Below are positions 1-64,000 of a stretch of DNA of 64,000 nt, piece by piece. The translations under genes were made by a program, and so were the position numbers. Within the stretch, counting starts at the first letter, position 1. Each line of letters begins with the position of its first letter. Where the stretch lies: the NCBI GenBank assembly GCA_017411305.1, contig JAFQQI010000047.1, forward strand, positions 23,986 to 87,985, in the 5' to 3' direction. This stretch comes from Lachnospiraceae bacterium (GTDB lineage Bacteria; Bacillota; Clostridia; Lachnospirales; Lachnospiraceae). Below the pieces are notes generated by a model, which was not told where the DNA came from, made no database searches, and saw only the letters and a program-made list of their open reading frames with translations.

Positions 1-285
1 GGTAGAACAAGGAAAGACATATTTGGCATTAATGGGATTAGCACCTTCATTGGTATATACCTGAGTGACATAGGTTTCCGCAATGGAACCGTTAATGTTG
101 ACGGTAACATCGGTTTTCTTTAAAGGAAAACTTTCTGTTTCCGGATGCTCACTTTCCACAAAAAAGTAGGGAGCGTAGGTTTTGTCTTCATCTTTTTGGG
201 GTTCTGCGGCATAGACCGTAGGGGTCAGTGTGGTAAAAAGCAGAGCCATGCAGATAAGACTTAAGAGAATTCGTTTGGTTTTCAT
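1..285 (-). CDS. Secreted VIT-domain protein (N-terminal fragment)
   Basis: The gene starts at an ATG at 285 and runs off the left edge, so only the first 95 codons are visible. The first ~26 residues are a classic Sec signal peptide (basic MKTKR start, hydrophobic core, VYA-A cleavage site). The mature part contains a stretch reading TDVTVNINGSIAETYVTQVY followed by a Y-V-F-P segment, which resembles the beginning of a VIT (vault / inter-alpha-trypsin) domain as found in bacterial surface proteins, often followed by a von Willebrand A domain. The ribosome site GAGGTG lies 7-12 nt upstream. It diverges from the MFS gene. The VIT call rests on a short fragment. Confidence 0.6.
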   Translation of the reverse strand, partial: MKTKRILLSLICMALLFTTLTPTVYAAEPQKDEDKTYAPYFFVESEHPETESFPLKKTDVTVNINGSIAETYVTQVYTNEGANPINAKYVFPCST

Positions 286-339
286 TTGATACACCTCGTT
301 AGCTTTTGTATTGTTTCTAAATACAGCTTACAGGGCAGG

Positions 340-405
340 GGCATCAAAGTTGCATCGGATTTGCATCAATTTGGCATAATTTTTGCATCAAAGTTGCATC
401 ATTTT
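340..405. repeat. Six tandem 11-bp repeats, probable multi-site operator
   Basis: Six head-to-tail 11-bp units start at 340, 351, 362, 373, 384 and 395. The 7-bp core is TGCATCA (variants GGCATCA, TGCATCG, GGCATAA) and is followed by a 4-bp mostly A/T spacer. The 7+4 layout is that of sites bound in tandem by OmpR/PhoB-type winged-helix regulators, including SARP proteins. The block lies between the divergent VIT-domain and MFS genes, upstream of a -10 TATACT (442-447) that lacks a good -35, consistent with activator dependence. The regulator is not identified. Confidence 0.7.
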
Positions 406-441
406 GGGAGATTGTGGATAGCATTCGGAAAGAAATAATGC

Positions 442-447
442 TATACT
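442..447 (+). promoter_or_regulatory. Probable -10 box for the MFS gene
   Basis: TATACT at 442-447, with no good -35 at the right distance (TAGCAT at 419-424 is poor). The 11-bp repeat block ends 13 bp upstream of that position, so an activator bound there could supply the missing contact. Confidence 0.45.
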
Positions 448-513
448 AGGCGCAGAAGAAAAACAAGCGACGCGAAGCGGCATTGTTTTGATGACAACAG
501 GAGAAAACGACAT

Positions 514-1701
514 ATGAAAAATGGCTACAACAAAACAATCATTTCCTGCTTTGTAGGATACATTGTACAGGCAATTATTAACAATTTTATTCCTCTTTTG
601 TTCCTAACCTTTCAGAACAGCTACGGAATTTCTTTAGGTAAGATTACACTTTTAGTAACCTTTAATTTCGGAGCTCAGCTGGTGGTGGATATCCTTGCCA
701 TCGGTTTTGTGGACAAAATCGGCTATCGGGCATCCATGATTATTGCTCATGTATTTGCGGCAGCAGGACTTGTATCGCTTACGGTATTGCCGGAGCTGTT
801 TGCAGATCCTTTTGTGGGACTTTTGTTATCGGTAATGATTTATGCAGTGGGAGGCGGACTTCTGGAGGTGCTGGTAAGTCCTGTAGTAGAAGCCTGTCCT
901 ACTGATAATAAAGAAAAAGCAATGAGTCTTTTGCATTCCTTTTATTGTTGGGGACATGTAGGAGTGGTATTATTGTCTACCCTATTCTTCCAATTGTGCG
1001 GAATCGGAAACTGGAAGATTCTGGCTATTTTGTGGGCAATTGTTCCATTACTGAATGCGGTGGCATTTACCAAGGTTCCTATGGCACAGCTTTTGGAGGA
1101 AGGAGATACAGGTCTTTCCATGAAGGAGCTGGCATCTATGAAAATGTTCTGGGTGTTAATGCTGATGATGCTTTGTGCAGGAGCCAGTGAACAGGCTGTC
1201 AGTCAGTGGGCCTCTGCTTTAGCAGAAAAAGGATTTGGTATCAGTAAGACGTTAGGAGATTTAATCGGACCTATGGCATTTGCAATATTAATGGGGTCTT
1301 CCCGTGCCTATTACGGAAAATTCGGAGATAAAATTAATTTGGAAAAGTTTATGATAGGAAGCAGTATCCTTTGTATTATTTCCTATTTGATGATTTCCCT
1401 GATTCCTATACCGGCACTTGGATTCTTAGGATGTGCGTTGTGCGGACTTTCAGTAGGAATCATGTGGCCCGGAACCTTTAGTGTGGCATCTGCATCTATG
1501 CCAAGAGGAGGTACTGCCATGTTTGCACTGTTGGCGCTGGCAGGAGATATGGGATGTTCTTCCGGTCCAACTTTTGTAGGTTTTGTGTCAGGAGCTTTTG
1601 GGGATAACTTGAAACTGGGCGTGTTAGCAGCAATTATTTTCCCGACACTTCTGATTCTAGGCGTACAGAATATCAAAAAGCTGCGGAAAATAAGTGGCTG
1701 A
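514..1701 (+). CDS. MFS transporter, probable sugar permease
   Basis: A 395-residue integral membrane protein with about 12 hydrophobic segments and the overall make-up of a major facilitator superfamily permease, such as the conserved D-x-I-G-Y-R loop after TM2 (around residues 67-73). An AGGAG ribosome site precedes the ATG. The substrate cannot be read from the sequence. The neighbouring GH3 glycosidase and the kinase/epimerase operon downstream suggest a sugar or small glycoside. It appears to have its own activator-dependent promoter under the 11-bp repeat block. Confidence 0.8.
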   Translation: MKNGYNKTIISCFVGYIVQAIINNFIPLLFLTFQNSYGISLGKITLLVTFNFGAQLVVDILAIGFVDKIGYRASMIIAHVFAAAGLVSLTVLPELFADPFVGLLLSVMIYAVGGGLLEVLVSPVVEACPTDNKEKAMSLLHSFYCWGHVGVVLLSTLFFQLCGIGNWKILAILWAIVPLLNAVAFTKVPMAQLLEEGDTGLSMKELASMKMFWVLMLMMLCAGASEQAVSQWASALAEKGFGISKTLGDLIGPMAFAILMGSSRAYYGKFGDKINLEKFMIGSSILCIISYLMISLIPIPALGFLGCALCGLSVGIMWPGTFSVASASMPRGGTAMFALLALAGDMGCSSGPTFVGFVSGAFGDNLKLGVLAAIIFPTLLILGVQNIKKLRKISG

Positions 1702-1740
1702 AGATAGCAGAATAGGTTAGTAAATTTGTAGAATCGGTTA

Positions 1741-1769
1741 TTGTGACAGGTACCATGGATTCGTATACT
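1741..1769 (+). promoter_or_regulatory. Promoter of the GH3 gene
   Basis: TTGTGA (1741-1746), 17-bp spacer, TATACT (1764-1769). It lies in the 132-bp gap between the MFS and GH3 genes, so the glycosidase can be expressed separately. Confidence 0.6.
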
Positions 1770-1833
1770 GAAATTAAGAAGAAAAGCTACTGCGGTTTTG
1801 GGGTGCAGGCAGCAGAAAGAGAAAGGTGTTTTT

Positions 1834-3996
1834 ATGGAGCAGAAAATAGAGCAGTTACTTAGTCAGTTAACACTGGAAGAAAAATTAGATATGATTCACG
1901 GTGCGGGACTGTTTCGCACGGAAGGTGTAGAGAGACTTGACATTCCCGCCTTTTACTTTTCTGACGGACCGCACGGAGTACGTGCCGAGTTCCAAAACAG
2001 CAAGTGGATTTCAGCAGGAAATGATGATGATTATGTAAGTTATCTGCCTTGTAACAGTGCCTTGGCATCTACATGGAACAGGGAGCTTGCTTATGCTTCC
2101 GGCAGTGTACTTGGTGAGGAAGCAAGGGGAAGAGGTAAGGATATGATTTTAGCCCCCGGCATCAACATCAAGAGAAGTCCCCTTTGCGGCAGAAATTTTG
2201 AATATCTGACAGAGGACCCTTATCTGGCAGGAGAGATGGCGATTCAAATAATTAAAGGCATCCAGCAGCATGATGTGTCTGCCTGCGTGAAGCATTTTGC
2301 AGTGAATTCCCAGGAGACAGACCGGTTAATGGTAGATACTCTTGTAGATGAGCGCACCTTAAGAGAAATCTATCTGCCTGCATTTAAAAAAGCTGTGCAG
2401 GAGGGTGGCAGCTACTCCATTATGGGAGCTTATAATAAATTAAATGGTGAGCACTGTTGTGAAAATCCTGTGCTTTTGGATGAGATTCTTCGTAAGGAAT
2501 GGGGATTTGACGGAACGGTAGTCAGTGACTGGGCAGCTGTTCACCGCACCAAGGAAGCGGCAGAGGTTTCTTTGGATGTGGAAATGTCCGTAACCGATGA
2601 TTTTGATAATTATTATTTGGCCAATCCCTTGAAAGAGCTGATTCAAAAGGGAGAAATAGAAGAAAAGCTTGTAGATAATAAGGTACGTAATATTTTACGG
2701 ATGATGTACCGTCTGAAGATGCTGGGAGAAGAGAAAACCCTAAGAAGCAGCGGCGCATACAACACACCCGAGAACAGGAAGGCAATGCTTGCAGTGGCAA
2801 GGGAATCTGTGATTCTATTAAAGAATGAAAACAAAAAACTGCCTTTAGAGCCAAAGAATATGAAGAAAATTGCAATGATTGGTCAGAATGCACGCATGTT
2901 GCATGCAAATGGTGGCGGCAGCTCGGAAATCAAGGCATTGTATGAAATTAATCCGTTGATGGGTATGAAAATGTTACTTGGCGGCAATACCAAGGTGTGT
3001 TATGCACCCGGCTATATGATTCCTACCAAGGAGCAGGAGTCAGAAGTCAACTGGCAGCAGGACAGCGTAAATCTTGAGACTATGGCAGCCGTGCAGGTGC
3101 CTGTAGAACTACGTGATTTTACAGATACAGAAGAGGGAAAACGTCTGCTTGAAGAAGCAGTAGCATTGGCAAAAGAATGCGACGAAGTGATTTTTGTAGG
3201 TGGTCTGAATCACGATTATGATACAGAAGGAAATGACAGGGGCACCATGAAACTGCCTTACGGCCAGGACAAGGTAATTGAAGCCCTGTTGCAGGTAAAG
3301 CCGGATATGACCATTGTAATCGTGGCAGGTTCTCCTGTAGAAATGCCCTGGAAGAATCAGGCAAAAGCCATTGTATGGAGCTATTATGCGGGGATGGAAA
3401 CAGGAACCGCACTTGCAGAGGTATTGCTTGGCAAAGTGAATCCTTCCGGTAAGCTTGCAGAAACCTTCCCTTATACCTATGAGGATACGCCTACAGGTAA
3501 AAACGGTGAGTTCGGAAAGCCGGGTAAGGTAGAGCATAAGGAAGGTGTGTTTGTAGGATACCGTTATTATGAGTCCAAGGAGGTAGAAACTTCCTACTGC
3601 TTCGGCTACGGATTGTCTTATACTGAGTTTGTACTGGAGGATTTGGCAGTCAGTGCAGATGGTGGTAGCGTGAGTAAAGATGCTACCGGAGATATTTGTG
3701 TCAGCCTAACGGTTCGCAACATTGGAAGCAGAGAGGGTGCTGAGGTGATTCAGCTTTATACAGGACCTGCGGAGAAGAGCGATGAGCATCCTGTGAAGGA
3801 GCTTAAGAACTTTGTAAAGATTTCTCTGGAAGCAGGAGAAAGCAAGAAGGTAGAAATGAAGCTGACAGCAGAAGATTTTGCCCATTATGACATAGAGAAA
3901 AAAGCTTTTGTGACAAAGCCCGGTGTGTATAAAATCATGATGTGTACTTCCGTGCAGGACATTGGCCTGGTAGGTGAATGGAACTATCAGAATTAA
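1834..3996 (+). CDS. Glycoside hydrolase family 3, beta-glucosidase-like
   Basis: Hydrolyses terminal beta-linked sugars from oligosaccharides, probably in the cytoplasm since no signal peptide is present. The protein is 720 residues with the usual GH3 order: a TIM-barrel domain (about 10-300), an alpha/beta sandwich domain (about 330-570), and a fibronectin-III-like C-terminal domain (about 620-715). The catalytic nucleophile is Asp232 in the VVSDWA motif. The ATG at 1834 is preferred over an in-frame upstream start at 1798 because AGAAAGG sits 7 nt before it. The stop overlaps the end of the convergent AraC gene. Exact substrate (glucoside, xyloside or GlcNAc) is not readable from sequence. 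Confidence 0.9.
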   Translation: MEQKIEQLLSQLTLEEKLDMIHGAGLFRTEGVERLDIPAFYFSDGPHGVRAEFQNSKWISAGNDDDYVSYLPCNSALASTWNRELAYASGSVLGEEARGRGKDMILAPGINIKRSPLCGRNFEYLTEDPYLAGEMAIQIIKGIQQHDVSACVKHFAVNSQETDRLMVDTLVDERTLREIYLPAFKKAVQEGGSYSIMGAYNKLNGEHCCENPVLLDEILRKEWGFDGTVVSDWAAVHRTKEAAEVSLDVEMSVTDDFDNYYLANPLKELIQKGEIEEKLVDNKVRNILRMMYRLKMLGEEKTLRSSGAYNTPENRKAMLAVARESVILLKNENKKLPLEPKNMKKIAMIGQNARMLHANGGGSSEIKALYEINPLMGMKMLLGGNTKVCYAPGYMIPTKEQESEVNWQQDSVNLETMAAVQVPVELRDFTDTEEGKRLLEEAVALAKECDEVIFVGGLNHDYDTEGNDRGTMKLPYGQDKVIEALLQVKPDMTIVIVAGSPVEMPWKNQAKAIVWSYYAGMETGTALAEVLLGKVNPSGKLAETFPYTYEDTPTGKNGEFGKPGKVEHKEGVFVGYRYYESKEVETSYCFGYGLSYTEFVLEDLAVSADGGSVSKDATGDICVSLTVRNIGSREGAEVIQLYTGPAEKSDEHPVKELKNFVKISLEAGESKKVEMKLTAEDFAHYDIEKKAFVTKPGVYKIMMCTSVQDIGLVGEWNYQN

Positions 3997-4847
3997 TAAA
4001 TGGATGATTTCCGGAACTGACCGGGGCTGATGCCCACACGGCTGGTAAAGGCGTTGATAAAGCTGGCAGATGAGCTGTAGCCCAAGGAATCTGCAATATC
4101 TGCAATAGTTCTGGTGGTGGAGCGCAGAATGGTTTTGGCATAGTTGATTTTTAATCCGGCAAGATACTCAATGGGAGAGCAGCCGGTTTGTGTGCGGAAT
4201 TGATGAGATAAATAGCTTGGGCTGATATTGACATGTGCAGCAATGATATCCAGGGACAGTGGTTCCTGGATATTTTTTTTCATATATTCGATGACCTCAG
4301 CAATGGTATCGGAAACAGAGGAAGGCGCACCGGTAGTAACATAATTAAAGGATTGCATTTGACACAGAATCTGATAGCTTGTGCAGGACAACGTAATATC
4401 AGAAGGATATTCTCCCTGTTCCAAAGTAGTAAGCACGGAAAATAAAGCATCGGAAAGCTGTGTGTGGTTAGAGAGGCGGAAAACGGGAGCGTTATTCTGT
4501 GCAATGAGATGATTGGTAACGGTAACCATAGTGGGGCCATCATAGTGGAAAAAAATAAATTCACAAGAAGAATTACAGTAATAAGCATGAGGCTGATTAC
4601 AGTTTAGCAGAATGATTTCGCCGTCTGATGCCGTATAATGCTGAGACTGATAATTTACATGAAGTTCTCCGGAAATCATATAGATAAATAGCGGAGAAGC
4701 ATTCCCTTCTCTTACAATGCGATAGTTTTCATTACAGTAAAAATGTCCGCACAGCAGCATGTGGCAGTAATATTCCCGAAACATTTCTGATGGCGAAAAG
4801 AAGTAGTATGCAGATTCGCCGACGGTTCCTTTTTCATTACATTTCAT
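3993..4847 (-). CDS. AraC-family transcriptional regulator
   Basis: A 284-residue regulator with an N-terminal cupin-like sensing domain (about 30-150) and a C-terminal double helix-turn-helix of the AraC/XylS type (about 185-284; the ISPSYLSHQFRTQTGCSPIEY and IADIADSLGYSSSASFINAF stretches are the two HTH units). It diverges from the kinase/epimerase/radical-enzyme operon and converges on the GH3 gene, so it is the obvious candidate regulator for this sugar locus. The ligand is unknown. Confidence 0.9.
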   Translation of the reverse strand: MKCNEKGTVGESAYYFFSPSEMFREYYCHMLLCGHFYCNENYRIVREGNASPLFIYMISGELHVNYQSQHYTASDGEIILLNCNQPHAYYCNSSCEFIFFHYDGPTMVTVTNHLIAQNNAPVFRLSNHTQLSDALFSVLTTLEQGEYPSDITLSCTSYQILCQMQSFNYVTTGAPSSVSDTIAEVIEYMKKNIQEPLSLDIIAAHVNISPSYLSHQFRTQTGCSPIEYLAGLKINYAKTILRSTTRTIADIADSLGYSSSASFINAFTSRVGISPGQFRKSSIY

Positions 4848-4952
4848 AAAATCAAATTCCTCTTACCAATAAATGATATACGTTTTTTTTGTTTAAAACA
4901 CTTCTCATTTTCAGCATAGAAAAGAAAAAAAGGTTTGTCAACTAAAAAAGCA

Positions 4953-4976
4953 ATTTGAATAAACTTTTGAACAGCC
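4953..4976. promoter_or_regulatory. Candidate AraC operator, two 12-bp direct repeats
   Basis: Two adjacent half-sites, ATTTGAATAAAC (4953-4964) and TTTTGAACAGCC (4965-4976), share a TTTGAA core in the same orientation. This is the direct-repeat geometry AraC-type proteins usually bind, in the spacer between the AraC gene and the operon it probably controls. No consensus -35/-10 pair was found in the spacer. Confidence 0.35.
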
Positions 4977-5042
4977 CTAAGTAGTGATTCCACGGTACTT
5001 ACATGATAAATTGGATATAGAAAGAAAAAGGGGTATGAATGT

Positions 5043-5987
5043 ATGAATTATTACTTGGGACTGGATGTGGGCGGTACAAATCTGGTAGCAGGTGTGGTGG
5101 ATGAGGAATATCGTATTATTTCAAAAGTGAGCATACCTGCAGGCGCGCACCGAACTATAGAAGAAATCACAGATGACATGGTGGCGGTTTCGCTACAGGC
5201 AATCAGCAAAAGCGGATTGTCGGAAGGAGATATCAGCAAATGGGGGATTGGGATGCCGAGTTATGTAAACCCCAAGACGAAGCTTCTGGTACATGCCAAT
5301 TGTTTTGGCTGGAAGAATGTTCCTATTTATGATTATTTGGAAAGGAAGCTTTCTTTACCGGTTCAAATTGAAAATGATGCCAACTGTGCAGCCCTGGGAG
5401 AAGCCCTTGCAGGTGCGGCCAAAGGAGTTGAAAATGTTGTTATGTTAACCATAGGAACCGGACTTGGCGGCGGAATCATTATGAACGGGAAGATTTATTG
5501 CGGAGCGGACAGAATGGGCGCGGAGCTTGGTCATGTGAAGCTGGTGTATGACGGAATTCCGTGTACCTGCGGTCAAAAGGGATGTGCGGAGGCATATTGC
5601 AGCGCAACAGCTCTAATCAGACAGGCCAAAGAGGCAGTGCGCCAAAACAGAAATTCCTTGCTTTGGGATTTGTGCGGTGGCGACATAAATGCAATAGAAG
5701 GGAAAACCATATTTAAGGGAATTGAAATGGGGGATGAAACTGCGAGACAAATATTGGAGCAGTATACAGAGTATTTGACTTGTGCAATGTCCACCTATAT
5801 TACATTATTCAGACCGGAAAAAATCATTCTGGGCGGCGGAATTGCCCAGGCGGGAGAATTATTGTTAGCACCTATCAGAGAAAGACTGATTCCAAATACC
5901 TTTGCAGGAACCGAAATCGGTGTTCCCACGGTGGAAACAGCAAAATTAGGGAATGATGCGGGCATTATCGGTGCCGCGTTTTTATAA
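5043..5987 (+). CDS. ROK-family sugar kinase
   Basis: ATP-dependent phosphorylation of a hexose or N-acetylhexosamine. The 314-residue protein has the N-terminal phosphate-binding LDVGGTN motif, the catalytic Asp112 in ENDANCA, the GTGLGGG motif, and the ROK zinc motif CTCGQKGCAE at about residue 178. AAGGGG precedes the ATG. It is the first gene of an operon with a NanE-like epimerase and a glycyl radical enzyme, so it may supply the 6-phosphorylated substrate of the pathway. A nanK (ManNAc kinase) role is possible given nanE next door, but no sialate lyase or transporter is visible, so no symbol is given. Confidence 0.88.
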   Translation: MNYYLGLDVGGTNLVAGVVDEEYRIISKVSIPAGAHRTIEEITDDMVAVSLQAISKSGLSEGDISKWGIGMPSYVNPKTKLLVHANCFGWKNVPIYDYLERKLSLPVQIENDANCAALGEALAGAAKGVENVVMLTIGTGLGGGIIMNGKIYCGADRMGAELGHVKLVYDGIPCTCGQKGCAEAYCSATALIRQAKEAVRQNRNSLLWDLCGGDINAIEGKTIFKGIEMGDETARQILEQYTEYLTCAMSTYITLFRPEKIILGGGIAQAGELLLAPIRERLIPNTFAGTEIGVPTVETAKLGNDAGIIGAAFL

Positions 5988-6003
5988 AAGGAGGAAAAGA
6001 AAA

Positions 6004-6741
6004 ATGAGAGATAAGAAAGCATTATTAGATTCTATGAAGGGCGGTTTAGTGGTATCCTGTCAGGTACAGCATGATGATCCTACTTATTCCATGGATTTTG
6101 TGGTAAAAATGGCAGTAGCGGCCAAATGGGGAGGCGCAGTGGGAATCCGCGCCAATTCACCGGACCAGATTAAAGCAATCCGTGAGCAGGTGGATTTGCC
6201 GATTATCGGATTATATAAAATCTGGCATGATGATACGGATGTATTTATTACCCCTACCCTAGAGGCTGCAAAGCAGGTATGGGAAGCAGGGGCTGAGATT
6301 ATTGCTCTTGACTGCACAAGTCAAATTACACATGAGGGAAGACCTGCCTACGAGTTACTTCCCATTGTAAAGAAGGAAATTCCGGAGGCAATTATTTTTG
6401 CGGATGTATCAAACTACGAGGAAGCAAAAAGAGCAGTGGAGCTGGGTGCGGATATTGTAGGTCCTACCTTATATGGTTATACCGAAGAGACCAAGCATAT
6501 CGAAAGCCCCGACCTTCGTGAGTTTGCCAGAATGTGCAGAGATTTCGGAGATAAAGTATGTATGATGATGGAAGGTCACGTATATACGCCGGAGGATGCA
6601 ATGAAATGTATTTATCTAGGCGCCCATTCCGTAGTAGTAGGCAGTGCTATTACAAGACCCCACCTAATTACAAAGAGATTTGTGGATTTATTGTCAGGTT
6701 ATCAGAACAATTGGCGTGAAGCAGAAAGAAGTAAGCACTAA
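6004..6741 (+). CDS. NanE-like N-acylmannosamine-6-phosphate 2-epimerase
   Basis: A 245-residue TIM-barrel protein of the NanE family. Family landmarks are present: GGLVVSCQ at the N-terminus, GGAVGIRAN, Lys72 in the P-I-I-G-x-x-K segment and Glu190 in the EGH-x-x-TP motif, which correspond to the catalytic Lys/Glu pair, then VVVGSAITRP for phosphate binding. Two substrate-side segments differ from ordinary NanE as I remember it: the usual K-R-D-Y is K-I-W-H, and the LDAT-x-R-x-RP loop is LDCTSQITHEG. This may mean a non-acetylated or otherwise different substrate. The ATG at 6004 is chosen because AAAAGGAGG precedes it; a longer frame opens at 5953 inside the kinase gene. The next gene overlaps by one base. 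Confidence 0.8.
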   Translation: MRDKKALLDSMKGGLVVSCQVQHDDPTYSMDFVVKMAVAAKWGGAVGIRANSPDQIKAIREQVDLPIIGLYKIWHDDTDVFITPTLEAAKQVWEAGAEIIALDCTSQITHEGRPAYELLPIVKKEIPEAIIFADVSNYEEAKRAVELGADIVGPTLYGYTEETKHIESPDLREFARMCRDFGDKVCMMMEGHVYTPEDAMKCIYLGAHSVVVGSAITRPHLITKRFVDLLSGYQNNWREAERSKH

Positions 6742-9044
6742 TGGTTAAATTTGATGTAAACGGTATTCAGAATGTGGAAGTAAGCAAAAAAATTCCCTGC
6801 GAAAAGCCTCTGCTTTGGCAGCTTGAGCTGATGGAGCGTTATACCGAAACCCACCGGAAGTTTTCGAGCTGTTCTAAGGAACGGAGAGAAGCAGAATGCT
6901 TAAAGGTATTATTTCCGGCACTGCTTAGGGAAATTGAAGAAACGGATTTGTTTGCGGGAAGACTTGATTTTCTTCCTATCGGATTTGGCGCAGTAACCTC
7001 CGTGGGCGGCGTGGGACATTATTGTGTTTTTGCCAAGCTGCGGGCTTTTGAGAAAGAAATTGGGGAAGCTTATCATGACCGTGTTGAGGCGTTGTATCAA
7101 TATTGGCTTTCCCATGATTTGAAGACCCGGTATTGTAAAGAAGTATTAACTGAAACTACAATCGGAAGATTTATTGATGTGGAATATCCCTTGATTGCAA
7201 CAGCCAGATTGTCAGGAATGATGCTGGATTACCGGAAGCTTCTTGATTTGGGAATCGCCGGTCTTCGTGCGTTACTTCAGGAGCAGAGCAGTCAGGAGCC
7301 TGATAATGAATTTATCCGGTCCTGCTTTATGTGTCTTGATATTTACAAAGAAAGTGCCTGCTACCTTGCCGAAATGGCATATAGGCAAAGAAATCAGCTT
7401 GATGTCACAAATACAAAGAGATACCAAGAACTTACAGATATGGCAGAGGCACTTGAGAAAATCAGCAGCAACAAACCGGAAACCTTTTTGGAAGCGTTAC
7501 AGGCGTTGTGGTTATATGCACTGCTTGCAGGCTGCATCAATTACGGACGTTTGGATGAGTTGCTTGGTTCTTATCTGGCAAGGGATTTGGACAGTGGACG
7601 TATGACCGAAGAACAGGCTTATGCGTATGTGAAATCCCTTTGGACCATGGTAGAAAACCGCAGAACCACGGTGAACGGCAGGATTATTGTAGGCGGAAAA
7701 GGAAGAAAAAATCCCGAGGATGCGGATCGATTCCTTCATATCGCCATGAAGGTGGCAAAGGACTGCCGCTATGTAGAGCCCCAGTTTACCTTGCGCGTGG
7801 ATGAAAATACTTCTGAGGAAATCTGGGATGAGGCGTTGGAAGCTCTTGGAGCGGGTGCTACTTACCCAACAATCTACAATGATGAGGTAAATGTGCCGGC
7901 AGTAGCCTACGGAATGCGGGTGGATGAAGAAACAGCAAGCAGATATGTACCTTTTGGCTGTACGGAGTTTGTACTGTGGGGACAAAGCACCGGGACGCCT
8001 AACGTGTGCATCAATCTGCTAAAGCTCCTCACGATTTACATGAACCGGGGCGTTGACCCTATGGATGGACAGTACAAGTTAGGACCCATTCAGCCAAAGC
8101 AGTTTGAAGAGATGACTTCTTTTGAAGAATTCTATGATGGCTATCGGGAGCTTTTGGATTACTATATGGATTTGTCCATTGATGCGCAGTATCGCTCCTA
8201 TGAGATTATGGACCAACATGTAGGCTTCCTTTTTAACAGTATTTTGATGGATGACTGTATTGCAAGAAGAAAGCCGCTTTTGGACGGAGGCGTGCGTTAT
8301 TTAGGCGGTACCTGTGAAACCTACGGAAATATCAATACATCAGATTCCTTATATGTAATTAAGAAATTGGTGTTTGAGGAAAAGAGCGTTTCCCTGCCTG
8401 AACTGATTAAGGCAACCATAAGCAATTTTGAGGGCTATGAGCTGCTTCGAAAGAAATGCATTGCCCTTGAGAAATACGGCAATGATTGTAAGCCGGTGGA
8501 CGATATGGCAAATGATTTGTACGAATTTGTTGCCAAAGGAATCCGGGAGCGTGGCATTTTAAAAGGAATGCAGTATTATTTAATTGTTATCAGTAACAAT
8601 TCCCTGAATTCGGAGTGGGGGATGCGGACAGGGGCATCTCCCGATGGAAGACTTGCGGGAATGTTTATGAACCCTGCCAATAATCCCCAAGGCGGTGCTG
8701 ACAGAAGCGGTCCTACGGCAATGCTGAATTCATTAAGCAGATTTGATGCAAAATACCATGGTGGCTCGGTGCAGAATATCAAGTTTTCTACGAGCATGTT
8801 CCGTGACAATAAGCTGTTGATGAAAACGCTGTTCAAGACCTATTTTAAAAAGGGCGGTTGTCATTTGATGGTAACAGTAGTTGACAGCGGTGCACTGGAG
8901 GATGCTATGGAGCATCCCGAAAACTATCCTAACTTAATTGTACGTGTGGCCGGATATTCGGCAGTATTTGTGGATTTGGCGGATTGTGTGAAGCAGGAGC
9001 TCTTAAGCAGAACACTTTACGATGAAGGAAAATGCAGGGTGTAA
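6741..9044 (+). CDS. Glycyl radical enzyme of unknown substrate
   Basis: A 767-residue member of the pyruvate formate-lyase / glycerol dehydratase superfamily. The radical-bearing Gly738 lies in RVAGYSAVF near the C-terminus. The thiyl cysteine is Cys407 in FGCTEF, with Glu409 two residues later as in the GC-x-E dehydratase-type active site, not the CC pair of true pyruvate formate-lyase. Phe after the Glu differs from the GCVEP of choline lyase and glycerol dehydratase. The length matches E. coli PflD (about 765). The gene overlaps the epimerase stop and is followed by its activase. The sugar context suggests ring-opening or dehydration of a sugar phosphate, but that is inference. Confidence 0.9.
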   Translation: MVKFDVNGIQNVEVSKKIPCEKPLLWQLELMERYTETHRKFSSCSKERREAECLKVLFPALLREIEETDLFAGRLDFLPIGFGAVTSVGGVGHYCVFAKLRAFEKEIGEAYHDRVEALYQYWLSHDLKTRYCKEVLTETTIGRFIDVEYPLIATARLSGMMLDYRKLLDLGIAGLRALLQEQSSQEPDNEFIRSCFMCLDIYKESACYLAEMAYRQRNQLDVTNTKRYQELTDMAEALEKISSNKPETFLEALQALWLYALLAGCINYGRLDELLGSYLARDLDSGRMTEEQAYAYVKSLWTMVENRRTTVNGRIIVGGKGRKNPEDADRFLHIAMKVAKDCRYVEPQFTLRVDENTSEEIWDEALEALGAGATYPTIYNDEVNVPAVAYGMRVDEETASRYVPFGCTEFVLWGQSTGTPNVCINLLKLLTIYMNRGVDPMDGQYKLGPIQPKQFEEMTSFEEFYDGYRELLDYYMDLSIDAQYRSYEIMDQHVGFLFNSILMDDCIARRKPLLDGGVRYLGGTCETYGNINTSDSLYVIKKLVFEEKSVSLPELIKATISNFEGYELLRKKCIALEKYGNDCKPVDDMANDLYEFVAKGIRERGILKGMQYYLIVISNNSLNSEWGMRTGASPDGRLAGMFMNPANNPQGGADRSGPTAMLNSLSRFDAKYHGGSVQNIKFSTSMFRDNKLLMKTLFKTYFKKGGCHLMVTVVDSGALEDAMEHPENYPNLIVRVAGYSAVFVDLADCVKQELLSRTLYDEGKCRV

Positions 9045-9049
9045 ATCAT

Positions 9050-9949
9050 ATGAACGCAACAATTTTTAATATTGAGCGGTTTGCCATTCATGACGGACCG
9101 GGCATACGGACCACTGTGTTTTTTAAAGGATGTCCCCTAAGGTGTCCCTGGTGTGCAAATCCGGAATCACAAAAAGCTGCAAGGCAGCTACAACATCAGT
9201 CAAACAAATGTAGTACCTGCCAAAGCTGTGTAAGGAACTGCCCGAATGGTGCGATTCTTTGTAAAGAAGGCAGGATTGCCATAAACCGTGAAGCATGTAA
9301 GAAGTGTGAAGTCTGTGTGAAAGTATGTCCTAACGGGGCATTGTCCATTGTCGGGCAAGAACAAAGCATAGAAGAGATTTATGAGGTGCTTATACGGGAT
9401 AAGGACTACTATGAAGCCAGCGGAGGCGGCATTACTTTATCCGGCGGGGAAGTCATGCTACAATGGAAAGTGGCAAAAGAGCTTTTAAGAAAAGTAAAGG
9501 CAGAGGGAATCCATACGGCAGTCGAAACCTGCGGGGATGTACCGATAGAGGCTTTTGAAGAACTGACCGGATATGTAGACTTGTTTTTGTTTGATATCAA
9601 GCACATGGATGCAGAAAAATTAAGGAATGTGACAGGGGGAAGCTTGGAGCGGATTCTTCAAAATTTGTCCTATCTGACAAAGCAAAAAGAACATCAAATG
9701 ATTATCAGGGTGCCGGTGATACCGGAATTTAATGATGATGCTGCGGTTATGACACAAATTTTTGAGCTGGCACAGCGGTTTGGAATTCCTGAAGTGCATC
9801 TGTTGCCTTATCATACCTTGGGGATTCACAAATACGAACAGCTTGGCATGACCTATCAAATGAAAGAGCAGGGAATGACAAAGGAAGAACTGCAGCCCTA
9901 TGTAAGAATGGGAGAGCAGATGGGTCTTAGTGTAGGTATCGGTGGTTAA
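9050..9949 (+). CDS. Glycyl radical enzyme activating enzyme (radical SAM)
   Basis: Uses S-adenosylmethionine to install the glycyl radical on the enzyme encoded just upstream. The radical SAM motif C-x3-C-x2-C is Cys28, Cys32, Cys35 (GCPLRCPWC). A two-cluster ferredoxin-type insert follows with CSTCQSCVRNCP and CKKCEVCVKVCP, as in activases of dehydratase-type glycyl radical enzymes; true PFL activase lacks this insert. GGE at about residue 140 is the SAM-binding motif. The ATG at 9050, with AGGGTG upstream, is preferred over an in-frame ATG at 9032 inside the previous gene. About 299 residues. Confidence 0.93.
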   Translation: MNATIFNIERFAIHDGPGIRTTVFFKGCPLRCPWCANPESQKAARQLQHQSNKCSTCQSCVRNCPNGAILCKEGRIAINREACKKCEVCVKVCPNGALSIVGQEQSIEEIYEVLIRDKDYYEASGGGITLSGGEVMLQWKVAKELLRKVKAEGIHTAVETCGDVPIEAFEELTGYVDLFLFDIKHMDAEKLRNVTGGSLERILQNLSYLTKQKEHQMIIRVPVIPEFNDDAAVMTQIFELAQRFGIPEVHLLPYHTLGIHKYEQLGMTYQMKEQGMTKEELQPYVRMGEQMGLSVGIGG

Positions 9950-9967
9950 AGGAGAAGGAGAACAACA

Positions 9968-12199
9968 ATGGAACAGAACAAAGAAAAAACAATCGGGTTT
10001 TGGAAAAAGGATGCAATGGGGTTACCTTGTTTTCAGTATACAGGAACACTTCCTTATGAGGAATATTTAGAAAACGGACAGAAGGTAAAGCTGCCGGAGG
10101 ACCCCTGGTTTTTGCTTGGTAATTATCAGCTTACGGTATTTACCCATGTAAGTGGTGAATATGAGTTGATTACAGGACAGCGTTCCTGGGGAAGAGTGAA
10201 TCAGGGAAAACATAAGAACAGTGGGATAAACAGAGCAGAGCTTACAATAAATGGAAAAACGTATCGTCTTGCCGGAATGGATTCTTTATCCATTGACCCG
10301 TTAAAGTGTGTAAGAAGCTTTGGCTGCGGTTTTGCAGATTATGCCTATGAGATTGATGGAGTGAAGGTAAGCAGACGCTTGTCAGTTAAACCATCAACCA
10401 ATCCCTATGACGGCGCATCCGCGATGCTCTGTGAAGTTATGTTAACCAATACATCTGATAAAGAGGCAGCTATCCGTTATGAGGAAGGTGTGACTGCCAA
10501 TTACAAAGAAATACAATACCAGCAGGCACCGGAAGGAACAGGCAAGGTACAGTATACCTATGAAGCGTATGAAGAAGCTGAGAAAAATACTGTGGGCGTA
10601 CAAATCAAGGCTCATTATACAGACCCCATGCTTTGTGCAAAGAGAGAAGATATTTCTTTATTTGAAGGCTTTCCTCCCTGTTTGTTTATAGCCGGGATTT
10701 CTAATGCCAAAGTTGCTGTAAACAGTGAAAGGGAATTAGTAGGTACATATGCCGGTAAATTGATGCAGGAGGAAAGCATTTGTTTACAGATGATAATAGG
10801 CTATTCCTTTGAATACGGGGTATCAAATCTGATTGATATCAGAAGAGATTTATCCACCTATGTATCGGGAAAGCAGGAAAAGATTCAGTCAGCGTATGCA
10901 AATGAGTGGCTAAATGCGTTACCTGCCTTTGAGAATGAGAAGGATGAAGCGTTAAGAAATGAACTACGTTGGCATGCCTACAGCTTAGAGGCAATGGCAA
11001 CCTACAGTGAGTTTTATCAGGAAACTAAGATTCCCCAGGGAACCTGTTATGATTACTCCTGGGGTGTTCACGCAAGTGCCAGAGATAATTTCCAGCATGC
11101 ATTGCCTCTTGTGTACTATAATCCGGCACTGGCAAAAAGCGTAATCCGGTATATACTGAAAAGAACCACTCCCTTTGGTGAAATCAGATTGATTGAAAAA
11201 GGCAATGCTTATGCCGATAATGAACGGTATTTTACCAGCGACCAGCAGCTCTATTGCTTATTACTTATTACAGAATATCTGCGGGTGACGAAGGATTATG
11301 AGCTGTTGCATGAAAAGGTAGCTCCCTACCCGGTAACCGGTCAGAGGGAAATGACAATCTTAGAGTTTGTACAAAAGATTTATCTTTTCCTAAGGGATAC
11401 GGTAAACGTGGGACCACACGGACTTGTCAGACTTTTGAACTCTGATTGGAACGATACGGTGTATTATGTACTGAAGGTTCCCTATAATACAGTGGTGCTT
11501 GATGGGGAATCCCACATGAATTCTGCCATGGCCATCAGTATTTTGCAGGCATTGACACCGGTTTTAAGAGAAATCAGTGGTAAAGAAAGCTTTGCCGGTG
11601 AACAGGCAGTAATTGGTACGCTTTGCAACAGTATGGAGGTATATCGTAAGGATATTCTGGATGCATTTTTAAAGGATATGGGAGAGCGGGCTTTCCCCCG
11701 CAGAATGTATTTTGCAGGCAAACCCTACGGGGAAGAGAATATGTTCTTAGAGCCCCAGGGATTTACCCTGCAGATTAGAGAGCTGTCCTTAGAGCAGAAG
11801 CAGACTCTTTACAGCGAAATGCAAAAAAGGGTGTACGACGGTGAAAAGCTTGGTGCCAGAGAGCAGCAGACCCCCGAATTTGAGGACGACCACTACGAAA
11901 AAGGCTCCCGTGAAAACGGCGGATTCTGGTGGGCATTGAACGGACCCGTTATTGTAGCCGTGAATGAGTTCAATCATGAGGAAGCAGTAAGGCTTTTGCA
12001 GAATATGTCATTCGGCAATTATGCAAAGCAGTTTCCAAAGTATTGGTCCTCTTATTGGTCGGCAGCCGATAATGTGGAATCCTCGCTGATTATTGAGGAA
12101 GGTCTTCCGGACCAGTCGGAAGATTATAGTTGTATTCCGATTTATTGTGCACATCCCCATGCATGGATGGTATACTGTTATTACAAAATAAACGAGTAA
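9968..12199 (+). CDS. GH94-like glycoside phosphorylase / GH36-type domain protein
   Basis: A 743-residue protein that resembles the cellobiose-phosphorylase clan: a beta-sandwich N-terminal half (about 1-300) and a helical (alpha/alpha)6 catalytic half (about 320-740). The segment LNSDWNDT (Asp493-Trp494-Asn495-Asp496) matches the DWND region that carries the catalytic acid in GH94. An ARDNFQHAL segment and a C-terminal YCAHPHAW segment also fit. If active it would cleave a beta-glucoside with phosphate. It lies 18 bp after the activase with GGAGAAGGAG ahead of the ATG, so it belongs to the same operon. It is shorter than typical GH94 enzymes and may have a different acceptor or act as a hydrolase. 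Confidence 0.7.
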   Translation: MEQNKEKTIGFWKKDAMGLPCFQYTGTLPYEEYLENGQKVKLPEDPWFLLGNYQLTVFTHVSGEYELITGQRSWGRVNQGKHKNSGINRAELTINGKTYRLAGMDSLSIDPLKCVRSFGCGFADYAYEIDGVKVSRRLSVKPSTNPYDGASAMLCEVMLTNTSDKEAAIRYEEGVTANYKEIQYQQAPEGTGKVQYTYEAYEEAEKNTVGVQIKAHYTDPMLCAKREDISLFEGFPPCLFIAGISNAKVAVNSERELVGTYAGKLMQEESICLQMIIGYSFEYGVSNLIDIRRDLSTYVSGKQEKIQSAYANEWLNALPAFENEKDEALRNELRWHAYSLEAMATYSEFYQETKIPQGTCYDYSWGVHASARDNFQHALPLVYYNPALAKSVIRYILKRTTPFGEIRLIEKGNAYADNERYFTSDQQLYCLLLITEYLRVTKDYELLHEKVAPYPVTGQREMTILEFVQKIYLFLRDTVNVGPHGLVRLLNSDWNDTVYYVLKVPYNTVVLDGESHMNSAMAISILQALTPVLREISGKESFAGEQAVIGTLCNSMEVYRKDILDAFLKDMGERAFPRRMYFAGKPYGEENMFLEPQGFTLQIRELSLEQKQTLYSEMQKRVYDGEKLGAREQQTPEFEDDHYEKGSRENGGFWWALNGPVIVAVNEFNHEEAVRLLQNMSFGNYAKQFPKYWSSYWSAADNVESSLIIEEGLPDQSEDYSCIPIYCAHPHAWMVYCYYKINE

Positions 12200-12216
12200 C
12201 ATTTCCGGGGGTACCT

Positions 12217-13200
12217 ATGAAAAAAGTCAGATTTGGAATTATCGGAAGTAATTTTATTGTAGACCGCTTTATGGAAGCAGCAAAACAGTGTGCAAATGCT
12301 GAAATAACAGCCATCTACTCAAGAAATAAAGATAAGGCACAAAGGCTGGCAGATGAGAAAGGGATTCCGTTGTCATTTGACAATTTGGAATCTTTTTCCG
12401 ACTGTCGGGAAATGGATGCGGTATATATTGCAACACCTAACAGCTGCCACATGAAGCAGACGTTGATGATGCTCAGGAAAGGGAAGCATGTGCTTTGTGA
12501 AAAGCCGCTGGCGTCCAATTTTAGGGAAGCAGGTATTATGTTTCAATGTGCTAAGGATAATGGTTTATTTTTGATGGAAGCCATGCGTCCTGTATTTCAT
12601 CCTGCTTATCAAGTGATAAAAGAGAAGCTGAAAGAAATTGGTCCTATCAGACAGGTGACTTTATCTTATTGTCAATATTCATCAAGGTACGATAAATTTA
12701 AACAGGGAATTGTGGAGAATGCTTTTAATCCGGCATTATCAAACGGAAGCATTATGGATATCGGATGCTACCCGATTCACGTAATGGTGATGCTGTTCGG
12801 AATACCGGAGAAAATGATGTCTATGGGGATTAAGCTGCCGGAAAGCATTGACGGAAACGGCAATATTCTTGCTCATTACGGTGAATTCCTTGTAAATATC
12901 GGTTATTCCAAGATTACAAACTCCTATTTGGCAAATGAAATCCAAGGAGAAAAGGGAAGCATCAGATTTCACAATGTATCAAGTCCTGAATCTATTATTT
13001 GTAAAATAGGTAATAAAGAAGAGCGTATTGTAATGTCAGTTCATAAGCAGGATATGATATATGAGCTGGAGCAGTTTGTGAGTGCGGTTCAAAGCGGAGT
13101 ATATACTGATGTATATCAAAGTTATTCTCTTGAAACAATGAAGATAATGGACGATGCAAGAAAACAGATGGGAATTGTATTCCCGGCAGACAGATTATAA
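12217..13200 (+). CDS. Gfo/Idh/MocA-family NAD(P)-dependent oxidoreductase
   Basis: A 327-residue sugar oxidoreductase. The Rossmann domain opens with VRFGIIGSNFIVDRF, and the family motif CEKPLA places the catalytic Lys96. The C-terminal alpha/beta domain (about 125-320) is of the usual size, with GCYPIH around residue 185. ATG 12217 follows GGGGG; a longer frame opens at 12130 inside the previous gene. It is the last gene of the operon. Members of this family include 1,5-anhydrofructose reductase, myo-inositol dehydrogenase and sugar 3-dehydrogenases. The context would fit the first, but this is not provable here. Confidence 0.85.
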   Translation: MKKVRFGIIGSNFIVDRFMEAAKQCANAEITAIYSRNKDKAQRLADEKGIPLSFDNLESFSDCREMDAVYIATPNSCHMKQTLMMLRKGKHVLCEKPLASNFREAGIMFQCAKDNGLFLMEAMRPVFHPAYQVIKEKLKEIGPIRQVTLSYCQYSSRYDKFKQGIVENAFNPALSNGSIMDIGCYPIHVMVMLFGIPEKMMSMGIKLPESIDGNGNILAHYGEFLVNIGYSKITNSYLANEIQGEKGSIRFHNVSSPESIICKIGNKEERIVMSVHKQDMIYELEQFVSAVQSGVYTDVYQSYSLETMKIMDDARKQMGIVFPADRL

Positions 13201-13217
13201 AAATTTTAGAATCATAA

Positions 13218-13244
13218 TTAGCACTCACCTCTTGACAGTGCTAA
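13218..13244. promoter_or_regulatory. CIRCE operator (HrcA site)
   Basis: TTAGCACTC (13218-13226), 9-nt spacer, CAGTGCTAA (13236-13244). This is the CIRCE inverted repeat with a single mismatch in the right arm. HrcA represses chaperone genes through this element. It overlaps the -35 of the clpB promoter, so binding should block polymerase directly. Confidence 0.92.
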
Positions 13245-13260
13245 CAACTGGTGCTATATT
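13232..13260 (+). promoter_or_regulatory. clpB promoter
   Basis: Consensus TTGACA (13232-13237), 17-bp spacer, TATATT (13255-13260). The -35 shares bases with the spacer and right arm of the CIRCE element. Confidence 0.9.
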
Positions 13261-13341
13261 TGCTGTAGAACAAACGTAAACATAGTCATGAGGAAAGGCG
13301 GGTATACTGATAATCAGTAATGCCGGCGGAGAGGAGTGCTT

Positions 13342-15924
13342 ATGAATATTAATAAATTTACACAAAAATCATTACAGGCAGTAGAAGGTTGTCAGAAGCT
13401 TGCGTATGAGTACGGCAATCAGGAAATTGAGCAGGAGCACCTTTTGTACAGTCTGCTGACCATGGAGGACAGTCTGATTCCCAAGCTGATTGAGAAGATG
13501 GAAATTCAGCTGCAGTATTTTATCAATCAGGCAGAAGATTTGCTTGCGAAGAGAACTAAGGTACAGGGCGGACAGCCTTATGTGGGCCAGTATTTAAATA
13601 AGGTACTGATTTCTGCGGAGGATGAGCTTAAAGTATTCGGGGATGAATATGTGTCTGTGGAGCATTTGTTCCTTGCCATGATTCAGCATCCTAACAAAGA
13701 AATCAAAGGATTGTTTAAGGAATTCGGTATTACCAGAGAGCGTTTTTTGCAGGCTCTTGCATCCGTCAGGGGAAACCAGCGTGTGACCAGCGACAATCCG
13801 GAAGCAACCTATGATACCCTTGCCAAGTACGGTCAGGATTTGGTAGAGCGTGCCAGAGAGCAGAAGCTGGATCCGGTCATCGGCAGAGATAATGAAATCC
13901 GTAATGTAATTCGTATTTTGTCCCGTAAAACTAAGAATAATCCGGTGCTTATCGGAGAACCCGGCGTAGGTAAAACTGCAGTGGTCGAAGGGCTGGCACA
14001 GAGAATCGTTAAAGGCGATGTACCGTTGGGGCTTAAGGATAAAAAGATTTTTGCACTGGATATGGGGGCATTGGTAGCAGGTGCTAAGTATCGTGGTGAA
14101 TTTGAGGAACGTTTAAAGGCAGTTCTTGAAGATGTAAAGAACAGTGACGGACAGATTATTTTGTTTATTGACGAACTTCATACCATTGTAGGAGCCGGCA
14201 AGACTGATGGTGCTTTGGATGCCGGAAATATGTTAAAGCCCATGCTTGCAAGGGGTGAGCTTCATTGTATCGGCGCCACCACGTTGGATGAATACAGACA
14301 ATATATTGAAAAGGATGCAGCCCTTGAGAGAAGATTTCAGCCGGTATTAGTGGAGGAGCCTACAGTAGAGGATACCATTTCCATATTAAGAGGATTAAAG
14401 GACCGTTATGAAGTATATCATGGTGTGAAGATTATGGATAATGCACTAGTCAGTGCAGCAACTCTTTCCCATCGGTATATTTCCGACCGTTTCTTGCCGG
14501 ATAAGGCTATCGATTTGGTGGATGAAGCCTGCGCACTGATCAAAACAGAGCTGGATTCCATGCCTACCGAGTTGGATGAAATGAGACGGAAGGTAATGCA
14601 GCTGGAAATCGAGGAATCTGCCTTGAAAAAAGAGGATGACCGATTAAGTAGGGAGAGACTGGATGTTTTACGAAAAGAGCTTGCGGAGTTAAAGGATGAC
14701 TTTAACAATCGTATGGCACAGTGGGAGAACGAAAAGGCTTCCGTAGAGAAGCTGTCCAAACTGCGTGAGGAAATTGAAGATATTAATAACCAGATTCAAA
14801 TTGCCCAAAGAGAAGGCGACTATGAAAAAGCGGCAGAATTAAGCTACGGAAAGCTGCCTGCTTTGCAGAAACAATTGGAAATTGAGGAAGAGCAGGTGAA
14901 TCAAAAAGAGTTATCGTTGGTTCATGAAAGTGTATCTGATGAGGAAATTGCACGGATTATTTCCAGATGGACCGGTATTCCGGTTGCCAAGCTGACAGAA
15001 AGCGAGCGGAACAAAACTTTACACCTGGATGAAGAACTGCATAAACGAGTGGTTGGTCAGGAAGAAGGCGTGACCAAAGTAACGGAAGCGATTATCCGTT
15101 CCAAGGCAGGAATCAAAGACCCTACGAAGCCAATCGGCTCCTTCCTGTTCTTAGGACCTACCGGTGTGGGTAAAACCGAGCTTGCCAAATCACTGGCAGC
15201 AGCCTTATTTGACGATGAGGGCAATATGGTGCGTATTGATATGAGCGAGTATATGGAGAAATATTCCGTATCCCGTTTAATCGGAGCGCCTCCCGGATAT
15301 GTGGGTTATGAAGAGGGAGGACAGCTGACCGAAGCAGTCAGAAGAAAGCCTTACTCTGTGGTTTTGTTTGATGAAATCGAGAAGGCCCATCCGGATGTGT
15401 TTAATGTGCTTCTTCAGGTACTGGATGACGGACGTATTACCGATTCTCAAGGACGGACGGTAGACTTTAAGAATACCATTCTGATTATGACCTCTAATAT
15501 CGGTGCGTCCTATCTTCTGGAAGGAATTGACTCTGATGGTCATATTGAAGAATCTGCCGAAAAAATGGTAATGGAAGAACTGCGTGCGCACTTCAGACCG
15601 GAGTTTTTGAACCGTTTGGACGAAACGATTCTCTTTAAGCCTTTGACCAAGGGAAATATCGGCGGTATCATTAAGTTGATTGTTGCCGACCTGAACAGAA
15701 GACTGGAGGATAAGGAACTTAAAGTAGAACTTTCACCGGAAGCAGAGCAGCTCATTGTGGAAGATGCTTATGACCCTGTATACGGCGCAAGACCTTTGAA
15801 ACGATATATTCAGAAGTATGTGGAGACCCTTTCCGCAAAACTGATTTTAGCGGATAAGGTAGCGCAGGGAGATACCATTTATATCAATGTTAAGGATGGG
15901 GAACTGGTAGCGGAAGTGAAGTAA
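13342..15924 (+). CDS. clpB: ATP-dependent disaggregase ClpB
   Basis: Hexameric AAA+ chaperone that pulls proteins out of aggregates together with DnaK. The protein is 860 residues, normal for ClpB. It has an N-terminal Clp_N repeat domain (about 1-150), first nucleotide-binding domain with Walker A GEPGVGKT at 205-212, a coiled-coil M domain (about 405-525, Lys/Glu rich) that distinguishes ClpB from ClpA/ClpC, and a second domain with Walker A GPTGVGKT at 605-612. ATG 13342 with GGAGAGGAG upstream is preferred over a GTG two codons earlier. CIRCE and a strong promoter precede it and a terminator follows. Confidence 0.97.
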
Positions 15925-15956
15925 CTTTTGCATGAAATATGAATTGTGATTGAATT

Positions 15957-15986
15957 AAGGGGTAAATCTTCGGATTTGCTCCTTTT
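15957..15986 (+). terminator. Intrinsic terminator after clpB
   Basis: A 12-bp stem (15957-15968 with 15973-15984, two G-U pairs) closed by a UUCG tetraloop and running into a TTTT tract. Confidence 0.8.
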
Positions 15987-15993
15987 CACTTGA

Positions 15994-16022
15994 TTGACGC
16001 AGATGTGCGGTGGCTGTATACT
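15994..16022 (+). promoter_or_regulatory. Promoter of the histidine phosphatase gene
   Basis: TTGACG (15994-15999), 17-bp spacer, TATACT (16017-16022), about 36 bp before the start codon. Confidence 0.75.
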
Positions 16023-16057
16023 GTAGAGGGTAATAAATTAGAATTATGGAGGTATTT

Positions 16058-16663
16058 ATGAAAACTATTATTACGATACAGCATACACAATCGGTTCATC
16101 ATACAAATGGAATGGTGGGTTCCTGGACGGATTGGGAGTTGTCGGAATTAGGGGTAAATCAAGCAAAAAATATAGGAGAAAAGTTGAAAACTGAATTGGA
16201 TGGAAGAAAATTTGTAATGTATTCTTCAGATTTGTTACGAGCAAAACAAACCGCAGAAAATGTTGGAAGCTATTTAGGAATAACGCCTATATTAAGAAGC
16301 GAACTTAGAGAAAGAAATCTTGGAAAGTGTTGTGGAAAATCCGTTCAATGGTTGCGTGAAAATATAGAACAGCAAGAAAAGACTATTGATGATAGATTAT
16401 TTTCGGATGCTGAAAGCCGTAGAGATGAATGGAATAGGTTAAAACCTTTCTTTGATGAAATAATGACGAATGATGAAGAAAATATTATTATTGTATCACA
16501 TGGAGATTTGCTAAGTGTATTCAATACTATGTTTTTGGGATTAGATGTTGAAACAATTAATGATTGTGAAATGTTTGGATTAGCAGGTGGTGTTTCTTAT
16601 ATGTTTGAGAATAATGAAGGGAAGAGATTTATCAAACGAATTAGTGATATGTCATATATTTAA
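16058..16663 (+). CDS. Histidine phosphatase family protein (QHT variant)
   Basis: A 201-residue protein of the phosphoglycerate mutase-like superfamily that transfers phosphate through a histidine. The N-terminal motif, normally R-H-G, reads Q-H-T here, keeping the catalytic His but losing the first Arg and the Gly. The second catalytic His is in VSHGDLL near residue 152, and LLRAKQTAE supplies the usual Arg. ATG 16058 is chosen because TGGAGG lies just upstream; another ATG at 16046 overlaps that ribosome site. The gene is more AT-rich than its neighbours and stands alone between a promoter and a terminator. Substrate unknown. Confidence 0.8.
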   Translation: MKTIITIQHTQSVHHTNGMVGSWTDWELSELGVNQAKNIGEKLKTELDGRKFVMYSSDLLRAKQTAENVGSYLGITPILRSELRERNLGKCCGKSVQWLRENIEQQEKTIDDRLFSDAESRRDEWNRLKPFFDEIMTNDEENIIIVSHGDLLSVFNTMFLGLDVETINDCEMFGLAGGVSYMFENNEGKRFIKRISDMSYI

Positions 16664-16693
16664 TCAAATCCTAATTTGATAAGTTGCCGTTTC

Positions 16694-16738
16694 AAAAAGC
16701 ATCCATTCACTTTGGGTTAAGTGGATAGGTGCTTTTTT
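16694..16738 (+). terminator. Intrinsic terminator
   Basis: Long hairpin with arms from AAAAAGCATCC to GGTGCTTTTTT and an inner ATTCACTT/AAGTGGAT stem, followed by six T. Confidence 0.85.
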
Positions 16739-16750
16739 GAATCTGCCTGC

Positions 16751-16779
16751 TTGAAAAAGAGGCAGTTATCTGATATAAT
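16751..16779 (+). promoter_or_regulatory. Promoter of the Rpn-like gene
   Basis: TTGAAA (16751-16756), 17-bp spacer, TATAAT (16774-16779). It implies a 5' leader of about 115 nt, AT-rich, in which I see no clear structure. Confidence 0.7.
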
Positions 16780-16902
16780 CGATTTTACAGCAAATATTTT
16801 ATACTTTTTCAAAGGTTCTTGATTGATTCTTTTATCTAAAAATTCTTAGTAATTCAAATCATTTCCCTTGAAAAACAAAATCATATCTAAAGGAGGATTT
16901 CT

Positions 16903-17982
16903 ATGACTCAAAATGTATGTATTCCTTCAGGCAGTTCTGCTGCCTGCACATTACCGTTCCCTTCTTTTACATCAAAAGAGGCGGTAGAAACCTATTTCAA
17001 AGGCATTCCATGTGCATGGGACAGTTTTCTGTTGCTCCCCATAGAGATGCAGCAGGAGCTTGTAAATTTTTGCCTTGGTAAACAGGGATTGAAAATTACC
17101 TATGATTCCGTATTTCGAAAAATGTTTCATCCGCAAAGTAAAAAGGGATTGCTTCGTCTGGAAGCACTGTTGTCCGCTATTTTAGAGCGCAGGGTAAAGA
17201 TTGTGAAAATTATTCCTCGCGAGGGGACTCAAATGAGCGAAAACGGGAGTTTTGTGGTGATGGATATTTTGGTACAACTGGATGACGGCTCTTACGCCAA
17301 TGTAGAAATGCAGAAAATCGGTTACAATTTTCCGCTGGCAAGGGCCGACTGCTACATTTCTGATATTATTATGAGGCAATATGTGGATACAAAAGCCATT
17401 CTAGGTAATAAATTTACTTTTCATGCCATGAATAAGGTATATAGCATTATCTTAATGGAAAAAAGTCCAAAAGAATTTCACACAGAAGACGGTAGCTTTA
17501 TTCACAGACGCAAAGCGACCTTTGATACAGGCATTTACAAGCAGGAATGCGGACTTCATGAGGAACTCTTTTTATGCCTTGACAGTTTTCGTTCTGTTGT
17601 ACATAATATAACTAAAAACAGTAATGAGTTAGAAGCGTGGATGACTTTTCTAAGTGAAACAAGACCGGATAAAATTCATATGCTGATAGAAGCCTTTCCT
17701 GAGTTTGCACCTGCTTATCAGGAAATCACTGATTTTGTCAAGAATCCAAAGGAGTTGATTGCGATGCTGTCAGAGGAACTTTATATTATGGATAAGAATT
17801 TAGAACGACTTATGGTAGAGGAAGCACAGGAAGAAGCAGCCAAGGCGAAATCAGAATTGAGTGCAACCAAAGCAGAACGCAACATTTTTAAATTAAAATG
17901 CAAAAACAAAACGCCGGAAGAGATTGCGGAAGAATTGCAGCTCCCTATAGAATATGTGAACCGTGTATTAGAAGCTGAATAA
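16903..17982 (+). CDS. Rpn-family recombination-promoting nuclease / PD-(D/E)XK transposase-like protein
   Basis: A 359-residue protein of the large Rpn/PDDEXK_2 family. The nuclease core reads VMDILVQLDDGSYANVEMQ at about residues 121-139, giving the Asp and E-x-Q motif typical of these enzymes. Upstream KITYDSVFRKMF is the usual family opening. The C-terminal 60 residues are a charged coiled coil followed by an HTH-like tail (TPEEIAEELQLPIEYVNRVL). Related proteins are DNA endonucleases linked to recombination, and many copies per genome are common in Lachnospiraceae. It has its own promoter and a strong AAAGGAGG site. It does not look truncated. Confidence 0.85.
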   Translation: MTQNVCIPSGSSAACTLPFPSFTSKEAVETYFKGIPCAWDSFLLLPIEMQQELVNFCLGKQGLKITYDSVFRKMFHPQSKKGLLRLEALLSAILERRVKIVKIIPREGTQMSENGSFVVMDILVQLDDGSYANVEMQKIGYNFPLARADCYISDIIMRQYVDTKAILGNKFTFHAMNKVYSIILMEKSPKEFHTEDGSFIHRRKATFDTGIYKQECGLHEELFLCLDSFRSVVHNITKNSNELEAWMTFLSETRPDKIHMLIEAFPEFAPAYQEITDFVKNPKELIAMLSEELYIMDKNLERLMVEEAQEEAAKAKSELSATKAERNIFKLKCKNKTPEEIAEELQLPIEYVNRVLEAE

Positions 17983-18161
17983 GCCCAAGATGTACCGGCG
18001 CCTAAAATTAAGGTATGGTAAATATTTCCGCGAATCATTACAAAGCGAATAGATGTTTTGGAATTGAACAGACTATTATTTTAGGATATACTGTTACTGT
18101 ACGTTTTTTGCTACGAAGGATAAAGAATCAGAAGGAAGATAGCAAAAAAGGAGAGTAAAGG

Positions 18162-19385
18162 GTGACAGAAGAATTTTACAACGAAGCAGATTATGATAGA
18201 CGGCGCAGGGAACGGCTGGCGCAGATGAAGCGTCTGAAAGAAAAGCAAATGCAGCAGCGCAGACGTTTGAAAGTATTAGTACCTGCCGTACTGGTTGCGG
18301 CATTGGTGGTTGGAATCGGTGTGAATGCCTTATCGGGGAAATCCCAAGAGAAGAAGGCAAACACAAATGCTGCAAACACTGCTGACAAAGGAGAAGATGC
18401 TGCAAGCACCGCTATGAGTAACACGGCTGAGAATAACACTGCCAAGAATAATACTGCCAAGAATAATACAGCTATGGGGAATGCTGCTACCACAGTTGCG
18501 GATGCAGGTACTGCAGCAATAGACGATGTTACCGGCCATACCTATTATGCCAAGGAAACTGATGCCACTAAAGCAATGAACGGCGATGTTTACAGTAATT
18601 ACGGTATTTTTATTGACAGAGACAGTAATACGGTGTTGGCAGAGCGAAACAGCACCACTAGAATGAACCCGGCATCCATGACCAAAATACTGACTTTGTT
18701 AGTAGCGGTAGAAGAGTTGGAAAAATCCGGAAAAATCAAACAACTGGATGATACGTTTACCATGACATTGGAAATTACGGATTACGGATTTGTCAATGAC
18801 TGTAGTAATGTAGGTTTTTTGGACGGGGAAAAGGTGACAGTAAAGGATTTACTTTACGGAACCATTCTTCCTTCAGGAGCCGATGCAGCTGTGGGGCTTG
18901 CTACTTATTCAGCAGGAAGCCACGAAGCCTTTGTGGAACTGATGAATGCAAAGGTTGAGGAGTTGGGATTATCAGAAACGACCCATATTACAAATTGTGT
19001 CGGAATTTATGATGAAGAGCACTACAGTACCGCTTATGATGTGGCCATGATTATGGAAGCAGCCATGGATAATGAACTTTGCCGGGAGATTATGGGGGCA
19101 AGAACTTACACCACATCCATGACAGAGCAACACACGGAGGGGATTACCGTTTCCAACTGGTTTATCCGCAGAATAGAAGACAAGGATACCGGTGGGAAAG
19201 TGCTTTGTGCCAAAACAGGCTATGTGGTACAATCCGGAAGCTGTGCCGCAAGCTATGGCAAAGACCATAACGGCAAAGAATTTATTTGTGTAACAGCTGA
19301 TGCTCACAGTAGCTGGCGGTGTATTTATGATCATGTGGCACTGTACAGTCAGTTTTCAACAGCAAAGGAGGAAATTGTACAATGA
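18162..19385 (+). CDS. D-alanyl-D-alanine carboxypeptidase-like serine hydrolase
   Basis: Penicillin-binding-protein type enzyme that trims peptidoglycan stem peptides outside the membrane. The 407-residue protein starts at GTG 18162 with AAGGAGAG upstream. A cytoplasmic basic stretch (1-28) is followed by one transmembrane anchor (about 28-47). A low-complexity Asn/Thr/Ala linker with repeats of N-N-T-A-K (about 60-110) leads to the catalytic domain. Ser172 and Lys175 form the S-x-x-K motif (NPASMTKI) and KTG is present in CAKTGY. The second motif, usually S-x-N, reads SGA. It overlaps the next gene by ATGA. Confidence 0.85.
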   Translation: MTEEFYNEADYDRRRRERLAQMKRLKEKQMQQRRRLKVLVPAVLVAALVVGIGVNALSGKSQEKKANTNAANTADKGEDAASTAMSNTAENNTAKNNTAKNNTAMGNAATTVADAGTAAIDDVTGHTYYAKETDATKAMNGDVYSNYGIFIDRDSNTVLAERNSTTRMNPASMTKILTLLVAVEELEKSGKIKQLDDTFTMTLEITDYGFVNDCSNVGFLDGEKVTVKDLLYGTILPSGADAAVGLATYSAGSHEAFVELMNAKVEELGLSETTHITNCVGIYDEEHYSTAYDVAMIMEAAMDNELCREIMGARTYTTSMTEQHTEGITVSNWFIRRIEDKDTGGKVLCAKTGYVVQSGSCAASYGKDHNGKEFICVTADAHSSWRCIYDHVALYSQFSTAKEEIVQ

Positions 19386-19555
19386 TACCGAAAGACCCGG
19401 TAATGCTTTTAAGCTTTTTAAATCTGAAACTGAGAGACTATTATCCTACGTTTGAGGCACTTTGTGAGGACTTAGATATCAGCGCTGCAGAGACAGAAGA
19501 AAAATTGAAAGCCATTGGTTATGAGTATGATAAAAGCAGAAACCAATTTGTATAA
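19382..19555 (+). CDS. DUF4250 small protein
   Basis: A 57-residue protein beginning MIPKDPVMLLSFLNLKLRDY, the typical start of the DUF4250 family found in Clostridia. Function unknown. Its ATG overlaps the stop of the carboxypeptidase (ATGA), so the two are translationally coupled. Ends with YEYDKSRNQFV, as family members do. Confidence 0.85.
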   Translation: MIPKDPVMLLSFLNLKLRDYYPTFEALCEDLDISAAETEEKLKAIGYEYDKSRNQFV

Positions 19556-19562
19556 TAATAGA

Positions 19563-19592
19563 GGAAGAGTTCGCATGCAGACTCTTCCTTTT
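19563..19592 (+). terminator. Intrinsic terminator
   Basis: GGAAGAGT (19563-19570) pairs with ACTCTTCC (19581-19588), followed by TTTT. Confidence 0.75.
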
Positions 19593-19630
19593 GCATATAG
19601 ATAAGATTAAGAAACCCAAAACGGTGAACA

Positions 19631-20308
19631 ATGAACAGCTTAAGAAAAAGAATTGCAGCTTGCCTGCTTGTTTTGTTTTTTTTGATAATGATTTACATAA
19701 TTGGCTGTTTTGAACAGGGAGTAGTACCTGTAATGGGACAGATAAATGAAGGACAAAAAAAGATTGCCCTGACTTTTGACGATGGCCCCCACCCTTACTA
19801 TACCGAACAACTGCTTGACGGACTCAAAGAGCGTGAGGTAAGAGTTACTTTTTTTGTAACAGGAGAGCATGCAAGTCTGCATCCTGATGTTATTGCACGT
19901 ATGAAAGAGGACGGGCATGTTATAGGTAATCATACTTACAGTCACATGCAGCTAAATAGCGGAAACAGAGAAAAGTTTAAAGATGAGTTGGTGAAAACAA
20001 ATAAGGTAATAGAGGCTATTACCGGAGAAGAGGTGATTTATGTCAGGCCTCCTTACGGAAGTTGGGACAAGAAGTTAGAGGAAGAACTGAATATGTTCCC
20101 GGTATTGTGGACGATTGATCCGTTGGATTGGTGCTCTGACAATGTAGACGGCATTACAAGAAAGGTGGTTTCCAAGGCAAAAGAAAATGATATCATTTTG
20201 ATGCATGATTACTATCCGACAACGATTACGGCAGCATTCCGGATTATTGATAATTTGAAGGAACAGGGATATGAGTTCGTAACTGTGGAGGAAATACTAT
20301 TTGACTAA
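19631..20308 (+). CDS. Polysaccharide deacetylase (CE4)
   Basis: Metal-dependent deacetylase acting on peptidoglycan or another amino-sugar polymer outside the membrane. The 225-residue protein has one N-terminal membrane anchor (about 7-25). All NodB motifs are present in order: LTFDDGPHP (motif 1, catalytic base and first metal Asp), NHTYSH (motif 2, metal His), RPPYGSWD (motif 3), the LWTIDPLDW region (motif 4) and ILMHDY (motif 5). It is a compact catalytic domain without extra modules. It follows the D,D-carboxypeptidase gene, so a cell wall role is likely. Confidence 0.93.
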   Translation: MNSLRKRIAACLLVLFFLIMIYIIGCFEQGVVPVMGQINEGQKKIALTFDDGPHPYYTEQLLDGLKEREVRVTFFVTGEHASLHPDVIARMKEDGHVIGNHTYSHMQLNSGNREKFKDELVKTNKVIEAITGEEVIYVRPPYGSWDKKLEEELNMFPVLWTIDPLDWCSDNVDGITRKVVSKAKENDIILMHDYYPTTITAAFRIIDNLKEQGYEFVTVEEILFD

Positions 20309-20465
20309 GAATTGAGAATAAGAATTGTGAATAGTGCATAATTCATCTTTAGAATCGCATGTAAATCTTGACACGGTGATAACGAAGTAGGAAAATATAA
20401 TATATAATCGGTAAAGAAAGGTGGGCTCTGCTTATATAAGCTGGTGCCGTAAGGGTATGGATAAA

Positions 20466-21251
20466 ATGAAAATTAGTGATTTTATGGATTTGGGTATGCT
20501 ACAGAAGATACAGGATCAGTTTTCCGATGCGACCGGTCTTGCTGCTATTGCAACGGATGCAGAAGGAAATTACATTACGAAAGGAAGTAACTTTACAGAC
20601 TTTTGTATGAAATATACCAGAGCCAGCGCAGAAGGAGCCAAGCGTTGTGTAAAGTGTGACACAGAGTGTACCGGTACATATTTTTGCCATGCGGGACTTA
20701 TGGATTTCGGAACAGATATTGTGGTAGAGGGTGAAAAGGTTGGTTCCATTATCGGCGGACAGGTTCTTCCGGTAGAGCCCGATGAAGAAAAGTTCAGAGC
20801 GATAGCAAAAGAGCTTTCCATTAATCCGGACGAGTATATTAGTGCACTGAAAAAGGTGCCCATCCGTTCTGAAAAATCCATTCGTGCAGCAGCAGGTATG
20901 CTGGGAGATGTGATTAACAAGATGGTAAATCTTGAATATATGAAATACTGTAACAGCAAACGTTTGGAAATCTTTGATGAAGAGCTGGAAACAGCTACCC
21001 AAACGGTTGATGTAATAAACAAGAAAACCAAGGAACTTGAAAGCATTGCTTCCAAACAGAACATTTTGGCACTGAATGCATCCATCGAATCTGCAAGAGC
21101 CGGTGTGGCAGGTGCAGGTTTTGCAGTTGTTGCTAAACAGATGGGAGAACTTGCAGGCATTTCGGCAGGTATCCATAAGGAAATCAGTGATGCGGCAAAA
21201 CAGATTAAGGATTCTGTAGAGAAGATGAACCAGAAGAACAATCAGGAATAA
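20466..21251 (+). CDS. PocR sensory domain fused to a short chemoreceptor signalling domain
   Basis: A soluble protein of 261 residues. Residues ~5-160 are a PocR ligand-binding domain with conserved cysteines (KRCVKCDTECTGTYFCHAG) and the GSIIGGQVLP segment. Residues ~185-255 hold the hairpin tip of methyl-accepting chemotaxis proteins (QNILALNASIESARAG then GFAVVAKQM). There is no transmembrane segment and the coiled-coil arms are short, so it would be a cytoplasmic sensor. ATG 20466 is favoured, with AAGGG 11 nt upstream; a GTG at 20421 would add 15 residues. No che genes are nearby. Confidence 0.8.
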   Translation: MKISDFMDLGMLQKIQDQFSDATGLAAIATDAEGNYITKGSNFTDFCMKYTRASAEGAKRCVKCDTECTGTYFCHAGLMDFGTDIVVEGEKVGSIIGGQVLPVEPDEEKFRAIAKELSINPDEYISALKKVPIRSEKSIRAAAGMLGDVINKMVNLEYMKYCNSKRLEIFDEELETATQTVDVINKKTKELESIASKQNILALNASIESARAGVAGAGFAVVAKQMGELAGISAGIHKEISDAAKQIKDSVEKMNQKNNQE

Positions 21252-21254
21252 AGT

Positions 21255-21297
21255 AAACTGCCATACCCGTATTCATGCGAAGGTATGGCAGTTTTTT
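21255..21297 (+). terminator. Intrinsic terminator
   Basis: AAACTGCCATACC pairs perfectly with GGTATGGCAGTTT around a 14-nt loop and ends in six T. Confidence 0.92.
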
Positions 21298-21343
21298 GCA
21301 TGACAGTAAGATTCTGCCATGCTTATTTTTTGTTAAATATTCC

Positions 21344-21372
21344 TTGTTGACTACCTATAAATACGTTATAAT
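21344..21372 (+). promoter_or_regulatory. rarA promoter
   Basis: TTGTTG (21344-21349), 17-bp spacer, consensus TATAAT (21367-21372). Confidence 0.7.
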
Positions 21373-21466
21373 AGAAAATGCGTGAGTCTGCGATGTGAGC
21401 TTGTAATCTATAAAGAAGCGATAATTGCCGGACTTTACAATGTTAGAAACGACGGGATGAGGAAAA

Positions 21467-22813
21467 ATGGATTTATTTGAATATATGCGTTCCTCCAATA
21501 TGGAAAAAGAATCTCCGCTGGCAGCAAGAATCCGTCCCACAACCTTAGAGGAAGTGGTAGGACAACAGCATATTATCGGTAAGGACAAGCTGCTTTATCG
21601 GGCTATTAAAGCGGACAAGCTTAGCTCCATTATTTTTTATGGTCCTCCCGGCACAGGGAAAACAACGCTGGCAAAGGTAATTGCCAATACAACAAGTGCT
21701 GAGTTTACCCAGATTAATGCTACCGTAGCCGGTAAGAAGGATATGGAGGAAGTAGTAAATAACGCCAAAAATACCCAAGGAATGTATGGGAAAAAGACCA
21801 TATTGTTTATAGATGAAATCCATCGCTTTAATAAAGGGCAACAGGATTATCTGCTTCCCTTTGTAGAGGACGGTACCGTTATATTAATCGGAGCTACTAC
21901 AGAAAACCCCTATTTTGAAGTAAACAGTGCGTTGATTTCGCGTTCCATTATTTTTGAATTAAAGCCTCTTTCCGGGGATGATATTAAAGCATTAATTAAC
22001 AGGGCTGTTTATGATAAGGACAAGGGAATGGGAGCATATGATGCCGTAATTGAGGAGGATGCTTTGGAATTTTTGGCAGACTTATCCGGCGGTGATGCCA
22101 GACATGCCCTGAATGCCATTGAGCTCGGTGTGATGACCACAAACCGTTCTGATGACGGCAAGATACACATTACTCTTGAGGTTGCCCAGGAATGTATTCA
22201 GAAAAGAGCAGTCCGCTATGATAAAACCGGTGACAATCATTATGACACGATTTCTGCCTTTATTAAGAGTATGCGAGGTTCAGATCCGGATGCGGCAGTG
22301 TACTATCTGGCCAGAATGCTTTATGCAGGGGAAAGTGTGACCTTTATTGCAAGAAGAATTATGATTTGTGCGGCGGAAGATGTAGGAATTGCAGATCCTC
22401 AGGCATTACAGATAGCGGTAAATGCGTCTCTTGCAGTGGAAAGAGTAGGAATGCCGGAAGCACAGATTATTTTATCGGAAGCAGCCATGTATGTGGCATG
22501 TGCTCCAAAGAGTAATGCTTGTGTGAAGGCCATAGGAGAAGCAATGAGCACTGTAGAGCAGACAGGAAATTTGCCGATACCATCTCATTTACAGGATGCC
22601 CATTATAAAGGGGCAGCAAAGCTGGGACATGGGACAGGCTATTTGTATGCCCATGATTATCCGAATAATTTTGTAAACCAACAATACCTGCCTTATGAGT
22701 TAAACGGTAAGGAATTTTACAGACCTTCCGGTAACGGCTATGAAGTGAAGGTAAAAGAGCATATGCAAAGAATCAAGAAAGAAGCTAAAGGAAAAAGTCC
22801 CAATGAATCATGA
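21467..22813 (+). CDS. rarA: Replication-associated recombination protein A (RarA/MgsA)
   Basis: AAA+ ATPase that acts at stalled replication forks. The 448-residue protein has Walker A GPPGTGKTT at 59-67, Walker B LFIDEIHRF at about 109-117, sensor 1 GATTENPYFEV, and the C-terminal MgsA domain with the LPIPSHLQDAHYKGAAKLGHG region typical of the family. GATGAGG lies 5 nt before the ATG. The 3' end overlaps the DUF5722 gene by 11 bp. Confidence 0.96.
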   Translation: MDLFEYMRSSNMEKESPLAARIRPTTLEEVVGQQHIIGKDKLLYRAIKADKLSSIIFYGPPGTGKTTLAKVIANTTSAEFTQINATVAGKKDMEEVVNNAKNTQGMYGKKTILFIDEIHRFNKGQQDYLLPFVEDGTVILIGATTENPYFEVNSALISRSIIFELKPLSGDDIKALINRAVYDKDKGMGAYDAVIEEDALEFLADLSGGDARHALNAIELGVMTTNRSDDGKIHITLEVAQECIQKRAVRYDKTGDNHYDTISAFIKSMRGSDPDAAVYYLARMLYAGESVTFIARRIMICAAEDVGIADPQALQIAVNASLAVERVGMPEAQIILSEAAMYVACAPKSNACVKAIGEAMSTVEQTGNLPIPSHLQDAHYKGAAKLGHGTGYLYAHDYPNNFVNQQYLPYELNGKEFYRPSGNGYEVKVKEHMQRIKKEAKGKSPNES

Positions 22814-24680
22814 GACAAAAAAGAAGAGAAGAAGAGTAAAAAATAAAAGGGTAAGAAATAAAAACGTAAGAGAACCCAAAATGCGAAGCAGAGTTACCAT
22901 TATTAAAGTGCTTGGTCTAATCGCAATTATTGCAGCCATTGCAGCAGGGCTTATTTATTATTTTTTCTTTAGTGACAAAGCAGCGTCACAGGAGGAAGTA
23001 CCGGTATCCCTTACGGATATGCAACAGGAGCAGACAAAACCTATGGAGGAAGAGCTCCCCGAAAGCGAAATCGGCTCCGGGGTATTGTCCCATATTGTGA
23101 CAGCAGGAAATGCAGTAGATGAAGCTTACAAAAGCAGACCAACCAGCTATGAGCTGGATGCAAATGCAGCAAACTTTGCAACAATTTCTTCCTGTTTAAT
23201 CGGAGAAGGCAGTAAAGTTGAGGTCACCGTTACAGGAGACGGAATTCCTGTCAGTGATGACAAATACTATTATTTGTTTTCAATTGATACCTTTGATACA
23301 GGGATTTCCGAATCAGATGAATATATTGATAAGGTGTACAAGGATACAGAAGTATCGTTGAAAGCATCCCTGCATTATAACAGTCCTAACAGCAGATTAT
23401 TTGATAAGTTTGTTGTTGCAGTGAAAAAGGACGATACCTTTGTACAGGTTAGTCAGCCAAAATACATTACCAATCCGGAAGCTATTGCCAAATACAGCAA
23501 TGTGTTCCAAACACCCTCATCTAAGAAGGGAATTTTGGTGGATCCCAATAAACTTAGAGGAAATGAACTGAATGACTTAGGCGTAAAGCAGGCAGCTTAT
23601 AATATTCCGGTTGCCAGATTGCTTGGCCCCAGTACCAGCAGTGCATATCCCACCGTCTATTATACGTATAACGGTAAGACTTACACTTTGAATGGTCAGG
23701 TGATTGCAGAGTATGACTTGGTATTTAGTACTCTTACAGCAAAAGGAATCAGTACCACAGCGATTATTTTGAACAATTATTCCGGTGCATACCCGCAGCT
23801 GATTCACCCCAAGGCAAGGGGCGGCGGCTCAGCCCCCTATTACATGTTTAACGGTGCAGAAGAATCCGGTGTGGAATATATGGCAGCTATTGCCACTTTC
23901 TTAGCAGAACGTTATTCGGATAATAAGCATGGAAGGATTTCCAGCTGGGTTATTGCCAACGAGATTAATGCCCGGAAGGAATGGAACTATATGGAGTATA
24001 CGGATATTGAAACTTACGTGGAGGAATATGCCAAGGCGTTCCGTGTATTCTATACAGCTATTAAGAGTGTCAGCAGCAGTGCAAAGGTTTATATGCCCAT
24101 TGACCAGCAGTGGGACAGAAATATCAAAGGAAATACCAATTATGACGGTAGGGATATTTTAGATGAGTTTAACAGAAATATTTCTTCCAAGGGTAATATA
24201 GATTGGGGACTTTCCCAGCATCCGTATAATGTTCCTCTTACGGAACCCCGTATCTGGAAGTCAACCAAATATGTAAAGCATAGTGTAAATACGTCTATGC
24301 TGACCATGGATAATATTGAAATTCTGACGGATTACATGCAACAGGAACAGTTCCTGAATGAGGACGGGGAAGTCAGAAGTATTATCTTAAGTGAACAGGG
24401 ATATACTGCAGCTTCAGGGGAAGCCATTCAGGCAGCGGCATTTGCCTATGCATATTACAAGACAGAAGCAAATCCTCATATTGACAGCTTCCTTTTAAAC
24501 AGACAGACGGATGCTCCGGAAGAAGTAGCCCAAGGATTGTCCTTTGGACTTAACACTTCGGGCGGACACCACAGACAGCTATATAATGTGTTTAAGTATA
24601 TTGATACTCCACAGCATGCAGAGTATACAGACTTTGCGAAGAGTATTATCGGAATCTCAAGCTGGAGCGAAATTTACTAA
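22803..24680 (+). CDS. Membrane-anchored DUF5722 protein, probable glycosidase fold
   Basis: A 625-residue protein with a very basic cytoplasmic start (about 1-30), one transmembrane helix (about 34-56) and a large extracellular part, best matched to DUF5722. An N-terminal beta-rich module (about 100-220) precedes a TIM-barrel-like domain. Two segments look like clan GH-A active-site strands: SSWVIANEIN (about 379-388, acid/base Glu) and IILSEQGYTA (about 525, nucleophile Glu). A glycoside hydrolase activity is therefore inferred, not established for the family as I know it. It starts inside the rarA end and converges on the DUF4364 gene, overlapping by 4 bp. Confidence 0.75.
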   Translation: MNHETKKKRRRVKNKRVRNKNVREPKMRSRVTIIKVLGLIAIIAAIAAGLIYYFFFSDKAASQEEVPVSLTDMQQEQTKPMEEELPESEIGSGVLSHIVTAGNAVDEAYKSRPTSYELDANAANFATISSCLIGEGSKVEVTVTGDGIPVSDDKYYYLFSIDTFDTGISESDEYIDKVYKDTEVSLKASLHYNSPNSRLFDKFVVAVKKDDTFVQVSQPKYITNPEAIAKYSNVFQTPSSKKGILVDPNKLRGNELNDLGVKQAAYNIPVARLLGPSTSSAYPTVYYTYNGKTYTLNGQVIAEYDLVFSTLTAKGISTTAIILNNYSGAYPQLIHPKARGGGSAPYYMFNGAEESGVEYMAAIATFLAERYSDNKHGRISSWVIANEINARKEWNYMEYTDIETYVEEYAKAFRVFYTAIKSVSSSAKVYMPIDQQWDRNIKGNTNYDGRDILDEFNRNISSKGNIDWGLSQHPYNVPLTEPRIWKSTKYVKHSVNTSMLTMDNIEILTDYMQQEQFLNEDGEVRSIILSEQGYTAASGEAIQAAAFAYAYYKTEANPHIDSFLLNRQTDAPEEVAQGLSFGLNTSGGHHRQLYNVFKYIDTPQHAEYTDFAKSIIGISSWSEIY

Positions 24681-25189
24681 AATAATTGCCCGATAATATA
24701 CTGGTAAATATCCTGGTTTTTCTTCTGCCAGTTGTCGCATATGGCAGCAGCAGTTTCTTCACCGGGAACAGAAATAGTAATATCGATTAAATTAATACCT
24801 TTGTCCTTTGCAACAAGATGGGCTTCATATTCGCCGGAAGTAGATTTATAATAATCCGACAGAATAGAAACCTCGTTGCGAAGGGCAATTTCATTTTCCT
24901 TGAAGTAGTCGTTTATATCCTCTTTGATGGAGGGACTAATCTGATTTCCGAAAAAGGAGAGGGTTTCAGAGCCGTCTTTTGTCAGCAACAGGTGAGTACG
25001 GTTACGGATAGATTGCGCAGTAACAAGACCGGCATCAATTAACTCGCCGATGGCTTGCTGAAGTGTCAGGAAATTGGTATATTCCCGTTCTAAAATAAAG
25101 TCACCGATTTGTGCTTTTGTCAGCGGAAAATCAACACGGCTTAACATATAAAGAACAATTAATTTGTAGAGTGTTAAAGGTTCCTGCAT
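24677..25189 (-). CDS. DUF4364 family protein
   Basis: A 170-residue protein of the clostridial DUF4364 family. The N-terminal part (about 1-75) has the shape of a winged helix (LTKAQIGDFIL, LQQAIGELIDAGLV, then a wing), so it may be a DNA-binding regulator. The start at 25189 is preceded by AAAGGAG; a longer frame runs upstream without a ribosome site. It lies 16 bp after the radical SAM gene, as part of a minus-strand cluster. Confidence 0.82.
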   Translation of the reverse strand: MQEPLTLYKLIVLYMLSRVDFPLTKAQIGDFILEREYTNFLTLQQAIGELIDAGLVTAQSIRNRTHLLLTKDGSETLSFFGNQISPSIKEDINDYFKENEIALRNEVSILSDYYKSTSGEYEAHLVAKDKGINLIDITISVPGEETAAAICDNWQKKNQDIYQYIIGQLF

Positions 25190-25205
25190 GGTTTCTCCTT
25201 TTTTG

Positions 25206-26156
25206 TTAGTTTTCATAATACATGCCCTGGTAAGCAGCAAGTTCCTTCATGGTATGATGCAGAGTGTTCAATACATCACGTTTATTACTACTCCAGGTAG
25301 GGGCAAGCAAAAGATTACGGGGAGCATCTCCCGTAACTCTGTGAATCACGATATCAGGACGAAGATATCCGATACAAGCAATCAGGGCTTGAATATAATC
25401 TTCTTTCTTTGCAAAAGAGCAGGTGATGCCGGAACTTGTTTCATTTAAGCTGTTTTTGTAAAAATCAGCCAAATCCGTATGCTCTAATATGTGCAAAAGC
25501 TGCAATTTAATTCCCCATACGGGTAATGCATTCAGATGTTTAACAGAAGCCAGCATATCTTCCAAAGACTCACCGGGAAGTCCCAAAATTAAGTGCACAA
25601 TGACAGGGATTTCCAGCTTATGCAAAGCTGATACAGCTTCATGAAAACAGGAAAGGGGATAGCCTCTCCGGATGAATGAGGCAGTCTTTTCATGGATTGT
25701 CTGTAGCCCAAGCTCCACCCAGATAAATTTATCCGGGAATTTGCTTTTCAGCGCTGCAAGCAAAGAAAGAACAGCATCCGGCAGGCAGTCCGGTCTGGTG
25801 GCGATGGAAATGCCGACTATAAAATCCTCCCTAAGTGCGGCAGTATAAATTGCTTCCAAATAGGAGATTGGGCCGTAGGTATTGGTATATGCCTGAAAAT
25901 ATGCGATATACCTGGAACCTGTCTTTTTGCCGGAAAGACGATTCCGGCCATCAAGCAGAGCCTGTCTGATTTCATTAGGAGATGAAAGGGCAGAAGCAAA
26001 ATCACCGCTTCCGCCTTGGCTGCAAAAGATACAGCCTCTTGTATCGAGGCTGCCGTCTCTGTTGGGACAGGTAAAGCCCGCATCCAGAGCTATTTTGTAC
26101 AGCTTTTCTCCAAAGGTTTCTTTACAATAAGTGTCTAGTGAATAATAGGGCTTCAT
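25206..26156 (-). CDS. TIGR01212/YhcC-type radical SAM protein
   Basis: A 316-residue radical SAM enzyme of the Elp3-like YhcC group. The cluster-binding cysteines are in TCPNRDGSLDTRGCIFC (C-x11-C-x2-C), the family signature near the N-terminus. Later RPDCLP and VELGLQT segments are also typical. The reaction is not established to my knowledge. ATG 26156 falls one base after the malic enzyme stop (TAATATG), suggesting translational coupling; a TTG at 26168 with AAAGG upstream is an alternative start. Confidence 0.88.
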   Translation of the reverse strand: MKPYYSLDTYCKETFGEKLYKIALDAGFTCPNRDGSLDTRGCIFCSQGGSGDFASALSSPNEIRQALLDGRNRLSGKKTGSRYIAYFQAYTNTYGPISYLEAIYTAALREDFIVGISIATRPDCLPDAVLSLLAALKSKFPDKFIWVELGLQTIHEKTASFIRRGYPLSCFHEAVSALHKLEIPVIVHLILGLPGESLEDMLASVKHLNALPVWGIKLQLLHILEHTDLADFYKNSLNETSSGITCSFAKKEDYIQALIACIGYLRPDIVIHRVTGDAPRNLLLAPTWSSNKRDVLNTLHHTMKELAAYQGMYYEN

Positions 26157-26157
26157 A

Positions 26158-27312
26158 TTATCGAACAATATGAGCCTTTACCGCTTCGGCAACTACTTCG
26201 GCTACCTTAGGATTAAATGCCTCAGGCATAATATTATCTTCATTTAGTTCTTCTTCGGGAACAAGTGAAGCAATGGCAACAGCCGCTGCGAGCTTCATAT
26301 CTTCTGTAATCTGGGGAGCACGTCCTTCCAAAGCTCCTTTGAAAATACCGGGAAAAGCTACTACATTATTTACCTGATTAGGGAAATCACTTCTGCCGGT
26401 TCCGATGATTCTGGCACCTGCTGCCTTGGCAACATCAGGCATAATTTCCGGAACAGGGTTAGAAAGTGCAAATAAAATAGCATCCTTGTTCATGGAAGAA
26501 ACCATTTCACTGCTTACCACGCCGGGAGCGGATACACCGATGAAAATATCAGCACCCTTCATAGCATCGGCAAGAAGACCGGTTTCATTGTTCGGATTGG
26601 TTATTTCTGCCATTTTTTCCTTCATCCAGTTAAGTTTTTCCCTGTTTTTGGAAATAATACCTGTGGTATCGCACATCACAATATTAGTAAAACCGTAGGT
26701 TAATAAAAGTTTCGTAATGGCAACTCCTGCGCTACCGGCACCGTTTACTACAACCTTACAATCTTCTTTTTGTTTCCCTACCACTTTAAGACCATTGATA
26801 ATACCTGCAAGTACTACGATAGCGGTACCGTGCTGGTCATCATGAAATACGGGAATATCCAAAGTGGCTTTCAGACGCTCTTCAATTTCAAAGCATCTGG
26901 GAGCACTGATATCCTCTAAGTTGATACCTCCAAAGGTAGGAGCAAGATAAGTGACTGCCTTGATGATTTCTTCCGTATCCTGGGTATCCAAACAGATGGG
27001 AACTGCGTTAACACCACCGAACTCTTTAAACAAAACGGCTTTCCCTTCCATAACGGGCATTGCTGCATGGGGACCGATATTACCAAGACCAAGAACAGCA
27101 CTTCCGTCGGAAACAACTGCTACCGTGTTGGCCTTCATGGTATAAGTATAAGCGGCTTCTTTATCCTCGGCAATGACCTTACAGGGCTCGGCAACACCGG
27201 GAGTATAGGCAAGAGATAAATCTTCTCGATTTTTTACGGGTGATTTAGAAACGGTTTCGATTTTGCCGTTCCACTGCTCATGGAGCATTAATGCTTTTTC
27301 ATTTGTTGTCAT
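26158..27312 (-). CDS. NAD-dependent malic enzyme (oxaloacetate-decarboxylating)
   Basis: Converts malate to pyruvate and CO2 with reduction of NAD(P). The 384-residue protein is the short bacterial form. The N-terminal half has YTPGVAEPC (catalytic Tyr region), [11 protein letters not shown] with the catalytic Lys, and DDQHGTA for metal binding. The C-terminal Rossmann domain has [10 protein letters not shown]. It is followed closely by the radical SAM gene and preceded by a 54-bp gap to the next minus-strand gene. Confidence 0.96.
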
Positions 27313-27366
27313 GATAAATACCTCACTTTATATTTCTTTATATGTTTGTGATAAAGATAATTGTTT

Positions 27367-28086
27367 TCAGAAGTAATAAGTATTATTAAATTTGGTAGGC
27401 AGTCCTTCCCGATATAAATGTGAATCATTGGAGAAACTAAGAATCACCGGTGCAGAGAGTCCGTCTTCTTCTTCCTTAAAATGAATCACAGTCATGTTGC
27501 TGTGCCCCATATCAAAGTGGGAGCAGACAGCAGGATAAGGAATGTCCAAAATACTGCTTAAAAAGGCAAGTCCGAAATTGTTGTGGGCAAATAATGCCAC
27601 ACGGTTTGGATTTGATTTCGTAACCTTGTAAGTACCGCTGCCCGGGATATGTTCATATCCCAAAGAGGCAAGAAACTGATCGGATGCCTGCCTAATACGT
27701 TCCATACCACCTTTAAAATTACAAGCCGGAAGGGCAGGATGGGTATACCAGTTTTCCCCTAAAGTGCGCATTTCAGCAGAGGCCAAAAGCCGCCTTGTAG
27801 AAAGATCCTCTACCGCCCAAATCCGTCTGCCGTCCTCCTTTACAATGGAAAAATCCATATAGGCATGATGTTCATTGGCAAAATCCAAAAGTGTCATTTC
27901 TTTTTTGAGCAGTTCACAGGTAGGCTGTGCTGTCTGTATGGCACGGTTAGAGGTGGACGCATAAATACTGTCAATACCGTAAAGGGCAAGGCGTTTGGCA
28001 ACAGACTCTGCCTGACGTTTTCCAAGGGGAGTCAGCTCGTCGGGATCATAGGTAGGGTCTCCGTGTCTGATGTAGAATAATAACAT
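27367..28086 (-). CDS. Histidine phosphatase family protein
   Basis: A 239-residue member of the phosphoglycerate mutase-like superfamily. The catalytic R-H-G is intact (FYIRHGDPTYDPDELTPLGKRQA), followed by YASTSNRAIQTA. The second His lies in LFAHNNFGLAF. The central region is longer than in simple phosphatases. Substrate unknown. Unlike the protein at 16058-16663 it keeps the normal motif. It is 15 bp downstream of the LytTR regulator gene. Confidence 0.87.
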   Translation of the reverse strand: MLLFYIRHGDPTYDPDELTPLGKRQAESVAKRLALYGIDSIYASTSNRAIQTAQPTCELLKKEMTLLDFANEHHAYMDFSIVKEDGRRIWAVEDLSTRRLLASAEMRTLGENWYTHPALPACNFKGGMERIRQASDQFLASLGYEHIPGSGTYKVTKSNPNRVALFAHNNFGLAFLSSILDIPYPAVCSHFDMGHSNMTVIHFKEEEDGLSAPVILSFSNDSHLYREGLPTKFNNTYYF

Positions 28087-28101
28087 GTTATTTTACCTCT
28101 T

Positions 28102-28824
28102 TTATTCGGCAAGATATCGTTTTTCTGCCCACTTAATGTCTTTTAACGCAAAAGGGGAGGATTTTAGTTTGGTTCCGTCCTTTAAATACACTTTGAAGGG
28201 GGTATATTTATCCACATAAACGATATTGCACATGGCATTTCCGGTTAACAATACCATGTGGGTAAACATGGCTACCTCATCATAAAAATTGTAGATATCG
28301 GAAATGATAGGAATTCTGGAACCGTTTTTCAGGTGAACATCAATGCAATTATCGTGGGATACTGCATATACAATATCGTCCTCCTGTACATAAAAAGTAC
28401 CTGCTTCCGAACGAAGCTCGATGGTAGGAATCCTGTTTTGCTGTATGGTAACAGCCTGATTAAGTACTGCGGAAAGCTCAGCAGTTTTAATGGGCTTATC
28501 CAAAAATAAAAGATTGGATGGACATTCGGAAAGTGCAGATGCCGCCTCCTTGTAATTAACCGAAGAGGAGCAAAGGACAATGGGCGCACTGACACCGAAT
28601 TTGCAAAGAGAAAGGGCGAAGGTGAGTCCATCCGCCTCGTCAGTAATCAAATCGATGAAAAATAAATCATAAGGCATGGGATTTTTGGCAAGAACTTCCG
28701 GTTGACCAAACGAGTCTGTATAAAAGACACCTGTGTCGTTTTTGCGTTTGTCGGATTCTCTGCCCAAAAGACGTTCCAGTTGCTTCCGGTCAGCTATGTT
28801 TTCATCGCAGATTGCTATATGCAT
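28102..28824 (-). CDS. LytTR-type response regulator
   Basis: A 240-residue regulator. The receiver domain (about 1-120) keeps the acidic pair (CDE, residues 6-8), the phospho-acceptor Asp58 in FFIDL and the Lys in DKPI. The C-terminal LytTR DNA-binding domain spans about 135-235. No histidine kinase is adjacent, so it is an orphan within this window. Such regulators often control virulence, bacteriocin or cell envelope genes. Confidence 0.85.
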   Translation of the reverse strand: MHIAICDENIADRKQLERLLGRESDKRKNDTGVFYTDSFGQPEVLAKNPMPYDLFFIDLITDEADGLTFALSLCKFGVSAPIVLCSSSVNYKEAASALSECPSNLLFLDKPIKTAELSAVLNQAVTIQQNRIPTIELRSEAGTFYVQEDDIVYAVSHDNCIDVHLKNGSRIPIISDIYNFYDEVAMFTHMVLLTGNAMCNIVYVDKYTPFKVYLKDGTKLKSSPFALKDIKWAEKRYLAE

Positions 28825-28837
28825 TGCATGTCCTCCG

Positions 28838-29131
28838 TCAGAGTGTGGATATTGTAATGGGAGCGCTGAGAATTGCGATTACCAGAATAATCTGCAGAAT
28901 CAGTATAGCAGGCATTCCATATACAAAATACCAATGTCTCGTTTTATGACGAAAAGCATACATTCCAAATATGGAACCTATGCTTCCGCCAATAAGTGCA
29001 ACGATAAAAAGGGTGGCTTCCGGAATCCGGAAGGCCCTTTTTTTCGCTTTATGTTTATCGATGCCCATCAGGGCAAAACCGATTATGTTTACTGATATAA
29101 AATAAATAATTAATAAAGTAATTACGTTCAT
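28838..29131 (-). CDS. DUF1294 membrane protein
   Basis: A 97-residue protein with three hydrophobic segments and the DUF1294 hallmark MGIDKHKAKKRAFRIPE followed by GGSIGSIFGMYAFRHKT. Function unknown. ATG 29131 has AAAGGA 6 nt upstream, so a longer frame from 29185 overlapping argG is not used. The start lies 41 bp after the argG stop, in the same direction. Confidence 0.88.
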   Translation of the reverse strand: MNVITLLIIYFISVNIIGFALMGIDKHKAKKRAFRIPEATLFIVALIGGSIGSIFGMYAFRHKTRHWYFVYGMPAILILQIILVIAILSAPITISTL

Positions 29132-29171
29132 TGTAATCCTTTCTGCTACCGCGGACGGCGTGCTTTCTGAA

Positions 29172-30389
29172 TTACAGTTCGCCACGCTCCTGCATCTTCA
29201 TGGCACGAACCTTGGTAGAAAGACCAAAGAGGTTGATGAAGCCTTCTGCGTCATGGTGGTCATATAAGTCACCTGTAGTAAAGGAAGCGATGCTTTCATT
29301 GTACAGGGAATAAGGAGAAGTAGTACCGGCCTTGATGATGTTGCCTTTATACAGCTTGAACTTAACTTCACCTGTTACATACTGCTGTGTAGATTCAATG
29401 AATGCCTGAACTGCTTCACGCAAGGGGGAGAACCACTTGCCTTCGTAAACAATCTGAGCCATCTTGTTGCCCATATCCATCTTAGCTGCATAAGTATCAC
29501 GATCAAGAATTAATTCTTCTAACTGCTGATGTGCTTCGTAAAGAATGGTTCCGCCGGGAGTTTCATATACACCACGGGACTTCATGCCTACTACACGGTT
29601 TTCTACGATGTCAACAATACCGATGCCATGCTTGCCGCCTAATTTGTTCAGTTCACGAATAATGTCGGAAACCTTCATCTGCTTGCCGTTTACGGATGTG
29701 GGAACACCCTTTTCAAAGGTCATGGTAACATATTCGCCTTCTTCGGGAGCCTTCTCGGGAGTAACGCCGAGTACTAACAGATGATCATAGTTGGGCTCGT
29801 TTGCAGGATCTTCCAGTTCCAAACCTTCATGGCTGATATGCCATAAGTTACGGTCACGGCTGTAGCTGGAATCTGCTGAGAAAGGAAGGTCGATTCCATG
29901 AGCCTTACAGTATTCGATTTCAGATTCACGGGAATCCATAGTCCACTTGTCATTTCTCCATGCAGCAATAATCTTAAGGTCGGGAGCAAGTGCCTTGATA
30001 CCGAGCTCAAAACGAATCTGGTCATTTCCCTTACCGGTAGCACCGTGGCAGATAGCAACAGCGCCTTCTTTGCGGGCAATTTCAACCAGTTTCTTTGCGA
30101 TAAGAGGTCTTGCCATGGATGTACCTAATAAATATTTGTTTTCATAAACTGCATGTGCCTGTACACAGGGAACCACGTATTCGTCACAGAATTCATCTGT
30201 TACATCTAAAATGTATAATTTTTCAGCGCCGCAGAATTTGGCTCTTTCGTCAAGTCCGTCCAGCTCTTCTTCCTGTCCGCAGTCGATGCAGACACAAACT
30301 ACTTCATAATCGAAGTTTTCCTTTAACCAGGGGATGATGGCTGTAGTGTCAAGACCGCCTGAGTACGCTAAAATTACTTTTTCTTTCAT
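29172..30389 (-). CDS. argG: Argininosuccinate synthase
   Basis: Joins citrulline and aspartate using ATP in arginine synthesis. The 405-residue protein opens with VILAYSGGLDTT, the ATP-pyrophosphatase P-loop, and carries GATGKGNDQIRFE at about residue 115, both hallmarks of ArgG. The ATG at 30389 is preceded by GGAGG. It has a consensus-like promoter and diverges from argC across a region with ARG-box-like palindromes. argH and argF are not in the window. Confidence 0.97.
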   Translation of the reverse strand: MKEKVILAYSGGLDTTAIIPWLKENFDYEVVCVCIDCGQEEELDGLDERAKFCGAEKLYILDVTDEFCDEYVVPCVQAHAVYENKYLLGTSMARPLIAKKLVEIARKEGAVAICHGATGKGNDQIRFELGIKALAPDLKIIAAWRNDKWTMDSRESEIEYCKAHGIDLPFSADSSYSRDRNLWHISHEGLELEDPANEPNYDHLLVLGVTPEKAPEEGEYVTMTFEKGVPTSVNGKQMKVSDIIRELNKLGGKHGIGIVDIVENRVVGMKSRGVYETPGGTILYEAHQQLEELILDRDTYAAKMDMGNKMAQIVYEGKWFSPLREAVQAFIESTQQYVTGEVKFKLYKGNIIKAGTTSPYSLYNESIASFTTGDLYDHHDAEGFINLFGLSTKVRAMKMQERGEL

Positions 30390-30482
30390 GATAAATGCCT
30401 CCATATGTAATATGTTATTTTTGAAGCCGCCTTTTCTGCTAGTTTTACCTATTAAAAGGCGGATATTCTATCGACAAGCCAT

Positions 30483-30511
30483 AATATACTACAATTTGAA
30501 GAGAAATGCAA
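30483..30511 (-). promoter_or_regulatory. argG promoter
   Basis: Read on the minus strand: TTGCAT (30511-30506), 17-bp spacer, TATATT (30488-30483). Confidence 0.7.
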
Positions 30512-30549
30512 TACCTATTTTGCATATTTAAAAAATAAAACTTCATATT

Positions 30550-30609
30550 TTTGCATAAAAATCAAAATAAGCTTGCATAATATGCATAAAAGGTGTATAG
30601 TTATGCATA
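30550..30609. promoter_or_regulatory. ARG-box-like operators between argG and argC
   Basis: Two 18-bp matches to the ArgR/AhrC consensus (W-N-TGNAT-W4-ATNCA-N-W): TTTGCATAAAAATCAAAA at 30550-30567 with one mismatch, and GGTGTATAGTTATGCATA at 30592-30609 with an intact TGTAT/ATGCA core. A third palindrome, TTGCATAATATGCATAA (30573-30589), has the same arms with a spacer one base shorter. Their position between the divergent argG and argC promoters fits arginine-dependent repression of both. Confidence 0.7.
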
Positions 30610-30643
30610 AATGAAAATGAGGTGAATATTCTTATTAAAATGG

Positions 30644-30672
30644 TTGAGATTTTTGGAAAGAAAGAGTATATT
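30644..30672 (+). promoter_or_regulatory. argC promoter
   Basis: TTGAGA (30644-30649), 17-bp spacer, TATATT (30667-30672), downstream of the ARG-box cluster. Confidence 0.78.
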
Positions 30673-30743
30673 AATTTTGTGTGCGTTTATTACAGATTAG
30701 TCTGTAAAAGCATGTATGATTCAAAAGAACGGAGAATGGAAAC

Positions 30744-31697
30744 ATGAGTACAAAAACAAAGATTTTTATTGACGGAAGTGAAGGAACTACCGGACTTAGA
30801 ATATATGAAAGATTTGAAGGAAGAGATGATATTGAACTTTTAAAGATTTCTTCCGAGCTTAGAAAGGATCCTGCAGAAAGAAAACGTCTGATTAATGAAT
30901 CAGACATTACTTTCCTGTGTCTGCCCGATGCAGCAGCCAAGGAATCTGTCTCTTTGGTGGAGAATGAAAACGTAATTATTATAGATACCTCTACAGCCCA
31001 CAGAACGCAGGAGGGCTGGGCGTACGGCTTTCCGGAGCTGTCTGAGGGCCATAGAAGTGCCATTAAGAACGGTAAGAGAATTGCAGTTCCCGGCTGCTAT
31101 GCAACAGGTTTTATTTCCTTAGTATATCCCATGGTGGCAGAAGGAATCATGCCTGCGAATTATCCGGTCAGCGCATTCGGACTTTCCGGATACAGCGGAG
31201 CCGGCAAAAAGGTAATTGCGGCTTATGAAGCAGAGGAACGTCCTACAGATTTCGATGCACCCAGAGAGTATGCTCTTACCCAGCAGCACAAGCATTTAAA
31301 AGAAATGAAGAAAATCTCCGGTCTTGAAAGAGAACCGCTGTTTTCTCCCATTATTTGTGATTACTACAGCGGCATGGTAATGACCGTACAGTTATACACC
31401 CATATGTTACAGGGACAGCAGACAGTAGAGAGTGTACATAAAATGTTAAGTGACTTTTATGCAGGTCAGAAGTTTGTAAAAGTAATGCCTCTTGATGCAC
31501 AGGCTGGAGAGGGCAATATGCTTGCAGGAAATGCCTGCTCCGGTTGGGATGGACTTAAAATTTTTGCTACCGGTAATGACGAAAGAATTGTTCTTTCCTC
31601 TCAGTTTGATAATCTCGGTAAGGGAGCATCCGGTGCGGCAATCCAGTGTCTGAATATAGTGCTGGGATGTGAAGAGGATAGGGGATTGCAGTTATAA
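30744..31697 (+). CDS. argC: N-acetyl-gamma-glutamyl-phosphate reductase, type 2
   Basis: NADPH-dependent reduction of N-acetylglutamyl phosphate, the third step of arginine synthesis. The 317-residue protein matches the short (type 2) ArgC form, clearly shorter than the common ~345-residue type. It has the nucleotide-binding GSEGTTGLRI and the catalytic Cys118 in VPGCYATG, followed by GLSGYSGAGKK. It is the first plus-strand arg gene; argJ, argB and argD lie 3.8 to 6.7 kb further on, with unrelated genes in between. Confidence 0.95.
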   Translation: MSTKTKIFIDGSEGTTGLRIYERFEGRDDIELLKISSELRKDPAERKRLINESDITFLCLPDAAAKESVSLVENENVIIIDTSTAHRTQEGWAYGFPELSEGHRSAIKNGKRIAVPGCYATGFISLVYPMVAEGIMPANYPVSAFGLSGYSGAGKKVIAAYEAEERPTDFDAPREYALTQQHKHLKEMKKISGLEREPLFSPIICDYYSGMVMTVQLYTHMLQGQQTVESVHKMLSDFYAGQKFVKVMPLDAQAGEGNMLAGNACSGWDGLKIFATGNDERIVLSSQFDNLGKGASGAAIQCLNIVLGCEEDRGLQL

Positions 31698-31708
31698 TAT
31701 TTGTAATA

Positions 31709-32057
31709 CCGCCTAAATGAAGAGAAAGTAGATTTTGGCGGGCGAAAAGAACGAGCAAAAAAGTATGGCGTCCGCTTGAGATGAGAAAAAGTGAATTTAG
31801 GCGGAAAAAAAGCAGGAGCAGAATCCGCTTAGGATGAGAAAAAGTGGATTTAGGCGGAAAAAAAGCAGGAGCAGAATCCGCTTAAGATGAGAAAAAGTGG
31901 ATTTAGGCGGAAAGGAAGCAGGAACAGAATCCGCTTAAGATGAGAAAAAGTGGATTTGGGCGGAAAGGAAGCAGAAACAGAATCCGCTTAGGATGAGAAA
32001 AAGTGGATTTAGGCGGAAAGGAAGCAGGAATAGAATCCGCCTAAATGAAGAGAAAGT
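31709..32057. repeat. Tandem array A, 53-bp units with GCGGA-N18-TCCGC palindrome
   Basis: Five complete palindromes with left arms at 31801, 31854, 31907, 31960 and 32013, exactly 53 bp apart, plus a lone right arm at 31771. Each palindrome is GCGGA, 18 nt, TCCGC. The 25-bp stretches between palindromes are also nearly identical. The array is bounded by an identical 21-bp sequence at 31709-31729 and 32037-32057, a variant (AAATGAAGAG) not used inside the array. It begins 12 bp after the argC stop. It shares its palindrome geometry with arrays B and C. Confidence 0.92.
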
Positions 32058-32112
32058 GACAATGGTCTAAATAGCATGTTTGAGGTAAAACGTGTTAAAA
32101 GGAGAACACAAA

Positions 32113-32472
32113 ATGGGCTTATTTGATTTTTTAAAGAAAAAAGAAGAAGTGATTGTAAATTTTGAGGAAATTGATTCTAATGAAAAGGCAATAGAGCTTG
32201 CGAAGAAGGGTGCACTTGCCCCTCTGTACTTAATGCCTCTTAGATTTAACGGACCTGAGTCCGTAGAAAACCGTTTATTTGTTCCGAAAGAAGTCGTTAA
32301 ATTAAAGGACAGATATGATGATATGGTTGAAGATTTGCTTAGACAGGGAAAGGTATCAGGATATTCCTGTACACCGGAGTATAAGGGCAAAAGCTTTATT
32401 CCCTGTAAGCTAACAATTGAAGCATCAAAGGATAAAGAACCGGTATTTACAGAGACAATTAATATCTGGTAA
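32113..32472 (+). CDS. Hypothetical protein, 119 residues
   Basis: Not recognised. It begins MGLFDFLKKKEE, a start shared by many small soluble proteins, with no signal peptide or transmembrane segment, and a mixed alpha/beta composition. ATG 32113 is preceded by AAAAGGAG; an in-frame ATG at 32092 lacks a ribosome site. It follows array A directly and lies 15 bp before the YbaK-like gene, so it probably shares a transcript with it. Confidence 0.7.
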   Translation: MGLFDFLKKKEEVIVNFEEIDSNEKAIELAKKGALAPLYLMPLRFNGPESVENRLFVPKEVVKLKDRYDDMVEDLLRQGKVSGYSCTPEYKGKSFIPCKLTIEASKDKEPVFTETINIW

Positions 32473-32487
32473 AGGACAGACAATTAC

Positions 32488-33051
32488 ATGAACGAACTGA
32501 TACACGATGCAACGTTATATGAAGATATCCCGTCGCCCGAAGGTAGGGAAGAAAAAGAGATGGCGGTATACAGATTGCTGAAAGAGCTTGCAATTCCTTA
32601 TAAAAGACTGGATCATGAGGAAGCGGCAACCATTGAAGCCTGCCGAGGGATTGATGAATTGCTGGGAATACATATGTGTAAGAATTTATTTTTGTGCAAT
32701 TCCCAGAAAACAGTGTTTTACTTGCTTTTGATGCCGGGAGAGAAGAAGTTCAAAACCAAGGAGCTTTCTAAGCAGATAGGCAGTGCCAGACTTTCTTTTG
32801 CATCGGCAGAGCATATGGAGGAGCTTCTGAACATTACGCCCGGCTCGGTTAGTGTTATGGGGTTGATGAATGATAAGGAAAACAGGGTAAACCTTTTGAT
32901 AGATGAGGATGTGCTGAAGGAAGAGGTGCTTGGTTGTCATCCTTGTGTAAATACTGCAAGCCTGAAGATGAATACAAAAGATGTGATTGAAAAATTCCTA
33001 CCTTATGTAAACCACTCATACAGAGTGGTACATCTTGTGGGAGAAGATTAA
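32488..33051 (+). CDS. YbaK/ProX-type aminoacyl-tRNA deacylase
   Basis: A 187-residue single-domain protein of the YbaK / prolyl-tRNA synthetase-associated domain family, which removes wrongly attached amino acids from tRNA in trans. The central segment MCKNLFLCNSQKTVFYLLLMPGEKKFKTKEL holds the conserved Lys and surrounding strands, and GSARLSFAS and TPGSVSVMGLMND are also typical. It looks closest to free-standing ProX/PrdX-type proteins. The tRNA specificity cannot be read. Confidence 0.88.
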   Translation: MNELIHDATLYEDIPSPEGREEKEMAVYRLLKELAIPYKRLDHEEAATIEACRGIDELLGIHMCKNLFLCNSQKTVFYLLLMPGEKKFKTKELSKQIGSARLSFASAEHMEELLNITPGSVSVMGLMNDKENRVNLLIDEDVLKEEVLGCHPCVNTASLKMNTKDVIEKFLPYVNHSYRVVHLVGED

Positions 33052-33063
33052 AAGAGGTACGTT

Positions 33064-33510
33064 ATGACAGTAAGAACAATGACCATAGAAGATTATCAGG
33101 GTGTATATGATTTATGGATGACCATTAAGGGCTTTGCCATCAGAAGCATTGACGATTCCAAGGTTGGTGTAGAAAGATTCCTGAAAAGAAATCCAACAAC
33201 CAGCGTGGTTGCTATAGAAGACGATAAAATTGTAGGTAGTATTCTATGTGGTCATGATGGCAGAAGAGGTTGCCTTTATCATGTATGTGTACATGAGGAT
33301 TATCGTATGCGCGGTATCGGTAAAAGCATGGTAGTGCACTGCATGAAGGAACTGGAAAAGGAACAGATTAGTAAGGTTTCCCTGATTGCATTTACCCAGA
33401 ATGACATTGGTAATGCATTTTGGAAGGAAATAGGCTGGACCAAGAGAGAAGACTTGAACTACTATGATTTCACGCTGAACAAAGAAAATATTATTAACTA
33501 TAATAAATAG
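33064..33510 (+). CDS. GNAT-family N-acetyltransferase
   Basis: A 148-residue acetyl-CoA-dependent acetyltransferase. The acetyl-CoA binding motif is at about residues 78-90 (VHEDYRMRGIGKSMV), preceded by the strand GSILCGHDGRRGCLYHVCV. The C-terminal FWKEIGWTKREDLNYYDF is the usual GNAT ending. Substrate unknown. It lies 12 bp after the YbaK-like gene. Confidence 0.9.
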   Translation: MTVRTMTIEDYQGVYDLWMTIKGFAIRSIDDSKVGVERFLKRNPTTSVVAIEDDKIVGSILCGHDGRRGCLYHVCVHEDYRMRGIGKSMVVHCMKELEKEQISKVSLIAFTQNDIGNAFWKEIGWTKREDLNYYDFTLNKENIINYNK

Positions 33511-33554
33511 TGCAGAATAAAATATATTACATAAAAAGATAAGGAATGAAAGCA

Positions 33555-34484
33555 ATGATTTATAAGAATGTATTAGAAGCCATTGGTCATACTCCCATCA
33601 TTGAATTACAAAAAATGGTAGATGAAGATAGTGCCAGAGTACTTGTAAAATATGAAGGCCTTAATGTAGGTGGGTCTGTGAAGACCAGAACTGCGCTGAA
33701 TATGATTCTGGCAGCAGAAGAGCAGGGTATTTTAAAACCGGACTCTATTATTGTGGAGCCGACCAGTGGAAATCAGGGAATCGGCTTAGCGCTTGTAGGT
33801 GCAGTAAAGGGATACGAAGTAGTAATTATTATGCCCGATTCTGTCAGTGAAGAAAGACGCCTTTTGGTAGAGCATTACGGCGCAAAGGTAGTGCTGATTC
33901 ATGACAAGGGGAATATTGGCGACTGTATCGATGAGTGTGTAAAGACAGCTATCCGTATGAAAGAAGAAAATCCCAGAGTGTATGTGCCGCAGCAGTTTGA
34001 AAATCAGGCAAATCCCATGGTACATCGTCATCACACAGGCTTGGAGATTTTAGAGCAGGTGGCAGGTCCCATTGACGGATTTTGCTCCGGAATCGGAACA
34101 GGTGGCACCATTACTGGTATCGGCGAGACCTTAAAGGCGTTAAATCCTCAGATTACTATTTGGGCAGTGGAGCCGGAAAATGCGGCAATTCTTGCTGGTG
34201 GTACAGTAGGAAACCATATTCAGATGGGTATCGGTGACGGCGTCATTCCCACAGTACTGAATCAGCAGATTTATGAAGATATTGCCATTATTTCTGATGA
34301 AGAGGCATTACAGACAGCGAAAGACTTGGCAAGATATGAAGGTATTATGTGCGGCATTTCCAGCGGAACCAATGTAGCAGCAGCGCTTCGCCTTGCAAAG
34401 AAGCTGGGTAAGGGTAAGACAGTGGTTACTATTTTACCGGATACTGCTGAGAGATATTTTTCTACGCCGCTATTTCAGGATTAA
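33555..34484 (+). CDS. CysK-like PLP enzyme with altered active-site motifs
   Basis: A 309-residue fold-type II PLP enzyme related to O-acetylserine sulfhydrylase. The PLP lysine is Lys43 in GGSVKTRTAL, where ordinary CysK has SVKDR. The asparagine loop reads TSGNQG (Asn73, Gln74) in place of TSGNTG. The phosphate-binding GTGGT loop is intact (GIGTGGTITG). These changes in substrate-contacting positions suggest a different nucleophile or amino-acid substrate. ATG 33555 is preferred, as AAGGA at 33541-33545 touches the alternative ATG at 33546. Confidence 0.82.
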   Translation: MIYKNVLEAIGHTPIIELQKMVDEDSARVLVKYEGLNVGGSVKTRTALNMILAAEEQGILKPDSIIVEPTSGNQGIGLALVGAVKGYEVVIIMPDSVSEERRLLVEHYGAKVVLIHDKGNIGDCIDECVKTAIRMKEENPRVYVPQQFENQANPMVHRHHTGLEILEQVAGPIDGFCSGIGTGGTITGIGETLKALNPQITIWAVEPENAAILAGGTVGNHIQMGIGDGVIPTVLNQQIYEDIAIISDEEALQTAKDLARYEGIMCGISSGTNVAAALRLAKKLGKGKTVVTILPDTAERYFSTPLFQD

Positions 34485-34555
34485 GAGAAACAAAAGATGC
34501 AGTAAACAATGAAAAGAATAGGTCATCAAGATACATACCATGAAAGGAATATCAT

Positions 34556-35482
34556 ATGAACAAACAGATAGTTATATTGACTGTTTTGGGACTACTGATG
34601 CTGGCCGGATGTAAAAATAATGACGATGATATAACTGCAAAAACAGAGATATCGGCTGAAATTGTAGAAGAAACAAGCGTGTCTGCAACAGAAGAGGCTG
34701 CAAAGACAGTAACCAAAGAAGCAGACACAGAAGAACAAAAAGCAGAAGAACCAAAAGAGACGGAAAAATCTGCAGATACAGAAGAAACCCAAGAGGCGGA
34801 AGCTGTAAATGCAGAAAAGTCTGAAGAAGTCGCAGATGCAGAGAAGCCCCGAGAAACAGTAGACGAAGAAGCAATTACATTTCAGTTCCCAAACGAAGCG
34901 GTCAAAGGATTTGTAGAGCAGACAGTGGTGCTTTCGGAAAATACCATGATGGAAGCCTATGAATGGGTAAAGGAATCCCAGGTTTTGCGTGTCCGCGTAC
35001 AATACAAAGAGCAACCGGAAGATAATTATCTCCACAAGGAAGACTATTTCTTCTTTTTTGCAAATGGAGAAATCGTGGAGACTTTGTATGTGGACTATCC
35101 TTCAAAGGATTTTGAGAATATGGATAAACCCAGATATGTGGCGGAGGCCTGCGATTTTGGAGCTCACATGGAGGATGTAACCTTTGATGGCAGAGAAGAT
35201 TTGATTATCTCGCTTGGATATGGTGGCAGTGCCACATTTGCATGTGCCTATATTGCTACGGAGGACGGATTTAAGTACAACCAATCTTTTGAAGAGATTC
35301 CTTCCTATGAGGTTGATGTACAAGAACAGGTCATTAGAGGAAGCAACACGCATAATGCGGTTTCTTATTCAGAGTATGAATACCGGTATGAAAATGAAAG
35401 CTTTGTATTGAAAACAGAAAGAAATTTTGAATATAGCGAAGCAACCGAACAACATGAATTGGCAGAAGAAATAAAATATTGA
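34556..35482 (+). CDS. Lipoprotein of unknown function
   Basis: A 308-residue protein with a lipoprotein signal ending in LMLAGC (Cys19). Residues ~25-105 are a low-complexity acidic linker rich in Glu, Lys, Ala and Thr. The C-terminal ~190 residues form a globular domain with many beta strands and a repeat-like segment (ATFACAYIATEDGFKYN) resembling extracellular beta-propeller or repeat proteins. I do not recognise a family. It sits between cysK-like and argJ genes in the same direction. Confidence 0.75.
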   Translation: MNKQIVILTVLGLLMLAGCKNNDDDITAKTEISAEIVEETSVSATEEAAKTVTKEADTEEQKAEEPKETEKSADTEETQEAEAVNAEKSEEVADAEKPRETVDEEAITFQFPNEAVKGFVEQTVVLSENTMMEAYEWVKESQVLRVRVQYKEQPEDNYLHKEDYFFFFANGEIVETLYVDYPSKDFENMDKPRYVAEACDFGAHMEDVTFDGREDLIISLGYGGSATFACAYIATEDGFKYNQSFEEIPSYEVDVQEQVIRGSNTHNAVSYSEYEYRYENESFVLKTERNFEYSEATEQHELAEEIKY

Positions 35483-35552
35483 AGCCTAAAACGAAAACTG
35501 GTTTTACTGTAAGAATAATAAATAAGTGTACAAACACAGAAAAGAGGACAGT

Positions 35553-36776
35553 ATGAAAGTAAGAACAGGCGGTGTGACCGCAGCAAAAGGTTTTGAAGCA
35601 GCAGGTGTAGAAGCAGGGATTAAGTACAAAAACAGAAAAGACATGGCTATGGTGTATAGTCAGAAGCCTTGTGTTTTGGCAGGAACCTTCACCACAAATG
35701 TAGTTAAGGCAGCCCCTGTTCTTTGGGATAAAAAGGTAGTAGAGGAATCTCCTTTCGGACAGGCAGTAGTTATCAATGCAGGAATTGCTAATGCTTGTAC
35801 CGGCGAGGAAGGCTATTCCTATTGTGATAAGACCGCCAAGGTGGCAGCAGCAGCCCTGAATATTCCGGCGGATTCCGTTCTGGTGGCATCTACAGGTGTC
35901 ATCGGTATGCAGCTTCCCATTGACAGAATTGAAGCCGGCGTAGAGAAGCTTGCTAAAGCAAAAGCAGAAACTTTGGAAGCAGGCACTCTGGCAGCAGAAG
36001 CTATCATGACAACCGATACCATTTCCAAGCAGGTTGCGGCAGAAATTGAAGTTGGCGGTGTGAAGGTAACCATTGGCGGTATGAGTAAGGGCTCCGGCAT
36101 GATTCATCCCAATATGTGTACCATGCTTGGATTTATTACTACAGATGCTGTGATTACAAAAGAAGCATTGACTAAGGCTCTTAAAGAAGATGTGGTGGAT
36201 ACCTTCAATATGATTTCCGTAGACGGAGATACATCTACCAATGACACCTTATTGATTATGGCAAACGGCATGGCAGAGAATCCTGAAATCAAGGTAGATA
36301 CGCCTGAATATGAAGAGTTTAAGGCAGCCCTTCATTATGTCAATGAAACTCTTGCAAAGATGATGGCAGGAGACGGGGAAGGAGCAACCGCACTTTTAGA
36401 GGTTAAGGTGACAAATGCTGACACCAAAGAAAACGCACGTATATTAAGCAAATCAGTAGTTTGCTCAAGTCTCGTAAAAGCAATGATTTATGGACATGAT
36501 GCCAATGCAGGAAGAATCTTATGTGCCCTTGGTTATTCCGGTGTACAGTTTAATCCTGAGAAAATTGACTTATATTTTGAGAGTGAAGCAGGAAAAATCA
36601 AGATTTATGAGGATGGTGTTTCTACAGGATATGATGAAGCTGTAGCAACGACAATCCTGTCAGAAGCAGAAGTGACTGTATTAGTCGATATGAAGATGGG
36701 AAATGAAACCGCTACAGCATGGGGCTGCGATTTGACATATGATTATGTTAAAATAAACGCGGATTACAGAAGTTAA
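35553..36776 (+). CDS. argJ: Bifunctional glutamate N-acetyltransferase / amino-acid acetyltransferase ArgJ
   Basis: Moves the acetyl group from N-acetylornithine to glutamate, recycling it in arginine synthesis. The 407-residue precursor has the self-cleavage region KGSGMIHPNMCTMLGFITTDA, where the Thr of the C-T-M-L core becomes the N-terminal nucleophile of the beta chain, and the C-terminal GCDLTYDYVKINADYRS typical of the family. ATG 35553 follows AAGAGGAC. Presence of ArgJ implies the cyclic acetyl pathway. Confidence 0.97.
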   Translation: MKVRTGGVTAAKGFEAAGVEAGIKYKNRKDMAMVYSQKPCVLAGTFTTNVVKAAPVLWDKKVVEESPFGQAVVINAGIANACTGEEGYSYCDKTAKVAAAALNIPADSVLVASTGVIGMQLPIDRIEAGVEKLAKAKAETLEAGTLAAEAIMTTDTISKQVAAEIEVGGVKVTIGGMSKGSGMIHPNMCTMLGFITTDAVITKEALTKALKEDVVDTFNMISVDGDTSTNDTLLIMANGMAENPEIKVDTPEYEEFKAALHYVNETLAKMMAGDGEGATALLEVKVTNADTKENARILSKSVVCSSLVKAMIYGHDANAGRILCALGYSGVQFNPEKIDLYFESEAGKIKIYEDGVSTGYDEAVATTILSEAEVTVLVDMKMGNETATAWGCDLTYDYVKINADYRS

Positions 36777-36908
36777 CGTTTTTGTGAAAAATGCGCATAG
36801 ATTTCCTGCATGATTTGTGATACGTTTTTATTCAACTAACTATTCACTATTATTTTGAATTAACTCTTTTGAATTATCTTTTCGCAAATCAGGAGAACTC
36901 TATTACAT

Positions 36909-37280
36909 ATGTTTTGTCCATTAGGCAGGATTAATTTACCTATATTAAATGAATATTTTAATCTGACTACCGATGAAACGATTGTAACAGATGAACGTTT
37001 TTCCCATATTAAGCAAAATCATCCTCAAGATGTAGATTTGTTTAAATGTTATGGGAAGATATGCATTGAGCACCCGGACATAGTTGTACAAGACATAGTA
37101 AATCAAGGTACAGTTTTTATGATTAAAAAGTTGCCGGATACAAATTTGAATGTTGTTGTCCGTTTGGTGCTACAGGGTGAAGACGTAAACAGAAAAAATT
37201 CTGTGATGACTTTTTACAGAATCCGTGAGAAGAATTTGGAAAAACTCATAAATAAAAACAAACTTCTTTACAGTAAATAA
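36909..37280 (+). CDS. Small PBECR-like (phage/RelE-fold nuclease) domain protein
   Basis: A 123-residue, AT-rich protein that resembles the PBECR group of barnase-EndoU-colicin-RelE-like RNases: an ERFSHIKQNHPQD segment with the conserved His near residue 41, and a C-terminal SVMTFYRIREKNLEKLI strand-helix. It stands alone, without an obvious partner antitoxin, between argJ and argB. The only good Shine-Dalgarno (AGGAG at 36891-36895) is 13 nt from the ATG, unusually far, so expression may be weak or the start may be non-standard. In other genomes such domains are often phage or toxin parts. Confidence 0.6.
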   Translation: MFCPLGRINLPILNEYFNLTTDETIVTDERFSHIKQNHPQDVDLFKCYGKICIEHPDIVVQDIVNQGTVFMIKKLPDTNLNVVVRLVLQGEDVNRKNSVMTFYRIREKNLEKLINKNKLLYSK

Positions 37281-37295
37281 GTTGCAAGCTATAAT
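37267..37295 (+). promoter_or_regulatory. argB leader promoter
   Basis: TTTACA (37267-37272), 17-bp spacer, consensus TATAAT (37290-37295). Transcription would start near 37302, giving a 5' leader of about 150 nt before argB. Confidence 0.72.
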
Positions 37296-37301
37296 TAAAT
37301 T

Positions 37302-37425
37302 GTAAATAACATATAATCAATATAGCCAGGTATTTATTTGAAGTAGAGATTGTGCTGCTACGCACCCTTGTGGTCAAAAGAAATGCAGGAAGGGGCACAC
37401 CTGCCAAATAAATACTTGGTTTTTT
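37302..37425 (+). promoter_or_regulatory. Structured leader with terminator-like stem upstream of argB
   Basis: A 15-bp closing stem (37326-37340 with 37405-37419, one G-U pair) is followed directly by six T, as in an intrinsic terminator. The 64 nt enclosed can form two further hairpins, GTGC-tgctac-GCAC and GCAGG-N10-CCTGC, so the whole is a multi-branched RNA. It lies between a good promoter and the argB ribosome site. It may act as an attenuator, or be a short non-coding RNA, or be a small inverted-repeat element. Confidence 0.5.
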
Positions 37426-37453
37426 GATGTATAAAAGAAAAGGAGATACTACC

Positions 37454-38347
37454 ATGGATATGGAAAAAATTATGAAAAAAGCGGAAGTACTGATTGAAGC
37501 CCTTCCTTACATACAGAAATTTAACCGTAAAATCATCGTTGTAAAGTATGGCGGCAGTGCTATGAGCAACGAAGAGTTACAAAAAAACGTCATTAAGGAC
37601 GTAACCCTGCTTAAGCTGGTAGGTTTTAAGCCCATTATTGTACACGGCGGTGGTAAGGAAATCAGCCGGTGGGTAGAAAAGACAGGTAAGGAAGCAAAGT
37701 TTGTTAACGGGCTTCGTGTGACTGATGCAGAAACCATGGAAATTGCGGAAATGGTTTTAGGCAAGGTTAACAAGAGATTGGTAACCATGGTAGAAGAACT
37801 GGGTGTAAAAGCAGTAGGTATCAGTGGCAAGGACGGAAAGCTTCTTAAGGTAGATAAGAAGTATTCAAGCGGTGAGGATATCGGTTTTGTAGGTGATGTG
37901 AAAGAAGTAAATGCGAAGATTCTTTACGACCTTCTTGAGAACGATTACCTTCCTATAGTTGCACCTATCGGATTGGATGATAATTTCGATACCTACAATA
38001 TTAATGCGGATGATGCAGCTTGTGCCATTGCAAAGGCAGTAGGTGCGGACAAACTGGTATTTTTGACAGATATTGAAGGCTTATATAAGGATATCAATGA
38101 TAAGAGCTCCTTTATTTCCAGAATTACTGCATCAGAAGCAGACGAGTTAATCTCTGACGGATTTATCGGCGGCGGCATGCTTCCTAAGCTGAATAACTGT
38201 ACTTCTGCAATTAAGAATGGTGTAAACAGAGTGCATATTTTAGACGGACGAATCAGACATTGTCTGTTGCTTGAAATTTTTACCAATGAAGGGATAGGAA
38301 CCGCCATTATTAAAGATGAAGACAAAGCATCTATGAGCGGGGTATAG
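37454..38347 (+). CDS. argB: Acetylglutamate kinase
   Basis: Phosphorylates N-acetylglutamate, the second step of arginine synthesis. The 297-residue protein has [19 protein letters not shown] and the GGMLPKL motif near residue 243 expected for ArgB. AAGGAG precedes ATG 37454. A leader with a terminator-like structure precedes it and argD follows 87 bp later. Arginine feedback inhibition is common for this size class. Confidence 0.97.
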
Positions 38348-38434
38348 GGATAGACAAGATAAAAGCAATAGTGAAAACGGTGGCGTAATCTGCAGATGTG
38401 TACAGAAAGCAGCCGGCAGAAAGGAATGAGCATT

Positions 38435-39631
38435 ATGGAGAATATGAAGCAATACATTGACGAAGCAGAAGCAGCGCTTTTACATACCTATAATCGTTAT
38501 CAGGTAGTACTTGATAAGGGAGACGGTGTGTATTTATATGACATCGAGGGCAAGAAATATCTTGATTTCTGCGCGGGAATTGCAGTATTCGCACTGGGCT
38601 ATAACAATCAGAAATATAATGATGCCTTAAAGGCGCAGATTGATAAGCTGATTCATACATCCAATTATTACTATAATGTACCTGCTATCGAAGCAGCAAA
38701 GAAGCTGAAGAAGGTCTCAGGTATGGACAGAATTTTCTTCACCAATAGTGGTGCAGAAGCGGTGGAAGGTGCCATTAAAGCGGCAAGAAAGTATGGCTAC
38801 CTGAAGGATGGCAGAACTGATCATGAAATCATTGCCATGGAGCATTCCTTCCACGGCAGAACCATGGGTGCCCTTTCCGTAACAGGAAATCCCAAGTACC
38901 GTGATGCATTCCAACCCATGATTGGTAATATCCGTTTCGCACAGATGAATGATTTTGACAGTGTTCTTGCCAATGTAAATGACAAGACCTGTGCGATTTT
39001 GTTTGAAACCGTACAGGGTGAAGGTGGTATTTATCCTGCAACAGAAGAATTTATGCAGAAGGTAAAAGCACTTTGTGAAGAAAAGGATATCCTTTTGATT
39101 TTGGATGAAATCCAGTGTGGTATGGGGCGTACCGGTTCCATGTTTGCATGGCAGAAGTATGGCATTAAGCCGGATATCATGACTACTGCAAAAGCACTTG
39201 GATGTGGTGTGCCTGTGGGTGCATTTATGATGACTGAAAAGGTAGGGCAAAGCTCGCTGGTTGCCGGAGACCATGGCACCACATACGGCGGAAACCCTCT
39301 TGCAACAGCAGCTATCAATGTTGTGCTTGATTTATTTGAAGAGAACCATATAATAGATAATGTGAATTCAGTGGGTTCCTATTTAGAAAAGAAACTGGAT
39401 GAACTTGTGGAGAAATATGACTTTATCAAAACCAGAAGAGGTGTAGGTTTCATGCAAGGGCTTGTGTTTGATAAGCCTGTAGGACCTGTGATTTCAAAGG
39501 CTCTTGAAAAAGGTCTGATATTAATCAATGCAGGAACGGATATCATTCGTTTTGTTCCGCCTCTTGTGATTACTAAAGAGCATGTGGACGAAATGATTGC
39601 CATTTTAACGTCTTGCCTGAATGAAGGATAG
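38435..39631 (+). CDS. argD: Acetylornithine aminotransferase
   Basis: PLP-dependent transaminase that makes N-acetylornithine. The 398-residue protein has TNSGAEAVEGAIKAARK, the LILDEIQCGMGRTG motif that binds PLP, and the catalytic Lys in MTTAKALGCG. ATG 38435 follows AAAGGA by 9 nt; another in-frame ATG at 38426 touches the ribosome site. It closes the argB-argD pair. Confidence 0.95.
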   Translation: MENMKQYIDEAEAALLHTYNRYQVVLDKGDGVYLYDIEGKKYLDFCAGIAVFALGYNNQKYNDALKAQIDKLIHTSNYYYNVPAIEAAKKLKKVSGMDRIFFTNSGAEAVEGAIKAARKYGYLKDGRTDHEIIAMEHSFHGRTMGALSVTGNPKYRDAFQPMIGNIRFAQMNDFDSVLANVNDKTCAILFETVQGEGGIYPATEEFMQKVKALCEEKDILLILDEIQCGMGRTGSMFAWQKYGIKPDIMTTAKALGCGVPVGAFMMTEKVGQSSLVAGDHGTTYGGNPLATAAINVVLDLFEENHIIDNVNSVGSYLEKKLDELVEKYDFIKTRRGVGFMQGLVFDKPVGPVISKALEKGLILINAGTDIIRFVPPLVITKEHVDEMIAILTSCLNEG

Positions 39632-39645
39632 AAACGGAGAAACAG

Positions 39646-41181
39646 ATGAGTCTTAAGAAACGACTGAAAGCAATTGTAATAATAGCCGCTTTGGCAGGAC
39701 TTGTTTTTGGTGTTGCAAAATACGGAAATCAGAATGATACAGCATCTGAGCTTCCTATTTTCACGGAAAGCAAAGAAACAGTGTACTTGTGGTATACGGA
39801 TGAAGTACTGACCTCTTATTTAAGCGGAGCGGCAGTTACTTATAACGAAACCCATGATGTGCGAATCGTACCGGTACTGACCTCCGGTTTGGAGTATTTG
39901 GAAAGCATTAATCAGGCATCGCTGACGGAAGAAGTTCCGGATATGTTTATTTTAACACATGATTCCTTGGAAAAAGCATATCTGGCTGGACTGGCAGAAG
40001 AAATTCAGCCCACCGGAGGGCTTGTTTTAGAAGATGCTTATATGGAAACGGGCTTGGAGGCAGCAACCTATAAAGATAAAATTATCGGCTATCCTTTTTA
40101 CTTTGAAACCAGCTCTCTTTTGTACAATAAAACCTATTTGGAGGATATGGCAAAGAAGCAGCTGGAAGCAGAGGCAGATTTGCAGGCGGCTCAGGAAGCG
40201 GAAAAAGAATTGGAAGAGAACGGCCCTGATGCAGCAGGCGATGCAGACGAAGGAATGCCGGATTTGCCGGTTACCGGTGAAGGTGCGGAAACGGCTGAGC
40301 TAACCGAGGAACAAAAGCAGAAGATTGAACAGAAAATGCAGGAGATGCTTCCGGCTACCATTGAAGATATTAAGGCTGTTGCGGATAATTATGATGCCCC
40401 TGATGAGGTGGAAGTTATCTTCAAGTGGGATGTGACGGATATCTTTTACAATTATTTCTTTATCGGTGATGCAATTAATGTAGGCGGAGAAACCGGTTGG
40501 GATATTTCGCAAATAGATATTTACAACCAAAATGCGATTGAAAATATGCGTGCTTATAATGAACTAAACGCATTCTTTTCTATAGATACCGGTGAAATTG
40601 ATTATGAAAAGGTAATTGATGAATTTGTTGCGGGAAAAATTGTATTCACTATGGCTACGACTGATGTAGTAACTAAGCTCGAGCAGGCAAAAGAAGACGG
40701 GCTTCTTACGTTTGAATATGGTATTACCCAGACGCCGGATATTGACGAGGAACGGAAGGCAAGATCCTTGTCCGTGACCAACTGTGTAGTAATCAACGGT
40801 TATGGCGAAAACAGGGAAGCGGCCAATGACTTTGCCGGTTTCTTAACCTCTGAATATAATAATATTCTTTATGCAAGAACAGGTAAAGTTTCTTCTGCCA
40901 AAGGAGTGGATTACGGTTACGAAGCACTGCAGGAATTTGCCAAAGAGTACGAGGATTCCATTTCATTGCCTAAGATGATTGAAACCAGTAATTTCTGGGT
41001 GCTTTTGGAAGCAACCTTTGCATCTGTTTGGGACGGTGCAGATGCAAACACAAGTCTGCAGGAATTATCAGAACAAATTATGAAACAGGTAACCGGACGT
41101 GAATATGAGGAACAGTATATTCAGGAAAAGCCGGAGCCGGAAGAAACAGAGAATATACAGGAAACTTCTTCCGATTCATAA
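39646..41181 (+). CDS. Extracellular solute-binding protein, orphan
   Basis: A 511-residue protein with an N-terminal membrane anchor (about 8-27) but no lipobox cysteine. The rest resembles family 1 (maltose-type) ABC solute-binding proteins: VYLWYTDEVLTSYLSGAAVTYNE at the start, YPFYFETSSLLYNKTYL, and AANDFAGFLTS near the end. An acidic, Glu/Ala-rich insertion at about residues 165-235 is unusual. No ABC permease or ATPase genes adjoin it. A sensory or chaperoning role is possible. Confidence 0.78.
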   Translation: MSLKKRLKAIVIIAALAGLVFGVAKYGNQNDTASELPIFTESKETVYLWYTDEVLTSYLSGAAVTYNETHDVRIVPVLTSGLEYLESINQASLTEEVPDMFILTHDSLEKAYLAGLAEEIQPTGGLVLEDAYMETGLEAATYKDKIIGYPFYFETSSLLYNKTYLEDMAKKQLEAEADLQAAQEAEKELEENGPDAAGDADEGMPDLPVTGEGAETAELTEEQKQKIEQKMQEMLPATIEDIKAVADNYDAPDEVEVIFKWDVTDIFYNYFFIGDAINVGGETGWDISQIDIYNQNAIENMRAYNELNAFFSIDTGEIDYEKVIDEFVAGKIVFTMATTDVVTKLEQAKEDGLLTFEYGITQTPDIDEERKARSLSVTNCVVINGYGENREAANDFAGFLTSEYNNILYARTGKVSSAKGVDYGYEALQEFAKEYEDSISLPKMIETSNFWVLLEATFASVWDGADANTSLQELSEQIMKQVTGREYEEQYIQEKPEPEETENIQETSSDS

Positions 41182-41254
41182 AACCAATGATTAAATAAAT
41201 GAATAAAAACCAATGATATGGGCATTCTAAAACAATAAAACCGGGAGGCTGCAT

Positions 41255-41686
41255 ATGATTGGTTTTTTTATTGCATTAATTTCAGGAGCTTTGATGAGTA
41301 TACAAGGAGTATTTAATACACAAGTGACAAAAACGTCCGGCATTTGGGTAGCAAGCGCATTTGTGCAGATATCGGCATTTGCTGTATGTATGGGAGCTTG
41401 GCTTCTGACAGACAGAACATCTTTTGCCACACTGGGAAAGGTGGAACCTAAATATATGTTATTGGGCGGTGCCATCGGAGCTTTTATCACCTATACGGTG
41501 ATTAAGAGTATGGAAATGCTTGGACCGGCAAGAGCAGTGATGCTGATAGTAATTGCCCAGCTGATTGTGGCGTATGTGTTAGAGCTTTTAGGAATGTTCG
41601 GTGTGGAAAAGCAACCCCTTGAATGGAGGAAGGTAATCGGTATGCTGATAGCCATTGCAGGGATTGTTATTTTTAAATGGAAATAG
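41255..41686 (+). CDS. DMT-family transporter (DUF606/YdcZ type)
   Basis: A 143-residue protein with four hydrophobic segments, beginning GFFIALISGALMSIQGVFN, the usual opening of YdcZ/DUF606 half-size transporters. These usually work as dimers of two short proteins; no second copy adjoins. GGGAGG precedes the ATG. Substrate unknown. Confidence 0.85.
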   Translation: MIGFFIALISGALMSIQGVFNTQVTKTSGIWVASAFVQISAFAVCMGAWLLTDRTSFATLGKVEPKYMLLGGAIGAFITYTVIKSMEMLGPARAVMLIVIAQLIVAYVLELLGMFGVEKQPLEWRKVIGMLIAIAGIVIFKWK

Positions 41687-41782
41687 AGAAATACCCTTGT
41701 AAAACCCATAAATTTACTTTACAATAATAAGGTGTCGTTATTCGGGACTCTTTTTTGCACGCAGGCCAAAAAGGAGTGTACG

Positions 41783-42466
41783 ATGAAAAGAAGAATTTTT
41801 ATATTTATTTTGTTTTTGGTCATAGTTTTGACTTTATTTAGTGCCTGCAGAAAGAAAGAATCCGTTGCAATTATGTCTGCAGATAATGAACTGCTTAATG
41901 ATATAACAGTATCAGATACTGTAGTAACAGATGAGGATTCAGATGAGGCTTCGGCTAAGGATACAGAAGAAGATTCAGGCAAGGATTTTGGCAGGAATTC
42001 AGACAAGGAAGCGGTAAGCCTTCTTGTACATATTTGCGGGGCAGTGAAAAATCCGGGTGTTTATGAACTCTCAGAAGGAGACAGAATCTGTCATGCAGTA
42101 GAAAAGGCCGGAGGCTTTACGACCCAAGCGGATCAAAATTATTTAAATCAGGCACAAAAAGTAACGGACGGAACGCGGATTTATATACCAACACAGGAAG
42201 AAACCGCTTTAGAGACAGAAGACATTCTGTTATTGACCGATGATTTGCAACAAGCACATGCGGGTGAAAGCGGCTTGATTAATATTAATACTGCCGGGAT
42301 GGAACAGCTTTGCAGTTTGCCGGGAATTGGAGAAGGAAAAGCACAAAATATCATAGCTTATCGGGAAGAGAAGGGAAGCTATACATCCATAGAAGAAATT
42401 ATGAATGTCGAGGGAATTAAAGAGGGATTATTTGAAAAGATAAGAGACAAAATTACGGTTTCTTAA
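41783..42466 (+). CDS. comEA: ComEA-like competence protein with SLBB and helix-hairpin-helix domains
   Basis: DNA-binding protein that captures incoming DNA at the membrane surface. The 227-residue protein has a lipoprotein-like start ending LFSAC, an acidic linker, an SLBB domain (about 85-140, VHICGAVKNPGVYELSEG) and a C-terminal helix-hairpin-helix pair (about 165-227, ININTAGMEQLCSLPGIGEGKA). ATG 41783 follows AAAAAGGAG. It heads an operon that ends with comEC, separated from it by a two-component system and a GerMN lipoprotein. Confidence 0.92.
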   Translation: MKRRIFIFILFLVIVLTLFSACRKKESVAIMSADNELLNDITVSDTVVTDEDSDEASAKDTEEDSGKDFGRNSDKEAVSLLVHICGAVKNPGVYELSEGDRICHAVEKAGGFTTQADQNYLNQAQKVTDGTRIYIPTQEETALETEDILLLTDDLQQAHAGESGLININTAGMEQLCSLPGIGEGKAQNIIAYREEKGSYTSIEEIMNVEGIKEGLFEKIRDKITVS

Positions 42467-42481
42467 AAGGAGCATTTGTAA

Positions 42482-43162
42482 ATGGGAAAAAAGGTTCTGG
42501 TTGTTGATGATGAAAAATTGATTGTAAAAGGGATTAGGTTTAGTTTAGAACAAGACGGTATGGAAGTGGATTGTGCTTATGACGGAGAAGAAGCACTTCA
42601 GAAGATTAAGGACAATGAATACGATATCGTATTACTTGATATCATGTTGCCCAGACTTAACGGGTTTGAGGTGTGTCAACAGGTAAGGGAGTTTTCTGCG
42701 GTGCCCATAGTTATGTTAACTGCTAAGGGCGAGGATATGGATAAAATCCTGGGACTTGAATACGGAGCAGATGACTATATTACTAAGCCTTTTAATATTT
42801 TAGAGGTAAAGGCAAGAATAAAGGCAATTATGCGTCGTACCATGCCAAGGAATAAGGAAACTGCCAAGTTTTTGGAAAGCGGAGACATGCGTCTTGATTG
42901 TGAAGGAAGACGGGTTTATGTGGAAGATAGGGAAATTAACCTGACTGCCAAGGAATTTGAAGTACTTGAATTGTTAATTAAGAATCCCAACAAAGTATAC
43001 AGTAGGGAAAGCCTGCTTAAAATTATTTGGGGGGCTGGTTATCCCGGTGATGTGAGAACAGTGGATGTACATATCAGACGACTTCGTGAAAAGGTAGAAA
43101 CAAATCCCAGTGAACCGAAGTATGTGCATACAAAATGGGGAGTAGGTTATTATTTCGCATAG
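42482..43162 (+). CDS. OmpR/PhoB-family response regulator
   Basis: A 226-residue regulator with a receiver domain (DDEK near residue 9, phospho-acceptor Asp53 in LLDIML, Lys in TKPF) and a winged-helix DNA-binding domain (about 130-225, ending TKWGVGYYFA). It lies 15 bp after comEA and overlaps the sensor kinase region, so the pair is encoded inside the competence operon. Its own DNA target cannot be read here. Confidence 0.95.
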   Translation: MGKKVLVVDDEKLIVKGIRFSLEQDGMEVDCAYDGEEALQKIKDNEYDIVLLDIMLPRLNGFEVCQQVREFSAVPIVMLTAKGEDMDKILGLEYGADDYITKPFNILEVKARIKAIMRRTMPRNKETAKFLESGDMRLDCEGRRVYVEDREINLTAKEFEVLELLIKNPNKVYSRESLLKIIWGAGYPGDVRTVDVHIRRLREKVETNPSEPKYVHTKWGVGYYFA

Positions 43163-43170
43163 GTGCTGTC

Positions 43171-44652
43171 ATGAGAGAAAAAATCAAGAAATTATTCTTT
43201 CAATTAAAGATATGGCGGAGCTTAAAGGTCCGCCTTTTTATCATTATTTTTCTAATGGGGCTAATCCCCGGTTTAATTATTCGTGCAAGCATTTTGAATA
43301 GTTATGAAGACCGTGCCGTAGCAGTGCGTAAATCTGACGTTCAAAATCAGCTAAAAATCATTGCAAATCACCTGATTACATACAATTACATGCAGGATAC
43401 CTCCTCAGAGGTCATTAATGCGGAGTTGGAGCAGCTTTCCAATCTGTATAGCGGTCGTGTACTGATCATAAACGGTAATCTGAAAGTTATTAAGGATACT
43501 TACGGAATCAGTGAAGGAAAGACAATTATTTCTACCGAAGTGATTAAATGCTTTAAAGGAACCGACATGGCTAATTATGACAGTACAAACGGCTTTATTG
43601 AGATTACGACACCTATTGTAGAGACGGTATCTGAGCAGATGGCGACAGAAGCAGTTCCGGCCGGAACAGAGCTCACAAGAGGAGTTATGTTAACCAGTGT
43701 ATCCACAGATATTATTACCGCCACCATGGATATATTAAATCGGAAGGTTCTGATTATTGAGTGTATCATGATTGTTTGTCTGTTTGTAATTGCAACGATG
43801 CTTGCGGGTGCACTGACCAAACCATTTGAACGGATTTCCAAGGCTATCGGTGAGATTAAGGAGGGTTATACCAATGAACCGATTTCAGTGCCTGATTATC
43901 TTGAAACGGAGAATATTGTAGATGCGTTTAACAGCTTGCAAAGCCGTATGAAGGTGCTGGACGATTCCCGGCAAGAGTTTGTGGCAAATGTGTCCCATGA
44001 ACTAAAAACTCCTATGACATCAGTCAAGGTACTTGCAGATTCGCTTATGACTCAGCAAGATGCTCCGGCAGAACTTTATCGGGAGTTTATGGTAGATATT
44101 GCAGAAGAAATAGAGCGTGAGAATAAGATTATCAACGATTTGCTTGCCTTGGTAAAGTTGGATAAAGCGGCAGGAGATTTAAATATCAGCGTAATTAATA
44201 TCAATGAATTGACAGAGATTATTCTAAAAAGACTTCGCCCCATTGCAAGGAAAAGTGACGTTGAACTGCTTTTGGTAAGCACCAGAGAGGTGGTGGCAGA
44301 GGTAGATGAAGTAAAAATGTCACTGGTCCTTACTAATCTAATAGAAAATGCCATTAAGTATAATAAGAAGCACGGGAAGGTAACAGTAACCCTGGATGCG
44401 GATCATCAGTATTTTACTGTTGAAGTGGCGGATACTGGGATGGGAATTCCTCCGGAATCCCTGGAACGCATTTATGAACGTTTTTACAGAGTAGACAAAT
44501 CCCATTCCAGAGAAATTGGTGGTACGGGATTGGGGCTGGCTATCACAAAGAATGCAGTACTTTTGCATAGAGGAACCATTAAGGCAGAGAGCATTGAAAC
44601 AGAAGGAACCCGGTTTACGGTAAAGATTCCTCTGACACATGTGGCTGTATAA
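43171..44652 (+). CDS. Sensor histidine kinase with HAMP domain
   Basis: A 493-residue membrane kinase. Two transmembrane segments (about 20-38 and 192-212) flank an extracellular sensor of about 150 residues. A HAMP domain follows, then HisKA with the phospho-accepting His276 in VSHELKTPMTS, and an HATPase domain with NLIENAIKYN, DTGMGIPPE and GGTGLGLAI. ATG 43171 lies 8 bp after the regulator stop. The signal sensed is unknown. Confidence 0.95.
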   Translation: MREKIKKLFFQLKIWRSLKVRLFIIIFLMGLIPGLIIRASILNSYEDRAVAVRKSDVQNQLKIIANHLITYNYMQDTSSEVINAELEQLSNLYSGRVLIINGNLKVIKDTYGISEGKTIISTEVIKCFKGTDMANYDSTNGFIEITTPIVETVSEQMATEAVPAGTELTRGVMLTSVSTDIITATMDILNRKVLIIECIMIVCLFVIATMLAGALTKPFERISKAIGEIKEGYTNEPISVPDYLETENIVDAFNSLQSRMKVLDDSRQEFVANVSHELKTPMTSVKVLADSLMTQQDAPAELYREFMVDIAEEIERENKIINDLLALVKLDKAAGDLNISVININELTEIILKRLRPIARKSDVELLLVSTREVVAEVDEVKMSLVLTNLIENAIKYNKKHGKVTVTLDADHQYFTVEVADTGMGIPPESLERIYERFYRVDKSHSREIGGTGLGLAITKNAVLLHRGTIKAESIETEGTRFTVKIPLTHVAV

Positions 44653-44663
44653 AAGGAGCATGT

Positions 44664-45620
44664 ATGAAAAAAAAGAAGATAATAACAGTGATTCTTCTGC
44701 TGATTTTGTTAGGATTGATGCTAATATCCTGCAGAAGGAAAGAAACGGAAGGGAAAAATAGTTATAATATACATTATGTAAACCAAGATGCTACTGCAGT
44801 ACTATATTATGAATATATGACGCAGAGTACGGAGAAGAGGGATGTTTTACAGGAGCTAATCGGAGAACTGGGAAGGATTCCGGAAAAGTTGGAATATCAA
44901 CCGCCTCTTGCCGGTAGCTTTAAAATTCTTAATTATGAAATTAAAGAAGGACAGCTGATACTGAACTTTGATGGCGGTTATAAAAAGCAGGAGCTGATTA
45001 CGGAAATACTGACAAGAGCAGCTATCGTCAGAACGCTGATGCAGGTGCCGGAGGTGCAGTATGTCTCATTTTTGGTAGACGGAGAACCTTTAACTGATGC
45101 ATCCGGTAACGTAGTTGGTGTAATGAATAAAGAAACATTTATTGATAATGCGGGAAATGAAATCAATGCATACGAAAGAGTGAAATTGGTGCTTTATTTT
45201 GCCAACGAAGAGGGGGATAAGCTAAATGCTGTGACCAGAAATGTAGTGTACAGCAGTAATTTTTCGCCTGAACGTCAAGTTGTGGAGGAAATTATTGCCG
45301 GTCCGAAGCCTCATGATATCAGCTCTGTCAAGAATAAAAAGGCTTATCCGGTTATGAATCCGGCTACTAAAATTATCAGTGTAAATATTCGCGATAATGT
45401 GTGTTATGTAAACCTTGATAGCGGATTTTTGGAGAAAACCTATGATGTTGCATCGGAAATTCCAATCTATGCGTTGGCAAATTCATTGGTGGAGCTTTCT
45501 AATGTAAATAAGGTACAGATTTCAGTGAATGGTGAAACGAATTTAAATTATACGGAAAGCATTAGCTTAGCTACTTTATTTGAAAGAAACCTTGACTTGG
45601 TGGAAACCGGAAATGAGTAA
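44664..45620 (+). CDS. GerMN-domain lipoprotein
   Basis: A 318-residue lipoprotein (signal ending LMLISC) with two GerMN-type modules, about 60-155 and 190-305, each with the ILNYEIKEGQLILNFDGGY or INIRDNVCYVNLDSGFLE kind of beta-strand pattern. GerM-like proteins act in spore germination or in cell wall matters in Firmicutes. It follows the sensor kinase by 11 bp and precedes comEC by 21 bp, as in other firmicutes where a GerMN lipoprotein accompanies a two-component pair. Confidence 0.88.
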   Translation: MKKKKIITVILLLILLGLMLISCRRKETEGKNSYNIHYVNQDATAVLYYEYMTQSTEKRDVLQELIGELGRIPEKLEYQPPLAGSFKILNYEIKEGQLILNFDGGYKKQELITEILTRAAIVRTLMQVPEVQYVSFLVDGEPLTDASGNVVGVMNKETFIDNAGNEINAYERVKLVLYFANEEGDKLNAVTRNVVYSSNFSPERQVVEEIIAGPKPHDISSVKNKKAYPVMNPATKIISVNIRDNVCYVNLDSGFLEKTYDVASEIPIYALANSLVELSNVNKVQISVNGETNLNYTESISLATLFERNLDLVETGNE

Positions 45621-45641
45621 GGAGGTGTTGTTTCAACCTAT

Positions 45642-47843
45642 ATGAGGAAAAGACCGTTAGCAATGGTCTGCCTTGTAATTATTGTTTTTTTATTTTGTTC
45701 TACAAAGATTGTGAAAACTTCTCCTCCCGATTTTTTGATATGGGAGGGGAAGCGTATTGCTGTAACAGGCGAAATTTATGCTAAAGAAACTTATTTTAAG
45801 GCAGACAAAGAGGTTTCGGTAGTCTATGTTAGGTTATCTTCTGTATTTTACGGAAGCGACCGGACAGATATTCGGTTAGGAGATTACCGGGCAATATGTT
45901 ATTTGAAAGAAAATCAGACGATGCCCAAATTAGGCAGTATCGTTCATATGACCGGAATTATGCAAGGCTTTGACAAAGCAACAAATCCGGGTCAATTCGA
46001 TGCAGAATCTTATTATCATATTTTAAAAATATCTTTTCGATTAAATCAGACAGAAATTCAACAACAATCCCACACTTACCATGAGATAAAAGAAACACTT
46101 TACAAGTTAAAATGCAGATGCTCGGAAATTTTTGATATCACTCTCGCACCGAAGGATGCATCCGTTATGAAAACTATGCTTTTGGGAGAGAAGAAAGCGG
46201 TAGACGGGGAAAGAAAAGAACTTTACCAAAAAAGTGGTATCGCACATATTTTAGCTATTTCCGGCTTGCATATTTCCTTAATCGGAATGACACTGTTTAA
46301 AGTATTACGCAGATTGGGAATACCGGTAGCAGTTTGCACTGTGGCATCAACCATACTGATACTTCTGTATGGCTGTATGACAGGCTTTCCGGTTTCTGTA
46401 ATCCGGGCAGTAGGCATGTTCGGTATTCATATGCTGGGGCGGATGTGCAGGCGGACTTATGATATGGTAACTGCAGTGGCGGTTATGGCCGTCTTAATTT
46501 TGATTGAGCAACCTTTATATTTTTATAGTGGCAGCTTTTTGCTTTCCTTTGGCTGTGCGCTTACAATTGCGCTTTTATTGCCGGCGCTTACAAAGAAACG
46601 CCTAAAAAAAGAAAAGGAACTAAACCCGTGGCTTGTCAAGTTCGCAGGAGGACTGACAGTTACGATTGGGATACTTCCTTTGCAAATGTGGTTCTTTTAT
46701 CAGATACCGCTTTATTCGGTGTTGCTTAATTTATTAATAATTCCTTTAATGAGTCTGCTACTGCCGTCAGGTATGCTGTTGCTTGTTTGTGGTATGGTTG
46801 CAAGTAATGCGTGGTATCCGGCTACAGAAGTTGTAGCAGAAGGAGTAAGATATCCGGTTGAAGGGATTTTAGCAGTTTATGATAGCGTATGCAGTATTGC
46901 AACAAAATTGCCGGGTGGACTTTGTGTGACGGGAAGGCCGGCAGTATGGAAGGTCATATGTTATTTTGGAGCTTTGCTTGCAGTAATTATCCGGCAGAAA
47001 AAACTTTCCCTGAAACAGAAATGGTTACTTGTGGGCAGTGCGGTAATACTGCTGATGTGGCCGATGCCGAAGCAGTGCAGCATTACTTTTTTAGATGTGG
47101 GACAGGGGGATTGCATTCATATTCAAAGTAAGTCGGGAAATCATTATTTGATTGACGGCGGCAGCAGCTCTGTATCAGATGTGGGTAAATATCGGATTTT
47201 GCCATATTTGAAATATCATGGTGTAAGGGAGCTTGAAGCGGTATTTATTACTCATCCTGATGAAGATCACTGTAACGGGATTAGAGAGTTGCTTTTTTTG
47301 GCATTCGGCGAAGGCATTGATATGAAAAGGCTATGTCTTCCGGATATCGGTAGCGTTGCAAGAACAGAAGCGTATGAAGAACTGGTAGCAGCTGCTGAAA
47401 AGGCGGGGATTCCGATATCCTATTTTTCGGAAGGAATGTCACTGCAGGATGATGAGCTTTATTTGAAATGTTTGCATCCGGAAAAGGGATATATAAGTAA
47501 GAATGAAAATGCTTATTCACTTGTTTTTCTGATGAAATATGAATCCTTTGAAGCTTTGTTTACAGGAGATGTGGAAGGGGAAGGAGAGGAAGAGCTGATA
47601 CATGTACTGCAGAAAGAAGTACAGGCGCCCATCGATGTGCTTAAGGTAGCGCATCATGGTTCAAGATACTCTACATCAGAAGAATTTTTATCTTTAACTC
47701 ATCCGAAAGTGTCAGTGATTTCCTGCGGGGAGAATAATTCTTATGGACATCCCCATAGGGAAACCTTAGAGCGGCTTGCGGCATTCAATAGTCAGGTACT
47801 GGTAACAAGTGATAATGGAGCTGTTACTTTGAAATTACCATAA
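45642..47843 (+). CDS. comEC: DNA internalisation channel ComEC/Rec2
   Basis: Membrane channel for single-stranded DNA uptake. The 733-residue protein has an N-terminal DUF4131-type domain (about 1-180), a Competence transmembrane domain (about 195-460, GIAHILAISGLHISLIGM start) and a C-terminal metallo-beta-lactamase domain (from about 480) with LDVGQGDCIHI, ITHPDEDHCNG and KVAHHGSRYSTS, the metal-binding motifs. All three domains are intact. AAGGAGG precedes the ATG. Array B lies downstream. Confidence 0.96.
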   Translation: MRKRPLAMVCLVIIVFLFCSTKIVKTSPPDFLIWEGKRIAVTGEIYAKETYFKADKEVSVVYVRLSSVFYGSDRTDIRLGDYRAICYLKENQTMPKLGSIVHMTGIMQGFDKATNPGQFDAESYYHILKISFRLNQTEIQQQSHTYHEIKETLYKLKCRCSEIFDITLAPKDASVMKTMLLGEKKAVDGERKELYQKSGIAHILAISGLHISLIGMTLFKVLRRLGIPVAVCTVASTILILLYGCMTGFPVSVIRAVGMFGIHMLGRMCRRTYDMVTAVAVMAVLILIEQPLYFYSGSFLLSFGCALTIALLLPALTKKRLKKEKELNPWLVKFAGGLTVTIGILPLQMWFFYQIPLYSVLLNLLIIPLMSLLLPSGMLLLVCGMVASNAWYPATEVVAEGVRYPVEGILAVYDSVCSIATKLPGGLCVTGRPAVWKVICYFGALLAVIIRQKKLSLKQKWLLVGSAVILLMWPMPKQCSITFLDVGQGDCIHIQSKSGNHYLIDGGSSSVSDVGKYRILPYLKYHGVRELEAVFITHPDEDHCNGIRELLFLAFGEGIDMKRLCLPDIGSVARTEAYEELVAAAEKAGIPISYFSEGMSLQDDELYLKCLHPEKGYISKNENAYSLVFLMKYESFEALFTGDVEGEGEEELIHVLQKEVQAPIDVLKVAHHGSRYSTSEEFLSLTHPKVSVISCGENNSYGHPHRETLERLAAFNSQVLVTSDNGAVTLKLP

Positions 47844-47862
47844 AAGACATAAAAAGTGAAAA

Positions 47863-48100
47863 AAGCGGACGGTAAAGAGAAGTCGCGTCCGCTTAAAAGT
47901 ACAAAAGTTATAAGAAGCGGACGGCAAAGAGAAGCCGCGTCCGCTTAAAAGTACAAAAGTCATAAGAAGCGGACGGTAAAGAGAAGTTGCATCCGCTTAA
48001 AAGTACAAAAGTTATAAGAAGCGGACGATGAAGAGAATTTACATCCGCTTAGAAGAGTAAAGCGGGTAAGAAGCGGACAACAAAAGAAAACGCGATCCGC
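47863..48100. repeat. Tandem array B, 52-bp units with GCGGA-N18-TCCGC palindrome
   Basis: Five palindromes with GCGGA at 47865, 47917, 47969, 48021 and 48073, exactly 52 bp apart. Each has TCCGC 18 nt after the left arm; the stem extends to AAGCGGAC/GTCCGCTT in the first units. The 24-bp spacers are nearly identical in units 1-3 and diverge towards the right end. Inner triplets GGT/GTC in unit 1 become GGC/GCC in unit 2, keeping base pairing. The array begins 20 bp after the comEC stop and fills most of the 340-bp gap before the next gene. Confidence 0.92.
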
Positions 48101-48183
48101 TTAAAAGTATGAAGAACACAGAAGAGAGGACTTATGATATAGGTAAATAGAAAATTATATAAAAACTAGAAGGAGGAAATAAT

Positions 48184-48975
48184 ATGCATCATTTTGAAGC
48201 GGCATTACGTGAAGAAGTATCAGCGTTAAAGAAACTTAAAGTCAGTGTAAGCAGGAGATTGGAAAAAGCATCGAAAGGATCATTGCGCATCTCCGGTAAA
48301 AGAGGTAAATATGAATGTTATGTGAAAAAAGAAGGAGATAAGAAAAACGGACAATATTTAAAAAAATCAGAAATCGCAACAGCGAAAGCATTAGCACAGA
48401 GAGATTATGACAGAGAACTTTTACAGACAGTGGAAAGAAGAATCAAAATTATCGAAAAATTTTTGAAAGGATATCATGAAACAAGTTTAAAACGATTGTA
48501 TGGAAAAACCCATCCGTTTCGGCGAAAAATAATTGAAGTGGCAGAAATCTCAGATGAGGAATATGTGAAAAGATGGGAAAATTTAAATTATGCACCTATG
48601 CCATTTTCAGAGGGAACGCCGGAATATTATACAGAGAAAGGAGAACGTGTGCGCTCTAAATCAGAAAAAATAATTGCAGATAAACTGTTTCTTCTTGGAA
48701 TTCCGTATCGATATGAATATCCTCTTATAGTGGGCGACGTGGAGAAAAGACCGGATTTTACAATCTTGAAGATGCCTACCCGAGAAGTAGTTTATTTGGA
48801 ACATTTCGGAAGAATGGATGATATGACTTATGTAGAGAATAATGTCCGTAAGCTACAAATGTATGAGAACAATGGAATATATATTGGTGTGAATTTGTTT
48901 ATTACATTTGAAACAGCAACAAAACCATTAAACACTAAGGAATTGGATAAAATGCTTCAATGTATTTTCCTGTAA
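48184..48975 (+). CDS. Hypothetical protein with PD-(D/E)XK nuclease-like C-terminus
   Basis: A 263-residue protein I do not recognise as a named family. The N-terminal half (about 1-110) is highly basic and helical. The C-terminal half has a restriction-endonuclease-like pattern: GERVRSKSEKIIADKL (Glu at about 162), then RPDFTIL (Asp at about 191), then a strand VVYLEHFGRMDD (Glu at about 205), as in solitary nuclease-like genes. AAGGAGG precedes the ATG and the gene directly follows array B. The codon use is AT-rich and Lys-rich compared with neighbours. Confidence 0.65.
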   Translation: MHHFEAALREEVSALKKLKVSVSRRLEKASKGSLRISGKRGKYECYVKKEGDKKNGQYLKKSEIATAKALAQRDYDRELLQTVERRIKIIEKFLKGYHETSLKRLYGKTHPFRRKIIEVAEISDEEYVKRWENLNYAPMPFSEGTPEYYTEKGERVRSKSEKIIADKLFLLGIPYRYEYPLIVGDVEKRPDFTILKMPTREVVYLEHFGRMDDMTYVENNVRKLQMYENNGIYIGVNLFITFETATKPLNTKELDKMLQCIFL

Positions 48976-49147
48976 AAGCAAAGGTGACTAAAAATATACA
49001 GTTAAGCAAGAAAGCGATTGCCATTATAAACATTATCATCTAAAATAATAGATGTAAGCATGCCGGAAGGGAAGCAAACCGGAAATGCAAGATACAAAAT
49101 GCAAGATGCAGAAATGCAGAATATGGAAATAAAGAGGGATAGGAATC

Positions 49148-51196
49148 ATGGTTACGTGGTTTTACTTTATTATATTCGTCTTATCTTTAATAATGCTTAT
49201 CAGGGTTTTGGTCACCAATAAGAAGGTAGATACCCTGATTTTGGTAGGGATTGGTTTACTTGTCATAAATTGTTTGGGCAGATATTTGCTTGCTTCTTCG
49301 AAAACCTTGGAGGTAGCAATTCTGGCAAACAAAGTCATTTATGTGGGTGCGTGTTACCTCCCGATAATCATGTTGCTTTTTCTGGGAAAGTTATGTAATA
49401 TTCATATTCACAAAATATGGATTGCATTATTAACACTGGGTTCGTCTATTGTTATGGGAGGAGCCCTTACCATCGGTAAAATGGAAATATACTATAAGAA
49501 TGCAGAGCTGGCATTTGGAGATGGTTACAGCTACCTTATCAAGACCTATGGTCCCCTCCATAAATTACATATTGTCATGACATTCATATATATGGCAATA
49601 ATGATAAGCTTTGTTATTTATGCTATCCGGCACAGAAAAGAAATATCAACCCGCACGGTAGTTACTATCAGCGGAATTGGGTTAGTAGTATTTTTCACTT
49701 ATCTGATTGAGCGTATCAGTGGCAGTAGTATCAGCTTTTTGGCAATAGGGTATTTAATAGGAATTGCTTTTTTAACCAAATATTTTGAACGAATTAATAT
49801 GTACGACATGTCTGCTAATATTTCTAATTCCTTAGAAAGAATGAGCAGATGCGGCTATTTGGCATTCGATAATAAGTATCGGTATATCAGTGCAAATACC
49901 TTTATTAAAGAGCTGTTTCCGGAAATAGAAACATGGATTGTTGATGAAGAAGTTCCGGTTTCTGACAGCTATTTTTATAAGGTGGTTGTTGAGTATCTGA
50001 AAGAATGGAACGGTCAGGAGAATATTAATAAAATTATTAATATTAATAAGGATTATTATAAACTGAGTATCCGACGTATTACATATGGTACAAAAGGAAA
50101 AAACGGATATTTACTGGAATTTAATGATTGTACCATGGAAAAGAAGTATTCAGATGCCGTAGAAAATTACGGTGAGGCCATGGAACGTGATGTAACAGAA
50201 AAAACAAGAGCTTTACAAGATGAGCAGAAGAAGACAAAGAATCTTTATTTACAGACGGTTACAGCACTAAGCGAAGCGGTAGATGCTAAAGATCGGTATA
50301 CCAGCGGTCATTCTAAGCGCGTTGCGGAATACTCCCGTCGGATAGCAGAGCGTCTGGGAAAGAGTACAGAGGAACAGGAAGAAATATATCGTGCCGGACT
50401 TTTACATGATATCGGTAAAATCCGAATTCCTGTTGAAATTATTAATAAAACCGGAAAGCTTACAGATGAAGAGTATGATATTATCAGAATTCATCCGATA
50501 ACAGGATATCATATATTACGAGGAATTGCCGGGGATAATGTAATAGCAACCGGTGCTAAATATCATCATGAACGATATGATGGTAACGGATATCCTAACG
50601 GGTTGGCAGGAAACGAAATACCTGAGGTGGCAAGGATTTTGGGAGTGGCCGATTCCTACGATGCTATGACCAGTAACCGTAGCTATCGTGACGGATTACA
50701 ACGGGAAATCGTGCGTGGAGAAATCGAAAAAGGAAAAGGAACCCAGTTTGATCCTAAGGTGGCAGATATTATGCTGCAAATGATTGACGAGGATAAAGAA
50801 TACAACATGCGGCAAAATGATACCATGAGGCGTAAAATCCTGGTGGTTGATGATGAAATGATTAACCGGGCAATTATTACACGGATTATGAAGGATGAAC
50901 CCAGATATGAAATCGTATCATCAGAGAGTGGTAGTGAAGCACTTGCTTTATTAGATCAACAAAGATTTGATTTGATTATGCTTGACTATATGATGCCGGA
51001 GATGGACGGACTGGAAACTTTAAGGCGAATCAGGGAAAAATTCACAACGCCTGTTGTACTGATGACTAGTGATAAGACATTGGATACGTCCAAAGAATTT
51101 GCAAAACTGGGATGCGATGATTATGTTACAAAACCGTTTTTACCGATGATATTAAAGGAAATTATCCACAATATGACAGAGCGGACAGAAATATAA
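49148..51196 (+). CDS. 7TM sensor, PAS-like, HD-GYP phosphodiesterase and receiver protein
   Basis: A 682-residue signalling protein. The N-terminus has about seven transmembrane segments (1-215) like 7TM histidine-kinase sensors, then a PAS-like region (about 225-335), a short coiled coil, and an HD-GYP domain with the HD pair at His420-Asp421 (LLHDIGKIRIP) and HHERYDGNGYPNGLAG, predicted to cleave cyclic di-GMP. A receiver domain follows at the C-terminus with phospho-acceptor Asp613 in LIMLDYMMP and VTKPF. The receiver after the output domain is the reverse of the common order. No cyclase is nearby. Confidence 0.9.
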   Translation: MVTWFYFIIFVLSLIMLIRVLVTNKKVDTLILVGIGLLVINCLGRYLLASSKTLEVAILANKVIYVGACYLPIIMLLFLGKLCNIHIHKIWIALLTLGSSIVMGGALTIGKMEIYYKNAELAFGDGYSYLIKTYGPLHKLHIVMTFIYMAIMISFVIYAIRHRKEISTRTVVTISGIGLVVFFTYLIERISGSSISFLAIGYLIGIAFLTKYFERINMYDMSANISNSLERMSRCGYLAFDNKYRYISANTFIKELFPEIETWIVDEEVPVSDSYFYKVVVEYLKEWNGQENINKIININKDYYKLSIRRITYGTKGKNGYLLEFNDCTMEKKYSDAVENYGEAMERDVTEKTRALQDEQKKTKNLYLQTVTALSEAVDAKDRYTSGHSKRVAEYSRRIAERLGKSTEEQEEIYRAGLLHDIGKIRIPVEIINKTGKLTDEEYDIIRIHPITGYHILRGIAGDNVIATGAKYHHERYDGNGYPNGLAGNEIPEVARILGVADSYDAMTSNRSYRDGLQREIVRGEIEKGKGTQFDPKVADIMLQMIDEDKEYNMRQNDTMRRKILVVDDEMINRAIITRIMKDEPRYEIVSSESGSEALALLDQQRFDLIMLDYMMPEMDGLETLRRIREKFTTPVVLMTSDKTLDTSKEFAKLGCDDYVTKPFLPMILKEIIHNMTERTEI

Positions 51197-51200
51197 AAGT

Positions 51201-52175
51201 ATGCAGCGATTAAACGAAGACATTAAGACGGGACAATTGAAGAATCTTTATCTGCTTTATGGGGAAGAAGCATATCTGCGCAGACAGTACCGCGACAGGT
51301 TGAAGAAGGCAATTATCGGTGATGATACCATGAACTATCATTATTTTGAAGGGAAGGATATTTCTCTGGGAGAAATCATTGACCTCGCGGAAACCATGCC
51401 TTTTTTTGCGGAAAAACGGTTAATTGTGCTGGAAAACAGCGGGCTGTTTAAAAGCGGCGGCGAGGCTCTTGCAGAGTATATATCGGGACAGGCAGAAACT
51501 ACCACTTTTTTACTGGTAGAAGCTGAGGTGGATAAGCGCAGTAAGCTTTATAAAGCAGTGCAAGCAAAAGGAACTGTTGCAGAATTTGCCGTGCAGGATG
51601 AAGCTACTTTAAAACGCTGGATTCTGGGAATGATGAAAAAGGAAGGAAAACAGATTTCATCTGCAACCTTGGAGTTCTTTTTGGAAAAAACAGGAACAGA
51701 CATGGAGAATATCCGCAAAGAGGCAGAGAAGCTTTTCTGCTACTGCATGGACAAAGATATTATTACAGCTGAGGATATCGAAGAGATTTGTACGAAGCAG
51801 TTGAGTAGTCATATTTTTGATATGGTTTCAGCGATTGCAGATAAAAAGCAACAGAAAGCACTGGAGCTTTATTATGAACTGTTGGCACTGAAAGAGCCGC
51901 CTATGAGGATTCTTTTTTTGATTGCCCGGCAGTTTAATCTGCTAATGCAGGTCAGAGAGTTGAAAGGAAAAGGTTTTCAGAATAAAGCAATCGGGGAAAA
52001 AGTGGGTCTTCCCGGATTTATTGCAGGAAAATATATGGCACAATGCTCCCGCTTTAGCAAAGAAGAGCTTAGGCAAGCGGTAGAAGCCTGTGTGGAAGCA
52101 GAAGAAGCAATTAAAACCGGTAAGATGAATGATAACATGAGCGTAGAGCTTTTGATTATCAAATATAGTAGCTAG
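51201..52175 (+). CDS. holA: DNA polymerase III subunit delta
   Basis: Clamp-loader subunit that opens the sliding clamp. The 324-residue protein has the HolA opening LYLLYGEEAYLRRQYRDRLK, the ETMPFFAEKRLIVLEN segment and the C-terminal helical domain around LKEPPMRILFLIARQFNLLMQVRELK. It begins 4 bp after the HD-GYP gene, so it is probably cotranscribed with it. Confidence 0.93.
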   Translation: MQRLNEDIKTGQLKNLYLLYGEEAYLRRQYRDRLKKAIIGDDTMNYHYFEGKDISLGEIIDLAETMPFFAEKRLIVLENSGLFKSGGEALAEYISGQAETTTFLLVEAEVDKRSKLYKAVQAKGTVAEFAVQDEATLKRWILGMMKKEGKQISSATLEFFLEKTGTDMENIRKEAEKLFCYCMDKDIITAEDIEEICTKQLSSHIFDMVSAIADKKQQKALELYYELLALKEPPMRILFLIARQFNLLMQVRELKGKGFQNKAIGEKVGLPGFIAGKYMAQCSRFSKEELRQAVEACVEAEEAIKTGKMNDNMSVELLIIKYSS

Positions 52176-52184
52176 AGGGACTAA

Positions 52185-52676
52185 ATGATGTCAAGGAGCA
52201 GATTAACAACATTATGCTATATCGAGAAGGATGATTGCTATCTGATGATGCACAGGATATCCAAGAAAAATGATATTAATAAGGATAAGTGGATAGGTAT
52301 CGGCGGACATTTTGAGGAAGATGAAAGCCCGGAAGAATGTTTGCTCCGGGAGGCGAAAGAGGAGACAGGACTGACACTTACTTCCTATCAATTTCGGGGA
52401 ATTGTAACCTTTGACTGTGAAGATTATCCTACAGAATATATGTGTCTGTATACTGCTGATGGTTATGAAGGAGTCATGACAGAATGCACGGAAGGGAAAC
52501 TGGAATGGGTGCCTAAAAAACAAATTCCGGAACTTAATTTATGGAAAGGCGACTTAATTTTCTTTGATTTACTAGAGAAGGAAGAACCATTTTTTTCTTT
52601 AAAACTTTGCTATTATAAAGACGGAACCCTTTACAGGGCAGTACTAAACGGTGAAGAATTGGAGAATGTGCTTTGA
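52185..52676 (+). CDS. NUDIX hydrolase (8-oxo-dGTP diphosphatase-like)
   Basis: A 163-residue pyrophosphohydrolase. The NUDIX box G-x5-E-x7-REUXEEXGU is intact at about residues 42-64 (GHFEEDESPEECLLREAKEETGL). The family opening TTLCYIEKDDCYLMMHR and LEWVPKKQI are typical of MutT-like housecleaning enzymes. The stop codon lies within the downstream terminator. Confidence 0.92.
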   Translation: MMSRSRLTTLCYIEKDDCYLMMHRISKKNDINKDKWIGIGGHFEEDESPEECLLREAKEETGLTLTSYQFRGIVTFDCEDYPTEYMCLYTADGYEGVMTECTEGKLEWVPKKQIPELNLWKGDLIFFDLLEKEEPFFSLKLCYYKDGTLYRAVLNGEELENVL

Positions 52677-52694
52677 TGTGCACATTCTCTTTTT
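52662..52694 (+). terminator. Intrinsic terminator overlapping the NUDIX stop
   Basis: GAGAATGTG (52662-52670) pairs with CACATTCTC (52681-52689), followed by a T run. It separates the holA/NUDIX unit from the metal operon. Confidence 0.82.
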
Positions 52695-52704
52695 AATATC
52701 AGTA

Positions 52705-52759
52705 TTGACATATCAATAAATAGTGATATAATGAACATATGAATAATTGTTCATATGTT
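52705..52759 (+). promoter_or_regulatory. Promoter and palindromic operator of the metal-efflux operon
   Basis: Consensus TTGACA (52705-52710), 16-bp spacer, TATAAT (52727-52732), immediately followed by a perfect palindrome AACATATGAA-N6-TTCATATGTT (52734-52759). The palindrome matches the ATATGAAYAA-type operators bound by ArsR/SmtB/CadC repressors, and the first gene of the operon encodes such a protein. Binding would block the start of transcription until metal is bound. Confidence 0.9.
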
Positions 52760-52807
52760 TCAAACGTGAGAAGAATGTTAGGAAATAGGACAGGGAAAGG
52801 AGCAGAT

Positions 52808-53173
52808 ATGAAGCAGACAGATGACAGAATTGAGCAGTGTGCATATATTCATGTGCATGAGGAAATTGTGAAGCAGGTGAATAAAGAGATTCCTGATGAA
52901 GAGAAGCTTTATGACCTTGCTGATTTTTTTAAGGTATTTGCCGATTCTACCAGAATCAAAATTTTATATGTGCTTCTTTGTTCAGAGATGTGTGTATGTG
53001 ACTTGGCACAGATTTTAAATATGACACAATCGGCGATTTCCCATCAGCTGCGGATTCTAAAGCAGATGGATCTGGTCAGAAACCGAAGAGAAGGAAAGAC
53101 AATTTTTTATTCTTTGGCAGACGATCACATCAAGGCTATCTTAAATCAGGGTATGGAGCATATTAATGAATAA
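52808..53173 (+). CDS. ArsR/SmtB-family metal-sensing repressor (CadC-like)
   Basis: A 121-residue winged-helix repressor with the order typical of CadC: an N-terminal extension with Cys and His residues (EQCAYIHVHEE), then the recognition helix pair. Cys62 and Cys64 in EMCVCDLA match the metal-binding cysteines of CadC (Cd/Pb/Zn sensor). ATG 52808 follows AAAGGAG; a longer frame from 52739 would begin in the operator. It heads an operon with a metal-binding protein and a P-type ATPase. Confidence 0.93.
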   Translation: MKQTDDRIEQCAYIHVHEEIVKQVNKEIPDEEKLYDLADFFKVFADSTRIKILYVLLCSEMCVCDLAQILNMTQSAISHQLRILKQMDLVRNRREGKTIFYSLADDHIKAILNQGMEHINE

Positions 53174-53195
53174 ATCAAGAAAGTGAGGAATCAGA

Positions 53196-53417
53196 ATGAA
53201 AAAGACTTATATTTTGGAAGATTTGGATTGTGCACATTGTGCAGCAAAAATTGAAGAGGCAGTAGGAAAGCTTGAAGGCGTCAGCAAAAGCACCGTTACA
53301 CTTTTGACCCAGAAGCTGGTGATTGAAGTAGAGGATGATAAGGCCAAATCCATTTACAAAGATATTGAGAAGATTGTAAAGAAATTTGAGCCTGATGTGG
53401 AAGTAATTGAAAAATAA
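53196..53417 (+). CDS. Heavy-metal-associated domain protein
   Basis: A 73-residue single HMA domain with the metal-binding C-x-x-C (DCAHCAAKIEEAV) and the ferredoxin-like beta-alpha-beta-beta-alpha-beta pattern. As a free small protein it could pass metal to the P-type ATPase encoded 40 bp downstream. The Cd/Zn-type neighbour suggests zinc, cadmium or lead. Confidence 0.92.
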   Translation: MKKTYILEDLDCAHCAAKIEEAVGKLEGVSKSTVTLLTQKLVIEVEDDKAKSIYKDIEKIVKKFEPDVEVIEK

Positions 53418-53457
53418 TTGTAGGGAAATGCGAAAACAGATAACGGAGCTGTAAATT

Positions 53458-55410
53458 ATGAGTAAGAAGCTAAAGAAACGAATCAAAAGGGTTGTAATCG
53501 GAGCAGTTGTGTATCTTGCGGCTGTATTATTTCAACGGATATTCGGTACATTGCAGTGGTTTTGTCATCTGACAGTATTTTTGGCAGCCTATCTTATTAT
53601 TGGCGGTGATGTTGTAAAAAATGCATTGCGTAATATGGGTAAAGGCCAGATATTTGACGAAAACTTCCTGATGACGATTGCAACTGTCGGAGCGTTCTTT
53701 GTGGGAGACTATCCGGAAGCTGTTGCGGTTATGCTCTTTTATCAGGTGGGTGAGTGTTTCCAATCCTATGCCGTAGGCAAATCAAGAAAGTCTATCACAG
53801 CCCTTATGGATATCAGACCGGACTATGCAAATGTGTTCCGTGAAGGCGAATGGGTAGAGGCAGATCCGGATGAGGTATTAGTAGGGGATAGCATTCTGGT
53901 GCGCCCCGGTGAGAGGATACCCCTTGACGGTGTAATAGAAAAAGGGAACTCATCCCTGGATACCATGGCTCTTACCGGAGAAAGTATTCCCAGGGATGTA
54001 TCGGAAGGTGACGAGGTTATCAGCGGCTGTGTGAACAAAAACGGTGTGCTGGAGATTACGGTGTCAAAGCCTTATGGTGAGTCCACTGTAGCAAGAATTC
54101 TCGATCTGGTGGAGAATGCAAGCAGCAAAAAGGCCAAGGCAGAGAATTTTATCACCAAGTTTGCTAAGTACTATACACCTGTGGTAGTTATTTGTGCGGC
54201 ACTTCTTGCAGTGATTCCGCCTCTTTTATTGGGTGGCGGATGGAGTGACTGGATTTACAGGGCACTTTCTTTTCTGGTTATTTCGTGTCCCTGTGCACTT
54301 GTTATCAGTATTCCTCTTAGCTTTTTCGGTGGCTTAGGCGGTGCAAGTAAGGAAGGCATTCTGATAAAGGGAAGCAACTATTTGGAAGCCCTTGCGGATA
54401 CGGAAGTAGTTGTAATGGATAAGACAGGAACCCTGACCAAAGGGAACTTTGCGGTTTCCAAGGCAGTGCTTTCTAAGGAAGCTAAGGAGAACGGTATTGT
54501 ACCTGTGAAGGCAGAGGATATCAGCGAAAAAGCAGAAGCAGGAAGTACAGAAGCAGGCAGTACAGAGGCAAGCGGTACGGAAGCGGTATTATTACAGCTT
54601 GCGGCTTATGCGGAAAGCTTTTCCAATCATCCCATTTCCAAATCATTGCTTGTTGCATACGGTAAGACTGTGGATACGTCTCTTATTACCAATGCCGAAG
54701 AAATAGCCGGACACGGAGTAGTGGTAAAAATCGGTAACCGTGAGATTTTGGCGGGTAATGAAAAGCTTCTTACAAGCAGAGGCATTGCATTTGAAGAAGC
54801 AGATGAAGCAGGAACTCTAATTTATGTCGCAGAAGGAAACTGCTATTTGGGATATATTTTGATAGAGGATGAAATCAAACAGGATGCTGCTAAGGCAATT
54901 AAGGATTTAAAGGAGTCCGGTGTGAAAAAGATAGTTATGTTAACCGGAGACCATAGGAAAGTAGCAAAAAAGGTGGCAGAAACACTTTCTTTAACAAGCT
55001 ATTATGCAGAGCTTCTTCCAGGGGATAAGGTTTCCAAGGTAGAAGAACTGTTTGCTGAAAAATCTGCAAAAGGTAAGCTGGCCTTTGTGGGGGACGGTAT
55101 TAACGATGCACCGGTACTTGCCAGAGCCGATATCGGTATTGCTATGGGCGGACTTGGCTCTGACGCAGCTATTGAAGCGGCAGATGTAGTCATTATGACG
55201 GATGAACCTTCCAAGCTGGCAAGAGCTATGAAAATTTCAAGAAAGACGCTGGTGATTGTAAAGCAGAATATTGTGTTTGCAATCGGTATTAAAGTGCTGG
55301 TATTGTTGCTCGCAGCAGCAGGCATGGCATCCATGTGGGCAGCAGTATTTGCGGATGTTGGTGTAGCTGTGATAGCAATTTTAAATGCCATGAGAGCATT
55401 AAAAGCATAA
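53458..55410 (+). CDS. Cd/Zn/Pb-type P1B ATPase
   Basis: ATP-driven export of divalent soft metals. The 650-residue pump has the membrane CPC motif (Cys277 and Cys279), the phosphorylated Asp321 in DKTGTLT, TGES in the actuator domain, and GDGINDAPVLARADIGIAMGGLGSDAAIEAADVV, whose GSDAA form is typical of the Cd/Zn class, not the Cu class. An Ala/Gly/Ser/Thr/Glu repeat (EAGSTEAGSTEA, about residues 360-375) sits in the nucleotide-binding domain. There is no N-terminal HMA domain; the separate upstream gene may take its place. Confidence 0.93.
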   Translation: MSKKLKKRIKRVVIGAVVYLAAVLFQRIFGTLQWFCHLTVFLAAYLIIGGDVVKNALRNMGKGQIFDENFLMTIATVGAFFVGDYPEAVAVMLFYQVGECFQSYAVGKSRKSITALMDIRPDYANVFREGEWVEADPDEVLVGDSILVRPGERIPLDGVIEKGNSSLDTMALTGESIPRDVSEGDEVISGCVNKNGVLEITVSKPYGESTVARILDLVENASSKKAKAENFITKFAKYYTPVVVICAALLAVIPPLLLGGGWSDWIYRALSFLVISCPCALVISIPLSFFGGLGGASKEGILIKGSNYLEALADTEVVVMDKTGTLTKGNFAVSKAVLSKEAKENGIVPVKAEDISEKAEAGSTEAGSTEASGTEAVLLQLAAYAESFSNHPISKSLLVAYGKTVDTSLITNAEEIAGHGVVVKIGNREILAGNEKLLTSRGIAFEEADEAGTLIYVAEGNCYLGYILIEDEIKQDAAKAIKDLKESGVKKIVMLTGDHRKVAKKVAETLSLTSYYAELLPGDKVSKVEELFAEKSAKGKLAFVGDGINDAPVLARADIGIAMGGLGSDAAIEAADVVIMTDEPSKLARAMKISRKTLVIVKQNIVFAIGIKVLVLLLAAAGMASMWAAVFADVGVAVIAILNAMRALKA

Positions 55411-55428
55411 ATATATAGGAGGTTACAA

Positions 55429-57306
55429 ATGAACGAATTTCGGATTACGTCACCGGACGGTAAGTTAGAGCTCTTATTGTCCCTTCAGAACGGAACACCC
55501 TTTTATCAGGTGATTCTTGCAGGAAAGCCTGTGCTGAATCCCTCACCTTTGGGAATTTGTATGGCAGAGGTAGATTTATCCCGGGGACTTACACATGAAA
55601 GCATCGCTTATGATGCCATTGATGAGACCTATTCTTTACCTGCATTTAAAAAGGCAGTATGTAAGAACCAGGCAAGTATAGTGCTTTGGACCCTGCAAAA
55701 AGAAGATAAGACCTTGCAGATTGAAGGTCGCGCTTATAATGACGGAGCAGCTCTGCGTCTGGTGCTTCCGGGTGAGGGAGAAGCAGAAATTATTTCAGAA
55801 GCAACAGGATATGCGTTGCCGGATAGTGCAATACGTGTTTACGCACAGAAGCTGATTTTCTCTTATGAGGACCATTATAATCCGGTTCCTTTCAGCGAAC
55901 TGCATCAGAATCCCTTTGCATTCCCGGTACTTACGGAAGCCCTTCCCGGTGTGTTTACATTATATGCAGAGGCAGGCGTATTCGGTAATTACGGTGGCTC
56001 TCATCTCCGTTCTACAAAAGAGAATAAGCGTCTTTTTACTATTCAGAAGGCACCGGATAAATTAGATAACATTCACGGCAAATACCCCGTTACAACCCCA
56101 TGGCGTGTTATCATGGCAGGAAGTCTGGGGGATATTGTAGAATCCAATTTGCTTGAAAACTTAAATCCTCCGTCTATATTGAAAGATGCAAGCTTTGTTA
56201 AGGGCGGTGTGTGTGCATGGAATTGGATGGTGGAAAATGATTCTACTAAGGATATTGACCGTATCCATGATTTTGTAAACTATGCGGCAGAAATGGGTTG
56301 GCCTTATTATCTGGCTGACGGCGGCTGGCCCGGACATATTGATATTCCTGAACTGGTAAAGTATTGCGAAGAACGTAAGATTAAGGTTTGGCTTTGGGAA
56401 CACAGCGCACAGATGCGTGACTATCAGACCGCTTATGATAAAATGAAGCTTTGGAGCTCCTGGGGTGTAGTAGGGCTTAAGATTGACTTCTTTGAATCAG
56501 ACGGTCAGGAGAGAGTGGCACAGTATGATATGTTGGCAGAGCTGGCTGCAGAGTTTAAGCTGATGCTGAATTTCCACGGTGCTACCAAGCCTGCAGGTGA
56601 AATCCGAACATGGCCTCATGTGATGACAAGAGAAGCTGTTATGGGTGGTGAATATTTACAGAATTTCTCCACCTTCCTGCCTATGGGACCGGATGCGGCA
56701 CATAACTGTACCTTACCCTTTACCAGATGTGCAGTTGGTCCTGCAGACTATACGCCGGTAACTTTCGAGACTTATTTGACAGGTACTACAGACGCACATC
56801 AAACTGCGCTTACAGTGGTAGGTACCAGCTACATACAGAATTTCAGCGAAAAGCCGGAAGTAGTGCTAAAGCATCCTTGCAAGCCTTTCTTAATGGAAGT
56901 GCCGGCCTGCTTTGATGAAACCAAGCTGTTAGAGGGAGAACCTGCATCCCACGTAACCATGGCAAGAAGATACGGAAAGGATTGGTATGTCGGAGCCATT
57001 TGCGCACGCCTTCCCAGAAATGTGGAGCTATCCTTTGATTTCTTAGAGGATGGAGTGACTTATGAAGCAGACCTTTATTGCGATGACCTTTCCGATGAGC
57101 TGCCGTTTGATGCAGCAGTAGGTGCGCTTCCTGCTCCTACACAGGAAATGGTGGATATGCTGACAGAGTGTACCCAGCGTCCGGCATCCCACCTGCATGA
57201 TATGCACAAGGTGAAGGTAGAGCACTTTACTGTGAAGAAGGGTGATGAAAAGATGATTCCCCTTTCCGTTAACGGTGGCTTTGCATTAGCCATTCATGCA
57301 AAATAA
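55429..57306 (+). CDS. Glycoside hydrolase family 97
   Basis: A 625-residue GH97 enzyme (alpha-glucosidase or alpha-galactosidase type, calcium-dependent in known members). An N-terminal beta-super-sandwich (about 1-260) is followed by a TIM barrel (about 265-510) and a C-terminal beta domain. Asp353 in VGLKIDFF occupies the nucleophile position of the retaining (alpha-galactosidase-like) subgroup, whereas the inverting subgroup uses glutamates. No signal peptide, so cytoplasmic or exported otherwise. It follows the metal ATPase by 18 bp with AGGAGG, so it may be cotranscribed with it, which is functionally odd. Confidence 0.9.
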   Translation: MNEFRITSPDGKLELLLSLQNGTPFYQVILAGKPVLNPSPLGICMAEVDLSRGLTHESIAYDAIDETYSLPAFKKAVCKNQASIVLWTLQKEDKTLQIEGRAYNDGAALRLVLPGEGEAEIISEATGYALPDSAIRVYAQKLIFSYEDHYNPVPFSELHQNPFAFPVLTEALPGVFTLYAEAGVFGNYGGSHLRSTKENKRLFTIQKAPDKLDNIHGKYPVTTPWRVIMAGSLGDIVESNLLENLNPPSILKDASFVKGGVCAWNWMVENDSTKDIDRIHDFVNYAAEMGWPYYLADGGWPGHIDIPELVKYCEERKIKVWLWEHSAQMRDYQTAYDKMKLWSSWGVVGLKIDFFESDGQERVAQYDMLAELAAEFKLMLNFHGATKPAGEIRTWPHVMTREAVMGGEYLQNFSTFLPMGPDAAHNCTLPFTRCAVGPADYTPVTFETYLTGTTDAHQTALTVVGTSYIQNFSEKPEVVLKHPCKPFLMEVPACFDETKLLEGEPASHVTMARRYGKDWYVGAICARLPRNVELSFDFLEDGVTYEADLYCDDLSDELPFDAAVGALPAPTQEMVDMLTECTQRPASHLHDMHKVKVEHFTVKKGDEKMIPLSVNGGFALAIHAK

Positions 57307-57339
57307 ACAATATCAAATACAATATTTTTTCAGAAATTG

Positions 57340-57371
57340 AAATGCTGCCGGTACATTGCCGGCAGCATTTT
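57340..57371. terminator. Bidirectional terminator between convergent genes
   Basis: AAATGCTGCCGG (57340-57351) pairs perfectly with CCGGCAGCATTT (57359-57370), with T runs on both strands. It serves GH97 on the plus strand and the PNPOx-like gene on the minus strand. Confidence 0.92.
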
Positions 57372-57375
57372 CATC

Positions 57376-57813
57376 TCAGTTGGTTGTAAAATCAATATCA
57401 TATTTTTTGCCTTGCGAAAAAAGAATTCCATCAGTAAGCGTAATGCTAAGAATACAAGTGTTCTCATCATCAAAATTATTATGACCGTTGTCAATCCAGG
57501 CAGAAAAAGCAGCTTTAAGCTTTTTCGCAATAGCTTCGTTTTCCTCTTTTCCAAAATAACCAAGGCTGGTTCCGCTTCCATGACCGGTAAACCAATCACC
57601 GGCAATCGCTACTTTGGGATTATTTTCAATCTGTTTCATTTTATTGGAGAGGGCATAGGTGATTATATAAAAGGTACCATCTTCATAATAAGCATTTACA
57701 TTCCGGACATATGGCACACCGTTTTCCAAGGTTGCTAATGCAAGAATTGTATCCTTTCCAAAGCGCTGAGTCATGATTTCTTTTGTTTCTGAATTAAGCT
57801 TCTGCATTTTCAT
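57376..57813 (-). CDS. Pyridoxamine 5'-phosphate oxidase-like (flavin split-barrel) protein
   Basis: A 145-residue protein with the PNPOx-like split-barrel pattern: ILALATLENGVPYVRNVNAYYEDGTFYIIT near the N-terminus and NPKVAIAGDW in the middle. Such proteins bind FMN or F420-like cofactors, but the function here is not known. ATG 57813 is preceded by AAGGAG; a second ATG two codons later is possible. It follows the XRE-PNPOx fusion gene by 18 bp in the same direction. Confidence 0.82.
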   Translation of the reverse strand: MKMQKLNSETKEIMTQRFGKDTILALATLENGVPYVRNVNAYYEDGTFYIITYALSNKMKQIENNPKVAIAGDWFTGHGSGTSLGYFGKEENEAIAKKLKAAFSAWIDNGHNNFDDENTCILSITLTDGILFSQGKKYDIDFTTN

Positions 57814-57831
57814 TCGTCTCCTTTTCATTTT

Positions 57832-58431
57832 TTAGGCTATTTCAATATTATCGATGAGTATTTTAAAAATAACAAAATACATTTCTGATTCATTCAGATA
57901 CTTTTGCTTCAAAAGGGGATATGCATTCATCATTTCCTCTTTGATATGTATGGACTCTTCAATCTCGGCTTTTCCGCTAATTCTAATCCACTTGCGTGTA
58001 TGCAAATTATAGGTGGCAATCTCAAGCAGAGAATTCGACATTAAATCGGAATATACATTTTTGCGTTTGTCTGTAGCAATAAGCAGTTCTTTACCATTAG
58101 AGTATATCATTCCCAATGGTCTTACTTTAGGCTGGTTGTCAACTGATGTTGCCAAAAAGAAAAATCCGCAATCACGAATAAACTGATAGCAATCGGTGAT
58201 AGATGTTTCTGAATCACTTTCTCTGATTTCCTGAATGCTGTCATTAAGCAAAAAATCAATGCTGCATCCAAACAGCTTACTCAATGCAATAAGTTTATCT
58301 GTTTCCGGAAAGGTTGCATCCATCTCCCATCTGGAAACGGATTGCCGTGATACTTTTAAAATTTCGGATAATTCTTCTTGCGTTAATCCTTTTTTCTTTC
58401 GAAGCAATGATAATTTTTCTCCGGTAGTCAT
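57832..58431 (-). CDS. XRE-type HTH fused to a flavin split-barrel domain
   Basis: A 199-residue protein. Residues 1-66 are an XRE/Cro helix-turn-helix (KLSLLRKKKGLTQEELSEIL, then VSRQSVSRWEMD). Residues ~78-199 are a PNPOx-like split barrel (FFFLATSVDNQPKVRPLGMIY). This fits a transcription factor that reads a flavin or a small ligand bound by the barrel. It sits in tandem with a free split-barrel protein and is divergent from the hydrolase gene. GGAGGTGATC precedes the ATG. Confidence 0.88.
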   Translation of the reverse strand: MTTGEKLSLLRKKKGLTQEELSEILKVSRQSVSRWEMDATFPETDKLIALSKLFGCSIDFLLNDSIQEIRESDSETSITDCYQFIRDCGFFFLATSVDNQPKVRPLGMIYSNGKELLIATDKRKNVYSDLMSNSLLEIATYNLHTRKWIRISGKAEIEESIHIKEEMMNAYPLLKQKYLNESEMYFVIFKILIDNIEIA

Positions 58432-58490
58432 ATGATCACCTCCGATATCATTATTATAATTCTATAGACGAAAAATAGGAACCCACTTGG

Positions 58491-58517
58491 ACGTGCGAAA
58501 TGTAAACTTTAACGTGC
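58491..58517. promoter_or_regulatory. Direct repeat ACGTGC in the divergent spacer
   Basis: ACGTGCGAAA at 58491 and ACGTGCAAAA at 58512 repeat in the same orientation 21 bp apart, about two helical turns, between the XRE-PNPOx gene and the hydrolase promoter. It may be an operator for the adjacent XRE regulator. Confidence 0.35.
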
Positions 58518-58527
58518 AAAAATTTAA

Positions 58528-58555
58528 TTGATTGTGAAAAGAAAAATGATATACT
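58528..58555 (+). promoter_or_regulatory. Hydrolase promoter
   Basis: TTGATT (58528-58533), 16-bp spacer, TATACT (58550-58555). Confidence 0.68.
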
Positions 58556-58596
58556 AAAAATTAGATAATTAGAAGCATAATTACAGGAGCAAAACA

Positions 58597-59412
58597 ATGA
58601 TTGAGAAACAATTCGAAACCCGTTGTGGGAACATTCATTATTTTACCGGTGAAAACGTAGATAAGGAAAAGAAAAACTTAGTCTTTTTGCCGGGGTTGAC
58701 AGCTGACCACAGATTGTTTGATAAACAGATTGCCTATTTTAAGGATAAGTATAATGTCTTTGTGTGGGATGCACCGGGGCATGCTTCTTCATGGCCTTTT
58801 TCTTTTGATTTTACGCTTATGGATAAAGCAAAGTGGCTGGATCATATTTTAGAGAAAGAAGGAATGGACAGACCCATTATCATAGGACAATCCATGGGTG
58901 GATATGTGGGACAGGCATATGCACAGCTGTTTCCTGAAAAACTGAAAGGTTTTGTATCTGTTGATTCAGCGCCCCTTCAGAGAAAATACCTGACAGTAGC
59001 TGAGCTATGGTTACTAAAAAGGATGGAGCCGGTATATCGTTACTATCCATGGAAATCATTGCTGAAATCCGGGACAAAGGGCGTTGCCACAACAGCCTAT
59101 GGAAGAAGTCTGATGTATGACATGATGATGACCTATGATGGAAATCAGGAGCGTTATGCCAAATTATCAGGACACGGTTTTCGGATTTTGGCAGAAGCCA
59201 TAGAAGAAAATTTACCTTATGAGGTTACTTGTCCTGCACTTCTGATTTGCGGAGAGAAGGATAAAGCGGGTTCTTGCATCAGATACAGTAAAGCATGGCA
59301 CAAAAATACAGGTATCCGTTTGGAATGGATTAAGGATGCGGGACATAATTCCAATACAGATAAGCCTGAGATTGTAAACCGGCTCATAGAGGAATTTGTG
59401 GAGTCCTTGTAA
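58597..59412 (+). CDS. Alpha/beta hydrolase
   Basis: A 271-residue serine hydrolase. The nucleophile elbow is GQSMGGYVGQ (Ser near residue 99), the acid Asp is likely in CGEKDKAGS and the His in DAGHNSNTD. It resembles small soluble esterase/lyase-like members and has no signal peptide. Substrate unknown. The DUF402 gene follows 17 bp later. Confidence 0.88.
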   Translation: MIEKQFETRCGNIHYFTGENVDKEKKNLVFLPGLTADHRLFDKQIAYFKDKYNVFVWDAPGHASSWPFSFDFTLMDKAKWLDHILEKEGMDRPIIIGQSMGGYVGQAYAQLFPEKLKGFVSVDSAPLQRKYLTVAELWLLKRMEPVYRYYPWKSLLKSGTKGVATTAYGRSLMYDMMMTYDGNQERYAKLSGHGFRILAEAIEENLPYEVTCPALLICGEKDKAGSCIRYSKAWHKNTGIRLEWIKDAGHNSNTDKPEIVNRLIEEFVESL

Positions 59413-59429
59413 AGTGTGGAGAGATAAGA

Positions 59430-59960
59430 ATGAAGAGAAGCAGACTGTCTTATGATGAGTGGAAATGTATTTTATCAAAAGAATTGTGTGGAAGCAGAGT
59501 GACTTCGAAACTAATAACGGGATATATTGGGTTAATTGAAGTCCGGGAAGTCAGCAAAGCGCAGACATGGAAATTCAGAGGCGAAGATATTATTGTTTGT
59601 GATAAAGGAATTAAGTGGTTGAGTATCTTGCCGGAAGATGATTGGTATTGTATTACGGCAATGATGAATGAAAAGGAAGAGATTCTGTTGTGGTATATTG
59701 ATATGATTGCCGCACAGGGAATTGATGCAGATGGGATACCCTATATTGATGATTTATATTTGGATTTGGTAGTCTACCCTGACGGAACGGTTCTTGTGGA
59801 TGATATGGATGAACTGGAGGAGGCACTCAAACAAAAGGATATTACACAGGAACAGTTTGACCTTGCGCTTGCAACAAGTGACAGACTACAAAAGGGATTG
59901 CTAAGTAATGTCAGTGATTTTGCGGAGTATACTAAGAAATGCTTAGAGATGATAAGATAG
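59430..59960 (+). CDS. DUF402-domain protein
   Basis: A 176-residue protein of the DUF402 (ntdp/FAU-1-like) family, whose studied members are nucleoside phosphatases or RNA-binding. The conserved core IIVCDKGIKWLSILP, LLWYIDMIAAQGIDADGIPYIDDLYLDLVVYPDGTV and ELEEAL is intact. It is probably cotranscribed with the hydrolase gene. A terminator-like hairpin and array C follow. Confidence 0.87.
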   Translation: MKRSRLSYDEWKCILSKELCGSRVTSKLITGYIGLIEVREVSKAQTWKFRGEDIIVCDKGIKWLSILPEDDWYCITAMMNEKEEILLWYIDMIAAQGIDADGIPYIDDLYLDLVVYPDGTVLVDDMDELEEALKQKDITQEQFDLALATSDRLQKGLLSNVSDFAEYTKKCLEMIR

Positions 59961-59968
59961 ATAGGTAC

Positions 59969-59998
59969 AAAAAGAAAATCTGCAAGTATTTTCTTTTT
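59969..59998 (+). terminator. Intrinsic terminator after DUF402
   Basis: AAAAAGAAAAT (59969-59979) pairs with ATTTTCTTTTT (59988-59998) around an 8-nt loop, ending in a T run. The stem is AT-only, so it may be weak. Confidence 0.55.
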
Positions 59999-60022
59999 AA
60001 ACGTTTATCAAGAACACCTCTT

Positions 60023-60397
60023 TCCGCTCAATCTGTTATTTTTGCATTTAGAGCGGAAGAAGGATTTGCTTTTGCACCGCTCATTTCCTTATATTGGCAT
60101 TTTAAGCGGAAGAAGGATTTGCATTTGCACCGCTCAATCTGTTATTTTTGCATTTAGAGCGGAAGAAGGATTTGTTTTCATACCGCTCATTTCCATATAT
60201 TGCATTTTAAGCGGACGAAAGATTTGTTTTCGCACCGCTCAATCCTTTATTTTTGCATTTAGAGCGGAAGAAGGATTTGTTTTCATACCGCTCATTTCCG
60301 TATATTGGCATTTAGAGCGGAAGAAGGATTTGTTTTCGCACCGCTCAATCCTTTATTTTTGCATTTAGAGCGGAAGAAAGATTTGCATTCACTCCGC
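60023..60397. repeat. Tandem array C, 52-53-bp units in an alternating two-type pattern
   Basis: Seven palindromes with GCGGA at 60053, 60106, 60159, 60211, 60264, 60317 and 60370, and CCGC arms exactly 18 nt after each (ACCGC, or TCCGC in the last). A lone right arm lies at 60023. The 24-25-bp stretches between palindromes alternate strictly between two types, TCAATC-...-TTTTTGCATTTAGA and TCATTTCC-...-ATATTGGCATTT, giving a 106-bp higher-order repeat. Short frames run through it but carry no gene-like signal. The array lies between the DUF402 terminator and the copper promoter. Confidence 0.92.
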
Positions 60398-60423
60398 TCA
60401 TTTCTTCAGTTGGAGATTTTAAC

Positions 60424-60467
60424 GAATAATGATAATGTCAATAATGAATAATGATAATGTCAATAAT
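60424..60467. repeat. 22-bp direct repeat upstream of the csoR promoter
   Basis: Two exact copies of a 22-bp AT-rich unit (GAATAATGATAATG followed by TCAATAAT) at 60424-60445 and 60446-60467, with part of a third copy running into the -35 region. The GATAATG cores resemble half-sites of Fur-family operators. Confidence 0.6.
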
Positions 60468-60472
60468 GATAA

Positions 60473-60531
60473 TTGACATAACAGAAAAATCGGTTTATAG
60501 TGAAATGGCAGAGCATACCCCCGTGGGGTAT
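60473..60531 (+). promoter_or_regulatory. csoR promoter and CsoR operator
   Basis: TTGACA (60473-60478), 17-bp spacer, TATAGT (60496-60501). Downstream lies ATACCCC-CGT-GGGGTAT (60515-60531), a near-perfect match to the CsoR operator. Copper binding to CsoR would release it and switch on csoR and copA. Confidence 0.92.
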
Positions 60532-60602
60532 ACCTGTCATTTCTTTCATGATAATTTAAATTATGAAAATAGGAACAATTTTGTAGGAAGAGGATAATTA
60601 TT

Positions 60603-60908
60603 ATGAGTGAAGAAGTAACTTGCTGTTGTCATCAGAAGAATACGCCCAGAAGTAAGGAACAGCAAAAGCAGTTACAGAACAGGCTAAACCGTATGATTGG
60701 ACAGTTAAACGGTATCAGCCGTATGCTGAATGAAAACAGATATTGCGGAGATATTCTGACCCAGGTGGCAGCGGTGGAGAGTGCGCTGCAAGGGTTTGGC
60801 TATATTGTGTTACAGGAGCATTTGCAGACCTGCGTTATTGAAGAAATAGAAAAAGGCAACGAGGGGATTATGGAAGAGGTCATCGACTTGGTAAAAAAGC
60901 TGAAATAG
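60603..60908 (+). CDS. csoR: Copper-sensing repressor CsoR
   Basis: A 101-residue four-helix repressor (DUF156 family). The copper ligands Cys48, His73 and Cys77 keep the spacing of the characterised CsoR Cys-x24-His-x3-Cys triad. Extra cysteines at the N-terminus (TCCCHQ) are unusual. It is autoregulated through the operator at 60515-60531 and precedes copA. Confidence 0.95.
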   Translation: MSEEVTCCCHQKNTPRSKEQQKQLQNRLNRMIGQLNGISRMLNENRYCGDILTQVAAVESALQGFGYIVLQEHLQTCVIEEIEKGNEGIMEEVIDLVKKLK

Positions 60909-60946
60909 GTAGGCCTTTGCGAAACTCGGATATACACTTCCTATAC

Positions 60947-61085
60947 TGTACAAAATAAACAAATTCATCGCAGGGCACGCTCTGTCTACTTGTCGCTCGT
61001 AGCGGTACATAAGGTGCTAAAATACAGTACCTAAGTACCGACGGCTCCAAAGTACCCTTGCTCATGAATTAGTTATTTTGTACAC
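60947..61085. repeat. Long imperfect inverted-repeat element between csoR and copA
   Basis: The ends match as inverted repeats: a 22-bp left arm from TGTACAAAATAA at 60947 and the reverse complement at about 61064-61084, with one indel. Pairing continues inward (GCAGGG with CCCTTGC), and the centre has CGGTAC/GTACCG, so the whole ~139 bp folds into a long hairpin. It could be a small non-autonomous element (MITE-like) or a structured RNA. Here it fills most of the 248-bp gap between csoR and copA. Confidence 0.6.
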
Positions 61086-61156
61086 CGTATCAGTCTATTT
61101 AACGAGTTTTGCAATCACTTATGTAAGAATAGCAGTCAGAGAGGTAAGGTTCAATA

Positions 61157-63841
61157 ATGATAAAAGAAAAATATGTAGTGACAGGTATGACCTGCTCAGC
61201 CTGTTCTTCCCATGTGGAGAAAAGTGTGGGCAAACTGCCGGGTATGGAAAAAATCAGTGTGAATCTCCTGACAAACAGCATGCAGGTAGAATATGATGAA
61301 GCTGTTTGTGACACCGAGAAGATTATAGCGGCAGTAGAGAAAGGCGGTTATGGTGCATCGCTGATGCAGGATAGTTTGGAAGCAGCGTCGGTGCAGAAAG
61401 AAAACAGAACAAACGAATTAGCAGGAAGGGAAGCCCTCAAAGGTAAAAAGGAGAACCGTGCCATGCAGGTCCGCCTTACAATATCCATTGCTTTTATGAT
61501 TATTCTGATGGCAGTTTCCATGCATCATATGGTTTTTATGTGGCTGGGGATTCCGGTTCCGGCATTTTTACATGATTTATTTCATGGAAATGAAAATGCA
61601 ATTACCTTTGCATTTACCCAGTTTTTACTGGTGCTACCGATTATTTATGTAAACCGCAAGTTCTTTCAAGTAGGATTCAAATCCCTGTTTCATTTCAGCC
61701 CCAATATGGACTCTTTGGTAGCCATTGGCTCCGGTGCGGCGCTGGTGTACGGCGTGTTTGCCATTTACCGGATGGGCTATGGTTTGGGACACGGGGATGC
61801 TGAGCTGGTAAGCAGATATGCGTCTGATTTATATTTTGAGTCCTCCGGCATGATATTGACATTAATTACCGTCGGTAAGTATTTGGAGACCCGTTCGAAG
61901 GGTAAGACAAGCGAGGCAATTGAAAAGCTTATGGATTTGTCTCCTAAGACAGCTATTTTGCTTTTGACCAATGGAGAAGAAAAGGAAATTCCTACCGAGC
62001 AATTATTAAAAGATAATCTGTTTGTAGTAAAGCCCGGAAGCCTAATTCCTGCTGACGGTGTAGTAGTGGAAGGTACTTCCAGCGTGGATGAGGCAGCCAT
62101 TACAGGCGAAAGTATTCCGGTAGAGAAGCAGGCAGGGGATTTGGTAGTTTCCGCTACCATGAACAAAGCAGGACGACTGATTTGCCGTGCAGTGAAGGTG
62201 GGTGAGGATACTACTTTGTCTCAAATTATCAGATTGGTGGAGGAGGCATCTTCTTCGAAAGCACCGATTGCAAAGCTTGCGGATAAAATTGCAGGCATTT
62301 TTGTTCCTGCTGTAATGAGTATTGCAGTAGTTACCTTTATCATATGGATGGCAATAGGCGGCGGTTTTGAAACTGCCATGCAGTGTGCCATTTCCGTGCT
62401 GGTTATTTCCTGTCCCTGTGCGCTTGGATTAGCAACTCCTGTGGCAATCATGGTAGGAACAGGTGTGGGCGCTAAGAATGGAATCTTGATTAAGTCAGGA
62501 GACGCATTGCAGGCGGCAAGAGATATTGACACCGTGGTACTTGACAAGACAGGAACCATCACCGAAGGAAAACCTAAGGTAACAGATGTATTGGGATATG
62601 CCAATGGGCTGAGCATTGATCATATTTTGTTGCTGGCGGCTGCTGTAGAGAAACCCAGTGAACATCCTCTTGCAGAGGCTATCGTTCAGGAAGCGGAAAG
62701 CAAAGGAATGATAATTCCAAAAGTAGAAAACTTTGAAGCGGTATTTGGTAAAGGAGTACAGGGTGTGTATGAGGACAAAGAATTTTTTGCCGGTAACCGC
62801 AAATTTATGGAAGAAAAGGAGGTAACCCTTTCTAAGGAGCAACAAGCAGCTCTTGCCGGACTGGCAGAGGAGGGAAAGACACCGCTTTTGTTTGCAATGA
62901 AAGCAGGGGGACAGGCCGGCAGAGGAGAACTTCTTGCCATTATCGCAGTGGCAGATACTGTGAAGATAACTTCTAAACAGGCAATCAAAGCGCTTCATGA
63001 TATGAAGATAGATGTAGTTATGTTAACCGGCGACAACCTAAGAACAGCAGAGGCTGTCCGCAAAAAGCTTTCTATCAATCAGGTTATTGCAGAGGTGCTT
63101 CCCGAGGATAAAGAAAAGGAAATCAGACGTCTGCAAAAGGAAGGCAGAAAGGTTGCCATGATTGGTGACGGAATTAATGATGCACCTGCATTGGTAGCAG
63201 CAGATGTAGGAATTGCCATCGGAGCAGGAACAGATGTTGCTATTGACAGTGCAGACATTATTTTGATGAAGAGCAGTCTTACAGATGCTATTACCGCTAT
63301 TCGTTTAAGTAAGGCGGTAATTCGCAACATCAAGCAGAATTTATTTTGGGCATTCTTTTATAATGCAGTATGTATACCGTTGGCAGCAGGAGCTTTTTAT
63401 CCGGCTTTTGGTATCCGTTTAAACCCTATGATAGGTGCGGCAGCTATGAGCATGAGCAGCTTGTTCGTAGTGGGAAATGCACTTCGGCTGCGAAATTTCA
63501 AGGCAGAAGCAATACGGACTTTAAGGGAAAACGATGAAACAAACGGCAAAGAGGACAGTACAACGGAGTATATGCAAGCTGATTATAAATACAATGAAAA
63601 TAATGAGATTCAAAATAAGGAGGATATGACTATGAACAAAACAATGACTATTGAAGGAATGATGTGCGGTCACTGTACCGGCAGAGTGCAGAAAGTGCTT
63701 GAGGCAGTACAAGGCGTTGCAAGTGTTACCATGAGCCTTGAGAACAAGAGCGCCGAGCTGGTGCTGAATGCAGAGGTGGCCGATGAAACATTGAAGGCTG
63801 TTGTAACAGAAGCAGGATATGAAGTAATCGAAATCCGTTAA
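61157..63841 (+). CDS. copA: Copper P1B ATPase CopA with fused C-terminal CopZ-like domain
   Basis: ATP-driven copper export. The 894-residue protein has an N-terminal HMA domain with Cys13-x-x-Cys16 (GMTCSACSSH), eight predicted membrane segments, the CPC motif (Cys419-Pro420-Cys421), phosphorylated Asp463 in DKTGT, and GDGINDAPAL with the Cu-type GAGTDVAIDSADI. A linker (about 795-825) leads to a second HMA domain with MMCGHC at the C-terminus (about 826-894). The join contains AAGGAGG (63617-63623) 8 nt before an in-frame ATG at 63632. Confidence 0.93.
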   Translation: MIKEKYVVTGMTCSACSSHVEKSVGKLPGMEKISVNLLTNSMQVEYDEAVCDTEKIIAAVEKGGYGASLMQDSLEAASVQKENRTNELAGREALKGKKENRAMQVRLTISIAFMIILMAVSMHHMVFMWLGIPVPAFLHDLFHGNENAITFAFTQFLLVLPIIYVNRKFFQVGFKSLFHFSPNMDSLVAIGSGAALVYGVFAIYRMGYGLGHGDAELVSRYASDLYFESSGMILTLITVGKYLETRSKGKTSEAIEKLMDLSPKTAILLLTNGEEKEIPTEQLLKDNLFVVKPGSLIPADGVVVEGTSSVDEAAITGESIPVEKQAGDLVVSATMNKAGRLICRAVKVGEDTTLSQIIRLVEEASSSKAPIAKLADKIAGIFVPAVMSIAVVTFIIWMAIGGGFETAMQCAISVLVISCPCALGLATPVAIMVGTGVGAKNGILIKSGDALQAARDIDTVVLDKTGTITEGKPKVTDVLGYANGLSIDHILLLAAAVEKPSEHPLAEAIVQEAESKGMIIPKVENFEAVFGKGVQGVYEDKEFFAGNRKFMEEKEVTLSKEQQAALAGLAEEGKTPLLFAMKAGGQAGRGELLAIIAVADTVKITSKQAIKALHDMKIDVVMLTGDNLRTAEAVRKKLSINQVIAEVLPEDKEKEIRRLQKEGRKVAMIGDGINDAPALVAADVGIAIGAGTDVAIDSADIILMKSSLTDAITAIRLSKAVIRNIKQNLFWAFFYNAVCIPLAAGAFYPAFGIRLNPMIGAAAMSMSSLFVVGNALRLRNFKAEAIRTLRENDETNGKEDSTTEYMQADYKYNENNEIQNKEDMTMNKTMTIEGMMCGHCTGRVQKVLEAVQGVASVTMSLENKSAELVLNAEVADETLKAVVTEAGYEVIEIR
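63617..63841 (+). CDS. Possible separately translated CopZ-like chaperone inside copA
   Basis: A perfect Shine-Dalgarno (63617-63623) stands 8 nt before the in-frame ATG at 63632; an ATG at 63626 is only 2 nt from it. Translation from 63632 gives 69 residues starting MNKTMTIEGMMCGHC, the length and start of a normal CopZ copper chaperone. The same codons are also the C-terminus of the CopA frame, so both a fusion and a free chaperone could be made. A separate product is inferred from the ribosome site only. Confidence 0.5.
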   Translation, partial: KEDMTMNKTMTIEGMMCGHCTGRVQKVLEAVQGVASVTMSLENKSAELVLNAEVADETLKAVVTEAGYEVIEIR

Positions 63842-63890
63842 TAAAAAAGCCCTTATAGGCAATGTCATTTAGTTAATAAATAATAATTAG

Positions 63891-63926
63891 ATTCTTATGT
63901 TAGAAATAATATAAGAGTCTTTTTAT
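63891..63926 (+). terminator. Intrinsic terminator after copA
   Basis: AGATTCTTAT pairs with ATAAGAGTCT around an AT-rich loop and is followed by TTTTT. The remaining ~70 bases to the window edge contain TTGACA but no clear -10 or gene start. Confidence 0.65.
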
Positions 63927-64000
63927 TTTGTAAAAATAGTTGACAAAAAGGATAAAATGTGCGGCCGCTTTCGCTACCAATCTGTTTTTAAGGTTGCGAA

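Follow-up and report, generated by a model that had tools for sequence, protein, structure and literature searches.

The DNA analysed here, referred to as the window, is a stretch of 64,000 nt from a Lachnospiraceae bacterium (GCA_017411305.1, contig JAFQQI010000047.1, positions 23,986-87,985), whose 2.89 Mb assembly of 123 contigs has a completeness of 82.57% and is labelled G000. Three tandem arrays of palindromes, A, B and C, are present at the coordinates first given for them (Table 1). They begin 12 bp after the stop codon of an argC-like gene, 20 bp after that of comEC and 63 bp after that of a DUF402 gene, respectively, within the distances originally given. The window holds exactly 17 sites of the form GCGG-N20-CCGC, of which A and B have five each and C has seven. 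Their spacing is 52 or 53 bp, as first described, and when the same arm order was scanned with gaps of 10 to 39 nt no other gap occurred more than twice.

Table 1. Arrays and neighbouring genes in the window (window coordinates).
Feature	Position	Strand	Hairpin starts	Description
argC-like gene	30744..31697	+		semialdehyde dehydrogenase domains; upstream of array A
Array A	31709..32057	+	31801, 31854, 31907, 31960, 32013	5 regular hairpin units, period 53, after one irregular longer unit
comEC	45642..47843	+		Competence domain and metallo-beta-lactamase domain; upstream of array B
Array B	47863..48109	+	47865, 47917, 47969, 48021, 48073	5 hairpin units, period 52, between comEC and uncharacterised gene
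Uncharacterised 263-aa gene	48184..48975	+		follows array B; no Pfam match at E 0.001
DUF402 gene	59430..59960	+		upstream of array C
Array C	60023..60400	-		7 hairpin units, 60053 to 60370, period 52-53

The arrays had been described as unrelated-looking, which does not hold: their units align gap-free when read on the purine-rich strand (C reversed), and a spacer core near TTAARATG-AAAAA is common to all three, being least clear in B and C. Moreover, the plus-strand 3′ arm, given loosely as T/A-CCGC, can be made precise, as it is ACCGC in 6 of the 7 C units and TCCGC in the other 11 units. The irregular first unit of A is itself matched (C32:55713-55785, window 31728-31800, E 0.0039) by a covariance model whose alignment was built from 25 of 78 extracted units. 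The purine-rich strand of array A is the plus strand, as for the argC-like gene upstream. Array C carries the family consensus on the minus strand, antisense to both neighbouring genes, and its purine bias is weak (0.55).

Across the G000 genome, two consecutive GCGG-N20-CCGC units were matched 25 times per strand and not once in a reversed control; together with the confinement of all 17 window palindromes to arrays, this rules out a chance origin of the geometry. Five arrays without common flanks are present, namely A, B, C, C39:59385-59833 and C48:19800-20091. The pattern AAGCGGA-N18-TCCGCTT, with up to one mismatch, has 23 genome matches, all inside four of the five; the outer arms of array C differ from it. 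All 30 covariance-model matches also fall inside the five arrays (144 of 1060 first-look candidates scored), and neither the palindrome scan nor the model, over the same scored candidates, found a lone palindrome outside them.

The arms were originally held to be fixed. Relatives retain the hairpin, often with different, co-changed arms. The orthologous comEC site carries arrays in G000, G012, G016 and G013, which between them use three sets of core arms: GCGGAC cores are kept in G016, and the geometry is unchanged with TAGGAC/GTCCTA arms in G012 and GTCGG/CCGAC arms in G013, where model matches flank both sides of the gene next after comEC. A similar array, of 72 bp, follows comEC in the cultured Lacrimispora saccharolytica An861. 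The argC and DUF402 loci of G012 carry no array. Nine further genomes, from eight other genera, were confirmed to carry tandem arrays of 52-54 bp, whose arms include ACCGTA, TAGGGG, CACGTA and GTCGGA; one gene context is thyA-[array]-folA. The geometry recurs, and between lineages the arms change as compensated pairs. Most arrays keep an exact loop length while the loop letters differ from one array to the next, and the number of units per array ranges from 1 to 13. Within G000 all five arrays, at unlinked loci, carry one set of core arms, and the five arrays of G012 likewise share a set of their own; two arm sets occur in each of G016, G257, G272 and G013, the arms being unlike between adjacent G257 arrays and between both G016 arrays.

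GCGG arms are not a mark of the family, since the exact two-unit pattern gives true arrays in 2 of 37 genus genomes, our own included. Single matches in G002 and G034 appeared chance-like by eye, and G003, G005 and G034 each had one match in the reversed control. Of 397 genomes in the family sample, 15 match the pattern, our own arrays included; the G368 match is a different, 51-bp GC-rich repeat, and the remaining 13 genomes were judged by eye to be chance. Single model matches in G005 and G008 showed no array by eye. Half of the candidate loci (15/30) showed no tandem array and were set aside; the best of these, G236 (E 7.7e-7), is possibly a single unit. Phage carriage was rejected on 0 matches among viral contigs for each of two exact array patterns, covering two arm types only.

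Stem pairing was assessed by covariation. Here, 94% of cells pair, 42 cells are double-changed compared with 14.8 in shuffles, and the covariation score is 0.632 against 0.229 in shuffles and at most 0.129 when slid; none of 500 shuffles reaches the observed value for any of the three measures. The covariation test found 7 of 8 stem pairs changed on both sides, which was equalled by 53 of the 500 shuffles. Imperfect arm pairs on the purine-rich strand are G-U in 36 and A-C in 13 array-by-position cases (30 arrays, 155 units; G272_a, G272_b and L232 yielded no units), with an excess of G-U in 18 arrays, of A-C in none and equality in 12. In an earlier count over 14 arrays the ratio was 11 to 4 columns. 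Limiting the test to the inner five pairs leaves the direction unchanged but weakens the signal (12 versus 3 cases, to which a C-A mismatch of array B just inside the counted stem is added). A bias of this kind is absent from loop columns (54 vs 67; Fisher p 0.0007). Strand was assigned by purine content, which lies near 0.5 for G000_C, G015_C44 and the two arrays of G064. Among 34 listed arrays, a gene upstream of the purine strand was found for 31, and in 25 of these it runs in the same direction (p 0.0009).

Compared with shuffles, whole arrays give better folds (z -6.0, -7.7 and -11.6, the last from 20 shuffles), and the predicted structures are branched and of mixed register, not clean rows of unit hairpins. 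When single units were folded (n=10), z fell below -2 in four, with a range of -0.4 to -5.3. Arm letters cannot separate pairing within a unit from pairing between neighbouring units: discordant cells number 38 and 35, respectively, and double changes 8 and 2 with 4.2 expected, the latter count omitting G015, G026, L217, L213, L232, G012_C20b and the 61-bp G013 arrays and having too few for G272_a and G272_b.

From these sequence comparisons we lean towards the view that the arrays form a tandem hairpin family of several Lachnospiraceae genera, most likely acting as RNA in an intercistronic or 3′-UTR position. Each unit consists of a stem of ~6-8 bp, a loop of 15-18 nt (most often 16, measured between the 6-nt arm cores) and a spacer of ~24-26 nt after the hairpin, lengths that set the pitch of 52-54 bp. 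Transcription from the upstream gene probably yields a purine-rich array RNA, and selection appears to act on base pairing within it: letters change in matched pairs without altering shape or spacing, a pattern that suggests selection on the shape of a transcribed RNA. A binding protein, a cruciform and an RNA hairpin had been proposed side by side; of these, the RNA hairpin is favoured because of the covariation, the preference for G-U over A-C and the orientation, and the wider proposal of a single geometry under selection, with bodies free to diverge and units alike within an array, stands. The antisense position of array C relative to both neighbours is evidence against an RNA role. In cis, the structure might conceivably protect or insulate the upstream part of an operon mRNA, as in thyA-[array]-folA or comEC-[array]-next gene, by analogy with BIME and BOX. 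Unit number varies, probably through slippage or recombination, with units remaining alike within arrays, and one species also shows the spread of whole elements to several loci.

That species is G012, and it provides the case for non-autonomous mobile elements, BOX or MITE-like and moved by some transposase. Four of its arrays lie inside a dispersed element that has a sharply defined 5′ edge, conserved flanks on both sides and a BOX plan, the copies having 4, 4, 1 and 3 units, each after a different gene, and a fragment at C41 lacks the hairpin body. However, visual inspection of the four-copy alignment revealed neither terminal inverted repeats nor a target-site duplication, flanks are not shared among the five G000 arrays, and besides a 41-bp tail match in G015 the element is confined to G012 among 37 genomes. 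Moreover, a match to the Y1 transposase PF01797 is absent from the array carriers G013 (95% complete) and G015 (100%). We regard mobility as a possible but doubtful account of the family. Minisatellites, in which hairpin-prone intergenic DNA expands by replication slippage and a functionless palindrome has its arms kept complementary by template switching (quasi-palindrome correction), seem quite improbable. They agree with the variable unit number (1 to 13) and presence (no G012 array at argC or DUF402), and in a survey of loci coding arrays rarely have such arms whereas many non-coding arrays do, although many of these non-coding loci had been fetched because of arrays. Yet the cross-genus geometry and the one-strand G-U preference need more than a mutational mechanism, and template switching would yield perfect pairs rather than G-U.

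A role at the DNA level, with the palindrome bound by a dimeric protein of nucleoid or partition type at half-sites ~22 bp apart, we consider unlikely. Units five turns apart would place all sites on one face, and a protein that differs between species would make the arms change. A plain mRNA hairpin does not need exact loop length, exact pitch or periods at multiples of 10.5 bp; a DNA-bound protein fits the exact loop length within most arrays despite diverging loop letters, and the core arms common to the five G000 and the five G012 arrays. The periods of seven lineages (53, 61, 62, 72, 73, 83 and 84) gather around multiples of 10.5 bp (Rayleigh p 0.0013; 0.12% of uniform draws match), although the set is small and was chosen post hoc, and they hint at an extra constraint on the DNA; the original remark on five helical turns is not refuted. 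The test omitted L214 and L195, both of 63 bp and lacking arms, L118/L183, of 53 bp and lacking N16 arms, and L166 (100 and 103 bp), the last of which would weaken the clustering if included; in L185 (62 bp, alternatively 124) the arms are no better than shuffles (p 0.295). Binding of DNA, however, leaves the G-U bias and the transcription orientation unaccounted for, and the unlike arms of the adjacent G257 arrays and of the two G016 arrays, together with the lack of lone palindromes in G000, speak against it. It is more doubtful still that the arms serve as a genome-specific password, by which a multivalent RNA links chosen mRNAs in trans or recruits a species-specific RNA-binding protein. 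With the same core arms at unlinked loci, as in G000 and in G012, every left arm on one mRNA could pair with every right arm on a second, and the arms would change in step across loci because mutual matching must persist; linked mRNAs would then be stored, decayed or localised jointly. The two arm sets of G016, G257, G272 and G013 would represent either two password sets or evidence against a password.

The arrays provide a case from gut bacteria in which, at one gene border, arms have been replaced while loop length, pitch and pairing were kept, a natural experiment on selection for RNA pairing, DNA helical phase or both. If the arrays do act as RNA, they would represent a class of operon-internal RNA structure with built-in variable copy number, which could tune gene expression between strains. 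Because such a family is defined by shape and not by letters, searches for repeats or RNAs that rely on sequence can easily overlook it.

In keeping with the original statement that no named repeat family of this form was known, the arrays fit no assignment to Rfam, RAYT, CRISPR or TIGR, and searches of the open PMC library gave no description of the family (subscription papers and preprints lay outside the scope). Rfam 15 gave no match over an array, either for 5 sources at the gathering score or for 12 sources at E up to 0.5. A sub-threshold match to Ref64 (E 0.007, 33.5 of 44.3 bits) adjoins the G062 array (L329:1754-1830). Intrinsic terminators were rejected as a reading, as a scan around arrays B and C found 0 instances of a GC stem, a loop of 3-8 and a following T run. 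CRISPR arrays consist of regular palindromic repeats; the spacers between our hairpins, however, repeat and are not unique. TIGR arrays consist of tandem stem-loops whose palindromic flanks vary in sequence, including one example from a rodent gut contig, and each unit holds two guide spacers near a Nop-domain protein (PMC12045711). The likeness lies in tandem stem-loops with variable palindromic flanks, but the loops within one array here are variants of one sequence, not unit-specific guides, and none of 20 proteins encoded in the window or beside arrays has a Nop domain.

REP/BIME and REPINs are palindromes located between genes, regularly spaced and alternating in orientation, and are associated with RAYT transposases (PMC2817692, PMC3116915). 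Our arrays are similar in the form and placing of the palindromes, but have low copy number and no singletons were found in G000. Matches to PF01797, with RAYT and IS200 counted together, occur in G000, G012, G016 and G026 and in 21 of 37 genomes overall; RAYT-driven repeats were rejected on the carriers G013 and G015 noted above. Lastly, the BOX element of Streptococcus pneumoniae is intergenic and modular, with variable tandem boxB units between end modules and predicted RNA stem-loops, some within operons; it has terminal inverted repeats and target duplications and is reported at 125 copies in one genome (PMC3049150). Compared by description only, BOX differs from our arrays in copy number, as ~5 arrays per genome (5 found in G000, 5 in G012) stand against 125; in addition, the five G000 arrays have no shared end modules, and our family extends over several genera with arms that differ from one species to another. 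Among known kinds, the closest is the pneumococcal BOX element or the BIME, and in the G012 element, as in BOX, end modules surround a variable inner array.

The GCGG-N20-CCGC geometry is not a product of chance. A pattern scan of the window recovered 17 such sites, every one inside array A, B or C and at steps of 52 or 53 bp, and a whole-genome scan of the source organism (G000) identified two additional arrays, on contigs C39 (between thyA and folA) and C48. A two-unit pattern gave 25 matches per strand in G000 vs. 0 for the reversed pattern, bearing out the geometry of the original observation. Neither a palindrome search allowing one mismatch nor a covariance model (144/1060 candidates scored) found G000 copies beyond the arrays.

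The three arrays had been described as unrelated-looking, with fixed arms; neither description holds. We picked 25 units out of 78, from 14 arrays in four genomes, and reversed arrays C, C39 and C48 to the purine-rich strand. On that strand the units, those of A, B and C included, align without a gap across 63 columns, with 6-nt arm cores around 16 nt, and by this alignment the arrays are a single family. Agreement among the five G000 array consensuses is 83% in the 12 arm-core columns, 58% in spacers and 29% in loops; between G000 and G012, a close relative, the corresponding values are 53%, 52% and 32%. Array A, G012 and G016_C3 show the genus spacer core, approximately TTAARATG-AAAAA, most clearly. 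At the comEC border the arm is AAGCGGAC in array B of G000 and AGGCGGAC, with the same core, in the same-genus G016, while G012 carries TAGGAC and a third relative, G013, carries GTCGGA or GTCGGG, each with a matching right arm. Four other G012 loci have the core arms of its comEC site (TAGGAT in one instance), and G016 holds a G-U form, TGGGAC with GTCCTA. As read from these comparisons, arms change as matched pairs. We tested covariation by counting the stem as 8 pairs, against slid controls and 500 shuffles, which do not correct for relatedness between rows. Changes on both sides were seen at 7/8 pairs, a result reached by 53/500 shuffles. Moreover, 94% of stem cells pair and 42 are changed on both sides (14.8 in shuffles), with 0/500 shuffles attaining either value, and the covariation score was 0.632 vs. 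0.229 in shuffles (sd 0.033; 0/500 equal it) and ≤0.129 in slid controls. It is very probable that this is one family with pairing under selection.

We assigned the strand by purine content and sorted imperfect arm pairs by type across 30 arrays (155 units, other-pitch arrays included). G-U pairs accounted for 36 array-by-position cases (87 cells) vs. 13 (31 cells) for A-C; G-U was commoner in 18 arrays, A-C in 0, and 12 were equal (sign test 7.6e-6, treating arrays as independent, though same-genome copies are not). Loop columns, the control, had 54 transitions toward G-U vs. 67 toward A-C (Fisher p 0.0007), and the upstream gene, as a mechanical ORF, was co-directional at 25/31 arrays (p 0.0009). 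Taken together, the G-U excess, the loop control and the co-directional genes therefore point to pairing on the transcribed strand as RNA, and we consider selection at the RNA level probable. Whole arrays gave good predicted RNA folds but with mixed registers, and z was below -2 in only 4/10 single units folded. The suggestion of five helical turns is not contradicted: on the DNA side, seven lineages have array periods that group around multiples of 10.5 bp (R 0.89, p 0.0013), although this set was small and picked post hoc. Both RNA pairing and a 10.5-bp periodicity constraint may be acting.

Four G012 arrays (4, 4, 1 and 3 units) are embedded in copies of a dispersed element whose start is sharp and whose ends are conserved; these copies follow rimM, a GNAT gene, a methionyl-tRNA synthetase gene and a GGGtGRT gene; a further fragment elsewhere has one spacer and lacks the hairpin body. 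At its argC site G012 has an extra open frame and no array, and its DUF402 site likewise has no array. Arrays are thus gained or lost and vary in how many units they hold; in one species they have spread as elements. Around argC, 9/10 proteins are 93–99.8% identical to those of G012 and one 62%; for comEC the figure is 58%, for the gene after it 48%, and most neighbours beyond lie at 74–91%.

The covariance model, built from the 25 units, matched at least 25/397 family genomes at E ≤0.01, a lower bound because 13 candidates were scored per genome. Within the genus it matched 6/37 genomes: G000, G012, G016, G013, and G005 and G008 with one match each and no array. Tandem arrays were confirmed outside G000 in nine genomes of eight other genera (G064 and G382 of one genus, G062, G100, G106, G109, G257, G272 and G423); G064, part of the model, was first met in a tandem-repeat scan of sampled contigs, and the model found the other eight. 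Arms include ACCGTA, CACGTA, TAGGGG, GCCGTA, GTCGGA, GTGGGG and GCGGTA, and differ between two neighbouring arrays of G257. Most loop gaps are 16, but some lineages have 15, 17 or 18; the usual step is 52–54, with single exceptions including 49 (G016) and 51 and 55 (G382). An array lies just after comEC in 6 of the 80 ComEC loci kept (L156, L157, L163, L185 with weak arms, L217 and L232). Arrays of 61, 62, 72, 73 and 83–84 bp appear similar to the 52–54-bp family; the 83–84-bp form, with GGGTATA arms, had matches on 5 G015 contigs and 7 G026 contigs, in tandem at 3 and 4 of these, respectively.

Locations of hairpin arrays and nearby features
Location	Feature	Details
Window 31709–32057	Array A	After argC-like gene
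Window 47863–48109	Array B	After comEC
Window 60023–60400	Array C	After DUF402
Window 341–405	Tandem repeat	22 bp, 3 copies, 74% match
Window 29172–39631	Possible recombination tract	Around argC, from protein identities
Window 37333–37412 (+)	Skipping-rope RNA (RF02924)	58 bits, gathering score 36.7
Window 60420–60473	22-bp repeat TAATGAATAATGATAATGTCAA	2.5 copies; separates array C from promoter-like site
Window 60473–60501	Promoter-like site TTGACA-17-TATAGT	11/12 matches, ahead of csoR-like gene
L329:1754–1830 (-)	Enterococcus sRNA Ref64 (RF02847) match	E 0.007, sub-threshold; adjoins G062 hairpin array
G012 C20:25700–25950, C20:54600–54750, C25:184700–184870	Second dispersed repeat after hairpin element	3/4 copies, by eye; part also matches G015 C72
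L163/G013 C47 ~11100–12470	Two near-alike hairpin stretches	Flank gene downstream of comEC, cassette-like
G013	Other-pitch array	61 bp
L185	Other-pitch array	62 bp
L217	Other-pitch array	73 bp
L232, Lacrimispora saccharolytica An861	Other-pitch array	72 bp
L213	Other-pitch array	84 bp
L246, L255, L251, L113	Other-pitch arrays, GAGGGTATA-N20-TATACCCTC hairpins	83–84 bp; several G015 and G026 loci

We propose that the hairpin series would be transcribed between genes or in 3′ regions and kept for RNA structure, arms pairing inside their own unit or with a neighbouring unit, and that the hairpins would act in cis on mRNA stability or expression. On sequence grounds we lean modestly towards this reading as a whole; the cis effect, taken on its own, is a tentative proposal with slightly less than an even chance.

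Our searches, too, turned up no named repeat family for the arrays: Rfam gave no match over any array tested, and no published description was found in the open PMC literature, the scope of the search (subscription papers and preprints lay outside it). REP/BIME elements require a RAYT transposase, whereas two array carriers (G013 and G015) had no match to it (PF01797). TIGR stem-loop arrays (PMC12045711) require guides and a Nop protein, neither of which was seen with these arrays. Closest in plan is the BOX element (PMC3049150).
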